Position numbers and translations under genes: made by a program. Under the pieces are notes generated by a model. It saw only the letters and a program-made list of their open reading frames with translations, was not told the DNA's origin and did no database searches. Below are positions 1 through 44,322 of a stretch of 44,322 bases of DNA, one piece after another (position 1 is the first letter of the stretch; each line of letters starts with the position of its first letter). The DNA comes from Planctomycetota bacterium. Its GTDB lineage: Bacteria > Planctomycetota > UBA8108 > UBA1146. The stretch spans positions 1-44,322 of the forward strand of contig JAPKAM010000010.1 of the NCBI GenBank assembly GCA_028825265.1, read 5' to 3'.

Positions 1-177
1 ATCCGGAACTCACGGCGGGCGAGCTTGGATCCAAACTATCAGAATCCCTCCCTGAGAGATCATCTAGAGGATAAGGTGACGAGGCGAACAATTTCAGAAG
101 CCGAGAAGCCACCGATCCTGATGATAACTGCTAGGCGGCGCGGCTCAAGCACCTGTAATGCCAACTCTGCCTTCTAG
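1..177 (+). CDS. Possible 3' end of an upstream gene (partial, unidentified)
   Basis: Frame 1 is open from the window edge to a TAG at 175-177, giving 58 codons that end ...STCNANSAF. The other two forward frames close early (TGA near 52, TAA near 72). The peptide is charged and contains a stretch reading DPNYQNPSLRDHLEDKVTRR. I do not recognise a family in it. An open run of this length is not very improbable by chance at this base composition, so this is only a candidate. If real, it is the C-terminus of a + strand gene about 100 bases upstream of the aconitase, whose start lies outside the window. Confidence 0.3.
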   Translation: MRNSRRASLDPNYQNPSLRDHLEDKVTRRTISEAEKPPILMITARRRGSSTCNANSAF

Positions 178-200
178 GCTGGCCTGAAGAGACATTCCAG

Positions 201-243
201 CACTGTGGTATTAGGCACGGTGGTCATAGGCACGGTGGTGGCA
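201..243 (+). repeat. Three imperfect 15-bp tandem repeats, with a weak sigma-54-like match
   Basis: Just upstream of the aconitase gene the motif TAGGCACGGTGGT occurs at 212-224 and 227-239, with a degenerate earlier copy (CACTGTGGTAT) from 201, all at about 15-bp spacing. The last copy can be read as GGCACGGTGGTGGC, which has the GG-N10-GC spacing of a sigma-54 promoter (229-242), about 35 bases before the ATG at 277. The bases flanking GG and GC are not optimal, so the promoter reading is weak. The repeat itself is plain in the sequence. Confidence 0.35.
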
Positions 244-276
244 GTGGAGCACCCCGCTTCGTGAATGGAGCCCGCA

Positions 277-2541
277 ATGTCGACTCATGATTCAATCAGG
301 GCTCTATTCGAGGGTGCAGCAGAGATTCACGAGAAGGCGAGACAATCGCTGGGTCGTGGCCTGACCCTCGCCGAGAAGATCCTTCTTTCACATATGGGAG
401 AGGACTTCACCACGGTTCCGCAACGTGGTGTTGATTACTGCGACCTCCATCCCGATCGCGTGGCGATGCAAGATGCCACTGCACAGATGGCCATCCTGCA
501 GTTCATGCAAGCAGGACTCAATCAGGTACAAGTTCCATCAACGGTTCATTGCGATCACCTGATTCAAGCCAGAGTAGAAGCGGCTCAAGATCTGGCTACA
601 GCGGAGCAGGTCAATGCAGAAGTCTATCGGTTTCTGAGGAGTGCCTCCGAGAAGTATGGAATCGGGTTCTGGAAACCGGGTTCCGGAATCATCCACCAGG
701 TGGTGCTGGAGAATTACGCATTTCCCGGCGGTCTGATGATCGGAACCGATAGCCATACTCCCAATGCGGGTGGACTCGGGATGCTGGCCATTGGCGTCGG
801 TGGAGCCGATGCCGTGGATGTGATGGCGGGATTGCCATGGAATGTTAAATGGCCAGGGGCGATTGCCGTGAAACTCAAGGGGAAGTTGTCTGGCTGGACC
901 GCCGCGAAGGATGTCATCCTCAAGGTCGCAGGTGAACTTACCGTCAAGGGTGGCACAGGCGCCATCGTCGAATACATCGGCGAGGGGGCCCGTACAATTT
1001 CATGTACCGGAAAGGCGACCATCACCAACATGGGAGCGGAGATTGGAGCGACCTGTTCAGTCTTCCCCTTCGACGAGGCGATGGCGGTGTATCTGGAAGC
1101 GACGGGTCGATCCGAGTGGGCTCAATTGGCCCGGGACCATGCCACTCTTCTGCGCCCCGATCCCGAGGTCGAGGCGGATCCAGGCTCGGCCTACGACCAG
1201 GTATTGGAGATCGATCTCGATCAATTGGAACCTCATGTGGTCGGTCCACATTCACCTGATCGTGCGCGCCCCATCTCTGAACTGGGCGCTGAAGCCAGAA
1301 GTGAAGGATGGCCTCTCGAGATCAGCGCCGCACTCATCGGGTCCTGCACCAACTCATCCTACGAGGACATGGATCGTTCGGCGACGATCGCAGATCAGGC
1401 TGTGGAAGCGGGTCTTCGGGCTCGCACCCAATTCCTGGTCACTCCAGGTTCCACCCAGGTGTTCCTGACTGTGGAGCGAGATGGTCAGGCGGCTTCATTC
1501 GAACAACTTGGAGGGACGGTACTCGCAAACGCCTGTGGCCCCTGTATAGGTCAGTGGCACAGGGAAGGTGTTGAGAAGGGGACTAGTAATAGCATCGTGA
1601 GTTCCTTCAACAGGAACTTTCCCGGTCGTAATGATGGGAATGCACAGACCTTGTCCTTCATCGCAAGTCCTGAAATCGTCACGGCATTTGCGATAGCTGG
1701 AAGGTTGGATTTTAATCCATTGGTCGATCCGATCGAGGGTGAAGATGGGAAATCCCAGTTACTTGCGATTCCCTCTGGCGAGAGCCTTCCGCCCAAGGGC
1801 TTCGTCATCGACGTGACTGGATTGGTGGAGCCTCCAGCCGATGGGTCGGGTATCGAGATCGATATCGATGGAGCCAGTGAACGGATCCAACTACTGACCC
1901 CCTTCGCCCGCCGGGAGGAATCCCAGCTGCAGCAGATGCGATTGCTGTTCAAAGCCAAGGGCAAATGCACGACGGATCATATCTCGCCCGCGGGTCCGTG
2001 GCTTCGTTTCAGAGGGCATCTGGAAAACATCTCCAGAAATATGTTCCTTGGCGCGATCAACGAGTTTCATGATTCCCCAGGTCTCGGCCATGACGCCACC
2101 GACCATGGAGTGAGTCGAGTGCTTCATGAGATCGCAGGAAACTACCGCGATTCTGGAACTGCCTGGGTTGTTGTTGGAGATGAAAACTACGGCGAAGGAT
2201 CGAGTCGAGAACACGCTGCAATGTGTCCCAGGTTCATGGGTTGTGGAGCCGTGATCGTACGTTCCTTTGCCAGGATTCATGAGACGAACTTGAAGAAGCA
2301 AGGTGTGCTTGCGCTCCGATTCGTCGACCCCACCAGTTTCAGCCTGGTGCAGGAACACGATGTCATCTCCATCGAAGGGCTGGCCAAATTTAGCCCTGGT
2401 AGTGAGTTCACTGCCGTCTTCAGTCACCAAGATGGATCCGAGGACCGAGTTCGTTGTAGTCATACTTTCAGCGAAAGTCAGGTGAATTGGTTCTGGAAGG
2501 GTGCTGCACTCAACGCCCTCACGGAATCTGGTGATGGATAG
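277..2541 (+). CDS. Aconitate hydratase, mitochondrial-type
   Basis: This is a TCA-cycle enzyme that interconverts citrate and isocitrate through cis-aconitate in the cytoplasm, using a [4Fe-4S] cluster. The 754-residue length and the overall sequence match the mitochondrial-type aconitase branch rather than the longer AcnA/IRP branch. Visible signatures are GTDSHTPNAGG (about 156-166), GSCTNSS with a cluster cysteine at about 357, and NACGPCIGQW with cysteines at about 420 and 423, followed by the swivel domain with GEGSSREHAA. An in-frame ATG also exists at 265. I prefer 277 because GGAG at 267-270 sits six bases before it as a Shine-Dalgarno site, giving the N-terminus MSTHDSIRALF. It is monocistronic or followed loosely, after 96 bases, by the secreted protein. 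There is no sign of damage. The family call is very secure; the exact start is less so. Confidence 0.95.
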   Translation: MSTHDSIRALFEGAAEIHEKARQSLGRGLTLAEKILLSHMGEDFTTVPQRGVDYCDLHPDRVAMQDATAQMAILQFMQAGLNQVQVPSTVHCDHLIQARVEAAQDLATAEQVNAEVYRFLRSASEKYGIGFWKPGSGIIHQVVLENYAFPGGLMIGTDSHTPNAGGLGMLAIGVGGADAVDVMAGLPWNVKWPGAIAVKLKGKLSGWTAAKDVILKVAGELTVKGGTGAIVEYIGEGARTISCTGKATITNMGAEIGATCSVFPFDEAMAVYLEATGRSEWAQLARDHATLLRPDPEVEADPGSAYDQVLEIDLDQLEPHVVGPHSPDRARPISELGAEARSEGWPLEISAALIGSCTNSSYEDMDRSATIADQAVEAGLRARTQFLVTPGSTQVFLTVERDGQAASFEQLGGTVLANACGPCIGQWHREGVEKGTSNSIVSSFNRNFPGRNDGNAQTLSFIASPEIVTAFAIAGRLDFNPLVDPIEGEDGKSQLLAIPSGESLPPKGFVIDVTGLVEPPADGSGIEIDIDGASERIQLLTPFARREESQLQQMRLLFKAKGKCTTDHISPAGPWLRFRGHLENISRNMFLGAINEFHDSPGLGHDATDHGVSRVLHEIAGNYRDSGTAWVVVGDENYGEGSSREHAAMCPRFMGCGAVIVRSFARIHETNLKKQGVLALRFVDPTSFSLVQEHDVISIEGLAKFSPGSEFTAVFSHQDGSEDRVRCSHTFSESQVNWFWKGAALNALTESGDG

Positions 2542-2572
2542 ATTCACCAGTTCTCGCACCGTTCGCTCTGGG

Positions 2573-2635
2573 TGATATCCTGGAAGTTGGGATAGTCGGG
2601 TGGCAATATTGGTCACCCTGAACGGCGGGATATCA
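2573..2635 (+). repeat. Inverted repeat TGATATCC ... GGATATCA between aconitase and secreted-protein gene
   Basis: An 8-base arm TGATATCC at 2573-2580 is matched by its reverse complement GGATATCA at 2628-2635, bracketing most of the short intergenic space. A second shorter pair, GGGTG and CACCC, lies between them around an AATATT core. The distal arm ends three bases before the ATG at 2638. It could form a leader hairpin or an operator. It has no U-tract, so it is not a classical terminator. Function is unknown. Confidence 0.35.
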
Positions 2636-2637
2636 TC

Positions 2638-4455
2638 ATGAAGCAGAGTGGATTCAATCCTGGATCGCGACCGGGTCTGATCGCGATCAGACCGTGGATG
2701 TTGTCTTTATTCTTGAGCATCTTGATTTCCACTGCCGGAGTCGGACAAGGGGTCGTTCTTTCTCTCGATACTGCTGATCTGACCGTGGCGCCGGGGATGC
2801 AATTCGATGTCGAACTACGAGTCGAAAACCCGGATGAGTTGTCGATTCAAGGAATCCAGCAGGTGGTGTCGTGGAATTCGTCGGCGCTTCAACTACTCTC
2901 CGTAACCCTTCCTGATCAAATTCTTGGGGCTCCCGCGGTGCTTGCACTGGCCTGGAACGCGCCTCCGCCGGTTGGACCCGGGGGTGATCTTGGTTGTAGC
3001 CAGTGGTGGGATGGACAGGGGGAAGAAGCCTTCAGTCTTGGGCTGGTACTGGATGGACCCTCGACGCAGGCTTCATTTCCTCTGGCAGTGTTACACATGC
3101 GGGTCAACGCCTTCGCGGGCAATGGCGATTCTACAATTTCAGCACCACTTGCTGATCTGTCATGTGGCTGGTTGGGGCCCATCGTCACCAATCCCACCGG
3201 AGAGATCATTGCCACGACGGCGACTTCATTGAATCTGACGGTCAGCGATCTTCCGGGACCTACCACTCTTCAGTGTGCTTCGGCGGCGGAGACGGTTTAT
3301 CTGACGTGGCAAGAATCAACTGTTTTCGATGTCATCCAGATCGAACGAGACGGAACTCTGCTGGCTGTACTGGATGGCGCAATCGGATCGTTCGAGGATG
3401 CTGGAATCCCACTCGGGACAGTGGTGAATTACCGGGTACGAGGTTTTTTAAACACTTTGCCATCGGCGGCATCGTCCTGCTCAGTGACCGTCGATGGAGC
3501 GATCGCTCAGCCGGTGGGATTATCGTGTGTGAGCAGTATCTCGGGGATCTTGATGAGCTGGCAAAATCCATTGCCCTATCAGTCCATCTCCATCATCAGA
3601 AATGGATCTACACTGGTATCTCTGCCTGCCGGGAGTTCCAGTTTTCTGGATGACAATCCTGATCTTGCGGGCATCATCGATTACCAAGTGGTCGGATCGA
3701 TCGGTGGACAATCGAGTGAAGCCAGTAGCTGCCAGGTCGATATCCCGGTTCCGGATGGACTTTTCATCCGAGGTGACTGCACTGCAGATGGAACCCTGAA
3801 CCTCGCGGATGCCGTCACCGCCTTGCAATATCTGTTCATCGGCGGTGAGATTCCCTGTGCATCGGCGGCTGATCATGACGATGATGGAACTCTGGATCTG
3901 AGCGACGGGATCTCTTTCCTCTCCTACCTGTTCATTCTCGGAGATCCGCCAGCACCTCCATTCCCAACGGTCGGGGCGGATCCCACTCCAGATTCGCTGG
4001 GCTGTGAGGTGTCGTGTACGGCGCCGGCATGTTTCATCGGGTTGGATGGAGATGAGTGTCATAGTGCGATCTTGGTGGGGCTGGGAGATAGCCAGTTCGA
4101 CACCACCAATTCGACCACTTCCACGGATCCCTACAGCGATGACAATTGCAATGCCAGTTTGCTGGGTCTGATGCAGCAGGATATTTGGTTCAGTTTCATG
4201 GCACCAGCGGATGGCTTCGCCTCCTTTTCTCTCTGCGAGCAGGTCGGCTTTGATTCGGATCTGGTGGTCTACGAAGGATTTTGCACTTCGATGGTACAAC
4301 TCGGCTGTAATGGAGATGACAACAGTTGCCTGAATTTACTGAATTCCAGAGTGAGTGGAATCCCGATCAGTCAGGGCGCCAGTTACCTGATTCGGATTGG
4401 CGGTTGGGACAACCTGGCGTATGGCTCGGGAACCCTGAGCATTACCATCGACTGA
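2638..4455 (+). CDS. Secreted cohesin-like / FN3-like / dockerin-like modular protein
   Basis: This is an exported protein of 605 residues with no catalytic domain that I can recognise. After a charged N-region, the hydrophobic segment MLSLFLSILISTAGVG (about 21-36) is a Sec signal peptide. Residues about 40-203 resemble a cohesin-type beta sandwich (LSLDTADLTVAPGMQFDVEL). Two fibronectin-III-like repeats follow (about 207-286 and 292-370), each with the pattern LxW ... RDG/RNG ... YxV. A paired calcium-loop, dockerin-like module (about 378-436) and the proline-rich PFP...DPTPDSLGCE tail come next, then a C-terminal beta-sandwich (about 465-605). This layout is typical of planctomycete exported proteins. 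The function is unknown; surface attachment or protein-protein binding is an inference. Its 3' end overlaps the end of the opposing PPTase gene by 14 bases. Confidence 0.85.
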   Translation: MKQSGFNPGSRPGLIAIRPWMLSLFLSILISTAGVGQGVVLSLDTADLTVAPGMQFDVELRVENPDELSIQGIQQVVSWNSSALQLLSVTLPDQILGAPAVLALAWNAPPPVGPGGDLGCSQWWDGQGEEAFSLGLVLDGPSTQASFPLAVLHMRVNAFAGNGDSTISAPLADLSCGWLGPIVTNPTGEIIATTATSLNLTVSDLPGPTTLQCASAAETVYLTWQESTVFDVIQIERDGTLLAVLDGAIGSFEDAGIPLGTVVNYRVRGFLNTLPSAASSCSVTVDGAIAQPVGLSCVSSISGILMSWQNPLPYQSISIIRNGSTLVSLPAGSSSFLDDNPDLAGIIDYQVVGSIGGQSSEASSCQVDIPVPDGLFIRGDCTADGTLNLADAVTALQYLFIGGEIPCASAADHDDDGTLDLSDGISFLSYLFILGDPPAPPFPTVGADPTPDSLGCEVSCTAPACFIGLDGDECHSAILVGLGDSQFDTTNSTTSTDPYSDDNCNASLLGLMQQDIWFSFMAPADGFASFSLCEQVGFDSDLVVYEGFCTSMVQLGCNGDDNSCLNLLNSRVSGIPISQGASYLIRIGGWDNLAYGSGTLSITID

Positions 4456-5167
4456 GGCCGACCAGTTGTGGATCGACATCTACCATCTGATGATCGACCC
4501 CTGCATAAGTGATGGCGTATCGGACCATCGAAGTGCGTTCTCCTGCGATGATGGACCAGAGCGCCGGATGATCGCCCTCAATTCTTGAATCGAGCAGGTC
4601 GCCTCCTTTAGCAGGATTCACCTGGCAGTCGAATTTCCGCAATGGGATGGTCATTCCTCCGCCATGCGCCTTCACGAATGATTCCTTCTGGGTCCAGAGA
4701 TGGAAGAAAGAGGTCCGTTGCTGATCGACCGGCAGCGCTCGCCACTGGCTCAACTCCCGCGGACTGAAACAACGGGCTGCCAAGTCTTCTATAGGTGCAT
4801 CCGGGCGCACCCTTTCCAAATCGACTCCGATGCTATGGCAGGTCGAAATAGCAACCATCGCCAGAGATTCGGTGTGCGACAGATTGAATACGATCGGTTC
4901 GTCATCGAGGGTTGGTTTGCCATGCTTGCCGATGTTTAGGAAAATTTCTGGCGCCGCGATTCCGAGGTAATGGGAGAGCACCAATCTCAAGCCTGCTCGA
5001 GCCACGGTGGCTCGGAGCCCAATCTCTGGCACCACCCCACGATTCTTCATCGGCTTCTCTGATTCGGGCAGGAACTCGACCAGCTGATCGATTCGTTCGA
5101 GCGATTCATCGAGGCTGAAACACCACACCTCGATGGTCTGATCATCTGGCGTGGGGTTGAGATTCAT
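4442..5167 (-). CDS. Sfp-type 4'-phosphopantetheinyl transferase
   Basis: It transfers phosphopantetheine from CoA to the serine of ACP domains. Its probable target is the three ACPs of PfaA, encoded at the head of the same operon. The 241-residue protein shows the family signatures GKP (83-85), FNLSHT (94-99), GVDLE (114-118, with the magnesium-binding Asp and Glu) and WTQKESFVKAHGGGM (158-172). The ATG at 5167 overlaps the oleD stop as ATGA, so I chose it over a 27-residue upstream extension to 5248 that would run through oleD. It is the last of eight coupled genes. Its TAA lies inside the 3' end of the convergent secreted-protein gene. The enzyme family is secure; the ACP target is inferred from position. 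Confidence 0.93.
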   Translation of the reverse strand: MNLNPTPDDQTIEVWCFSLDESLERIDQLVEFLPESEKPMKNRGVVPEIGLRATVARAGLRLVLSHYLGIAAPEIFLNIGKHGKPTLDDEPIVFNLSHTESLAMVAISTCHSIGVDLERVRPDAPIEDLAARCFSPRELSQWRALPVDQQRTSFFHLWTQKESFVKAHGGGMTIPLRKFDCQVNPAKGGDLLDSRIEGDHPALWSIIAGERTSMVRYAITYAGVDHQMVDVDPQLVGLSRW

Positions 5168-6168
5168 CGGACTGGTTCTGACGTTTGAGTGAGACTGTCT
5201 GCGAGGCGCTGAAGCCCATCTTCGGTGGAGATTCTCGGTTCCCAACAAAGATCATTTCTGGCTGCAGACAGATCGAACCAATGACTGGTCGACAGTTGTT
5301 TGGCCGTGAAACGAGTCAATGAAGGCTCCCCGGTGACTCCTGGAATTCGATGGAGCCATTCCAGAAGGGTGGCGATCCACCAGGCCATTCGAGGCGAGAC
5401 ATCCGGTTTGATCACTTCCAGATGAGCCGCTTTCAGGATTCCTGCGATCAAGCGATGGAGTTCGATCGGTTCCCCGTTGGCGATGAAGTAGCAACGCCCA
5501 CAACAGGGCGACCCGATCCTCAAGACATCGAGTGCGGCGACGTGAGCATCGATCACATTGTCGATGTATGTCGCATCGATGAGAGTTCCGGGAGCATCGA
5601 TCAGACGTAGTCGCCCCTTCCGGGCTCTCTCGAGAATACGAGGGACAAGATGACGATCTCCTGGCCCCCAGACCAGGTGAGGACGGAGAGCGACGGTCGC
5701 TAAATTTTCGTCGTTTGCAGAAAGCACAGCCTTCTCTGCCAACGCCTTGGTTCTTGGGTAGTGCGCAAGGAATTTCTCAGGATACGGAACCTGCTCGTCG
5801 ATTCCTTCCTGGTGGTCGCCAGAGAAGACCACGCTCGGAGATGAAGTGAAAATCAACCGTTCGACTCGCTGAAGTCGACATGCTGCGATGACGTGTTCTG
5901 TTCCCAATACATTACATTCATCGAAGTGGCGTGCAGGACCCCAGACTGCTGCGAGTGCCGCAACATGGAACACGACCTGACAGCCAGTGACTGCCAGGCG
6001 TACGGCTTCAGCATCGGCGAGGTCGCCACGAATGGTCACGATTCCATCATCTTCCAGCTGTGGGTAATCTCCTCGCTGGAAGGTCACGACATCATGCCCA
6101 AGTTTCTTCAAGCGCCGGCTCAGTTCTCCACCGATGAATCCACCGGCTCCGGTCACCAGGATCTTCAT
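5164..6168 (-). CDS. oleD: OleD-type NAD(P)-dependent 2-alkyl-3-ketoacid reductase
   Basis: This is the second step of head-to-head olefin synthesis: reduction of the 2-alkyl-3-keto acid made by OleA to a 2-alkyl-3-hydroxy acid. It is a 334-residue extended short-chain dehydrogenase. The dinucleotide-binding motif GAGGFIG is at residues 7-13, a TSSPSVVF segment at about 108-115 supplies the catalytic Ser region, and the YxxxK pair is Tyr137 and Lys141 (YPRTK). The sequence also resembles 3-beta-hydroxysteroid dehydrogenase-like proteins, to which OleD is related. The OleD call therefore rests mainly on its place after oleA, oleB and oleC. It overlaps oleC upstream (ATGA at 6168-6165) and the PPTase gene downstream in the same way. 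Confidence 0.9.
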   Translation of the reverse strand: MKILVTGAGGFIGGELSRRLKKLGHDVVTFQRGDYPQLEDDGIVTIRGDLADAEAVRLAVTGCQVVFHVAALAAVWGPARHFDECNVLGTEHVIAACRLQRVERLIFTSSPSVVFSGDHQEGIDEQVPYPEKFLAHYPRTKALAEKAVLSANDENLATVALRPHLVWGPGDRHLVPRILERARKGRLRLIDAPGTLIDATYIDNVIDAHVAALDVLRIGSPCCGRCYFIANGEPIELHRLIAGILKAAHLEVIKPDVSPRMAWWIATLLEWLHRIPGVTGEPSLTRFTAKQLSTSHWFDLSAARNDLCWEPRISTEDGLQRLADSLTQTSEPVR

Positions 6169-7811
6169 CGAAGATTCCGTGCAGCGAATTGGCTCAAGGA
6201 TTCACGATTAATCTTGGCGTTGTGGCGGATATCGACAGGGAATGGACCCGGAAAGATGAAGTGTTCGATCTGGTCAGCCCCGGACACGGAAGAACCGAGC
6301 CTCTTCAGTTCTTCGATGAGTGGAATCGGATCAGACCCTGAGGTTTCGTTCAACTCGACACAAAGAACCGCTTTCTGCTGACCTGAAGGACCGAATCCGA
6401 CCAGCGCAGTGCGGCGAACTCTGGGGTGAAGGTCGAATACTCGTTCGATGGCGACGGTGTGAAGATCTCCGGTGGCGGTGGTGACCATCTGTCCACGTCG
6501 ACCTCGAAACCAGATTCTAGCCAAAGAGTCGAGGGTTCCTAGGTCACCGGTTCGGTGCCACAGCACTCCTTGTGGGTCGATGTACTTGTGAGCTTGGTCG
6601 GACTCTAGATCATCGTAGTAGGTCCGGGTCACCACCGCACCGCTGGCCCAGATCTCTCCGGCCCCCCCGGGAGCGAGTACATTTTCTGGTTGAGGTTTGT
6701 GGTCGATGGTGACGATGCGGATTTTGATTCCCTCGACCGGGGATCCGAGGCAGATTCCTTTTCCCAGAAGAGTCTCAGTTCTCGTTTCTAGAAATTCGCG
6801 GTGATCGATGCAGCAGAGAGGCATCGCTTCGGTGGCCCCATACGGAGTCTCGATGATGGCCTCGGGCGAAAGAGCCGCGACTAACGATTCAATTTCATCG
6901 TGACGAGCGGGAGCACCGGCGCTGACGATGCGACGCAATCCTGGCGCTTGCAGTTCGTTTTCACTCATGTAACGAGCCAGGTTGCCGAGCAATGCTGGTG
7001 AGGCGAACAAACTGGTGATGTTGAATCGATCCAGCAGATCCAGCAGGTGGACCGGGTTCGCTTCGGCGGGCCGGGTGAAATCGATGCTGGGAATAATCGA
7101 TGTCATTCCCAGTGCCACGCCGAACAGGCCGAAGAGGGGGAAAGTGGGGAGGTCCACCTCGCCTGGCTTGATCCGGTGCAAGCGACCAATCCAATCGATT
7201 TGACTCTCGATCAATGAATGATGGGAAACCGCACCCTTGGCCGGGCCAGTGCTGCCGGAGGTGAACAAGATGGCCGCAGTTTCCGATGCGTCAAGCACTG
7301 GTTCATCGAATGGAATCGCATGATCGACCTGTTTGCGAAGGTCTTCGATCCTCCGGGTGAAGGGTGGTATCAGCCCTCGACCCACCGAGATTCGGTGTTG
7401 GATGGTCGCCCTTGACCAGCCCATCAGGGCGCGTCCACGATGGGCACGAGGGATTCCGATGAATGCCTTCGGAGCCGCGCGAGCAATACACCGTCCTAGT
7501 CCTGGAATCCCCATTCCGGGGTCGATCATGACGATCGGCGCCCCGATGCGCAGCAACGCAAAGGTACAGGCTAGAAATTCACGACCTGGAGGGACCATCA
7601 GGACCGTGTTCATTCCACGTTTGATTCCTTGGCGGGTGAGTGCGTGACAGGTGCGATCGACCAGTTGGTCGAGTTCCTGAAAAGTGCGCGGTTGCCAGCT
7701 CTGTCTATCCAACTCCCACACGGCGACCTGGTCTGGACGATCCTTGGCCTGCTGACGCAAGCGACGGGCCACTCCAGCGGTCGGTGTGTAAGTCTGAGCG
7801 AGGGTACTCAT
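6165..7811 (-). CDS. oleC: OleC-type beta-lactone synthetase (AMP-dependent ligase family)
   Basis: It converts the beta-hydroxy acid from OleD to a beta-lactone using ATP. It is a 548-residue member of the ANL adenylating superfamily. Core motifs are intact: the P-loop-like TSGSTGPAKG (about residue 184), YGATEAMP (about 322) and HRTGDLG (about 420). The C-terminal small domain is shorter than in acyl-CoA synthetases, ending after a KINRES-type segment that contains the expected lysine. Fatty-acyl ligases share all these motifs. OleC is chosen because of the gene order oleA-oleB-oleC-oleD and the resemblance to OleC proteins. The start ATG at 7811 overlaps the oleB stop as ATGA. Confidence 0.92.
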   Translation of the reverse strand: MSTLAQTYTPTAGVARRLRQQAKDRPDQVAVWELDRQSWQPRTFQELDQLVDRTCHALTRQGIKRGMNTVLMVPPGREFLACTFALLRIGAPIVMIDPGMGIPGLGRCIARAAPKAFIGIPRAHRGRALMGWSRATIQHRISVGRGLIPPFTRRIEDLRKQVDHAIPFDEPVLDASETAAILFTSGSTGPAKGAVSHHSLIESQIDWIGRLHRIKPGEVDLPTFPLFGLFGVALGMTSIIPSIDFTRPAEANPVHLLDLLDRFNITSLFASPALLGNLARYMSENELQAPGLRRIVSAGAPARHDEIESLVAALSPEAIIETPYGATEAMPLCCIDHREFLETRTETLLGKGICLGSPVEGIKIRIVTIDHKPQPENVLAPGGAGEIWASGAVVTRTYYDDLESDQAHKYIDPQGVLWHRTGDLGTLDSLARIWFRGRRGQMVTTATGDLHTVAIERVFDLHPRVRRTALVGFGPSGQQKAVLCVELNETSGSDPIPLIEELKRLGSSVSGADQIEHFIFPGPFPVDIRHNAKINRESLSQFAARNLR

Positions 7812-8716
7812 ACTCGCTCCAGCGATCTTGCCACCGACTCGCGGAAGGATCGAATCGCCGGGATCACTCGCTCAGGAGCATCGTCGAGGAGGAGATGACT
7901 ACAGTCATCCCATCGATGATGTTCAGCAGCCGGAAAACGGCGTAACCATTCGTTCAGGAAACCATCGTCAAAGACCGGATCTTTCGATCCCCATAGCAAC
8001 AGCAATGGATGTTGCGACAGGGCAGAGAGTCCCGCTTCTACCTCGGCCAGCGTATCCCAGGAAGGATCGGAACGGTCGACCGGGATGTCCTGAACGAAGC
8101 GGTGTACCGCCAATCTGCTGTGGTAGTCGTGGTAGGGCGCCCGGTAGCCGGCTCGCTCGGCTCGTGACAGGCGTCTTCTGCGAGTTCCGATGGCCAGGGT
8201 GCCGAGGACGAACGCATCGAGCCGTCGGACCAAGAATTCACCGATCGGTCCTCGCGCCGGACGGATAATCCATGGAAACTTCATTCCCTTCGGAAGGGCA
8301 AATGCTGCGGTGTTCATCGCCACCAGCGATGAGAATCGTTGTGGCCTTCGGCCTGCGACACCGAACCCGATCGCCCCTCCCCAGTCATGTGCGACCAGAG
8401 TCGCTCCAGATTCGATGCCGAGGTGATCGAGCAATCGTTCCAGATCGTCGATTCGATCACCGAGTCTGTAGTTGTAGTCGGATTCCGGTGGTTGGTCTGA
8501 AAATCCACATCCGATGTGGTCTACGGCGATCACACGATGAGACATCGAGAGTTGAGAAATCAACCGTCTATAGTAGAAGGACCATGTCGGGTTTCCGTGG
8601 ACACAGATGATGGGATCACCCTGGCCCTCATCGACATAATGCATCCGATATCCACAACCACGGTCAAACCAGTGGTTCTGAAAGGGAAACTCTTCATCGA
8701 CAAACAGACGATTCAT
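7808..8716 (-). CDS. oleB: OleB-type beta-lactone decarboxylase (alpha/beta hydrolase)
   Basis: This is the last step of olefin synthesis: removal of CO2 from the beta-lactone to leave an internal alkene. The 302-residue protein has the haloalkane-dehalogenase-like alpha/beta hydrolase fold. The oxyanion segment HGNPTW is at 40-45. The nucleophile is Asp111 in AHDWGG, as in OleB and haloalkane dehalogenases, rather than the serine of esterases. The catalytic histidine is probably His274 (CSHLLLDD). Many bacteria fuse OleB to OleC, but here they are separate with an ATGA overlap. The open frame reaches 8743; I chose 8716 because that ATG overlaps the oleA stop as ATGA and gives the natural start MNRLFVDEEF. 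A dehalogenase is the main alternative, but the context argues against it. Confidence 0.92.
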   Translation of the reverse strand: MNRLFVDEEFPFQNHWFDRGCGYRMHYVDEGQGDPIICVHGNPTWSFYYRRLISQLSMSHRVIAVDHIGCGFSDQPPESDYNYRLGDRIDDLERLLDHLGIESGATLVAHDWGGAIGFGVAGRRPQRFSSLVAMNTAAFALPKGMKFPWIIRPARGPIGEFLVRRLDAFVLGTLAIGTRRRRLSRAERAGYRAPYHDYHSRLAVHRFVQDIPVDRSDPSWDTLAEVEAGLSALSQHPLLLLWGSKDPVFDDGFLNEWLRRFPAAEHHRWDDCSHLLLDDAPERVIPAIRSFRESVARSLERV

Positions 8717-9783
8717 CGCCACTCCCAACCGATCATTCGACACACCAAACCACTCCCGATGCCGAGAAATGCGACCTTCTTACCCGCCTCGAGAATCCCT
8801 CTCTCGGCAGCGATGGCTGCGGTCATCGGGATCGATACCGTACCCATGTTGCCAAGAAAAGGGTAAGTGATGAAATCGTTTTGTTCGGAGAGCCCCAGTG
8901 AAGGGAGGATTTCATTACGGTGCGCGGAGCCCACCTGGTGGCAGATGGTGCGATCGACATCCGACGGGCTCCACTGCATCTGCTCCAGAAAGCGTTTCCA
9001 GGTACGATTTCCCAGTTCAAGGCCATGCTTGAGGACTCCGATCGAGTCCGTTTCCATGAATTCGCGTCGTGATGCTGGATGTTCCTGATCTGGATCCACT
9101 TCGACACCCCAACGACACAGTTGATGCCAGCGTGGATCGGTCCCGTGTGCCGTTCCGAGGAGCAACGGACCGTCGCTGGAGATCCTCGATGAAACCAGCA
9201 ACATCGCGGCGGCTCCTGAGCCGCCAGTCAAGGTCGCCAGAGTCGAGATAAAGTGTTCCATCTTTGGCTCACGGAGCAGTTTTTGCTGAGCGATCCCGAC
9301 GATCTCTCGGGCGCTCTCACAGCAAACGATCAGTGCTGAATCGATCCGTCCGAGGCGAATCGCATCCGCGGCGAGTACGATTCCATCCATGGCGCCCAGG
9401 CAAGCATTGGTGATGTCATGAATCTCGACATCGACCGGCAGTTGTAACTTCGCTGCCACCGCACAGGCGGTCGCGGGCTCGTAGGCCTCGCGGCAGACGC
9501 CGGTGTAGGATAAACGGTCGATTTGATTCTTCTTCAGATCGACCTGGTCGAGAGCACTTTGACAAGCCTTGGCAGCCATCTCGGAGATACTGGTATTTAC
9601 GGGCCACCAGCGTCGTTCACGGACGCCAGTCAATTGCTCCAACTGGCCAGGCGCGATGCCCATCGCTTGCCATGCCGCTGCCACAGTGTCTTCGATGGCA
9701 CCACTGGTGACGATCTCGGGGGCAATCTCGATGCCGATGGAAGCCAGGTGCACATCATGCAATCCCGTCGGAATTGGATTCAT
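8713..9783 (-). CDS. oleA: OleA-type head-to-head acyl condensing thiolase
   Basis: OleA joins two activated fatty acyl chains by a non-decarboxylative Claisen condensation, giving a 2-alkyl-3-keto acid. The 356-residue protein has the FabH/thiolase fold. The triad is visible as Cys128 (DITNACLGA), His282 (ICHQVGSAH) and Asn312 (FLGNMGTVS). Glu102 in the segment REAYEPATA matches the position of the glutamate that distinguishes OleA from ordinary KAS III. The reading frame extends to 9996, but the first 71 residues are a basic shadow of pfaC. ATG 9783 overlaps the pfaC stop as ATGA. Standing directly behind the PUFA synthase subunits, it probably accepts their polyunsaturated acyl products. 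KAS III is the alternative, disfavoured by the following oleBCD. Confidence 0.93.
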   Translation of the reverse strand: MNPIPTGLHDVHLASIGIEIAPEIVTSGAIEDTVAAAWQAMGIAPGQLEQLTGVRERRWWPVNTSISEMAAKACQSALDQVDLKKNQIDRLSYTGVCREAYEPATACAVAAKLQLPVDVEIHDITNACLGAMDGIVLAADAIRLGRIDSALIVCCESAREIVGIAQQKLLREPKMEHFISTLATLTGGSGAAAMLLVSSRISSDGPLLLGTAHGTDPRWHQLCRWGVEVDPDQEHPASRREFMETDSIGVLKHGLELGNRTWKRFLEQMQWSPSDVDRTICHQVGSAHRNEILPSLGLSEQNDFITYPFLGNMGTVSIPMTAAIAAERGILEAGKKVAFLGIGSGLVCRMIGWEWR

Positions 9784-12700
9784 CGGTCGAGCTCCCTTCT
9801 CTCGATGGAGAAGTCTTCCATCGAGTAGATGGGCAGATCGTCGACCAGGAGCAGGCCGTCCGCCAGTATCAATCCTCGTTGATCGTCGATGCTCTTGATG
9901 TTGACCTCGACGATGACTCGTTTTCGATCGGGGATCACCTGTCCACGATAGGTCCACCGGTGGGGGATTCCCGGAGCCAGGGTGCGGGGCCGCCACTGCT
10001 CGGTACTACCCCAGCGATCCCTGGCCACGACCTGTAACAACTGCAGCATCGACTCCAAGCCGAGACTGCCTGGCCAGACGGGATCGCCCTGGAAGTGGGC
10101 GCGGAAAAACCATGCATCCTGGTCGACATCAATTCCACCACGGATAAATCCCTGACCTGCGGTGCCGCCATCCGGCACGAACAGTTCCACATCATCGATC
10201 ATTCGGAATCGACAATCGGGTCCATCGCTGTAGTGGGGAACTTCGAACGATCGTCCTCGCATCGCTTCGCGTGGTGGGATAGTTCTGCCGACCGCGCCTG
10301 GAAGTCCGACTTGTTGGGCGAGAGCCTCGGCGGGAAAGAATCCAAAGTAGGTGTTGCCCCGATAGACGGGACCGTTGCTGTCTCGCACCTCAAGATCAAA
10401 GTGCTGGATCCACATTCCGGCGGCAAAGTCCGCCGTGGTCAATCGAACCTCTGTCGTCAGCAATCCGATGTCGCGTCCCAACGGACGCAACTGGGTCGCT
10501 TCTCCACCAAGATTTCTGAATTGCATGGGGTGATCGCTGGTCAGCGCGGAGCCAATATAAGCGGCGAGCCAGCCACAGGGCTGCAGTGCAATTTCGATGA
10601 GCACTGCAAACGGCATCTCATCGGTGCCCCCCGCATCAAAGTACCACGCATCGGGAACCGCCAGGTATTCAGCGGTACAAGCTGCGCCGGGGGAGACCAC
10701 CCAGGGGGGGCCCTCAACACCGATGATCCGGTCGAGGAAACAGTAGGGCGGAGCGGGCAATCGAGCGATGAATCGATCCTCATCGAAGGGCAGATAGCGG
10801 TCACCGAAGGCCACGGATGGTCTGCCGCTGGCAAACTCGAGGATTTGCTGATGGTCGTAGAGGGTTGCCGCCGAGGAGCCGATGATCGGTGAATCTCCTC
10901 CACCTCCTTTGGCATCGATAGGAAGCAGTGGCTCTTCGACTGCAACTGCCGTGATGCGCTGACTCGACTCACTTCGAGACCACATCGCCTCGATGCGCTG
11001 GCGATTCAGTCCCGTCAAACGAAGAGACATTCCCTCCATCTCGACGATGGGGCGGCCATCGGCATACATGGTGGCATCTGTGATGACATAGGGTTCCGGT
11101 CGAAATCCAATCTCCTTGACCTGGACCTCGTAGCTGACCTGGTGTGTTCCCGGTAACACCTGGCCACGACAACGCAGCCGTCCGGCGATTCCTGGCACCG
11201 GCATCGGGATCACCTGATCGTGTTCGCCGACCCAACCCCAGGCCGTCAGTAGGGTCCGCAGGGTGTGAAGGCAGCACTCGTACATCAAGGTTCCCGGCAT
11301 CACCGGGTCGTCGCTGAAGTGACAGGTGAGGAACCAGTCATCGGGATGGATTTCCAGTTCTGCAACGGCTCTTCCCAGTCCCCAATCTCCTCCGGTGGGT
11401 TCGATCAGAGAGACCTGATCGAGCAGTCGCATTCGCCCTCCAGGGAGTCGATTGGGTGAATGGAGTCCAAGAGCAGCGAACCGATCATCGAAAGCGGTTG
11501 CCAGGTCGCCTCGACGCAACGCATCGATTTTGCTGCGATCGAGGTCGATAGTTTTGGTCCCTGCGGGGGGGCTCCATCCATCCGGTGCCACTGGTTGAGG
11601 GCGTGGCCGATGGGGTGCCTTGACGATTCCTCTTCCCTTGGCGAGTTCCTCTTGCGAGAAGAACCCAGCGCACCCGTCGCGCATCGAGATCAGAGGTTTT
11701 CCATCGACGGTGCCTTCGAAATGGAATCTGAAGAGAAGTGTCTTGTCCTGACGAAAGAACTCATCGATGTGAATGTCATAGATAATGGTGTTTCCCGGAG
11801 CGGGAAGATCGTCGTGGAAGATCACCTGTGCATCGAGCAATCGATAGGCGGACAATCCTCGGGTGTGAAGATCGGCACCGAGATAGGCAGAAAGGAACAG
11901 ATCTGCCTGGCCACTCTCCACTGCGATGGAGGTCGGAATCCTCCCGCCATCCAGGTACCAGCAGTCCTCCAGAATGTCGTGAGCCGTGACGATACGCCCC
12001 GGTCCAAGGGTGAGGGGTTGCCCTTCCATCTCGAGGATCCGATCGACCAGCATCAGTGGCTCATCGGGTAACCGGACCCTGGTCGGAAACTGGTCAGCGA
12101 TGGCATGTTTCGCTCCCAGCACCGGACCGACCAGACCGCGGGCGAACTCGAGACAGAGACTTCGGTCAAATAGGGCTGGGATCGTCTCGGGTGTGTCGAG
12201 TGCTACGGCTTCGATTTCGATGCTGGGTGGGGTCCGAAGGATGGTTTCGACCATGGCATCGGCATGGCCTGATGTTTTGAACTCTTCACTCAGAACTCGC
12301 CGGCTTTCTCGGGCCAGTTTCAGCCGTTCGATCAGTGAAGTGGGTGACACGGCCGAGGGGATGTCCTTGGCGGCCACCGCCTGGGTCGTTGGAGCCGGGG
12401 ATGGTGTTTGAATTTTCGGTGCCGAGTATTGTTTGAAAGATTCCAAGGGGGATGTTCTGGATGACGGGATCGGCGGAGCCTTCATCGCCGTACCTCCATC
12501 TTGGATGGTCAGCGCCATAGACGTATCTTCTGTTGAAGTCTCCGATCCAAGATAAGGTTCCAGATCGGCAGGAACCCGCTCGGCGATGCAGGCGGCGATG
12601 ATTCTACCAAGCGACAGTTCCTCATCTTCTCCGCGCCAGAAAAGTGGCAAGGTCCTGTGTGGAAGATCTCCCAGAATCTTGTGGGTCAAGCGGGAACAGG

Positions 12701-15700
12701 ATGCTCCGGGACCGGGTTCGATGAAAATCCTCGACCCGGCTTGCCACAGTGAGTGAACCAGTTTCGTGAAATCAAATCCTTCGGTCGCTTGCTGCATGAT
12801 CGAATCGGCGATCCCATCGCTGGTCAGCACCAGAGGCTCGGCCGTGGCAGTGGAATGAAGCATCACGCCGCCGATGGGCGGGTGGACGGGCCAGTGATGC
12901 AGAGCGTGATATCGGCGACCCACCTGAGAGACCAGCGGACAGTGAACCGAAGTGACTCCATCGAGACCAACCGCTGTCCAGCCCCTCGATGTGCAGAGCG
13001 AGGAGAGTACCGCAGGGTCTCCACCGATCACCGTCTCTCGCTCACCATTGACGATCAACAGATAGAGACGCGGAAGCTGGGAAATCGCCTCACGAACTTC
13101 TGAGTGAGGTTGGTTCACCACTGCGGCAATCCAGGGTGCATGGCTTCCCGCGGGTAACGCCCACTCTCGTGCAGCGGCTCGATGTTCACCGGCGAGCCAG
13201 TGGGTGAACAGGTCATCATCTTCCATCTGTCGTTGCATCGAATTTCGATCACGCCAGGCGCGCAACGCAAACATCATGGTCGTTTCACCAAGGCTATGCC
13301 CTGCGGCTCGTTCGGGATCGATTCCGCATCCCAGTAGTAGATCGGTGCCGAGACAACCGAGGGTGACCTGTGCCAGGATCGCATCTCGAGGATCGCTAGG
13401 CAGTTTTGCGTCGGACTGCCAGGATTCAGGAGATCCCAACCAGCGGGAGAGGTCGCAACTCGTCAGCGCTGTTCGGTCGAGAGCTCCCGGGTATCTGGTC
13501 AGGAGTTGTCGGCCGGCTCCCGGGAAAAGGCTTCCAGATCCGGGATAGAGGAAGGTAACATCTCCACAATAACCGAGCGGAGTTTCGGAAGATCGATGGA
13601 GTTCCCAGCCGGGGCCTTTTCTCTCGATGGCAACGCCTGCCAGAAATTCAACCAGATTGGCGACCGCATCGGAGAGAGCCGCGCCATTCTGGAACAGGAT
13701 GGTGACCGCACGGGCGGCGGATTCGTTTCTTGGGTGCTGGACCAGCCACTCTCGAGAGAGAGAGGCTGCGCTTTCGGGACGCCCGCAATATTGCGAGACC
13801 ACGATTCTGGCCTGGGATTGGATGACGCGGTGATCGTCTCCCTCGAGGGCGATGATTCCCCAGCCAGGTTCTCCGACGCAAGAGGGTCGCGGAACCGCCT
13901 CCACCGTCACCGTTGGCGAGACCTGTTCGGTGGAGATCACCATGGCAGCGGTATCACCGAGCCAACCGGAACCCTCGATCAATACGCGACGGCGATCGTC
14001 GCCGCTGGCGGTCCAGGGCAAAGCGGAGCAACCTGCAACGCCGGGTAGGACTCCTCGACTGGCGGCGCATGTCCCCTGGATGAGCGACAGCAAGAAGGAA
14101 CTACAACCTCCGGCCGACAGGCCTGACGGTAACGTGACCTGCCAACCAGGGTGACCGGCGATGGTTTCAGCGCTGGAGTGGTGTTCGTCACTGCAGGTCA
14201 AATCGATCGATTGCTCGTCGATGGCAGATTCGTGCAATGCCGAATAGCGAGCTAGTTCTCGAGCAGGGGAGTCCGCATCCTGTCGACACAGAACTCCTGC
14301 CGAAGCGACTCCGATTCCATCGATGGTGGCGATCATCGGTCCGTCGGATGCATTCACGTCTTCGAGTCTCTTGAGCAGAACCGCTGCAGCGGCATCGGCT
14401 CGCGCAGGCTGTTGATCGACGGCATCGTGGAATCGAGTCAAGATGTCGAGGCCCAGATCAGCCGCTGCAGCCAGTGCGATATCGATCTCTTGATCCTGTA
14501 AAGATCTGACCGCCATCTCCATCGCTCGGAATCCGGAGATCTGTTCGGCACTGACGGTGTGACACGGTCCGCCCGCCTGAAGATCTCGAGCGACTCGACT
14601 GGCGGCGATGCTGCCTAGGGCACCCATCACACGATTGGCGTCGAGAGGTGGACTCGCAACATCCTTCAACTCTGAGATCCAGCGACTCACATCTTCAGCA
14701 GCGGCATCGATGCCCAGCTCTTCGAGCCAGTGCTGGGCTCGGTCGGGCAGCATCCACCGGAGGTGATAGAGGCTGCTGCGGGGGTCGATCCCGAGTCCGA
14801 CGAACAACCCGCCACGTTCACCGAGAGAGTCGAGGCCACTGCCCGCAAGAGCCTCCCTGGCGACCTTAAGCAGTGCCAGTTGCTGAGGCAGCATCTCGAC
14901 CAACTCGGTCGGAGGAATCCGAAGGTCGACTGGCGAAGCGCTGAGCCTGCCACAACTTTCTCCCACCGGGAAGTCCAGGCCTCGCTCCCTTGCCCAGAGG
15001 GTGGTCGGGATCCCCAGGTCTTCTGGCATCGGGAGTGCCGACTTCGAGCAGGGAAGGCCCAGCAATGCGGGGGCCACTTGCTCGACACCCAGGTGGCGAC
15101 CCGCGATGGCACCGAGTCCCAGGATGGCAATGCGTCCGCGGGAGGTTCGGGAGTTGCGGGCGCTCCGCGTTTGAATTGCAGGGGGCGGCGTCAGCCGTGA
15201 GGAAGAAATTGAAGAACTGGCGATCGGTATCCTGGGTTGTGGGGATGGGGCTTCTTCCAGCAGCAGGTGAGCATTGATGCCACCGAAGCCAAAAGCACTG
15301 ACCGCGGCTCGGCGTGGCGTTCCGGAGCGCCGTTGCCACGCTTCGCTGCGGTGTGGAATCCTGAAGGGTGAGGATTCCAGTTCGATGCCATCGGGAGGAG
15401 CGTCGTGATCGGGAAGTCCCGGGATCAGTCCTCGATCCATCGCGAGCAAGACCTTGATCACTCCGGCGGCGCCAGCTGCAGTCAGAGTATGTCCGATACA
15501 CGCCTTGACCGATCCCAGTGCACACTGTCCAGGACGCCAATCATCATCTCGCCAGAGTTCAAGCAAACTACGCAGTTCCGTGGCATCTCCCACGGGAGTA
15601 CCGGTGGCGTGGCATTCGATGTAATCGACCGCCGAAGGAGTCCAGCCTGCGGACTGGTAGGCGGCCCTCATCGCTCTCAATTGGCCCTCGCCAGATGGGG

Positions 15701-16583
15701 CGAGCAAGCCACCGGACATGTCGTTGGAGAGTCCCGCACCGCGGATCACCCCGAGGACCGGGCAGCCCTCCGCGATGGCATCATCGAGCCTCTTCAAGAG
15801 CAAGACGCCCGCACCTTCTCCGACCAGCAGGCCCTGACCACGGTGATCGAGGGGTCGACAGCGGCCCTCTGGAGAGAGGGCTCGAAGTTGAGAGAAACCC
15901 ATCTGAGTGAAGAGACAGTCGGGCCGTGAGACTCCACCCGCCAGAGCCGCATCACAGCGTCCAGCGGATAGATCCCGACATGCAATCGAGAGGGCGTAGA
16001 GGGACGATGCGCAGGCAGCATCGAGCGTGATCGCGCCACCACGAATTTTCAGGGCTCTCTGGAGAGCCGCGGCTGGCAGTGATGAACCGTGACGGTCGAG
16101 GGGATGACTGCAGGGCACGCCGCGCGGCCTACGATCATCGAGGGCCAAAGAATCGAGCACCATCTCCTCGATGGTGTCACCGATCACCGCTTCGGCCACG
16201 GCAGAACTGGATTCTGTCGGCAATAACAACTGGCCGAGGATGACACGGGTTCGATCGGGATCGAGTTGGTCTCGATATAATTTCGCCGCTTCCACTCCTG
16301 CAATAACAGCCAGTCGCACAGAAGGATCGACCGTCTCCGCCAGTACCGCATCCAGGTCTCCCACGTCACCGACTGGGGGGTCGACAAAACAACCCCGTTC
16401 CGAGCGAACCTGATCGGGAGAGATCTCTGCTCCGCCGAGGGCTTGTTTCAGCGATAGCGTCCAACGATCTTCCGGAACCGTGCGGGATGTGTCTCGGCCG
16501 GTATGAATCACATCCCAGAATGAAGCTGCATCTGAAGATTCCGGAAATCGAAGACCAAATCCGATCACCGCAATCGGTTTCAA
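9780..16583 (-). CDS. pfaC: PUFA synthase subunit PfaC with fused PfaB-type acyltransferase
   Basis: This is a 2267-residue subunit of an iterative polyunsaturated fatty acid synthase. Domains in order are: KS (1-445) with Cys191, His325 and His365; chain-length factor (about 485-850), where the cysteine is replaced by Gln681 (TVSAEQISG); acyltransferase (about 1005-1320) with a PfaB-like LYPGSGS start, Ser1097 (GHSLGE) and His1214; then four hot-dog folds (about 1500-1640, 1710-1860, 1940-2085, 2125-2265) forming two FabA-like dehydratase/isomerase pairs. Only the second and fourth hot-dogs keep the catalytic pair (His1755/Glu1769 and His2163/Glu2177); the first and third are structural partners. 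Canonical marine systems carry the acyltransferase on a separate PfaB. The start is TTG at 16583, overlapping the pfaA stop as TTGA; no ATG or GTG lies close enough to replace it. The next gene, oleA, overlaps by four bases. Confidence 0.95.
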   Translation of the reverse strand: MKPIAVIGFGLRFPESSDAASFWDVIHTGRDTSRTVPEDRWTLSLKQALGGAEISPDQVRSERGCFVDPPVGDVGDLDAVLAETVDPSVRLAVIAGVEAAKLYRDQLDPDRTRVILGQLLLPTESSSAVAEAVIGDTIEEMVLDSLALDDRRPRGVPCSHPLDRHGSSLPAAALQRALKIRGGAITLDAACASSLYALSIACRDLSAGRCDAALAGGVSRPDCLFTQMGFSQLRALSPEGRCRPLDHRGQGLLVGEGAGVLLLKRLDDAIAEGCPVLGVIRGAGLSNDMSGGLLAPSGEGQLRAMRAAYQSAGWTPSAVDYIECHATGTPVGDATELRSLLELWRDDDWRPGQCALGSVKACIGHTLTAAGAAGVIKVLLAMDRGLIPGLPDHDAPPDGIELESSPFRIPHRSEAWQRRSGTPRRAAVSAFGFGGINAHLLLEEAPSPQPRIPIASSSISSSRLTPPPAIQTRSARNSRTSRGRIAILGLGAIAGRHLGVEQVAPALLGLPCSKSALPMPEDLGIPTTLWARERGLDFPVGESCGRLSASPVDLRIPPTELVEMLPQQLALLKVAREALAGSGLDSLGERGGLFVGLGIDPRSSLYHLRWMLPDRAQHWLEELGIDAAAEDVSRWISELKDVASPPLDANRVMGALGSIAASRVARDLQAGGPCHTVSAEQISGFRAMEMAVRSLQDQEIDIALAAAADLGLDILTRFHDAVDQQPARADAAAAVLLKRLEDVNASDGPMIATIDGIGVASAGVLCRQDADSPARELARYSALHESAIDEQSIDLTCSDEHHSSAETIAGHPGWQVTLPSGLSAGGCSSFLLSLIQGTCAASRGVLPGVAGCSALPWTASGDDRRRVLIEGSGWLGDTAAMVISTEQVSPTVTVEAVPRPSCVGEPGWGIIALEGDDHRVIQSQARIVVSQYCGRPESAASLSREWLVQHPRNESAARAVTILFQNGAALSDAVANLVEFLAGVAIERKGPGWELHRSSETPLGYCGDVTFLYPGSGSLFPGAGRQLLTRYPGALDRTALTSCDLSRWLGSPESWQSDAKLPSDPRDAILAQVTLGCLGTDLLLGCGIDPERAAGHSLGETTMMFALRAWRDRNSMQRQMEDDDLFTHWLAGEHRAAAREWALPAGSHAPWIAAVVNQPHSEVREAISQLPRLYLLIVNGERETVIGGDPAVLSSLCTSRGWTAVGLDGVTSVHCPLVSQVGRRYHALHHWPVHPPIGGVMLHSTATAEPLVLTSDGIADSIMQQATEGFDFTKLVHSLWQAGSRIFIEPGPGASCSRLTHKILGDLPHRTLPLFWRGEDEELSLGRIIAACIAERVPADLEPYLGSETSTEDTSMALTIQDGGTAMKAPPIPSSRTSPLESFKQYSAPKIQTPSPAPTTQAVAAKDIPSAVSPTSLIERLKLARESRRVLSEEFKTSGHADAMVETILRTPPSIEIEAVALDTPETIPALFDRSLCLEFARGLVGPVLGAKHAIADQFPTRVRLPDEPLMLVDRILEMEGQPLTLGPGRIVTAHDILEDCWYLDGGRIPTSIAVESGQADLFLSAYLGADLHTRGLSAYRLLDAQVIFHDDLPAPGNTIIYDIHIDEFFRQDKTLLFRFHFEGTVDGKPLISMRDGCAGFFSQEELAKGRGIVKAPHRPRPQPVAPDGWSPPAGTKTIDLDRSKIDALRRGDLATAFDDRFAALGLHSPNRLPGGRMRLLDQVSLIEPTGGDWGLGRAVAELEIHPDDWFLTCHFSDDPVMPGTLMYECCLHTLRTLLTAWGWVGEHDQVIPMPVPGIAGRLRCRGQVLPGTHQVSYEVQVKEIGFRPEPYVITDATMYADGRPIVEMEGMSLRLTGLNRQRIEAMWSRSESSQRITAVAVEEPLLPIDAKGGGGDSPIIGSSAATLYDHQQILEFASGRPSVAFGDRYLPFDEDRFIARLPAPPYCFLDRIIGVEGPPWVVSPGAACTAEYLAVPDAWYFDAGGTDEMPFAVLIEIALQPCGWLAAYIGSALTSDHPMQFRNLGGEATQLRPLGRDIGLLTTEVRLTTADFAAGMWIQHFDLEVRDSNGPVYRGNTYFGFFPAEALAQQVGLPGAVGRTIPPREAMRGRSFEVPHYSDGPDCRFRMIDDVELFVPDGGTAGQGFIRGGIDVDQDAWFFRAHFQGDPVWPGSLGLESMLQLLQVVARDRWGSTEQWRPRTLAPGIPHRWTYRGQVIPDRKRVIVEVNIKSIDDQRGLILADGLLLVDDLPIYSMEDFSIERRELDR

Positions 16584-19500
16584 GGGCGTGCTTCTTCCGT
16601 CAATCGATCTCGTTGAAACGCAGAATCGAGAGACGCATCGATGACCACCTCTGCACCCTCGATGGTGATGGCAGGACTTCCGGTGCGATTGAGAATTTCA
16701 ACGCTGGCTATGGCGATCGAACCGATCGTTGAGTTGACCTGAATTCGGGTCTCGAGCAGCCCGCTATCGAGCGGGGAATGAATACGAAGTTTTGCGATTC
16801 CGCAGGGAAGGCAAGGGGTTTGCATATGGGCACGACTCCACAGGATCAAGGCCTGGAATAAGGCATCGATGCGGAGCGGATCGATGAGCCAATCGGAACG
16901 AGTCGGGTCATCGAACCAGGTCGAAGGCTTCGAGGTTCCTTCCGAGCGGATGGACAACTGTGTAGCGGTGATGGTTGAGACCTTCTGGATGCAGTGGAAT
17001 CGTGGTCCATGGAAGAGTTGGGTGGAGTATCCGGGATCACCATCGCCGCTGTATTCGGAAGCCATCAAGTTTGACCGGATGGCGGTTCGTTCGCCCAGCA
17101 GAACTTGTGCCCGGGCATGGAGGCGCTGATCCGCAGCGCACGATCGGATCTCCACCGGCACCCGTAGATGGTCCGATCGAGATTCGGGTGTCCCGGTCAT
17201 CCAGATGACCTGCTGCTCCTCGCGCGGATCAAGAATGACGCCTTTGAGAATCTTGAAGTCGTCGATGCCTTGAAGCTCGAGACCCGGATGGCGATGAAGA
17301 GCCGCCTGCGCAGACCATTCGAGGAGAAACGCCGCAGGAACCACCGCTCTTCCGTTGAGCACATGATCCTTCATCGCCGGGATTCGTTCGATCGAGAGGG
17401 ACAGGGTCTGTCCCGCTTCCATCCGCGAATTTCTTGGGGCTGCAACGGTGTTGGCTGCAACTGTGCTTGAGGAAACTGTGGTCGATGAAACTGTCGTCGA
17501 GGATCGGCCAGCGGAAGTGCCAGACTTGCGGTCGGAGTCGCGAACCAGGCGGGAGTCGTTACCGAAGACTGTCATCTGCTGCATCGCATCGGCGATCGAG
17601 CCTAGCGGTGCGAGAAGGATGCGCTGAGCCGGGCCCGTCGATTCCATCTTCTCGACGAAGATGCGAGCGCCCTGTGGCAGCGGAATCAGATCAATTCCTT
17701 CATCATGAAAGACAGACCGTAAACCCTCGTGCACCATTCCTCCAGCCCAGGGGCCCCATCCCAGGCTGTACACCTGGCAGTCGACCCTGCGAACGGATTC
17801 GAGGGTGGCCATCCGATTGAGAACCTCGTTGGCGGCGGCGTAATCGCTCTGACCCTTGCGACCCAGTCGCGCGGTGGTCGAGGAGAAGAAGGAGATGAAG
17901 TCGAGAGCCTCATCACGGCAGATGGAGAGGAGATGTCGAGCGGGATCGACTTTGGTGGTCCAGACCTGTTCGAATTGCTGGTCACTCTTGTCGCAGATCC
18001 AGCGGTCGGCGAGGACTCCCGCGCCGTGAATGATGCCCCGAACCGGCCCATGTTTGGCTCGCGCTTCATCGATGCAGCGGGTCAACTCTGCTCGGTCGCG
18101 GACATCCAGCGAACGGTAGTCGACTTCACAGCCGAGACTCCTCAGTTCATCGAGGTGTCGGGCCAAGTCACGTATCTTCCTGATTTCCATCGCTTGCTCA
18201 CGGATGCGAGCGGGAGAGTCCCCGGAAGTTAGATTACGGAACAGGTGATTTTCCAGTTGGTCGTCTGCAACTGCATCGGCCCATTTCGGCTCCGATCCCG
18301 GTTCGGCAGTGCGCCCTAGTAGTAGCAAACTGGGCTGGTAGCGGCGCGCTAGTTCATCGACACAAGCGGCAGTGACTCCTCGGGCTCCGCCGGTGACCAC
18401 CACCAGCGCTCCCTTGGGCATCAGAACTTTCGATGGTTGCGCGATCGCCAAGGGTTCCAGGTGAATCTCAAATCGCTCCTCAGTCGTCAGACCCACTTCC
18501 ATCCCGTGTCCCTCGAGCAATTCAACGACCAGCGAATCGACCGCTTGCCGTTCATCTTGTATTTGTGGAGACCAGTCGATGGATCGGACCTGAACTGTTG
18601 GCCACTCCCTGGCGGCACACTTGGCCATTCCAGAGAGCGCGGCACAGGCCGGATCGATGGTACGGGAGGTCGGGTCGAATTCTCCGAGGCCGAAACGTCC
18701 GTCAAAACGCTGCACCAATGCGACCAGTGGCGTCGAGTCGCCATCATGATCGAGAAGGAGTTTTCCCGTCTCGCGAAGCCACTGGAAGGAGTGGAGCATT
18801 GCCGGATCCGGATCGGATGGCGAGTCGACCACCAGCAGAAGCCCACCGAGGGTTGCGCTGATCGCTGCAGGAAAGCCATCTTCGATCGAGGCGAGCGAAG
18901 CCTGAACCGCAGAGATCCCCGATGCTCCCAAGCGTGCGACCAGCGCTGCTCCCAGTGCTGGTGCGTCACAAACGACAACCAGTGATCGACCTGGTGTCGG
19001 TATCCAACTCGATGCGCCGGTCACCCGCGGTACGGGTCGAGCTACGGCAACTGCCTCGAGAATCTTCACCTCGGGAATCGGTTCGTTGGCGACGGGCGAA
19101 TTCGATGGATCCTGAAGCGAGGTGCGGAGATCAGCGCTTTTCGAGCCAGGATTGGCCTCGACCCTGGTCGGGCGGGCAGCGGCTCGATCATCGGTGGCAC
19201 TCGAGTGATCTGGTCGATACCAGTCGACGATGGCGTCGATGCTTCGCAGGGTTCCGAGCAGTTCGGGAGGGATCGCCGGTAACTCGGGACGCTGCTCTCG
19301 AAGTGCAGAGAGAATTTCGACCCGCTTGATGCTATCGATGCCAAGATCCGCTTCCAGGTCGAGGTCGGTACCGATCGCTTCGGCTGGATAGCCGGTCTTG
19401 TCTGCCACCACGGTCACGATGGTGTCTCGGATGGTGTGATCGGAGTGGGCACTGGAAGTCGCCAGCGAGGACTCCGGTGGCTGAGGAATCGAAATTGCAG

Positions 19501-22500
19501 AAGATTCGGACGCGATCGCTGGTTCAGGATCTGTTTCGGTGGGTGCCTGCCCCGATGCCGAATACCACTCCACGATGGAGTCGATGGTGCGGAGAGTTCC
19601 CAGTCGCTCGGGAGGAATCGCAGGAAGTTCTGTTCTGCGTTCTCGCAAGGCCGAAAAGATCTCGACTCTCTTGATGCTATCAATCCCCAGATCGGCTTCC
19701 AGATCCAGATCAGTGGCGATGGCATCGATGGGATATCCGGTCTTGTCTGCGATCACCTCGCGGATCCAATGCTGCAAGGATCGAGTGCCCTCATTTTGTG
19801 GCGACGGAGCGACGACCTCGGGGGGTTGGATCAGCTCGGGTGGTGTCGGGGAAGCGGGTCGATGATTGGATTCGGAGCGATACCAGGAAACGATGGCATC
19901 AATGGTCCGTAGCGTGCCAAGCATCTCGGGTGGAATCGCCTTCAAATCGGGGCGGTGTTCGCGCAAGGCGGACAGGATCTCGACTCGCTTGATGCTATCG
20001 ATGCCCAGGTCTCCTTCCAGATCGAGGTCGGTAGCAATCGCCTCCGATGGATAGCCAGTCTTGTTTGCGACCACCTCGACCAGGAGTTCGGTCAACCCAT
20101 CTTCAGCCGCGATCGGTTCGATCGATGGGCTTTTCTCGAGAGTGGGAGTGGTGGGTTTCGGGGCTGTGGGCAGCGCGGTAGGAGGGGGTGGGGTCGCCGT
20201 GAGACTCGCCTCGAGAACCTGCTCTGCGGCGCGTTGTGCCTCGGCAAGAGTTCGCTGCATCGCCAGTGCCGCTTCGATCGCCTGCATCAGCGTTTCTTGA
20301 CTGCTGGCTTGCCGGGAAACCATCTCACCAGAGCCCTCGGTCGAGGGTTCGTCGGAGGCTACCGTCGATGGAATCATCGCTGAAGATGCCGATGGGATCC
20401 TCGATGGGACCATCGGTAGGACTGGAATTTCTGTGGCCACACTGGCCAGGTTTTTCGGTGGAGCGACTGCAGTTGAAGAGATCGCAGCGGTCACCTCCCC
20501 CGGTTTCAGATTGGCACCGCCGATCATCACCACCATCGCCGCCTCATCGGTCTTCGCCAGCGGAGTCCTAGGGTCCCAAGCACAAAGATCCACCGGGTGT
20601 CCCTCCACCGCCAGTCTGCCGATGGCCCTTGCCAGATCGGTACCATCCACCCTTTGTGCATCGATGCCGATCGCCGAAGATTGAGGAGACACTTCTGCGA
20701 GGATCGACTGAATCAGTCCTGTGAGCACCTGACCGGGACCCACCTCGAGGAAGGTGGTGGCACCGAAATGGACCATCTCCTCGATCATCCCCATGAACTG
20801 GACCGGCAGTGCGATCTGGTTGGAGAGCAATGACCTCGCTTCAGGTTCGGAATCGGGGTAGCGACGACCGGTACTGTTGGAAAACACCGGAAGTGCGGTG
20901 GAATGAATCCTCGCCTGTTTCAGGACATCTTCGAAGGGAGTCGCAGCGGATGCCACCTCCGGTGAATGGAACGCTGCGGCAACCGGCAATTTTCGGTGGC
21001 GAATTCCACGCTGCTCGAGGATTCGCATCGCATCGGAGATGGCCGGGGCCGATCCGGACAGAACGGCCTGCTGCGGCGCATTTCGATTGGCGATGATCAG
21101 ATGGGGACAGTTCTGTTCCACGAATCGTTCCAGTTCCCCGATGGGTAGGGCGACTGCGAGCATCGATCCCGCCTCATCTCCTCCCGCTCGGGCCATCAGT
21201 CGACCGCGGAAATTGGCGAGTTGGTGGAAATCGGTTTCTCCCAGTCGGCCGGCTGCCGCAAGGGCGGTGAGTTCGCCGAAGGAATGGCCGCCGAACATTT
21301 CTCCCTGGATGCCGAATCGAGCCAGAACCCGGTACAGGCCGAGGCTGACCGCACCCAGTGCTGGTTGAGCCACGTCGGTCTGGCGTAAGGCATCCTCGTG
21401 TACCGTCGGATCATCGCTCCAATCTCGTGGAGGCCAGATCTTGGAGGCCAGGCGCGAATCCTCCTGCTGGTTCCAGAAGACACGTTCTGCATCATCGACG
21501 ACTTGGATCATCTCAGGGAATCGACAGGCGGTGCTGCGGAGCATGTCGACTCGTTGAGAGCCTTGCCCGGGGAATATGACAGCCAGCGATCCTCTCCTGG
21601 GACCATGATCACGATCGATTCCTGTCGGCAGACTCCAGCGGGTTTCCTGTTCCTGTTGAACGGCCTCGAGAGCCGTTTGCAATCGTGCGGCAGCATCAGA
21701 GGAACGGCCGACGACGATACTGATCCGGTGATCGTCGCTCGCCTTGAATCGGGTACGACTGTCTCGCGCTACCGCATCGATCTCGACCGACTGACTCAGG
21801 TTCTTGACTTCGGTGAGTGCATGTTCGAGTTGCTGAAGCAGCGAATTCCGAGCAGTGGCGCTGTAACTAAAGAGCAGGGCGCAGTCGTTCCAGTCGGTTT
21901 CGATCCGGCCTGCGGAGTTCTCTTCCAGCACCGCATGGAAATTACTGCCTCCGAATCCAAAAGAGGAGACGGCTGCTCGCCTGGGATGGTCTGGATGCTG
22001 GACCCAGGGTCGGGCGATTTCTTCGATGTGGAACGGGGAATCCGATTCACGCAAGGTGTCGAGTGGCTGCCTGATTTTGATGCTGGGGGGCTGGACCTTG
22101 TGGTGCAACGCCAGCACCGCCTTGATCAGCCCGGCCGCTCCTGAGGCCGCCTTGGTGTGTCCGATCTGTGACTTGACCGAGCCGAGGGCACATCGGTGCG
22201 CTCGGCCGCCTTCTCGTGAATAGACCTCCTGTAGCGCGCGGAGTTCGATGGCATCCCCGACCGAGGTGCCAGTTCCGTGTGCCTCGACCAGTCCGATCGT
22301 CGATGGCGAAATCGAGGCCTGTTGATAAGCGTCCTGCAAGGCCCGTTGTTGCCCCTCGACCGTGGGGGCGTAGATGGCAGAGCCTCTTCCATCACTGGAT
22401 GTTCCGATCGAGAGGAGGCGAGCGTAAATCCGATCGCCATCTCGTACCGCGTCATCGAGTCGTTTCAGGACCACCAGTCCGATTCCTTCACCGAGAATGG

Positions 22501-23326
22501 TCCCGTCACCATTTCCATCGAAGGGTCGTGCATCTCCTGTCGGCGACAGAGCTGGAGTTTTGGAGAAGCACATGTACATGAATATATCGTTGAAGGTGTC
22601 CACTCCGCCGGTGATCACCATGTCGCTTCGGCCACTGCGCAGTTCAAGCGTTGCCATGTGAAGAGCTGCCAGAGAAGAAGCACACGCAGCATCGGTGACG
22701 CAGTTAGTGCCATGCAGATCGAGTCGATTGGCGATGCGCCCGGCGACCACATTGCCGAGCAAGCCCGGGAATGAATTTTCTTGCCAGGAGACATAGGAAT
22801 CGGAGATTCTTTTGACCACTTCGGAAGCGGTTTTCTCATCGATGCCAGATTCACGTAGGGCTCGCCACCAGTGCGGGTGCCCCAGTCGTGCTCCGAGTGG
22901 AACCACCAGTTCTAGTGCACCGGTGACCCCCAGAATGACCGAGGTTCGCGATCGGTCGAAGGTGGTTCGTGGATCGTATCCAGCATCGATCAGGGCTTGA
23001 CGGGCGGCGATCAGTGACAGTAATTGAGAGGTATCGGTGGCCTCGAGATCCCTCGGTGCAATGCCGAATTCGAGTGGGTTGAAGGGGACCGGAGTGAGAA
23101 AGCCACCGCGTCGGCCATAGGTACGATCTGCGGAGGATTTATCGCCGTCGTGGTAGTCGTCTGGATTCCAGTATCCCTCTGGAATCTCCTCGATCATGTC
23201 ACGGCCGTCTCGGATCCCTGCCCAGTATCCTTGGTGGTCCTGGGATCCGGGGAACATACAGCCGATACCGATGATGGCGATCGCCTGATCGGTGGTGGCG
23301 GCAGGCTTTGATGGGTTCTGGCTCAT
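16580..23326 (-). CDS. pfaA: PUFA synthase subunit PfaA (KS-AT-3xACP-KR-DH)
   Basis: This is the 2248-residue chain-elongating subunit of the PUFA synthase. Domains in order are: ketosynthase (about 12-470) with Cys215, His350 and His390; malonyl acyltransferase (about 580-880) with FPGQGSQ, Ser682 (GHSFGE) and His787; an Ala/Glu/Gln-rich helical linker (about 1010-1045); three ACPs with phosphopantetheine serines at 1111, 1217 and 1332, each in LGIDSIKRVEI; ketoreductase (about 1440-1910) with TGGARGVTAA, Ser1815 or nearby, Tyr1829 and Asn1833; and a C-terminal PKS-type dehydratase double hot-dog (about 1965-2240) with His1988 and Asp2154. Three ACPs is at the low end; known marine PfaA proteins often have four to nine. 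The ATG at 23326 overlaps the pfaD stop as ATGA. It works with PfaC and PfaD and needs the PPTase at the operon's end. Confidence 0.95.
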   Translation of the reverse strand: MSQNPSKPAATTDQAIAIIGIGCMFPGSQDHQGYWAGIRDGRDMIEEIPEGYWNPDDYHDGDKSSADRTYGRRGGFLTPVPFNPLEFGIAPRDLEATDTSQLLSLIAARQALIDAGYDPRTTFDRSRTSVILGVTGALELVVPLGARLGHPHWWRALRESGIDEKTASEVVKRISDSYVSWQENSFPGLLGNVVAGRIANRLDLHGTNCVTDAACASSLAALHMATLELRSGRSDMVITGGVDTFNDIFMYMCFSKTPALSPTGDARPFDGNGDGTILGEGIGLVVLKRLDDAVRDGDRIYARLLSIGTSSDGRGSAIYAPTVEGQQRALQDAYQQASISPSTIGLVEAHGTGTSVGDAIELRALQEVYSREGGRAHRCALGSVKSQIGHTKAASGAAGLIKAVLALHHKVQPPSIKIRQPLDTLRESDSPFHIEEIARPWVQHPDHPRRAAVSSFGFGGSNFHAVLEENSAGRIETDWNDCALLFSYSATARNSLLQQLEHALTEVKNLSQSVEIDAVARDSRTRFKASDDHRISIVVGRSSDAAARLQTALEAVQQEQETRWSLPTGIDRDHGPRRGSLAVIFPGQGSQRVDMLRSTACRFPEMIQVVDDAERVFWNQQEDSRLASKIWPPRDWSDDPTVHEDALRQTDVAQPALGAVSLGLYRVLARFGIQGEMFGGHSFGELTALAAAGRLGETDFHQLANFRGRLMARAGGDEAGSMLAVALPIGELERFVEQNCPHLIIANRNAPQQAVLSGSAPAISDAMRILEQRGIRHRKLPVAAAFHSPEVASAATPFEDVLKQARIHSTALPVFSNSTGRRYPDSEPEARSLLSNQIALPVQFMGMIEEMVHFGATTFLEVGPGQVLTGLIQSILAEVSPQSSAIGIDAQRVDGTDLARAIGRLAVEGHPVDLCAWDPRTPLAKTDEAAMVVMIGGANLKPGEVTAAISSTAVAPPKNLASVATEIPVLPMVPSRIPSASSAMIPSTVASDEPSTEGSGEMVSRQASSQETLMQAIEAALAMQRTLAEAQRAAEQVLEASLTATPPPPTALPTAPKPTTPTLEKSPSIEPIAAEDGLTELLVEVVANKTGYPSEAIATDLDLEGDLGIDSIKRVEILSALREHRPDLKAIPPEMLGTLRTIDAIVSWYRSESNHRPASPTPPELIQPPEVVAPSPQNEGTRSLQHWIREVIADKTGYPIDAIATDLDLEADLGIDSIKRVEIFSALRERRTELPAIPPERLGTLRTIDSIVEWYSASGQAPTETDPEPAIASESSAISIPQPPESSLATSSAHSDHTIRDTIVTVVADKTGYPAEAIGTDLDLEADLGIDSIKRVEILSALREQRPELPAIPPELLGTLRSIDAIVDWYRPDHSSATDDRAAARPTRVEANPGSKSADLRTSLQDPSNSPVANEPIPEVKILEAVAVARPVPRVTGASSWIPTPGRSLVVVCDAPALGAALVARLGASGISAVQASLASIEDGFPAAISATLGGLLLVVDSPSDPDPAMLHSFQWLRETGKLLLDHDGDSTPLVALVQRFDGRFGLGEFDPTSRTIDPACAALSGMAKCAAREWPTVQVRSIDWSPQIQDERQAVDSLVVELLEGHGMEVGLTTEERFEIHLEPLAIAQPSKVLMPKGALVVVTGGARGVTAACVDELARRYQPSLLLLGRTAEPGSEPKWADAVADDQLENHLFRNLTSGDSPARIREQAMEIRKIRDLARHLDELRSLGCEVDYRSLDVRDRAELTRCIDEARAKHGPVRGIIHGAGVLADRWICDKSDQQFEQVWTTKVDPARHLLSICRDEALDFISFFSSTTARLGRKGQSDYAAANEVLNRMATLESVRRVDCQVYSLGWGPWAGGMVHEGLRSVFHDEGIDLIPLPQGARIFVEKMESTGPAQRILLAPLGSIADAMQQMTVFGNDSRLVRDSDRKSGTSAGRSSTTVSSTTVSSSTVAANTVAAPRNSRMEAGQTLSLSIERIPAMKDHVLNGRAVVPAAFLLEWSAQAALHRHPGLELQGIDDFKILKGVILDPREEQQVIWMTGTPESRSDHLRVPVEIRSCAADQRLHARAQVLLGERTAIRSNLMASEYSGDGDPGYSTQLFHGPRFHCIQKVSTITATQLSIRSEGTSKPSTWFDDPTRSDWLIDPLRIDALFQALILWSRAHMQTPCLPCGIAKLRIHSPLDSGLLETRIQVNSTIGSIAIASVEILNRTGSPAITIEGAEVVIDASLDSAFQRDRLTEEARP
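19211..20101 (-). repeat. Three tandem ACP-coding repeats inside pfaA
   Basis: Three homologous segments encode acyl carrier domains whose active serine codons are centred near 19996, 19678 and 19333. The copies are about 318 and 345 bases apart. The best-conserved DNA runs through the codons for LGIDSIKRVEI. Linkers between copies are proline-rich and diverged. Such repeats can expand or contract by recombination, changing ACP number and hence synthase output. This is a coding repeat, not an intergenic array. Confidence 0.9.
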
Positions 23327-24993
23327 GATGGGATCCTCATCGAACTGATTCGGGAATCGGAGACCAGTGCCGGTGACCGATCGATGGCACCCGGAGGTAA
23401 CACCACTCCCTGGCGCCGAAGTTGGGTTTGTCTGGATGAGATGGCGGCACCCTGTAGGAGGGTCCGGGCGACCTTCGCCACTCGTCGTGCAGCGGCGGTT
23501 TCAAGCCAGCTCCCCCGGGTCCATTCATTGAAGGCGCCCATCGCTGGGCCGCACCAGATTTGATAGTCCAGTTTTCGCTCCAGATCTCCGGCGTTGGCCC
23601 ATTGCGAGGAGAGTCCCAGGTACCAGCGAAACACCAGAGCCATCTTGTGATGCGGATCCTGGCTCGCCCGTTCCACCTGGGCTGGCTCCCGTTGCATGAA
23701 GAAGGAACGAGTTTGTTGCCAGACCTGATCGATGGACATTCGAAATAGATCCTTCTCCAGCCGGGATCGCTCCGTTGGCGGAATCTGATCGAGTGAAGAG
23801 TAGGTTCGGTACAGTTCGAGCAGTTTCTTGGCCCGAGGGCCAAACAGGGTTCCGCGGCGAAGAACCTGGAGATGGACTCCCATCTCGAACATATCGGAAG
23901 CCGGAGCCATGATGACATCCGCAGGTCCCGCAGATGCCAGCATCGAACGTACGACATCACTCGAGCCCGATTCGACGCAGGCCTGATGCACCGATCCGAT
24001 GACGAAGTAATCCGCCCCCAGTGCCAGAGCTGCACAGATGGCATCGGGGGTGCCCAGTCCACCGGCGGCTCCGATTCGAACTTGGCCGGTCGCCGGAACC
24101 TGTAGGGCGATCTCATCACGTAATCGTGTGAAGGCCGGAACCAGGGTCGCCATCGGTCGATTGTCGGTGTGGCCCCCCGAATCGGCCTCAGCCGTGATGT
24201 CATCACAGAGCGGCATCGATCGGGCCCACTGTGCCTGGTCTGGAGTGATTTCGCCGCGTTCGAGGAGCGAGGAAACCATCGTCGGGGGGGCGGGGGAGAG
24301 GAACTTGCGAGCGACCTCGAGGCGTGAAGCTTTGGCCATCACTCGCAGTCCTGCGATGATCTGTCCGCTCTGCGCTCGTTGCAAAGTTTGCAATCGCATA
24401 CGGACCAAGGGTTCGGTGATATCGAGAAAAGCACTCGCCTCGACGCAGGGCACCTGTTCCTTCACCAGCATCCGAGATGTCTGATCCTCCACCGATGGTT
24501 CTGCCGGGCTGTGGATCAAATTGCATCCCCACGGTTGCCCGGGCAGTTGTTGCTTCAACTGGTGGAGCGATGCGCCAATCATTTGCGGGGTTTGTCCCGC
24601 AGCACCGTAAAAGGAGAGGATCCCGATTCGTGCCAATTCAACCACCAGATCGACGGAAGAAATTCCGTTGGCCATCGATCCTGCGACGTAACTGCAGGAG
24701 GTTCCGTGATGGTGTTGAAAGGCCGCCGATCCGAGAGACTGGAGAGGAGTGGGTGGGAGCCATCCGACCAGCGCGCAGGCATCGCCGGGAACTGTCGCAG
24801 CAACCGTATTGGTCTCGAGTTCTACTCGACCACCTCGGACTGCAACGATGGATCCGCATCCAGAATCGATCAGGGCATAGGCTTGATCGAGATCAGCGAT
24901 GGCATCCACCAGCGAGGTGCGGGTGACCTCGTCGGTGGGATACCAGTTTCCCAGCGATGACCGGGATGCTTGATGCCCTCGCTGCTGTCCCAT
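23323..24993 (-). CDS. pfaD: PUFA synthase enoylreductase PfaD
   Basis: PfaD is the FMN-dependent TIM-barrel enoylreductase of PUFA synthases, saturating selected double bonds during each cycle. The 556-residue protein has the family's flavin-site segment GGLGTPDAICAALALG near residues 308-323, followed by DYFVIGSV. Its C-terminal half is characteristic of PfaD (RGTLFGPRAKKLLELY, and the helical region with FRWYLGLSSQW and GAFNEWTRGSWLE). It opens the operon; pfaA follows with an ATGA overlap. The start ATG at 24993 is supported by GGGGAG five bases upstream. A 151-base gap separates it from the lipoprotein gene upstream, so the operon promoter is probably there. Nitronate monooxygenases share the barrel, but length and neighbours settle the call. 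Confidence 0.95.
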   Translation of the reverse strand: MGQQRGHQASRSSLGNWYPTDEVTRTSLVDAIADLDQAYALIDSGCGSIVAVRGGRVELETNTVAATVPGDACALVGWLPPTPLQSLGSAAFQHHHGTSCSYVAGSMANGISSVDLVVELARIGILSFYGAAGQTPQMIGASLHQLKQQLPGQPWGCNLIHSPAEPSVEDQTSRMLVKEQVPCVEASAFLDITEPLVRMRLQTLQRAQSGQIIAGLRVMAKASRLEVARKFLSPAPPTMVSSLLERGEITPDQAQWARSMPLCDDITAEADSGGHTDNRPMATLVPAFTRLRDEIALQVPATGQVRIGAAGGLGTPDAICAALALGADYFVIGSVHQACVESGSSDVVRSMLASAGPADVIMAPASDMFEMGVHLQVLRRGTLFGPRAKKLLELYRTYSSLDQIPPTERSRLEKDLFRMSIDQVWQQTRSFFMQREPAQVERASQDPHHKMALVFRWYLGLSSQWANAGDLERKLDYQIWCGPAMGAFNEWTRGSWLETAAARRVAKVARTLLQGAAISSRQTQLRRQGVVLPPGAIDRSPALVSDSRISSMRIPS

Positions 24994-25144
24994 TTGAACT
25001 CCCCGATAGATCCGTCATCTGGCTCGAAGAACTGAACGCTACAAGGGCACAAAGATAACTCCGATAACGGCGCAACGCACCCTATACAGGCAGTATCAAG
25101 TGGTTTCAGAGGATGAGGGGAACCGGCGGTGGTGGCGCTGCAGA
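24994..25144 (-). promoter_or_regulatory. Probable promoter/leader region of the pfa-ole operon
   Basis: This is the only gap of note between the lipoprotein gene and pfaD. On the - strand it contains two direct GTTATC hexamers nine bases apart (about 25057-25071) and an AT-richer stretch, then GGGGAG before the pfaD ATG. I see no convincing -35/-10 pair, no sigma-54 GG-N10-GC match with good flanks, and no terminator hairpin with a U-tract. Read-through from the preceding operon is therefore possible. The promoter assignment is by position only. Confidence 0.35.
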
Positions 25145-27910
25145 TCAGGGATTGCGGGACTGGAGAAGGAGCCTGTAACCATGGCCAGATGTGACTGAAT
25201 CCGCCGATCCAGTCACTCTCAGCAGTATAGACCCGCTGCTCGGGTCCGCCGCCACTGCGATTAGGAACGGATCGAAGAAGTAGGGAGCGGTGGCTTGGGA
25301 GGATCCGAGCAGGGTCAGGCCATCGGAGGAGTACCACTCGAGGTGACCTGCCAGCAAGGATTCTTCGCGGCGCGCCAGCAACTCGACCTGAAACAGGCCA
25401 TCGCTGGGGGGGGTGATTCGGAACCAGTCTTCATCATCCAACGACCCGATGGAGCCAGAGATCACGATCGGCTCGGCATCGAAGTGCGGGGCACTCAGGT
25501 GGAAGTCATTCTGTGCCAGGGTTTCATCTTCGGTGACCACCAGGGCCATTCGCTGATCGAAGAGCAGTCTTCTGGAATGAGAATCGCCGATCTTATCTCC
25601 GTCGAAGGGAAGGATCTGTAATCGGGTTTCTTGACCGGGTAGCGGGGCAGGAATCAGGCGCAAGTCTATATTATTGCCGATGATGAACCGGGCCAGAGTG
25701 TCGGAACGATCGACACCATCGACCGAGACGATGATCTTCGAGAGCGCTGAGAATGAAACATCTCGGGTGAAGGAGAGGATCCAGTGTCCCGCTTCAGCGG
25801 GCACTGAAGGAGCGGGGGAGATGAATCGCAGTTGATTTTGATCGGGGGAGTCGGGGAGTGCGGGATCGGGTCCAACGAAGTGAAGAGGATTGGCACCAAG
25901 GGGGCCAAGATCATGAGGTGTTCCATCGTTGTTGAGAGTGGCTGGATCTGCAGCACCGATGAGCGAACTATCTCTGGAAGGTGTTGGATCTTCGATCGGC
26001 CCATCCTGAGGAAGCCAGAAGAACAGCGATACCGGTCGCAATGTTGGATTCACCGGCGGATCGACCGTCAAATGTGGCCCAACGATGGATGTCATCTGGC
26101 GCAGTATTCCATCATCGGAGACCTCGACCGAAAGGCCTTCGATCGAGTCGATGAGTTCGAGTAGTTGCAGAGACCCATCCGGTTCCACCGTGGCTCGCGC
26201 GTATTGAGCCGGTCGAGCGACCACCTCCAGTGACCCCGAGAGCAGATGATCCGCTCCGTCAGCGGGAATCCACTGACCGTCGAGAATGCAGTAATGAAAC
26301 GAACTCGGATCGATCGATTCATCGGCACAGGACAAGATGCTGTCATGAATGCTGATGGATCCGCGTTGGGATCGAGTCAGGCCTCCGCCATTTCCTTCGA
26401 TCCAGCAGTGCCAGGCAGAGATGCAGCCCAGTCCCTCGGTGGCCAGACCCGCTCCGGCGTTCCCGAGCAGATTGGAGTGCTGTATCTGTGGCATCGGACC
26501 CCCGGCCAGGCCAGTGATCAGGAGACCATCCGCTCCGTTTGCGGTGATCTGGCATCGAGCCACTCGAAGTGCGGCATCGGAATCACCGTCGAGAAAGATA
26601 CCCGCCAGGCCATTGGCACGGATGCTGCAATCATCGATGCGAACTCGAACATCCATCTGATCGGAAGGTAGGGTGTCGAGATCGATCACGATCCCCTCCA
26701 GAGCGTTGTTATCGATGGTGCAATTGCGGATCCGAATCCTGATCCTGGCATCGATCGAACTGACCTGGTCATTGGCAGGAACTGCTGCGATGTCCAGATC
26801 GATGCCTTCATCTCCATTGCTGTGGATGTTGCATCGAGTGATCTCAATCCGGGCATTTTCTAAGGTGGTGCCTTGAATCCACTGACTCTCGATGCCTTCG
26901 TTGAGGTTGTTCCGGATCTCGCAGTTATCGATTCTGATCTGAGGGATGCCTTGAATCCGGATTCCTTCGCCGCTGCAATCGGAGATCACGCAATCGGCAA
27001 TCAGCGCACGAATCGTTTCGCCCTCCGCTGAATCGCTTCTGAGATCGATCCCCTGGGTGATCGCGCCGCTCAGGCGGCAGCGAGTGATCCTGGCGAGGCA
27101 ATCTTCTGCATGGACACAACTTTCAGCGATGTTGTTGCCGGAAAGACTGATTCCATCGATACCACTGAGAAGATGACCAGGTCTCAGGTTCACTAGATCG
27201 TTGGGGAAGCCGATGCCGAACTGGGTCAGGAAAGTATCCGGGTCTCGCTGGGCGACCTCGAATTGATCGTTGAATCCACCAAACAGCATCATTCCTGTGA
27301 ACAGGAAGATGTTCTCAGGGTAGAGACCTCCGGCGACATAGAAATTCACTCCATTCAAAGGAATGCTCATCGCCACTGCTTGTGCCATCGAGGGAAACGC
27401 TGATTCAGCGGTCAGTCCATCGGAGCCGTTGGGACTTGCACCGCTCCGGACATATCGGACCGGGTTAGGGGTCGCCAGCCATTGGTTCTTGTTGGGATCC
27501 ACCTCAAGATCGCTGTCGCGTGCTTGAACCAGAACTCGCAACAATTCCCCGTTCTGGAGATTCTCGATTTCCAGTTGGGTGATCCCGATCACCACCGCGG
27601 TCGGATCCTCGAGGTTGAAGGGGGTGTTATCGGGAGTGACAAAGATCAGGTATTCGATTTGATCCGGTGGAGTTTCATCATCATTGGCCTGTTCCCATCC
27701 GATGCGGACCATCGAATCTCCAGCGACCAGATCAGTGATTCCGCCAAATCTCGGATGTGTCACAATTGCGAGGCCGCTCGATCCGAGTCCGCCTCCATCT
27801 GGAACCGATCCTACGTCGACTCCCGGGGGTGTAGGCGGAACGAAGCGGTCACAACTTGCGAGCGGCAGAAGCGCTGCGATGGAAAGGATGCAAAAAGATA
27901 GGTAGCGCAT
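25145..27910 (-). CDS. Beta-helix lipoprotein with FN3-like and PPC-like domains
   Basis: This is a predicted lipoprotein of 921 residues. The start MRYLSFCILSIAALLPLASC is a lipoprotein signal with Cys20 after the lipobox LASC. An FN3-like region follows (about 45-150), then a DUF1565-like entry segment (RYVRSGASPNGSDG) leading into a right-handed parallel beta-helix with many short IRITRC/IRNC/ISDC rungs (to about residue 480). The C-terminus resembles a pre-peptidase C-terminal (PPC) beta sandwich (DDEDWFRITPPSDGLFQVEL). I see no clear catalytic set for a polysaccharide lyase. The frame extends to 28084, but ATG 27910 is one base after the stop of the barrel gene, so it closes that operon. 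It is a paralogue of the lipoprotein at 40725-43088. Binding or modifying a surface glycan is an inference. Confidence 0.88.
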   Translation of the reverse strand: MRYLSFCILSIAALLPLASCDRFVPPTPPGVDVGSVPDGGGLGSSGLAIVTHPRFGGITDLVAGDSMVRIGWEQANDDETPPDQIEYLIFVTPDNTPFNLEDPTAVVIGITQLEIENLQNGELLRVLVQARDSDLEVDPNKNQWLATPNPVRYVRSGASPNGSDGLTAESAFPSMAQAVAMSIPLNGVNFYVAGGLYPENIFLFTGMMLFGGFNDQFEVAQRDPDTFLTQFGIGFPNDLVNLRPGHLLSGIDGISLSGNNIAESCVHAEDCLARITRCRLSGAITQGIDLRSDSAEGETIRALIADCVISDCSGEGIRIQGIPQIRIDNCEIRNNLNEGIESQWIQGTTLENARIEITRCNIHSNGDEGIDLDIAAVPANDQVSSIDARIRIRIRNCTIDNNALEGIVIDLDTLPSDQMDVRVRIDDCSIRANGLAGIFLDGDSDAALRVARCQITANGADGLLITGLAGGPMPQIQHSNLLGNAGAGLATEGLGCISAWHCWIEGNGGGLTRSQRGSISIHDSILSCADESIDPSSFHYCILDGQWIPADGADHLLSGSLEVVARPAQYARATVEPDGSLQLLELIDSIEGLSVEVSDDGILRQMTSIVGPHLTVDPPVNPTLRPVSLFFWLPQDGPIEDPTPSRDSSLIGAADPATLNNDGTPHDLGPLGANPLHFVGPDPALPDSPDQNQLRFISPAPSVPAEAGHWILSFTRDVSFSALSKIIVSVDGVDRSDTLARFIIGNNIDLRLIPAPLPGQETRLQILPFDGDKIGDSHSRRLLFDQRMALVVTEDETLAQNDFHLSAPHFDAEPIVISGSIGSLDDEDWFRITPPSDGLFQVELLARREESLLAGHLEWYSSDGLTLLGSSQATAPYFFDPFLIAVAADPSSGSILLRVTGSADSVTSGHGYRLLLQSRNP

Positions 27911-27911
27911 T

Positions 27912-29720
27912 TCAGAAGTTGTACTCCAGTTGTAAGGATGTGAACCAGGCGTGGTCTGCCGAGTTCGCAAATGCGGATCCGGGAATGAAGTATCCGATCT
28001 CGAAATCGAGATCGTAATCGTCCCAAAGCTCAGCCAATCCGAGGACCAGATCCAGCTCACTCCCCAGTTGCCGATGCAGGCCATCCGGTACGGCCCGAAG
28101 TCGTGAGTTTCGGATCTCTGTGGAAGCCTCTACCTGATTGTAACTGTGGAAGATCAGATCAATCGAGGAGTTCGAGTCGGGGAGCAGTCCTGCCCCGAAA
28201 GTCAATACTGAGAGGTTGGACAGTTCGGGCCTCATCAGGACTCCGAGATAGCGATAGGAAGCCACTCCGAAATATCTCAGGTTGTTATCCTGGTAGCCGG
28301 TCTGGCGGAAATTTTGATCGGTCCCATCGGTCGCATCGTCGTCTCCCGAGCCCCACGCCCAGCCTCCGTAAAGGTAAGGTTTCATGGGAAGCGCGTCGAA
28401 CTGGCGAGCGATGGACGCATCGATGCCGAAGGCCGAAATCTTGTCGTATCCACTGACGCCGTTGACATAGGCACCATCGATCCACCAGCGAAGATCACCC
28501 CCCATCTCGCGGCCATGAGACTGAATCCCGATGAAGAAAGGCGACTCGTTGAGGGGGGAAAGGGGATCGGAATCGTTGATCCCTTGCCGATCCTGGACGA
28601 TGTCGATGATGTAGATGGATGCATGGGTTCGGCTTTCAGGGCGCCAAGTCCCGATCAGCATCCGATTCTGACGGTCGACCACCTCGGGGGGGGGGGAGCC
28701 CAGCAACGTCGACCACGATGCCTCGATGGAGTAGGGGCCTTCCTCCCATTCGAAGCGAATGCCGTCGAGAGATGTGTCGTAAAACCATTCTCTGCCCTCG
28801 TCAAAATCCATTCTCCCCAGCTGAACAGAGATCGGATTCCCCTGGAAAATGTCTTGTTGAAAGAAGTACGCCTCCTCGACGGCGAATTCTTGGTCAGGCG
28901 CAACATCGAAAGCATCTTCTTCGATTCTGTCGGTCGATTTCCAGCGGCCCTTGGCAAAGAGAAACCTCTGTCGATCCTGGTTCCAGGTCGCCTCGATACT
29001 GGCACTCCACTTGTGGTCGGTGCGGTCTCCAGCCACCAGTTCGTCCAGATCATGATCGGTTCTCGTCTCCATCGAGTACTTGATCCGTCCCCCGAGGGTG
29101 AGACGTCCATCGAGCCACTCCATCGAGCCGGTCGGACGTTCATCATCCCACTGGATCCTTCTCTGAGCTGATTTCTTGAAGATGCCTCCGGGGATCACTG
29201 TGGCGGGACCGACCCGACAGCGGATTCCATGAATCACCAGCACGGCGACTCCGTCTTCTCCTCGTTCCTCGCCCTCGACATACCCCTCCAGTTCGAGAAG
29301 GCCGATTTTCTTGGCTTCCGGGGAGGTATGAACCTCGATCTCGATAGCCTTGAATGTCAAAGGAGCCGAGAACTCCCCTTCCACTTCGACTCTCCAGCCC
29401 GGCTGGAGATCCTCCAATTTGTGGGATTTGGAGTCGTCCTCGGAATCATCAAAATCGGATTTCTCATCGATCAGAATGGTGTAGGGACCCACAATGAAGG
29501 TTCCCGCTTCTATCTGAATCGAATCGATGAATCCTTTGATCTCGAGGAAATCATCTTTCTCTTCCTGGACCAGTTTCACCGCTTCGAGATATTGACCATC
29601 CCAGCGACCGTCGATCTCCACACGAGTTCCAACAGGGAAATCACCGGCTTTCGTTTGCTGCGAGTGACCGATGGTTGCGAAGCACATGAATGCCAGAAAA
29701 ACGGCGAGTCTTGCGATCAT
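27912..29720 (-). CDS. Outer-membrane beta-barrel (alginate-export-like) with N-terminal DUF5666-like domains
   Basis: This is a predicted outer-membrane protein of 602 residues. The signal peptide is MIARLAVFLAFMCFATIGHSQQ. Residues about 25-190 contain two or three small OB-like repeats of the DUF5666 kind (PVGTRVEIDGRW, LEIKGFIDSI, GWRVEVEGEF, LLELEGYVEG). Residues about 205-602 are amphipathic strands rich in Trp/Tyr/Gly and Asp turns, with segments resembling alginate-export porins (RFLFAKGRW, AYFFQQDIF, VQLGRMDF) and a terminal SLQLEYNF typical of barrel assembly signals. The ATG at 29720 overlaps the previous stop as ATGA, preferred over 29738. A run of 11 C on the coding strand falls near codons 341-345 (28686-28696). 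It probably forms the outer-membrane outlet of this operon; the cargo is not known. Confidence 0.85.
   Translation of the reverse strand: MIARLAVFLAFMCFATIGHSQQTKAGDFPVGTRVEIDGRWDGQYLEAVKLVQEEKDDFLEIKGFIDSIQIEAGTFIVGPYTILIDEKSDFDDSEDDSKSHKLEDLQPGWRVEVEGEFSAPLTFKAIEIEVHTSPEAKKIGLLELEGYVEGEERGEDGVAVLVIHGIRCRVGPATVIPGGIFKKSAQRRIQWDDERPTGSMEWLDGRLTLGGRIKYSMETRTDHDLDELVAGDRTDHKWSASIEATWNQDRQRFLFAKGRWKSTDRIEEDAFDVAPDQEFAVEEAYFFQQDIFQGNPISVQLGRMDFDEGREWFYDTSLDGIRFEWEEGPYSIEASWSTLLGSPPPEVVDRQNRMLIGTWRPESRTHASIYIIDIVQDRQGINDSDPLSPLNESPFFIGIQSHGREMGGDLRWWIDGAYVNGVSGYDKISAFGIDASIARQFDALPMKPYLYGGWAWGSGDDDATDGTDQNFRQTGYQDNNLRYFGVASYRYLGVLMRPELSNLSVLTFGAGLLPDSNSSIDLIFHSYNQVEASTEIRNSRLRAVPDGLHRQLGSELDLVLGLAELWDDYDLDFEIGYFIPGSAFANSADHAWFTSLQLEYNF
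28686..28696 (-). repeat. Homopolymer C11 tract inside the outer-membrane barrel gene
   Basis: The + strand shows 11 consecutive G, so the coding strand has 11 C, read as the end of a Ser codon plus three Pro codons. Other G or C runs I noticed in the window reach only seven or eight. A gain or loss of one base would frameshift the protein inside its barrel. It is either a slippage-prone contingency site or a place where sequencing errors are likely; in this sequence the frame is intact. Confidence 0.8.
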
Positions 29721-30805
29721 TCGAACAACCCTTCCCATTCACCACGATCTTCCAGAAGAGCGTTCAAACTGATCAGGAGGTTGTGGATGAATCCATCGAA
29801 ACGAGCTCTCCTGCAGTAGATCAGGGCCAATCTACACATCGTGGCCGCGGTCCACGCCTTCAGATGAACTCCAGGTACGTTTCGTTCCCGAGCATCTGCA
29901 GCGAGTGTCGAAGCGACTTTTTGCCATGGAACCGGCATCCCTTGCAACGCCCGAAGCCGACAGTGGGCAATTATGTTTCCCGGATCTAGGGCGGGGTCAG
30001 ATCTGGCGAGGAGATCGAGGTCGATGAGAGAGTTGACTCTGGTGGAGGTGATCACTTGCTTGTCGTGCAAGTCACGGTGAGAAAGAGTGAGTTCCACATC
30101 CGCTAGATCCTGAAGCCCTTGAATGGTTCGTTCCACCAACTCCTTCGCCTTTGGATGAGGGGTCTTGAGGATCCGGTGGAAAACCTCACTTCGTGTCCGA
30201 AGGATGGAGATCTCGTCATCTACCGTATGTTCGGGCAGGTTTTCGGAAGCGGTTGAATGGGCAAGCCAGGAGATCACATCTTGGAGTGCTTCCAGGTGTT
30301 GGGGTAGCCAGATGCCGTTTCCCCATTGCTGGTGAAGACTGGATCCCACCTGCGATTCGATGACGAGAACCTTCTCTTGTGGATTCCAGTCCAGGACGGT
30401 TGGAGTTTGTAACGGGAGGAGTGGAGATTGGTCCGCCAGATGTTCCCAACGTTCGATGGTTTGACGATCCTTGCGGAATATTTTCGCATAAGAACTGACA
30501 TGTTTGTGTTGGAGCTTGAAAATGGCTCGACTACCCACTCGCCAGGCGAGCAACTGAACCGTGTATCCAGCAGAGATCCACCTTGCACAGGCCGTGGCCA
30601 TCGCGGGTAGTCTTTTGTCCTGCATCGCATTCAGCGCTTCTAATGTGCCCTCTTCATCCAGGTGATGCCAGTTCACCGCTGGATCCGATTTCATTCCAGA
30701 GAGGCAGTACCAACCTCCACCCCTCGCTTCTTCGACTCTCAGCCATTGCTTGTTGGATGCGAGAGCACTGGAGATCGGCGCGATCAATTTACCAGTCCAA
30801 CTCAT
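29717..30805 (-). CDS. APH-fold phosphotransferase (second of a tandem pair)
   Basis: This is a small-molecule kinase-like protein of 362 residues with the aminoglycoside phosphotransferase/choline-kinase fold. The catalytic loop is LSHRDLHDKQV near residue 242, and the metal-binding DLDLLARSDPALD follows near 262. The N-lobe has a plausible ATP-binding lysine region (RAIFKLQHKH). Members of this fold phosphorylate sugars, amino alcohols or lipids; antibiotic resistance is unlikely here given the operon of glycosyltransferases and an exporter. The start ATG 30805 overlaps the previous gene as ATGA, chosen over the frame's earlier ATG at 30835. It is clearly diverged from its upstream neighbour, so the two probably act on different substrates. 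The substrate is unknown. Confidence 0.82.
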   Translation of the reverse strand: MSWTGKLIAPISSALASNKQWLRVEEARGGGWYCLSGMKSDPAVNWHHLDEEGTLEALNAMQDKRLPAMATACARWISAGYTVQLLAWRVGSRAIFKLQHKHVSSYAKIFRKDRQTIERWEHLADQSPLLPLQTPTVLDWNPQEKVLVIESQVGSSLHQQWGNGIWLPQHLEALQDVISWLAHSTASENLPEHTVDDEISILRTRSEVFHRILKTPHPKAKELVERTIQGLQDLADVELTLSHRDLHDKQVITSTRVNSLIDLDLLARSDPALDPGNIIAHCRLRALQGMPVPWQKVASTLAADARERNVPGVHLKAWTAATMCRLALIYCRRARFDGFIHNLLISLNALLEDRGEWEGLFE

Positions 30806-32124
30806 AGTTCCGCTCCTGTCAGGCAGTCGTGGCATTCATCCAGCGACGAGTTGAGTTTCTCTTTCCAGGAAGAGTCCATCTTGCGTAACGGTTCAGACGC
30901 TCGTCGAAGGATCGCCAAAGCTCTGCCGACTCTCAAGATTTCGGGCGTCAATTTTACGGGGCATTCTGATCGATAGCCTTCCAGGAAAGAACTCGACTGT
31001 TCGGAGGTGACGCCCCTCAGGCGCAGGTCCTCGAGCATCGACCCGATGTCGAGACTGGCGTATCCTCGACCGGCTCTGTCGAAATCAAGCAACACCGGTT
31101 GGACCCCCTCGATCAGAAACTGATCGAGATGTAAATCTCCGTGAAGCAGGCAGGATGGCAAGACGCAAAGGCTCGGAATTAGTTTGATCAATCCCTGGCA
31201 GATCTTTTGGATCTGGCTCGAGGATTCCGGGAGTAACCGCTGCAGGTCTTTGGCAATGACGAGCACCTCGTCACTGATTAACTGTGGAGGTATGTGGGAA
31301 GGTAATTCGAGGGGATTCGAGTGGAACTCTGCGATGGCGGATCCAAGGCTCTTGAGCTGGGCAGTGAGCAGACTTCCCGTCAGGTCGACCGGGCTTCCTC
31401 CGTTCCATTCATGAGCAAAGAGGCACATATTGGAAGCGGAGCCGAGGAAGGAAGGAGTCTTGAAATTCTTGCACTGTGCGGTCGCCTCGGAGATCTGCTT
31501 CGCTTGTTTGATGGAGAGGTGTGCTGTGCTCTTCTTTTCGACCTTGAGGTGGAGTTTTACCCGAATCTTTTGATCCTGCTCGAGGTGGCGAAATTTCAAT
31601 TTCGCCCGCAGTACAGCTCTGCGGCCCGGCTTGTAGGCGAGGAGATGAAACTTGGTCAGGCTGCGCTGAAGTCGCCACTGATCAGGAGATAAACCCTTCA
31701 CCAGTTCGAGCGCGAGCCGTCGAAAACGATCGGGTTCATAGATGCGTCTCAACTCTGGAATCTCTGGATCGTTGGGGAAAGGGAGTCCCACGACTCCGGA
31801 AGATTCATCGAAGAAGGTCATCAACCCATCCGGGGAGGGAAGGGGTCTTCGAGTTTTTTCCTTGTTGTAGACCGTCTGCGCTCGCTCTCGATCGTCATAG
31901 ATCTGTAGTAAGATGCCCTGCGGAGGCCTATCGGCCGTTTCTCGCTGCTCTCCGATCAGAAAGACTCTGCAAGCGTTTGGCTTCAGGCGAAGGTACTGGA
32001 TCGACAGGCGAGGATTTTCCAGCGGAAAAACCAGCCCTTTCGCAGCGAGACGTTGCCACAGATCTCCAGAGACCAGATCGGAAAATCCAGCGGGAGCATC
32101 GGGTGGTAGAGGGAATTCGTTCAA
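30802..32124 (-). CDS. APH-fold phosphotransferase (first of a tandem pair)
   Basis: This is a 440-residue protein with an aminoglycoside/choline-kinase-like C-terminal half. The catalytic loop is LLHGDLHLDQFLI near residue 328 and the metal-binding motif LLDFDRAGRGYASLDIGSM near 348. The N-terminal portion (about 1-180) is longer than in typical APH enzymes and contains RLKPNACRVF and YKPGRRAVLRAKL, probably the nucleotide-binding lobe. The gene starts with TTG at 32124, overlapping the ABC transporter stop as TTGA. No ATG or GTG start fits better. It sits between the exporter and a second kinase in the same operon, suggesting phosphorylation of a glycan or lipid precursor. That role is an inference. 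Confidence 0.82.
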   Translation of the reverse strand: MNEFPLPPDAPAGFSDLVSGDLWQRLAAKGLVFPLENPRLSIQYLRLKPNACRVFLIGEQRETADRPPQGILLQIYDDRERAQTVYNKEKTRRPLPSPDGLMTFFDESSGVVGLPFPNDPEIPELRRIYEPDRFRRLALELVKGLSPDQWRLQRSLTKFHLLAYKPGRRAVLRAKLKFRHLEQDQKIRVKLHLKVEKKSTAHLSIKQAKQISEATAQCKNFKTPSFLGSASNMCLFAHEWNGGSPVDLTGSLLTAQLKSLGSAIAEFHSNPLELPSHIPPQLISDEVLVIAKDLQRLLPESSSQIQKICQGLIKLIPSLCVLPSCLLHGDLHLDQFLIEGVQPVLLDFDRAGRGYASLDIGSMLEDLRLRGVTSEQSSSFLEGYRSECPVKLTPEILRVGRALAILRRASEPLRKMDSSWKEKLNSSLDECHDCLTGAEL

Positions 32125-33914
32125 CTTTCTCCTCCTTCATGACCTTGCGAGGTTTGCTCGGAGATGTGTCCGGCTTCCAGGCGGATACAGCGATCGAATG
32201 AAGCCGCCAGGCCTTCATCGTGTGTGATCAGGATCATGGTTTTCCCCTGAAGGAACTTCGGCAGTAGTGTTCTCAGTTGGACGCTGGTCTGTGGATCGAT
32301 GCCGGTGGTCGGTTCATCCAGAATGACGATGGGAGTGTTGCGTAGCATCGCACAGGCGAGTGCAAGCCTTCTTCTCTCTCCTCCGGAGAGATCGCTACCT
32401 CCTTCAGCCAGTTCTCGATCGAGTTGTTCAGGATGGTCGAGCAGGAACTGGCAACCCGTTTCAGAAAGCGCAGCGATGATCTGTTCATCTGAGGCTTCTG
32501 GGCTATGAAAGAGCAGGTTGTTTCGCACCGATCCAGACAGGATCAAACTGTCCTGTAAGACCACCGAGATCTGATCCCTGATACTGCGAATCGTCCAGTT
32601 CTTGATGGGCTGATCGTCGATAAGGATTTGACCTGCATCCGGTTCGTACAATCTCAACAGCATGTTGCAGAGGGTGCTCTTCCCTGCACCGTTGTGCCCG
32701 ACGATGACGATGTGCTGTCCCGCCTCTATGGTGAGATTGATTCCGTTGAGTGCAGGGAGAATAGTTTCTTCTGCTGGAGCACTCTTCTGGTAATCGAAGT
32801 GCAAGTCCTGGAACTCGATCTTTCCCGTGAAGGGAGGGGCGGAAACCGCACCGGGTAAGTCCTTCTCTTCTGGTTCGAGTTCTAATACCTCTGCGATTCG
32901 TTCGGCACAGGCCGCCGCCTTGCCGATCTTTGCCGCCAGTCGCGAAACTTTCCTCAGTGGTTTTTGGAGAGAACGGACATACGAGATGAACACCAGCAAG
33001 TATCCCGGGGTCATGCCGGCTTCTTGATGGACACGCCAAGCTCCTGCCAGTAGCACGACGGACAGTCCTCCGGCGAAGATCAATTCAGTCCAGCGTGACA
33101 AGGAAGCCTGCAATCGAGTGCCGCGCACACCCTGGCGCAGCGAGGATCGGTTCATTCGAGCGAAGCGTCGGGTCATCTCGTCTTCTCGGCCCAGCGATTT
33201 GACCAGTTGAAGGGATGTCAGTCCCTCTCCAGTGGTGAAGGCGATTTCGCCTTCGAACTCTCGTTGTTTCTTGGCCACTTTTGTAATCTTGCGGCTGAAA
33301 AACCGAGACAAGATCGACACTGCGATCAGGACCAGCAGGGAGATGGCAGCCAGTTCTGGATCGATGAGAAACATCATCGTCAGGGTGGCCATCGCCTGGA
33401 CTACCCGTCCAGAAATATCGACCAACTCAGTGGAAAGCACATCGCGCAGCATCGGAACATCACCGGTAATTCTGACCAGCAGATCTCCCAGCTTTTGATC
33501 TCTATGAAATCGCAACGAGAGGTGAAGCAGTTGCGAATAGAATCGTTTCCGTAACTTCATCACCATCCGTTGGCCAGCCATGGCGCTGGTGACGGTTCTG
33601 AAATATCCGAAGATCCCCTGGCCGATGGCAATCAAGAGCACGACCGCACTGATCACACCCAGGAATGACAGCGGAGCTTGCTGGGGCCAACCCGGAGGCA
33701 CAAACATCAGGGTTGATCCTTCTTGTGGCATCAGTAACCCATCGAAAACATAACGAACTGGCCAAGGAGCAACCAGTGCGAACGCAATTTCGACCAGCAG
33801 CGAGCCTCCTGAGAGGGCCAGCAAGGAGGACTGTTCACGGATCAAATCACCGTGTCTACCGGTGATAATCCTCCAATCTTGCATGCCTTTTTTCAGAGCG
33901 GTTTCCGGCTTCAC
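32121..33914 (-). CDS. ABC exporter, fused permease and ATPase (MsbA-like)
   Basis: This is a half-size ABC exporter of 597 residues working as a homodimer in the inner membrane. Hydrophobic segments of the type-IV exporter permease occupy about 30-310 (for example LSFLGVISAVVLLIAIGQGIFGYF). The nucleotide-binding domain follows: Walker A GHNGAGKST (about 405), the Q-loop SVVLQDSLILSGSV, the signature LSGGERRR (about 508), Walker B IVILDEPTTGID (about 527) and the H-loop ILITHDEG. All are intact. I place the start at GTG 33914, which overlaps the upstream glycosyltransferase stop as GTGA; the ATG at 33983 would overlap that gene by 73 bases. Flanking glycosyltransferases and phosphotransferases suggest a glycolipid or oligosaccharide-lipid substrate, but peptide or drug export cannot be excluded. 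Confidence 0.93.
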   Translation of the reverse strand: MKPETALKKGMQDWRIITGRHGDLIREQSSLLALSGGSLLVEIAFALVAPWPVRYVFDGLLMPQEGSTLMFVPPGWPQQAPLSFLGVISAVVLLIAIGQGIFGYFRTVTSAMAGQRMVMKLRKRFYSQLLHLSLRFHRDQKLGDLLVRITGDVPMLRDVLSTELVDISGRVVQAMATLTMMFLIDPELAAISLLVLIAVSILSRFFSRKITKVAKKQREFEGEIAFTTGEGLTSLQLVKSLGREDEMTRRFARMNRSSLRQGVRGTRLQASLSRWTELIFAGGLSVVLLAGAWRVHQEAGMTPGYLLVFISYVRSLQKPLRKVSRLAAKIGKAAACAERIAEVLELEPEEKDLPGAVSAPPFTGKIEFQDLHFDYQKSAPAEETILPALNGINLTIEAGQHIVIVGHNGAGKSTLCNMLLRLYEPDAGQILIDDQPIKNWTIRSIRDQISVVLQDSLILSGSVRNNLLFHSPEASDEQIIAALSETGCQFLLDHPEQLDRELAEGGSDLSGGERRRLALACAMLRNTPIVILDEPTTGIDPQTSVQLRTLLPKFLQGKTMILITHDEGLAASFDRCIRLEAGHISEQTSQGHEGGES

Positions 33915-35062
33915 GAAAAGTTCTCCAGTTCTGTCAGGATCTGGCGAGCCCTGATCTTCCAGGTGGCATTTTCCAGGACCCATTGCCTGGATTGTTGGCC
34001 GACCTTCTGAGCGATCTCTGGATGATCGAGGAAGTGCTGAATACTGATCGCCATCTGCTTGTTGTCGTCGATTGGAATCAGAGTGCCGCGATCATCAGCC
34101 AGAAGGTCTTGGATCTGACCCACTGCGGATGCCACAACCGGCAATCCGCAGCAGAAGTATTCGAAGATCTTCAGTGGGGAGAACCAGAAATCTTCTAGTT
34201 TGGGGTAGGGGGCGACGGCTACATCACAACTGGCGAGCCAGTTATTCACTTCACTATGCGGCAATTTCCCCGGGGCATGAATCCGATCTTCCAGTCCCGC
34301 TTCTTTTGCTAGGTCGAGAAAATTGACACGCTCGGGGCCGTCACCGATACAAACCAGATGAGCCGACGAGTTCAGGTCTTCGACTAGGTACCGAAATGTT
34401 TCCAGTAATTGTGTGGTCCCATGCCAAGGCCTGAAAGTACTGGTGAATCCGATCAACTTGGTTTCTGGACCTGGCAATCGACTCGGCCGTTTCTCTACAT
34501 CCGGATGGAATAGTTGCTCGTCTACACCGTTGGGAACCACCATGACCCCCGCAGAGTGAAGTCTCTCGGAGATGACCCATTGTTTGATTTCCTCGGAAAC
34601 GCAGACGACGATATCGGCTTCTCTCATGAGCAGCCGGGAGATTCCGTCCGCCAGCGATTCGTTGGCCATCTGTCGGAATCTCTTGGTTTCCAGAGGTAGT
34701 GGACTGTTGACCTCCAGGACGAATGGGATACCCAGTTGTCGAGCCAGAAAAACTCCCCCTGGATGCCACAAGCTGTATCGCTCGTAGATGAAATCTGGTT
34801 TTTCATCGATCGTATCGACTCGGGCCAGGAACAGGCGATTCTCACGATCTTCGAGGGATTTGTGCTTCCTCCGAGGAGGCACGATGATGGGGTGGATTGG
34901 GGTCCCATCGAGATCAGCACACTCACCGCGAACGGTGTGAATGTCACCCACCAGGCCAAGCCGATGGAATGCCCGGCAGAGAGAGGCCACATGAACCGAG
35001 GCGCCCTTCCTTCCTGGAAGCGGAATACCCGGATCGGCGCATATGTAGCAGAAGCGTTTCAT
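33911..35062 (-). CDS. Glycosyltransferase family 4 (second)
   Basis: This is a retaining GT-B glycosyltransferase of 383 residues, probably cytoplasmic or peripheral at the inner membrane. The N-terminal Rossmann domain begins with a glycine-rich acceptor loop (PLPGRKGASVHV, about 13-24). The C-terminal domain shows GFTSTFRPWHGTTQLLETF, VCIGDGPER and the nucleotide-sugar-binding stretch PLKIFEYFCCGLPVVASAVG, with the Glu of the EX7E motif. The end of this gene overlaps the ABC transporter start by four bases, and it begins nine bases after the previous glycosyltransferase. Donor and acceptor sugars cannot be told from sequence. Confidence 0.9.
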   Translation of the reverse strand: MKRFCYICADPGIPLPGRKGASVHVASLCRAFHRLGLVGDIHTVRGECADLDGTPIHPIIVPPRRKHKSLEDRENRLFLARVDTIDEKPDFIYERYSLWHPGGVFLARQLGIPFVLEVNSPLPLETKRFRQMANESLADGISRLLMREADIVVCVSEEIKQWVISERLHSAGVMVVPNGVDEQLFHPDVEKRPSRLPGPETKLIGFTSTFRPWHGTTQLLETFRYLVEDLNSSAHLVCIGDGPERVNFLDLAKEAGLEDRIHAPGKLPHSEVNNWLASCDVAVAPYPKLEDFWFSPLKIFEYFCCGLPVVASAVGQIQDLLADDRGTLIPIDDNKQMAISIQHFLDHPEIAQKVGQQSRQWVLENATWKIRARQILTELENFS

Positions 35063-35071
35063 CGAGCTGGC

Positions 35072-36331
35072 CTAGGAATTCTCTGACAGACTGGTTTCGA
35101 AGTAATTTCGAAGAGTCGAGACATTGGTGGACAGATCGAACAACTTCTGTGCTCGTTTCCTCGCCGTGCCCTTGACCAGTTCACCTTTTTTGATCTTGGC
35201 GGTGATTCGTTCGATGGCATCTGCGAGTGCCTTAGGATTGGCGGGTTCAACTAGCAATCCGGCATCCTCGCCGACAATTTCAGGGCACCCGGTGAGAGTT
35301 GTGGTCACGATGGGCAAATCAAGCCCCAGTGCTTCCAGTAGCACGGTGGGAAGTGCATCCATGTTCCCGTCATCATCCGGGACGCACGCCAGCACCATCA
35401 CGGATGATTCTGCGCAACGTTTTCTGACCTCTTCAATCGACAGTCCGCCGGTGAAATGGACGTATTCGTCCAATTGCAAGCGGTGGCTCATCTCCCGTAG
35501 TTTGGCTTCTTCTTCCCCATCTCCGACGATGGTGGTCTTGAACTTGAAGCCCTTGTTCCGCAGGATTGCCAGCGCCTCGAGCAGATGATCGAATCCTTTC
35601 TTGGGGACCAACCTTCCGATACTGATCAGGTGAATCGGATCGGTTTGTGGTTCTCGGATGGATGGCTCGAAGAAGTTGAGATCGATGCCGTTGTAGAGCC
35701 GGATGATCTTATCTGGGTCGACATCGGGTGTGTTTTCAATGATGTAGTTCCGATTGAAGTCGCTCACTGTGATGGCAAAGGCGGAGAGGTCGACGAGTTC
35801 CTTGAACAGTCGCCTGTCCACCGTCTCCCGGAAGATATCCTTGGCGTGGCATGTGAAGGAGAATGGAATCTGGTAGAGCAAATTTACCAGTGCAGCCATG
35901 CGGGTCGAGATGGTCGCGAAATGAGCATGGAAGTGTTGCACTCCCAGTGCCCTGGCCTGTGCTCCGATCAGAAGTGCTCTGAGGAGCATGTCGAGATCCT
36001 TGGGGAATCGGTTCCTACGGATGAACTCGACCGCGCTCTCCCATTGTTCCATCGGCGGAACCAGGCCTGGTTCGATCTTCCAGATCTTTGACCAGAGCGA
36101 TTCAGGCTTTTCGCGGGGCACACACCTCACCGCCAGTTTGAGTTGGCTCAGATTCCCATGGAATCGACCGTCCCCGGGATGCATCAAACTGAACACATCG
36201 ACCTTGACACCCTGGCGTTCCATCTCGAGGACTTCATTGAGAATGAAGGTTTCTGAAAGCCGAGGAAACATTTTCAGGAGGTATGCAACGTGAATACGTG
36301 AATCAGGCTCCGATGAGATCTGATTTGCCAT
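35072..36331 (-). CDS. Glycosyltransferase family 4 (first)
   Basis: This is a GT-B fold glycosyltransferase of 419 residues. Its N-terminus has VAYLLKMFPRLSETFILNEVLEMERQG, a segment common in exopolysaccharide GT4 enzymes. The middle carries FHAHFATIST and HAKDIF, and the C-terminal domain shows ISIGRLVPKKGFDHLLEAL, IVGDGEEE and PTVLLEALGLDLPIVTT, with the catalytic-region glutamates. The frame is open to 36421, but I prefer ATG 36331, which gives MANQISSEPDSRIHVAYLL. It overlaps the end of the upstream gene by 29 bases, longer than the other junctions here, so the start is less certain. It acts with the two other glycosyltransferases of the operon. Confidence 0.88.
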   Translation of the reverse strand: MANQISSEPDSRIHVAYLLKMFPRLSETFILNEVLEMERQGVKVDVFSLMHPGDGRFHGNLSQLKLAVRCVPREKPESLWSKIWKIEPGLVPPMEQWESAVEFIRRNRFPKDLDMLLRALLIGAQARALGVQHFHAHFATISTRMAALVNLLYQIPFSFTCHAKDIFRETVDRRLFKELVDLSAFAITVSDFNRNYIIENTPDVDPDKIIRLYNGIDLNFFEPSIREPQTDPIHLISIGRLVPKKGFDHLLEALAILRNKGFKFKTTIVGDGEEEAKLREMSHRLQLDEYVHFTGGLSIEEVRKRCAESSVMVLACVPDDDGNMDALPTVLLEALGLDLPIVTTTLTGCPEIVGEDAGLLVEPANPKALADAIERITAKIKKGELVKGTARKRAQKLFDLSTNVSTLRNYFETSLSENS

Positions 36332-37574
36332 TGGGATGGGCCTTTCTTTGGAGAAGGGTGTCTTTTCGAATGTTTTCGATCCTGGTGAGAAAGTTGCCGA
36401 TGCCATCCATGCTGAGACCACACTCCTCAGGGGTTGGAGGTAGAGGACCAGCCAGGGCCTTTTGAATTTCAGCGGAGAGCGAATTTGGATTCAGAGCATC
36501 GGGATGGATGCACCGAACTAGGCCCTTCTCGGCGAAGATCGAGGCTCGAAGCCACTGTTCTTTTCGAGGGAAGACCCGGGGGATGACGATGACCGGCTTC
36601 TGGGTCGAGATCGCCTCCATCATGGCGTTGTATCCGCCCATGGTGACGATCAGGTCAGCGGTTTCGAGGTGTTGTTCGAGGTGTGTCGTGAATCTGAGAA
36701 CCTGTAGGTTTTTGTTCGATCCGAAACGAGTGGCCAGTTCCTGCGAATGGGCTCGCGACAGGAACGGTCCCGTAATCAGCGTGCCCTGCAAGTTATGGGG
36801 ATGGGACTCCAGAGATTCTAGAAAAGCGTAGCCAGTGGGAAATCCATCTTCTCCGCCTCCGGAAACGCAAACGATGCGAGAGCCGGATCTGGGCGGGTGG
36901 AAGGGGGGCGGAATCTGGTCGGAGTGCGTGGATGAGTGTACCGATCTTCGGAGATATCCGAGGTATTCGAGGCGATCACAGGTGGACGGACTCAGGCCAT
37001 AGAGTTTTCCCAGGTCGAATACACTCTGGTTGCCGTAGACGAAGATGTAGTCATACAGCGACTCGATCACCTGGCTACAGCCATCTTTTTGCCAGGCGGA
37101 TCTCACTTGGGCACCTTCGTCGATGATGTCTCGTAATCCGATGGCGAGTCGAGTGCCTCTCGACTTGAGGTCTGCCATCAATGGAAGTAGCTCACCTCTT
37201 AATCCCGTTGGAACATGATCGACGAGCAGCAGGTGTGGGTTGAATTCACGCAAGGCTCGACTGAGGGAGACGCGTCTTCGTGCTAGAGTTTCAGGCAACG
37301 ACATCTGATCGTTGCGAGGGATGTACTGGCCATTCTGGTCCTTGGTGACGGTGTCGAGTGTGACGATTCGAGTCTCCGGCGGCAATTGGAAGAAGAAGGC
37401 ACGAGAAGACCCGGTGACGATGAGGACCTCGATGTCGGTGAGGTGTTCCTGGATCTTCTGCGCCAGCAGCAAGCATCGACGGAAGTGTCCCAATCCGTAA
37501 CCGTCATGACTGTACATGGCGATCCTGAATTTAGAGGGGGACCGAGAGTGGCTTCCGTCGAGTTGAGGTTTCAA
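36303..37574 (-). CDS. COG4671-type GT-B glycosyltransferase (MurG-related)
   Basis: This protein of 423 residues belongs to the predicted glycosyltransferase family COG4671, distantly like MurG. Characteristic stretches are IAMYSHDGYGLGHFRR (about 18-33), TVTKDQNGQYIPR, LLLVDHVPTGLRGELLPL, IGLRDIIDEG and YDYIFVYGNQSVFD, plus the C-terminal VTMGGYNAMMEAI donor-binding loop. Neither donor nor acceptor has been assigned for this family as far as I know. The start is TTG at 37574, with GAGG about nine bases upstream; the first ATG (residue 20) lies inside the conserved first strand and is too late. It is the first gene of the glycan operon, about 34 bases downstream of the predicted sigma-54 transcription start. 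Confidence 0.87.
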   Translation of the reverse strand: MKPQLDGSHSRSPSKFRIAMYSHDGYGLGHFRRCLLLAQKIQEHLTDIEVLIVTGSSRAFFFQLPPETRIVTLDTVTKDQNGQYIPRNDQMSLPETLARRRVSLSRALREFNPHLLLVDHVPTGLRGELLPLMADLKSRGTRLAIGLRDIIDEGAQVRSAWQKDGCSQVIESLYDYIFVYGNQSVFDLGKLYGLSPSTCDRLEYLGYLRRSVHSSTHSDQIPPPFHPPRSGSRIVCVSGGGEDGFPTGYAFLESLESHPHNLQGTLITGPFLSRAHSQELATRFGSNKNLQVLRFTTHLEQHLETADLIVTMGGYNAMMEAISTQKPVIVIPRVFPRKEQWLRASIFAEKGLVRCIHPDALNPNSLSAEIQKALAGPLPPTPEECGLSMDGIGNFLTRIENIRKDTLLQRKAHPNGKSDLIGA

Positions 37575-37618
37575 AACCGGTTCCTCTCTGAATCAAATAG
37601 GCGTTCATCGGAATGTAA

Positions 37619-37634
37619 TGCAAATGACAAGCCA
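37619..37634 (-). promoter_or_regulatory. Sigma-54 (RpoN) type promoter
   Basis: Read on the - strand, the sequence is TGGCTTGTCATTTGCA. The essential GG and GC dinucleotides are separated by exactly ten bases, and the flanks TGGC and TTGCA match the sigma-54 consensus TGGCAC-N5-TTGCA except at two bases of the -24 box. Transcription would begin near 37608, about 34 bases before the TTG start of the COG4671 gene. The neighbouring regulator gene encodes an activator with the GAFTGA loop needed to open sigma-54 complexes. Confidence 0.7.
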
Positions 37635-37644
37635 TACAGAAGTA

Positions 37645-37656
37645 ATTGTATACAAT
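37645..37656. promoter_or_regulatory. Perfect 12-bp palindrome next to the sigma-54 promoter
   Basis: ATTGTATACAAT is a perfect inverted repeat, centred about 42 bases upstream of the predicted transcription start and 11 bases upstream of the -24 box. Its position would suit a repressor, co-activator or bending protein. The cognate protein is unknown. Confidence 0.5.
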
Positions 37657-37733
37657 GTCTCCCGATATGTCGATGTGATCTTGTATCTAGTTCCGTAGTA
37701 GTGGTTTAGGGAACTCAAGGGGAGGCAATTCGG

Positions 37734-37831
37734 TGGCTGTATAGAGCCATGTTGGTGGTATAGAGCCAGCCCGGTATCGAGCCGTTTCAGGGGTGGCTAT
37801 ATCTGGCCACTCCGACGGCGGTGGATAGCCA
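37734..37831. promoter_or_regulatory. Cluster of repeated half-sites, candidate upstream activator sequences
   Basis: The + strand has GTATAGAGCCA at 37739-37749 and 37758-37768 and GTATCGAGCCG at 37774-37784. Two 16-bp imperfect dyads of the form TGGC-N8-GCCA lie at 37734-37749 and 37794-37809; a third related one (TGGT-N8-GCCA) is at 37753-37768, and a partial copy GTGGATAGCCA is at 37821-37831. They lie roughly 125-225 bases upstream of the predicted start, the usual distance for NtrC-family enhancers. The likely binder is the adjacent activator, by inference. Confidence 0.55.
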
Positions 37832-37859
37832 GTGACTGGGCAACATCTCTCTCGGGATC

Positions 37860-39257
37860 TCAGGAGGACGAGAGGCCCCGTTTGTCGAGTTTGTGACGGA
37901 GGGCTCCACGGGTCAATCCTAGCAATCGAGCCACTTTCGAGATGTTTCCATCGGCATGGTCGAGAGCCTGTTCGAGCAGGTGCTTTTCCACTTCTTCGAG
38001 GGTACAGGATCCGGAACTGAAGTCGAAGAGGAGCGAATTTGCCGACAATGGAACATTCTGAGGCGCTGCGGGAGTCGCCCCCAGATTCCCGAAATTGGGC
38101 ATCGACACCTGGTGATCGGTGGAGATCAGTACCAGCCTCTCCATCGTATGAGCCAGTTCACGGATGTTTCCCGGCCATCGGTAGCGGTTCAACTCAGCCC
38201 TGACCTCCGGTCGGATGGTCAGATTCGGCTTCTTGTACTTGTGCTGAAAACGCAAGAGGAAGTGATCGATCAAGAGGTCCAGGTCGTGTCCACGTTCCCG
38301 AAGTGGCGGTAAGAACAAGGAAACCACCTTCAGGCGATAGTAAAGATCGGATCGAAAGTTACCCGCTTGAGCTTCCTTCTCGAGGTCCTGATTGGTCGCA
38401 GCGATTATTCGAACATCGGCATGATGCTCTCGAGTGCCTCCGACCCTTCGCACCTTCTTTGACTCCAGTACGTTGAGAAGTTTGGTCTGCATATCTACCG
38501 GCATGTCACCGATCTCATCGAGGAAGATGGTACCTCCCGAGGCCACTTCGAAGAGACCTTGCTTCGTCTTCGTGGCGCCGGTGAAGGCTCCCTTTTCATG
38601 ACCAAACAACTCGCTCTCGATCAGGGGAATCGGTAGCCCACTCATGTTGATCTGAAGGAAGGGCGCCCGCGCTAGGCTGCCAGATTCATGGACGAAACGC
38701 GCCAGTAGATCCTTGCCTACACCGGTTTCACCACCGATCAGGATGGTGGGTAGTTCGGCAGCACTTTCCACCGGAATCTTGGAGATCTGCTCGATCACCG
38801 CCATGGTTTCGATCAACTGTGAGCATTCTCCGATGATCAACTTGTCCTCGGTCAGAGCCGAGGCGCGTTCGTTGACCTCGGCCAGCCTTCTCAGTTCTGC
38901 ATTGCCCAGTTCTCGCTCCACTACTAGGTGTAACTCCTCGAGATCGAGGGGCTTCTCGAGGTAGTCGAGTGCCCCCTCCTTCATCGCCTCGACGGCGCTG
39001 TCGACCGATGCATAGGCGGTCACCATCAGGACCGGCACCTCGGGCATTTCTGCGCGAATCTTGCGCAGCACCTCGAGTCCCGAGATATCCGGTAACTGAA
39101 CATCGAGGATGGCCATATCGATCGATCGAGTCTCGAGGATCCGAAGTGCTTCGGCACCGGTTTCGGCGGGAAGAGAAGTGTGCCCGCCCCGTCCCAACTC
39201 GAGAGTCAGGGACTGGAGGAGAGGTTGCTCGTCATCCAGGATCAAGATCAGAGCCAT
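37860..39257 (-). CDS. NtrC-family sigma-54-dependent response regulator
   Basis: This is a transcription activator of 465 residues. The receiver domain (1-120) has the phospho-acceptor Asp52 (AILDVQLPD) and Lys102 (LEKPLD). The AAA+ domain (about 140-375) has the Walker A motif GETGVGKD, the sigma-54-contacting loop GAFTGA (in FGHEKGAFTGATKTKQG), Walker B GGTIFLDEIGDM and the arginine-finger region FRSDLYYRLKV. The C-terminal Fis-type helix-turn-helix is ISKVARLLGLTRGALRHKLDKRG. All key elements are intact, so it should activate sigma-54 promoters on phosphorylation. It follows its histidine kinase by ten bases, with AAAGG six bases before the ATG. The sigma-54 promoter and repeated sites just downstream make the glycan operon its probable target. 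Confidence 0.95.
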   Translation of the reverse strand: MALILILDDEQPLLQSLTLELGRGGHTSLPAETGAEALRILETRSIDMAILDVQLPDISGLEVLRKIRAEMPEVPVLMVTAYASVDSAVEAMKEGALDYLEKPLDLEELHLVVERELGNAELRRLAEVNERASALTEDKLIIGECSQLIETMAVIEQISKIPVESAAELPTILIGGETGVGKDLLARFVHESGSLARAPFLQINMSGLPIPLIESELFGHEKGAFTGATKTKQGLFEVASGGTIFLDEIGDMPVDMQTKLLNVLESKKVRRVGGTREHHADVRIIAATNQDLEKEAQAGNFRSDLYYRLKVVSLFLPPLRERGHDLDLLIDHFLLRFQHKYKKPNLTIRPEVRAELNRYRWPGNIRELAHTMERLVLISTDHQVSMPNFGNLGATPAAPQNVPLSANSLLFDFSSGSCTLEEVEKHLLEQALDHADGNISKVARLLGLTRGALRHKLDKRGLSSS

Positions 39258-39267
39258 GGTGTACCTT

Positions 39268-40725
39268 TCACTCGTTTTCTGCGGGATTCGTCAGTGGAAT
39301 CCGAATCGTCACTGTGGTCCCTTGCCCTGGGGAAGATACCACATCGATCCGGCCTCCATGCCCGTGGATGATTCTTTGTGTCAAGGATAGACCGAGACCC
39401 AGGCCGCTCTTCTTGGTGGTGAAGTAGGGTGAGAAGAGTCTCGATAAGATCTCCTCCGACATGCCTGTGCCCTGGTCGCGGACCTCGATGATGATCAGAT
39501 CATCCTCAGTAGATGCTTTGAGGACTACCGTATCCCCCGGTCCAGAGGCCTCGACTGCGTTGTTGAGGAGCACGATGACTGCCTGCTCTAGTCGACGAAG
39601 GTCAAGAGTGAGTTGCGGTAGGGTGGAGGAGATCTCCAGAGTCAGTTCGATCTGGAGTTTGTGGGCGAACCCCTGAACGGCAGCGACAATCCGCTCCAGG
39701 TGAAGCGAGAGGTCCTCCAGTGGTTTTCGATCGAGTCGGATCGGTTTCAATCCCTGAAGGAGGTCTTTCAGCCAGCGGTCGGCACGATCGACCGTTTCCA
39801 TGATGGTACGCAGCGAGGGGGTGACCAACTGCTGATCTCCGCTGCGTAGGCAGCCCTGAGCCAGCGCACGGATGCTGCCGAGCGGATTCCGCAGATTATG
39901 GGCGACCGAAGCGGTCATCTCGCCGACTGCCGCGAGACGTTCCCGCTCGATCATCTGCTGCTGGTAACTGGAGATGTCGCTCGACATCGTCTCCACCTCG
40001 CGGGCGAGGTCGCCGATTTCATCTCCGGATGGGATCGGGATTCGCTGGCCGTATTGGCCCTTGGAAATCTGCTGGGCCGCGCTGGAGAGACGCTCGAGGG
40101 GGGAGATGATCCAGCGTCGAAGCAACAAGAAGCAGGATCCGCACAGCAAGAACATCACCACTCCCAGGATGCTCAGCAGGTAGGTCACTTGCTCGACGGC
40201 GCCTTGCGATCGAGTCTCCAGCGCCCCGATTCTGGTTTGCTGCAGCTGCTCCAGTTTCAGCACTGCCGCTGAAAATTCGGGCACCAGACGCTCCTTCAGC
40301 CAGTTGCGAGTGCGCTCCTTCCCCCGATCGGCAATCCCTTCTTCCAGGTAGCGCAAGGAATGGGTCACGGCTCGCTCGAAATTCTTGACGGACCGGTCCA
40401 GGTCCTGAATCGCCTCTTCCTCATCTTTGGAAGTGCTTCCCTCCGGGTCCACCAGCGAATGGATGGCCTGCTGGCAACGGTCGATCTGTTGACGGAACCG
40501 ATCTCGATCCGCGGTTTTCCAGTTTTGAAGGTGGTCGATCTCTCCGGTGGTGATCAGCAGTAGATCGCGGATCTTGCCGATGGAGATCAGATCCTGACGG
40601 CTCTTCTGACTCGCTTCGATGGCCAACTGTAGATCGTGGATCACCGTCAGCGCTGACAGCCCGCCTCCGATGGCAAAGATGAGGAGGGTCAGTACCAACA
40701 GCAGGATTCTGTTGCGAATCAACAT
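39268..40725 (-). CDS. Membrane histidine kinase with HAMP domain
   Basis: This is a sensor kinase of 485 residues. Two membrane segments (about 7-28 and 183-203) enclose a periplasmic, mostly helical domain of about 150 residues with many charged heptads, like a four-helix-bundle sensor. HAMP is at about 204-256, followed by HisKA with His276 (SVAHNLRNPLGS). The ATPase domain has the N-box VLLNNAVEASG, the G1 box DQGTGMSEEIL and the lid GLGLGLSLTQRI. The frame continues upstream to 41445, but only as a shadow of the lipoprotein gene. ATG 40725 shares one base with that gene's TGA (TGATG), implying translational coupling to it. The partner is the sigma-54 activator immediately downstream. The signal is unknown. 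Confidence 0.94.
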   Translation of the reverse strand: MLIRNRILLLVLTLLIFAIGGGLSALTVIHDLQLAIEASQKSRQDLISIGKIRDLLLITTGEIDHLQNWKTADRDRFRQQIDRCQQAIHSLVDPEGSTSKDEEEAIQDLDRSVKNFERAVTHSLRYLEEGIADRGKERTRNWLKERLVPEFSAAVLKLEQLQQTRIGALETRSQGAVEQVTYLLSILGVVMFLLCGSCFLLLRRWIISPLERLSSAAQQISKGQYGQRIPIPSGDEIGDLAREVETMSSDISSYQQQMIERERLAAVGEMTASVAHNLRNPLGSIRALAQGCLRSGDQQLVTPSLRTIMETVDRADRWLKDLLQGLKPIRLDRKPLEDLSLHLERIVAAVQGFAHKLQIELTLEISSTLPQLTLDLRRLEQAVIVLLNNAVEASGPGDTVVLKASTEDDLIIIEVRDQGTGMSEEILSRLFSPYFTTKKSGLGLGLSLTQRIIHGHGGRIDVVSSPGQGTTVTIRIPLTNPAENE

Positions 40726-43088
40726 CAGTGATCTCCCACCGGGGCCACCAGCCACTCGTGAGAGAACCGATGCGGATCGCCGGTTGCGGGAGAGACATCG
40801 GGAGTCCACTCGAGGCGGACTCTCTGTCCAGCAGACAGCGTCGCAGAGCAAGAAAGGGTTCCACTCTTGCCATCGAACTCGCCAAGAATCGGAGTGGGCT
40901 CCCCATCGATGGTCAGCTTCAGTTTCGGAGTCTTGGGGAGCGACTCGGACAGGTGAAGAAACCAGCGAGGAGTGTCGCCGGCAGCGATGGTCCCGGGCGG
41001 CGGCTCGATGGATGTGTAGGAGATCGGACGCATCGTTTTTGCAAAGCTGCGATCGACTCCCGGTCGCAGGAAACCGGCAGGGGCAGAGAGGGTCGATTCC
41101 CAGCGGACAGCAAAGTGGTCGAGGTACTGGGTCCAACTGGGAATCTCCGACGACCGATTCCACAGCCAGCACGATCCAGGATCGACCCTGGCAGAGTCCT
41201 CCGCACTGACTTTCAACGGCCCCGTCTGCTCTTGCCCAGTGATGGCGATGGAGGGAACCGTTCGGTGGTGATGAAGATACCCGGATTCGAAGGAGGAGGC
41301 TGCCGTAGCCTCGACCGTCAACTGGCCTGGCTGCACCTCGGTCACCCGGAGCAACTGCCAGCGATCGTCGTTTCCGACGGGGTCGATTTCGACCCTCTCT
41401 TGACGGATTCCAACAGCGGCGGGACCGATGCCGCTGCAAGCCCACATCCGTGCCTTCAGTTGCCGGGTGTCGGAGGTGCTGACCGCCGCACTTCGATTAT
41501 CGATGAACAGGCTGCGAGTGATGTCGAGCAGCCCCTTGCCCGCAAGCCGCACGCCGTTGCCGGCCTGCGCGCCGAAGAAGCATGAAGTGATGCGGGTGAG
41601 AGCCTTCTCAGCATCCCCATCGACTCGTACGCCTGCACTGCCGAGGTTGGCCAGAAACTCCGATTCCAGCACGCTGAAGTCGCCCGCGGCATCCGCATCG
41701 AGATGCAGTCCAGCCTTGTGATTGCTGATGAAGGAGCAGTGCTCGGCACGAATCCTCAGGTCTACAGTCGACTGCTCCGGGTAGCGAATGTCGAAACTGG
41801 CGCCGTGATCGTGGTTGCTCTCGACCAGTACTCCGCGCAGGCCGATGCGGATCCGTGCTGGATCGCTGGCCGCTCCGAGCGGAGCATCGATCTTGATGCT
41901 AATTCCGATGTCTCCATTGCGAGCGACTTCACAGCGCTCCATGTCGATCCTTGCTTTGGATCCCATTCGAGGCAGCAGCGGCAACACCGACAGTCCACTC
42001 TGCTGATTATCGATCAGATGGCAGTCGCGAATCGCCAGGTCGACATGACCTTCGATACGGATTCCATCGCCGCCATTTTGGCTCACGGTGCAGGACTGGA
42101 TGGTGCCAGTCACCCGTCCGTCCTGGTCGAGATCGGTTTCGATCTGGATGCCCTTGTCCTCGAATCCACTGATGTGGCAGCGAGAGATGCGGATCTGGCA
42201 GTCGTCCGCCACCATCGCACGACGAGCTTGCTGGCCTCCGTCGAACTGGATGCCATCGATGACCACCAACTGATCCCCGGGTGGCACGATGATCCCGTCT
42301 TGACCGGGCGATCCGATCAATCGGGTGAGGTGTTGGCCCGGTGAGGAAGGGCCCGAAAATCCGCCGGGGAAACCACCGTAAATCGCCATCCCCTCGAACA
42401 GCAGCAACTGTTCCTGGTATCGACCGGCGGCCACATAAATGTTGACTCCCGCCAGTCCGATGGCATCCCCGATGGCATCATCCATCTTCTGGAAGGCATT
42501 CTCTGGGCTGCTGCCATCGCCGCCTCCGGGTGCTGCGGCATCGACATACATCACCGGATTGGGAAGAACTGGCCATTCCGATTCGTTGAAATCGTGGAGT
42601 CCCTGGCCATCGAACGATCGAATCACTAGGTAGACCGCTTCTCCATTGGGCAGGTTCTGGATGATGTGGGATGTGGCTCCGGGCGCGGTGGTGATCCAGG
42701 GTTGGTCGAACTGTTGCTTGCCTGGACGAGAGGCACGGAAGATCTGGTAGTGGATCTGGTCGCTGTCGGTGTGATCGTCGATGGCCTCCTGCCATTCGAT
42801 GTGCAAGGAGCCGTCGCCTGCGATCACCGAGTGGGGGCCATCGAAGAGGGGTGGTTGGTTGACCCCATCGATCGGGGGCGCGACCCGGGGAGCGGTAGTG
42901 GGCTCCTGCGAGAGGATCGATTTTTCAGTGACGGGTGGGACCGGATCTTGAGGAGCGGGACCATCGCAACCAGCGATGAGTAGCCACAAGATCAGCGTGA
43001 CCCGGTACCGAGCGGCACCGGACGGTCGCCGGGCAGGGTCTCGCAGGACGGACCCGATGGGATGGTTCAGGAACTTCTTCTTCAACAC
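40725..43088 (-). CDS. Beta-helix lipoprotein coupled to the histidine kinase
   Basis: This is a predicted lipoprotein of 787 residues. A basic N-terminus leads into VTLILWLLIAGC, with the lipobox cysteine at about 41. An FN3-like region (about 75-175) precedes the entry segment VMYVDAAAPGGGDGSSPENAF, then a long right-handed parallel beta-helix with IRISRC/IRDC/IDMERC rungs (to about 535). The remainder is a beta-rich region without the PPC-like end of its paralogue at 25145-27910. The frame opens with GTG at 43088; TTG at 43085 has better spacing from GGAG (seven bases) and may be the real start. The gene is directly coupled to the kinase, which suggests a sensory or surface-binding role. 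This is inference; no enzyme motif was recognised. Confidence 0.88.
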   Translation of the reverse strand: MLKKKFLNHPIGSVLRDPARRPSGAARYRVTLILWLLIAGCDGPAPQDPVPPVTEKSILSQEPTTAPRVAPPIDGVNQPPLFDGPHSVIAGDGSLHIEWQEAIDDHTDSDQIHYQIFRASRPGKQQFDQPWITTAPGATSHIIQNLPNGEAVYLVIRSFDGQGLHDFNESEWPVLPNPVMYVDAAAPGGGDGSSPENAFQKMDDAIGDAIGLAGVNIYVAAGRYQEQLLLFEGMAIYGGFPGGFSGPSSPGQHLTRLIGSPGQDGIIVPPGDQLVVIDGIQFDGGQQARRAMVADDCQIRISRCHISGFEDKGIQIETDLDQDGRVTGTIQSCTVSQNGGDGIRIEGHVDLAIRDCHLIDNQQSGLSVLPLLPRMGSKARIDMERCEVARNGDIGISIKIDAPLGAASDPARIRIGLRGVLVESNHDHGASFDIRYPEQSTVDLRIRAEHCSFISNHKAGLHLDADAAGDFSVLESEFLANLGSAGVRVDGDAEKALTRITSCFFGAQAGNGVRLAGKGLLDITRSLFIDNRSAAVSTSDTRQLKARMWACSGIGPAAVGIRQERVEIDPVGNDDRWQLLRVTEVQPGQLTVEATAASSFESGYLHHHRTVPSIAITGQEQTGPLKVSAEDSARVDPGSCWLWNRSSEIPSWTQYLDHFAVRWESTLSAPAGFLRPGVDRSFAKTMRPISYTSIEPPPGTIAAGDTPRWFLHLSESLPKTPKLKLTIDGEPTPILGEFDGKSGTLSCSATLSAGQRVRLEWTPDVSPATGDPHRFSHEWLVAPVGDH

Positions 43089-43146
43089 TCTTCTCCGCAG
43101 GCTGAAGTCCAGGTCTGCTCATATCTTACTACATTCCGAGGTGGAA

Positions 43147-44322
43147 TCATGATCCGGTGGCGAGTCCGATACGATTGACCCGATCGAGGACCACCGGTTC
43201 TTCTCCATCTGCGGCGTAGTAGAGCAGAAATCGCGGATACGGTACGTCATCGGTCAGATCAGTAGGAGTATTGTTGTCATCGATCCCGGGGTACTGGCTC
43301 GGTTGGATCATCGACGGCTGCTTGAGATCGTCCGAATCGAACAGGATGGGCGAGACCAGGTCGGAGGAGGGGGTCAACACCGCCAGGTTGAAACCGCTCC
43401 AACTGTATCCATCGAGGCTGGTGGCGTAGCCGATGACGGTGTCGTTATCGACAAATCCGCGCCCCTCGTAGAACATCATCCATTCGATGACATTGCCGAG
43501 TGCATCGGTTTCCAGAGCGAGGCTGGGGGAATGGATCGCCAGATCGTCAAAGTTTCCCGGGCCGCCACTGAAACTGGGGCCGGCCGGAGTTCCACTGAGG
43601 ACGCCATCTCGAATCGTCCAAGCACTGCCATCGCTGGAGAAGGCGATGCCGATCGCCGAACTGCCATCGGTGCGCTCGACCTCGAACGCCATCCGGTAGG
43701 GATCGGTGAATTCAGAGGTCTTGACGACGCTCGGATCGGCGACCCGTATCACGTTGCCAAATGCCGGCCCCGGTTCCAGGCCGCTGCAGAAGGTCGGAGC
43801 GGTCCAACTGATTCCATCGGCGGAAGTGCAGGTGAGGATGGCGCTTTGCCAAGTTTCGGAAGGGGTGCCGGCACTTCCAAAGGTTCCTTCGAACCACATC
43901 TGATACCTCCCCGCAGTATTCACCATGAAGTCGTGATCGACGATGACGGTAGGATCGGCGGCACCGCGAGGGTCAATTGGCGTGCCGTTGACGAGCAGTG
44001 GCGGCATGCTGGCAGGACTCATCACGATCGTCCGATCGGTGACCAAAGGAATGAAATCTTCCTCCGGCGAAGTGATCACACCGATGGCATAGTCGTGAGG
44101 ATCCGTGGCACAACACGATCCCTCATAGAAGAGCAGGAACCGGTCTCCGAAGATGGGTTGCCGATTTGGATCCTCGAGCGCGCAGGGGCTGTCGACCTCA
44201 TGGAAATCGAAATCGGCAGGCACACTGGTGATGGGTTCCGCTGTGGCGCGATCGGAGAGCACCGGCACCACTCTGGGATTGACCTGATTGGTATCGCGGT
44301 GCTTCGACAGATCGAGAACCGG
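43147..44322 (-). CDS. Five-bladed beta-propeller protein, glycosidase-like (N-terminus outside window)
   Basis: The open frame runs without a stop to the window edge, so the protein is at least 391 residues and its start is not visible; the GTG at 44271 is only an internal possibility. Repeated blade-like motifs of the form F/W-x-FYEG are evident: FLLFYEGSC, YQMWFEGTF, YRMAFEVER, MMFYEGRGF and FLLYYAADG. They alternate with SSDG/SADG-W and DPxV segments (AADPTVIVDHD, VADPSVV). This resembles the five-bladed propeller of GH43/GH32/GH130-like enzymes. I cannot identify a complete catalytic triad, so it may be a sugar-binding or inactive relative. It lies 58 bases upstream of the lipoprotein gene on the same strand, possibly in one operon. 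Confidence 0.75.
   Translation of the reverse strand, partial: PVLDLSKHRDTNQVNPRVVPVLSDRATAEPITSVPADFDFHEVDSPCALEDPNRQPIFGDRFLLFYEGSCCATDPHDYAIGVITSPEEDFIPLVTDRTIVMSPASMPPLLVNGTPIDPRGAADPTVIVDHDFMVNTAGRYQMWFEGTFGSAGTPSETWQSAILTCTSADGISWTAPTFCSGLEPGPAFGNVIRVADPSVVKTSEFTDPYRMAFEVERTDGSSAIGIAFSSDGSAWTIRDGVLSGTPAGPSFSGGPGNFDDLAIHSPSLALETDALGNVIEWMMFYEGRGFVDNDTVIGYATSLDGYSWSGFNLAVLTPSSDLVSPILFDSDDLKQPSMIQPSQYPGIDDNNTPTDLTDDVPYPRFLLYYAADGEEPVVLDRVNRIGLATGS

Follow-up and report, generated by a model that had tools for sequence, protein, structure and literature searches.

The closest described counterpart of the locus analysed here is the tandem pfaD-A-B-C-oleA-B-C-D-pfaE cluster that Yoshida et al. 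(2016) found in Geobacter bemidjiensis, an organism that makes C31:9 (PMC4882568). Shulse & Allen (2011) had found that 44 of 80 genomes carry both pfa-like and ole genes, frequently in linkage, and had proposed olefin synthesis as the pathway supplied by the Type I clusters of deltaproteobacteria and Gemmata (PMC3098273). In Shewanella and Photobacterium, a PUFA synthase likewise feeds OleABCD, with C31:9 as the Shewanella product. Allemann et al. (2019) found that the acyl chains for OleA come from the Pfa synthase, and Shewanella OleA together with the pfa operon in E. coli gave a 31:8 ketone (PMC6463001). The presence of the genes does not guarantee the product, since in P. profundum SS9 the pfa and ole operons are adjacent and C31:9 was not detectable (PMC6463001).

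The window, by which we mean the whole 44,322-nucleotide stretch that was analysed, is the entire contig of a Planctomycetota metagenome-assembled genome (MAG) of 2.98 Mb. Its pfa-ole cluster contains the same genes in the same order as that of G. bemidjiensis (Type I of Shulse & Allen, PMC3098273) and shares with it a pfaBC-type fusion, as in Type I, and a PUFA-type phosphopantetheinyl transferase (PPTase). It lies in a different phylum, and its OleA is about 50% identical to that of other Geobacteraceae. Geobacteraceae loci do not always keep pfaC and oleA next to each other, and their acyltransferase (AT) motif reads GYSLG, against GHSLG in the window. The pfaABCD(E) and oleABCD operons of Shewanella and Photobacterium differ further: they are separate or merely adjacent, PfaB stands alone, a PfaT thioesterase is associated, and EPA is also made (PMC6463001). 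Type L and myxobacterial pfa1-3 clusters resemble the window in having pfaD first and a fused third gene, but their order is KS-CLF-DH2-AT, with a fused AGPAT in myxobacteria, whereas the order in the window is KS-CLF-AT-DH2, and an AGPAT is lacking (PMC4882568, PMC3098273). The initial annotation had suspected that the pfa-ole linkage might already have been noticed, and it was right (PMC4882568, PMC3098273, PMC6463001). Because the same order and the coupling are published, the window adds one more case to a known arrangement; a categorically new arrangement was considered and rejected on the basis of PMC4882568, PMC3098273 and the named genomes with the same order. That the cluster is coupled to hydrocarbon synthesis is a well-founded reading, and one that was known before.

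An eight-gene pfa-ole operon

Eight co-directional ORFs on the minus strand run from 24993 to 4442 in the order pfaD-pfaA-pfaBC-oleA-oleB-oleC-oleD-PPTase:

23323-24993, minus: pfaD, 556 aa, trans enoyl reductase; TIGR02814 583.7 bits (cut-off 449)
16580-23326, minus: pfaA, 2248 aa, KS-MAT-ACP(3)-KR-DH from Pfam/NCBIfam domains; TIGR02813 1407.7 (cut-off 1010)
9780-16583, minus: pfaBC fusion, 2267 aa, KS-CLF-AT(PfaB-like)-DH-DH; TTG start overlapping the pfaA stop
13287-13301, minus: motif II GHSLG of the PfaB-like AT; His replaces the Tyr of bacterial PfaB
8713-9783, minus: oleA, 356 aa from the ATG at 9783; thiolase fold, head-to-head Claisen condensation; NF006720 399 (cut-off 285)
7808-8716, minus: oleB, beta-lactone decarboxylase of the haloalkane-dehalogenase fold and family; nucleophile motif HDWGG
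6165-7811, minus: oleC, beta-lactone synthetase, an AMP-binding enzyme; NF006754 over cut-off
5164-6168, minus: oleD, NADPH-dependent 2-alkyl-3-oxoalkanoate reductase; YxxxK; NF042422 405 bits (cut-off 580)
4442-5167, minus: pfaE-like PPTase of the Sfp/HetI type, from the ATG at 5167; PF01648

Profile matches and ORF positions bear out the span 4442-24993 and the eight gene identities given in the initial annotation, and its claim of a four-base overlap at every junction is exact (seven of seven: ATGA at six, TTGA at the pfaA/pfaC junction, where the start codon is TTG). For oleA, oleB and the PPTase gene the longest ORFs start further upstream, and each also has an ATG at −4. Such overlaps are common to nearly all readable junctions in the window's family, and gaps are more frequent outside it. 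Promoter and terminator scans at the operon ends gave nothing above chance, so it is only the overlaps that suggest co-transcription of the eight genes as a single unit. A stand-alone pfaB is absent from the operon; a PfaB-like AT is fused within PfaC, between the CLF and two FabA-type dehydratases. Among the operon genes we found none for a glycerophosphate acyltransferase (AGPAT) or a thioesterase.

Both the PUFA synthase and the Ole pathway are complete, as had been proposed, with all genes found and the checked catalytic residues kept. PfaA carries DAACASS in the KS, GHSFG in the MAT, YAAAN in the KR, HVLNGRAVVP in the PKS-type DH, and three LGIDSIK serine sites in its ACPs. The pfaBC product has two ketoacyl-synt and two FabA stretches in Pfam and a TIGR02816 PfaB stretch at residues 1000-1345; the KS Cys is present, the CLF is without the cysteine, and both DH domains have their His. 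The PPTase shows the PUFA-type motifs P0 (LRLVLS), P1a (HGKP) and P1b (FNLSH), as defined in PMC3098273. Aligned to Xanthomonas campestris OleA (3S21, E 9e-41), the window's OleA keeps Cys128, His282 and Asn312, all in invariant columns. The genes oleB, oleC and oleD are present and intact with their motifs kept. Against the olefin beta-lactone synthetase models, OleC scores 465 bits (NF045786) and 450 bits (NF045785), both under cut-off, and OleD matches NF042422 and NF042423 strongly yet under cut-off.

The host genome has a single pfaD and a single oleA, both in the cluster. Sister genomes that were assembled independently show synteny over the 44-kb block, which led us to reject misassembly or contamination. 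Upstream, a co-directional block on the minus strand (25145-43088) encodes two beta-helix proteins, a histidine kinase, an NtrC-type sigma-54 regulator, three glycosyltransferases, an ABC exporter, an APH-like kinase and an alginate-export-like barrel, and it lies beside pfa-ole in several genera of the family. Two proteins without a Pfam match (29717-30835 and 43147-44271, minus strand) are conserved in position in the family. On the other side, a gene for a 605-aa galactose-binding-like protein (2638-4455, plus strand) converges with the PPTase gene, the 3' ends overlapping by 14 nt; where the downstream region is readable (G008), this convergent gene and an aconitase gene are found.

Spread of the linkage and grouping of OleA

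The order pfaC-oleA-oleB-oleC-oleD, often followed by a PPTase gene, also occurs in Desulfuromonadales, Geobacteraceae, gammaproteobacterial MAGs, Verrucomicrobiales, Ozemobacter, one Elusimicrobia genome and Isosphaeraceae, and the same gene order is found throughout the window's family. Among the planctomycetes whose pfa and ole genes are linked is one in culture, Aquisphaera insulae JC669 (L103). A genome search for the pfaC-oleA adjacency, as the initial annotation had suggested, showed that it recurs: among 80 named loci, a count biased upward by the use of a pfa-linked OleA as query, 63 have pfaC on the strand of oleA and no more than 4 kb upstream of it, and in 47 the distance is at most 150 nt. 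The closest records that carry a name come from Planctomycetota MAGs, and the isolate names of several point to a probable marine origin. Within the window's family, pfaD was found in all four genomes of the same genus and in 10 of 11 of the same family. The coupling is thus widespread, and the Geobacter-type cluster extends to a seemingly marine planctomycete family with small genomes.

Several loci in the survey show irregularities. In Candidatus Uabimicrobium amorphum (L122 / L208), pfaD does not lead the cluster but sits downstream of oleD. Two record titles look wrong: a MAG contig titled 'Klebsiella pneumoniae' (L114) holds a gammaproteobacterial pfa-ole cluster, and a 'Proteobacteria bacterium' DEBay contig (L092) encodes an OleA identical to that of G007, a member of the window's planctomycete family. 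Sequencing errors or decay would account for oleA in two pieces in two planctomycete genomes (G190:C3, G265:C229) and for an in-frame TAG in one pfaD (G097:C67).

Across 392 planctomycete genomes, a high-scoring OleA type occurs in 47, of which 46 have PfaD over cut-off; in 98 others only a low-scoring type is found, and PfaD exceeds the cut-off in one of these (Fisher p 1.4e-35). The OleA of pfa-less planctomycetes belongs to the same OleA family and pathway as the window's. The split in scores could stem from the query, and a tree of 131 OleA rows was used as separate evidence: a branch with support 100 sets the 20 sampled low-scoring rows apart. Geobacteraceae OleA groups with the pfa-associated OleA, and the OleA of pfa-bearing planctomycetes stays in its own group even where pfaD and oleA are on different contigs or far apart. 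The co-occurrence counts and the supported split thus make the PUFA partner a predictor of OleA type, even when the genes are unlinked, and OleA sequence alone separates PUFA-fed from FAS II-fed olefin pathways within one phylum.

A comparison of PfaC with OleA was also raised in the initial annotation. Their distances correlate with a Mantel r of 0.90, but r falls to 0.07 when the pairs outside the family are limited to their more distant half, and congruence at depth is therefore not established. Co-evolution from the distance correlation alone was rejected, the OleA grouping and co-occurrence being better evidence. We likewise discarded the idea that the long branch of OleA to the window's sub-lineage marks a change of substrate, because strong divergence there extends to PfaD, PfaA and flanking proteins and so is not specific.

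Proposed pathway and product

The operon structure, the OleA grouping and the known relatives support the link proposed at the outset, a PUFA synthase feeding OleABCD. The PPTase would activate the three tandem ACPs of PfaA, and PfaA, PfaBC and PfaD would iteratively build an all-cis polyunsaturated acyl chain, which in Shewanella is 16:4n-3. Two such chains, probably taken from the ACPs, would be condensed head to head by OleA; OleD would then reduce the beta-keto acid, OleC close the beta-lactone and OleB decarboxylate it to an internal alkene. That Pfa-built chains are joined by OleABCD into such an alkene, with C31:9 or a close homologue as the likeliest product, we consider highly probable. 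Chain length and unsaturation are not readable from sequence, and the OleC and OleD scores under the equivalog cut-offs count against this explanation; the proposed chemistry, substrate, product and membrane role are modelled on relatives. C31:9 has been reported in planctomycete species descriptions; among the papers that could be searched, none on this compound in planctomycetes came up.

The absence of an AGPAT or thioesterase gene from the operon, the pfa-specific OleA group and the Tyr to His change in the AT make it plausible that hydrocarbon, and not EPA/DHA phospholipid, is the main product. The most serious alternative is that the cluster makes phospholipid PUFA as well, with hydrocarbon as a side branch, much as Shewanella pealeana makes both EPA and C31:9 (PMC6463001); the PfaB-like AT retains its catalytic Ser and His, and acyl transfer could still take place. 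We think this unlikely, given the lack of those two genes, the sharing of one string of overlapping genes by pfa and ole, the roughly tenfold drop in EPA caused by co-expressed OleA (PMC6463001), and the motif II change, of a kind that cut acyl transfer in Moritella PfaB (PMC12895367).

It is far less probable that OleABCD use ordinary FAS II acyl chains and that pfa makes a separate lipid, the adjacency being incidental. Most surveyed planctomycetes with an OleA match are without PfaD and must use FAS II chains, but the OleA of pfa-bearing planctomycetes forms a separate, fully supported group even when unlinked, and the adjacency is maintained across phyla. An end product at the beta-lactone or ketone stage, as with the beta-lactones formed in other bacteria by OleC and OleD without active OleB (PMC7064751), is very unlikely here: the operon includes oleB, which overlaps the genes on either side, and the encoded enzyme retains HDWGG as its nucleophile motif.

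A Tyr to His change in the PfaB-like acyltransferase

In bacterial PfaB a Tyr precedes the catalytic Ser (GYSxG), and in Moritella PfaB the Tyr607His exchange reduced long-chain acyl transfer; malonyl transferases are the enzymes that pair His with the neighbouring Asn (PMC12895367). The Tyr, a feature of EPA/DHA-type PfaB, is absent from the window, where the PfaB-like AT (about residues 960-1350 of PfaBC) has His1096 and keeps the catalytic Ser in GxSxG (GHSLG) and the motif III His (TSVHC). Across an alignment of 62 PfaBC proteins from linked clusters, Tyr precedes the Ser in 47; the others have His (11), Asn (3) or Leu (1). All His-bearing proteins fall in the window's family, and Tyr is found in 47 of the 51 other aligned linked clusters. 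Two family members on partial contigs (L046, L080) also have His, which brings the total to 13 genomes, the window and 12 relatives. Because Tyr stands at this site in sister genomes within the family (G007, G009) and the order (G016), we take His as the derived state, and the change probably happened once. Its presence in these 13 genomes of the sub-lineage is the single point of this locus that looks new.

The change could weaken the release of free PUFA, leaving OleA as the main exit, alter AT loading, or be neutral. A stronger reading, which we hold only tentatively and consider doubtful, is that the AT of this sub-lineage has lost the Tyr for long-chain transfer, so that PUFA release is inefficient, OleA is the sole exit and the synthase is dedicated to hydrocarbon. 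The change is compatible with a hydrocarbon-dedicated synthase and is no proof of one; it is not required for hydrocarbon synthesis, since Tyr-bearing Geobacter clusters also accompany C31:9. It offers a direct test of the role of the PfaB AT where the acyl chain goes to OleA, and it bears on the division of flux between omega-3 lipids and hydrocarbons. In a separate planctomycete lineage (L197, L199, L134), where oleB, oleC and oleD were not found near pfaC-oleA, the PfaB-like AT motif reads GNSLG, with Asn at this position.
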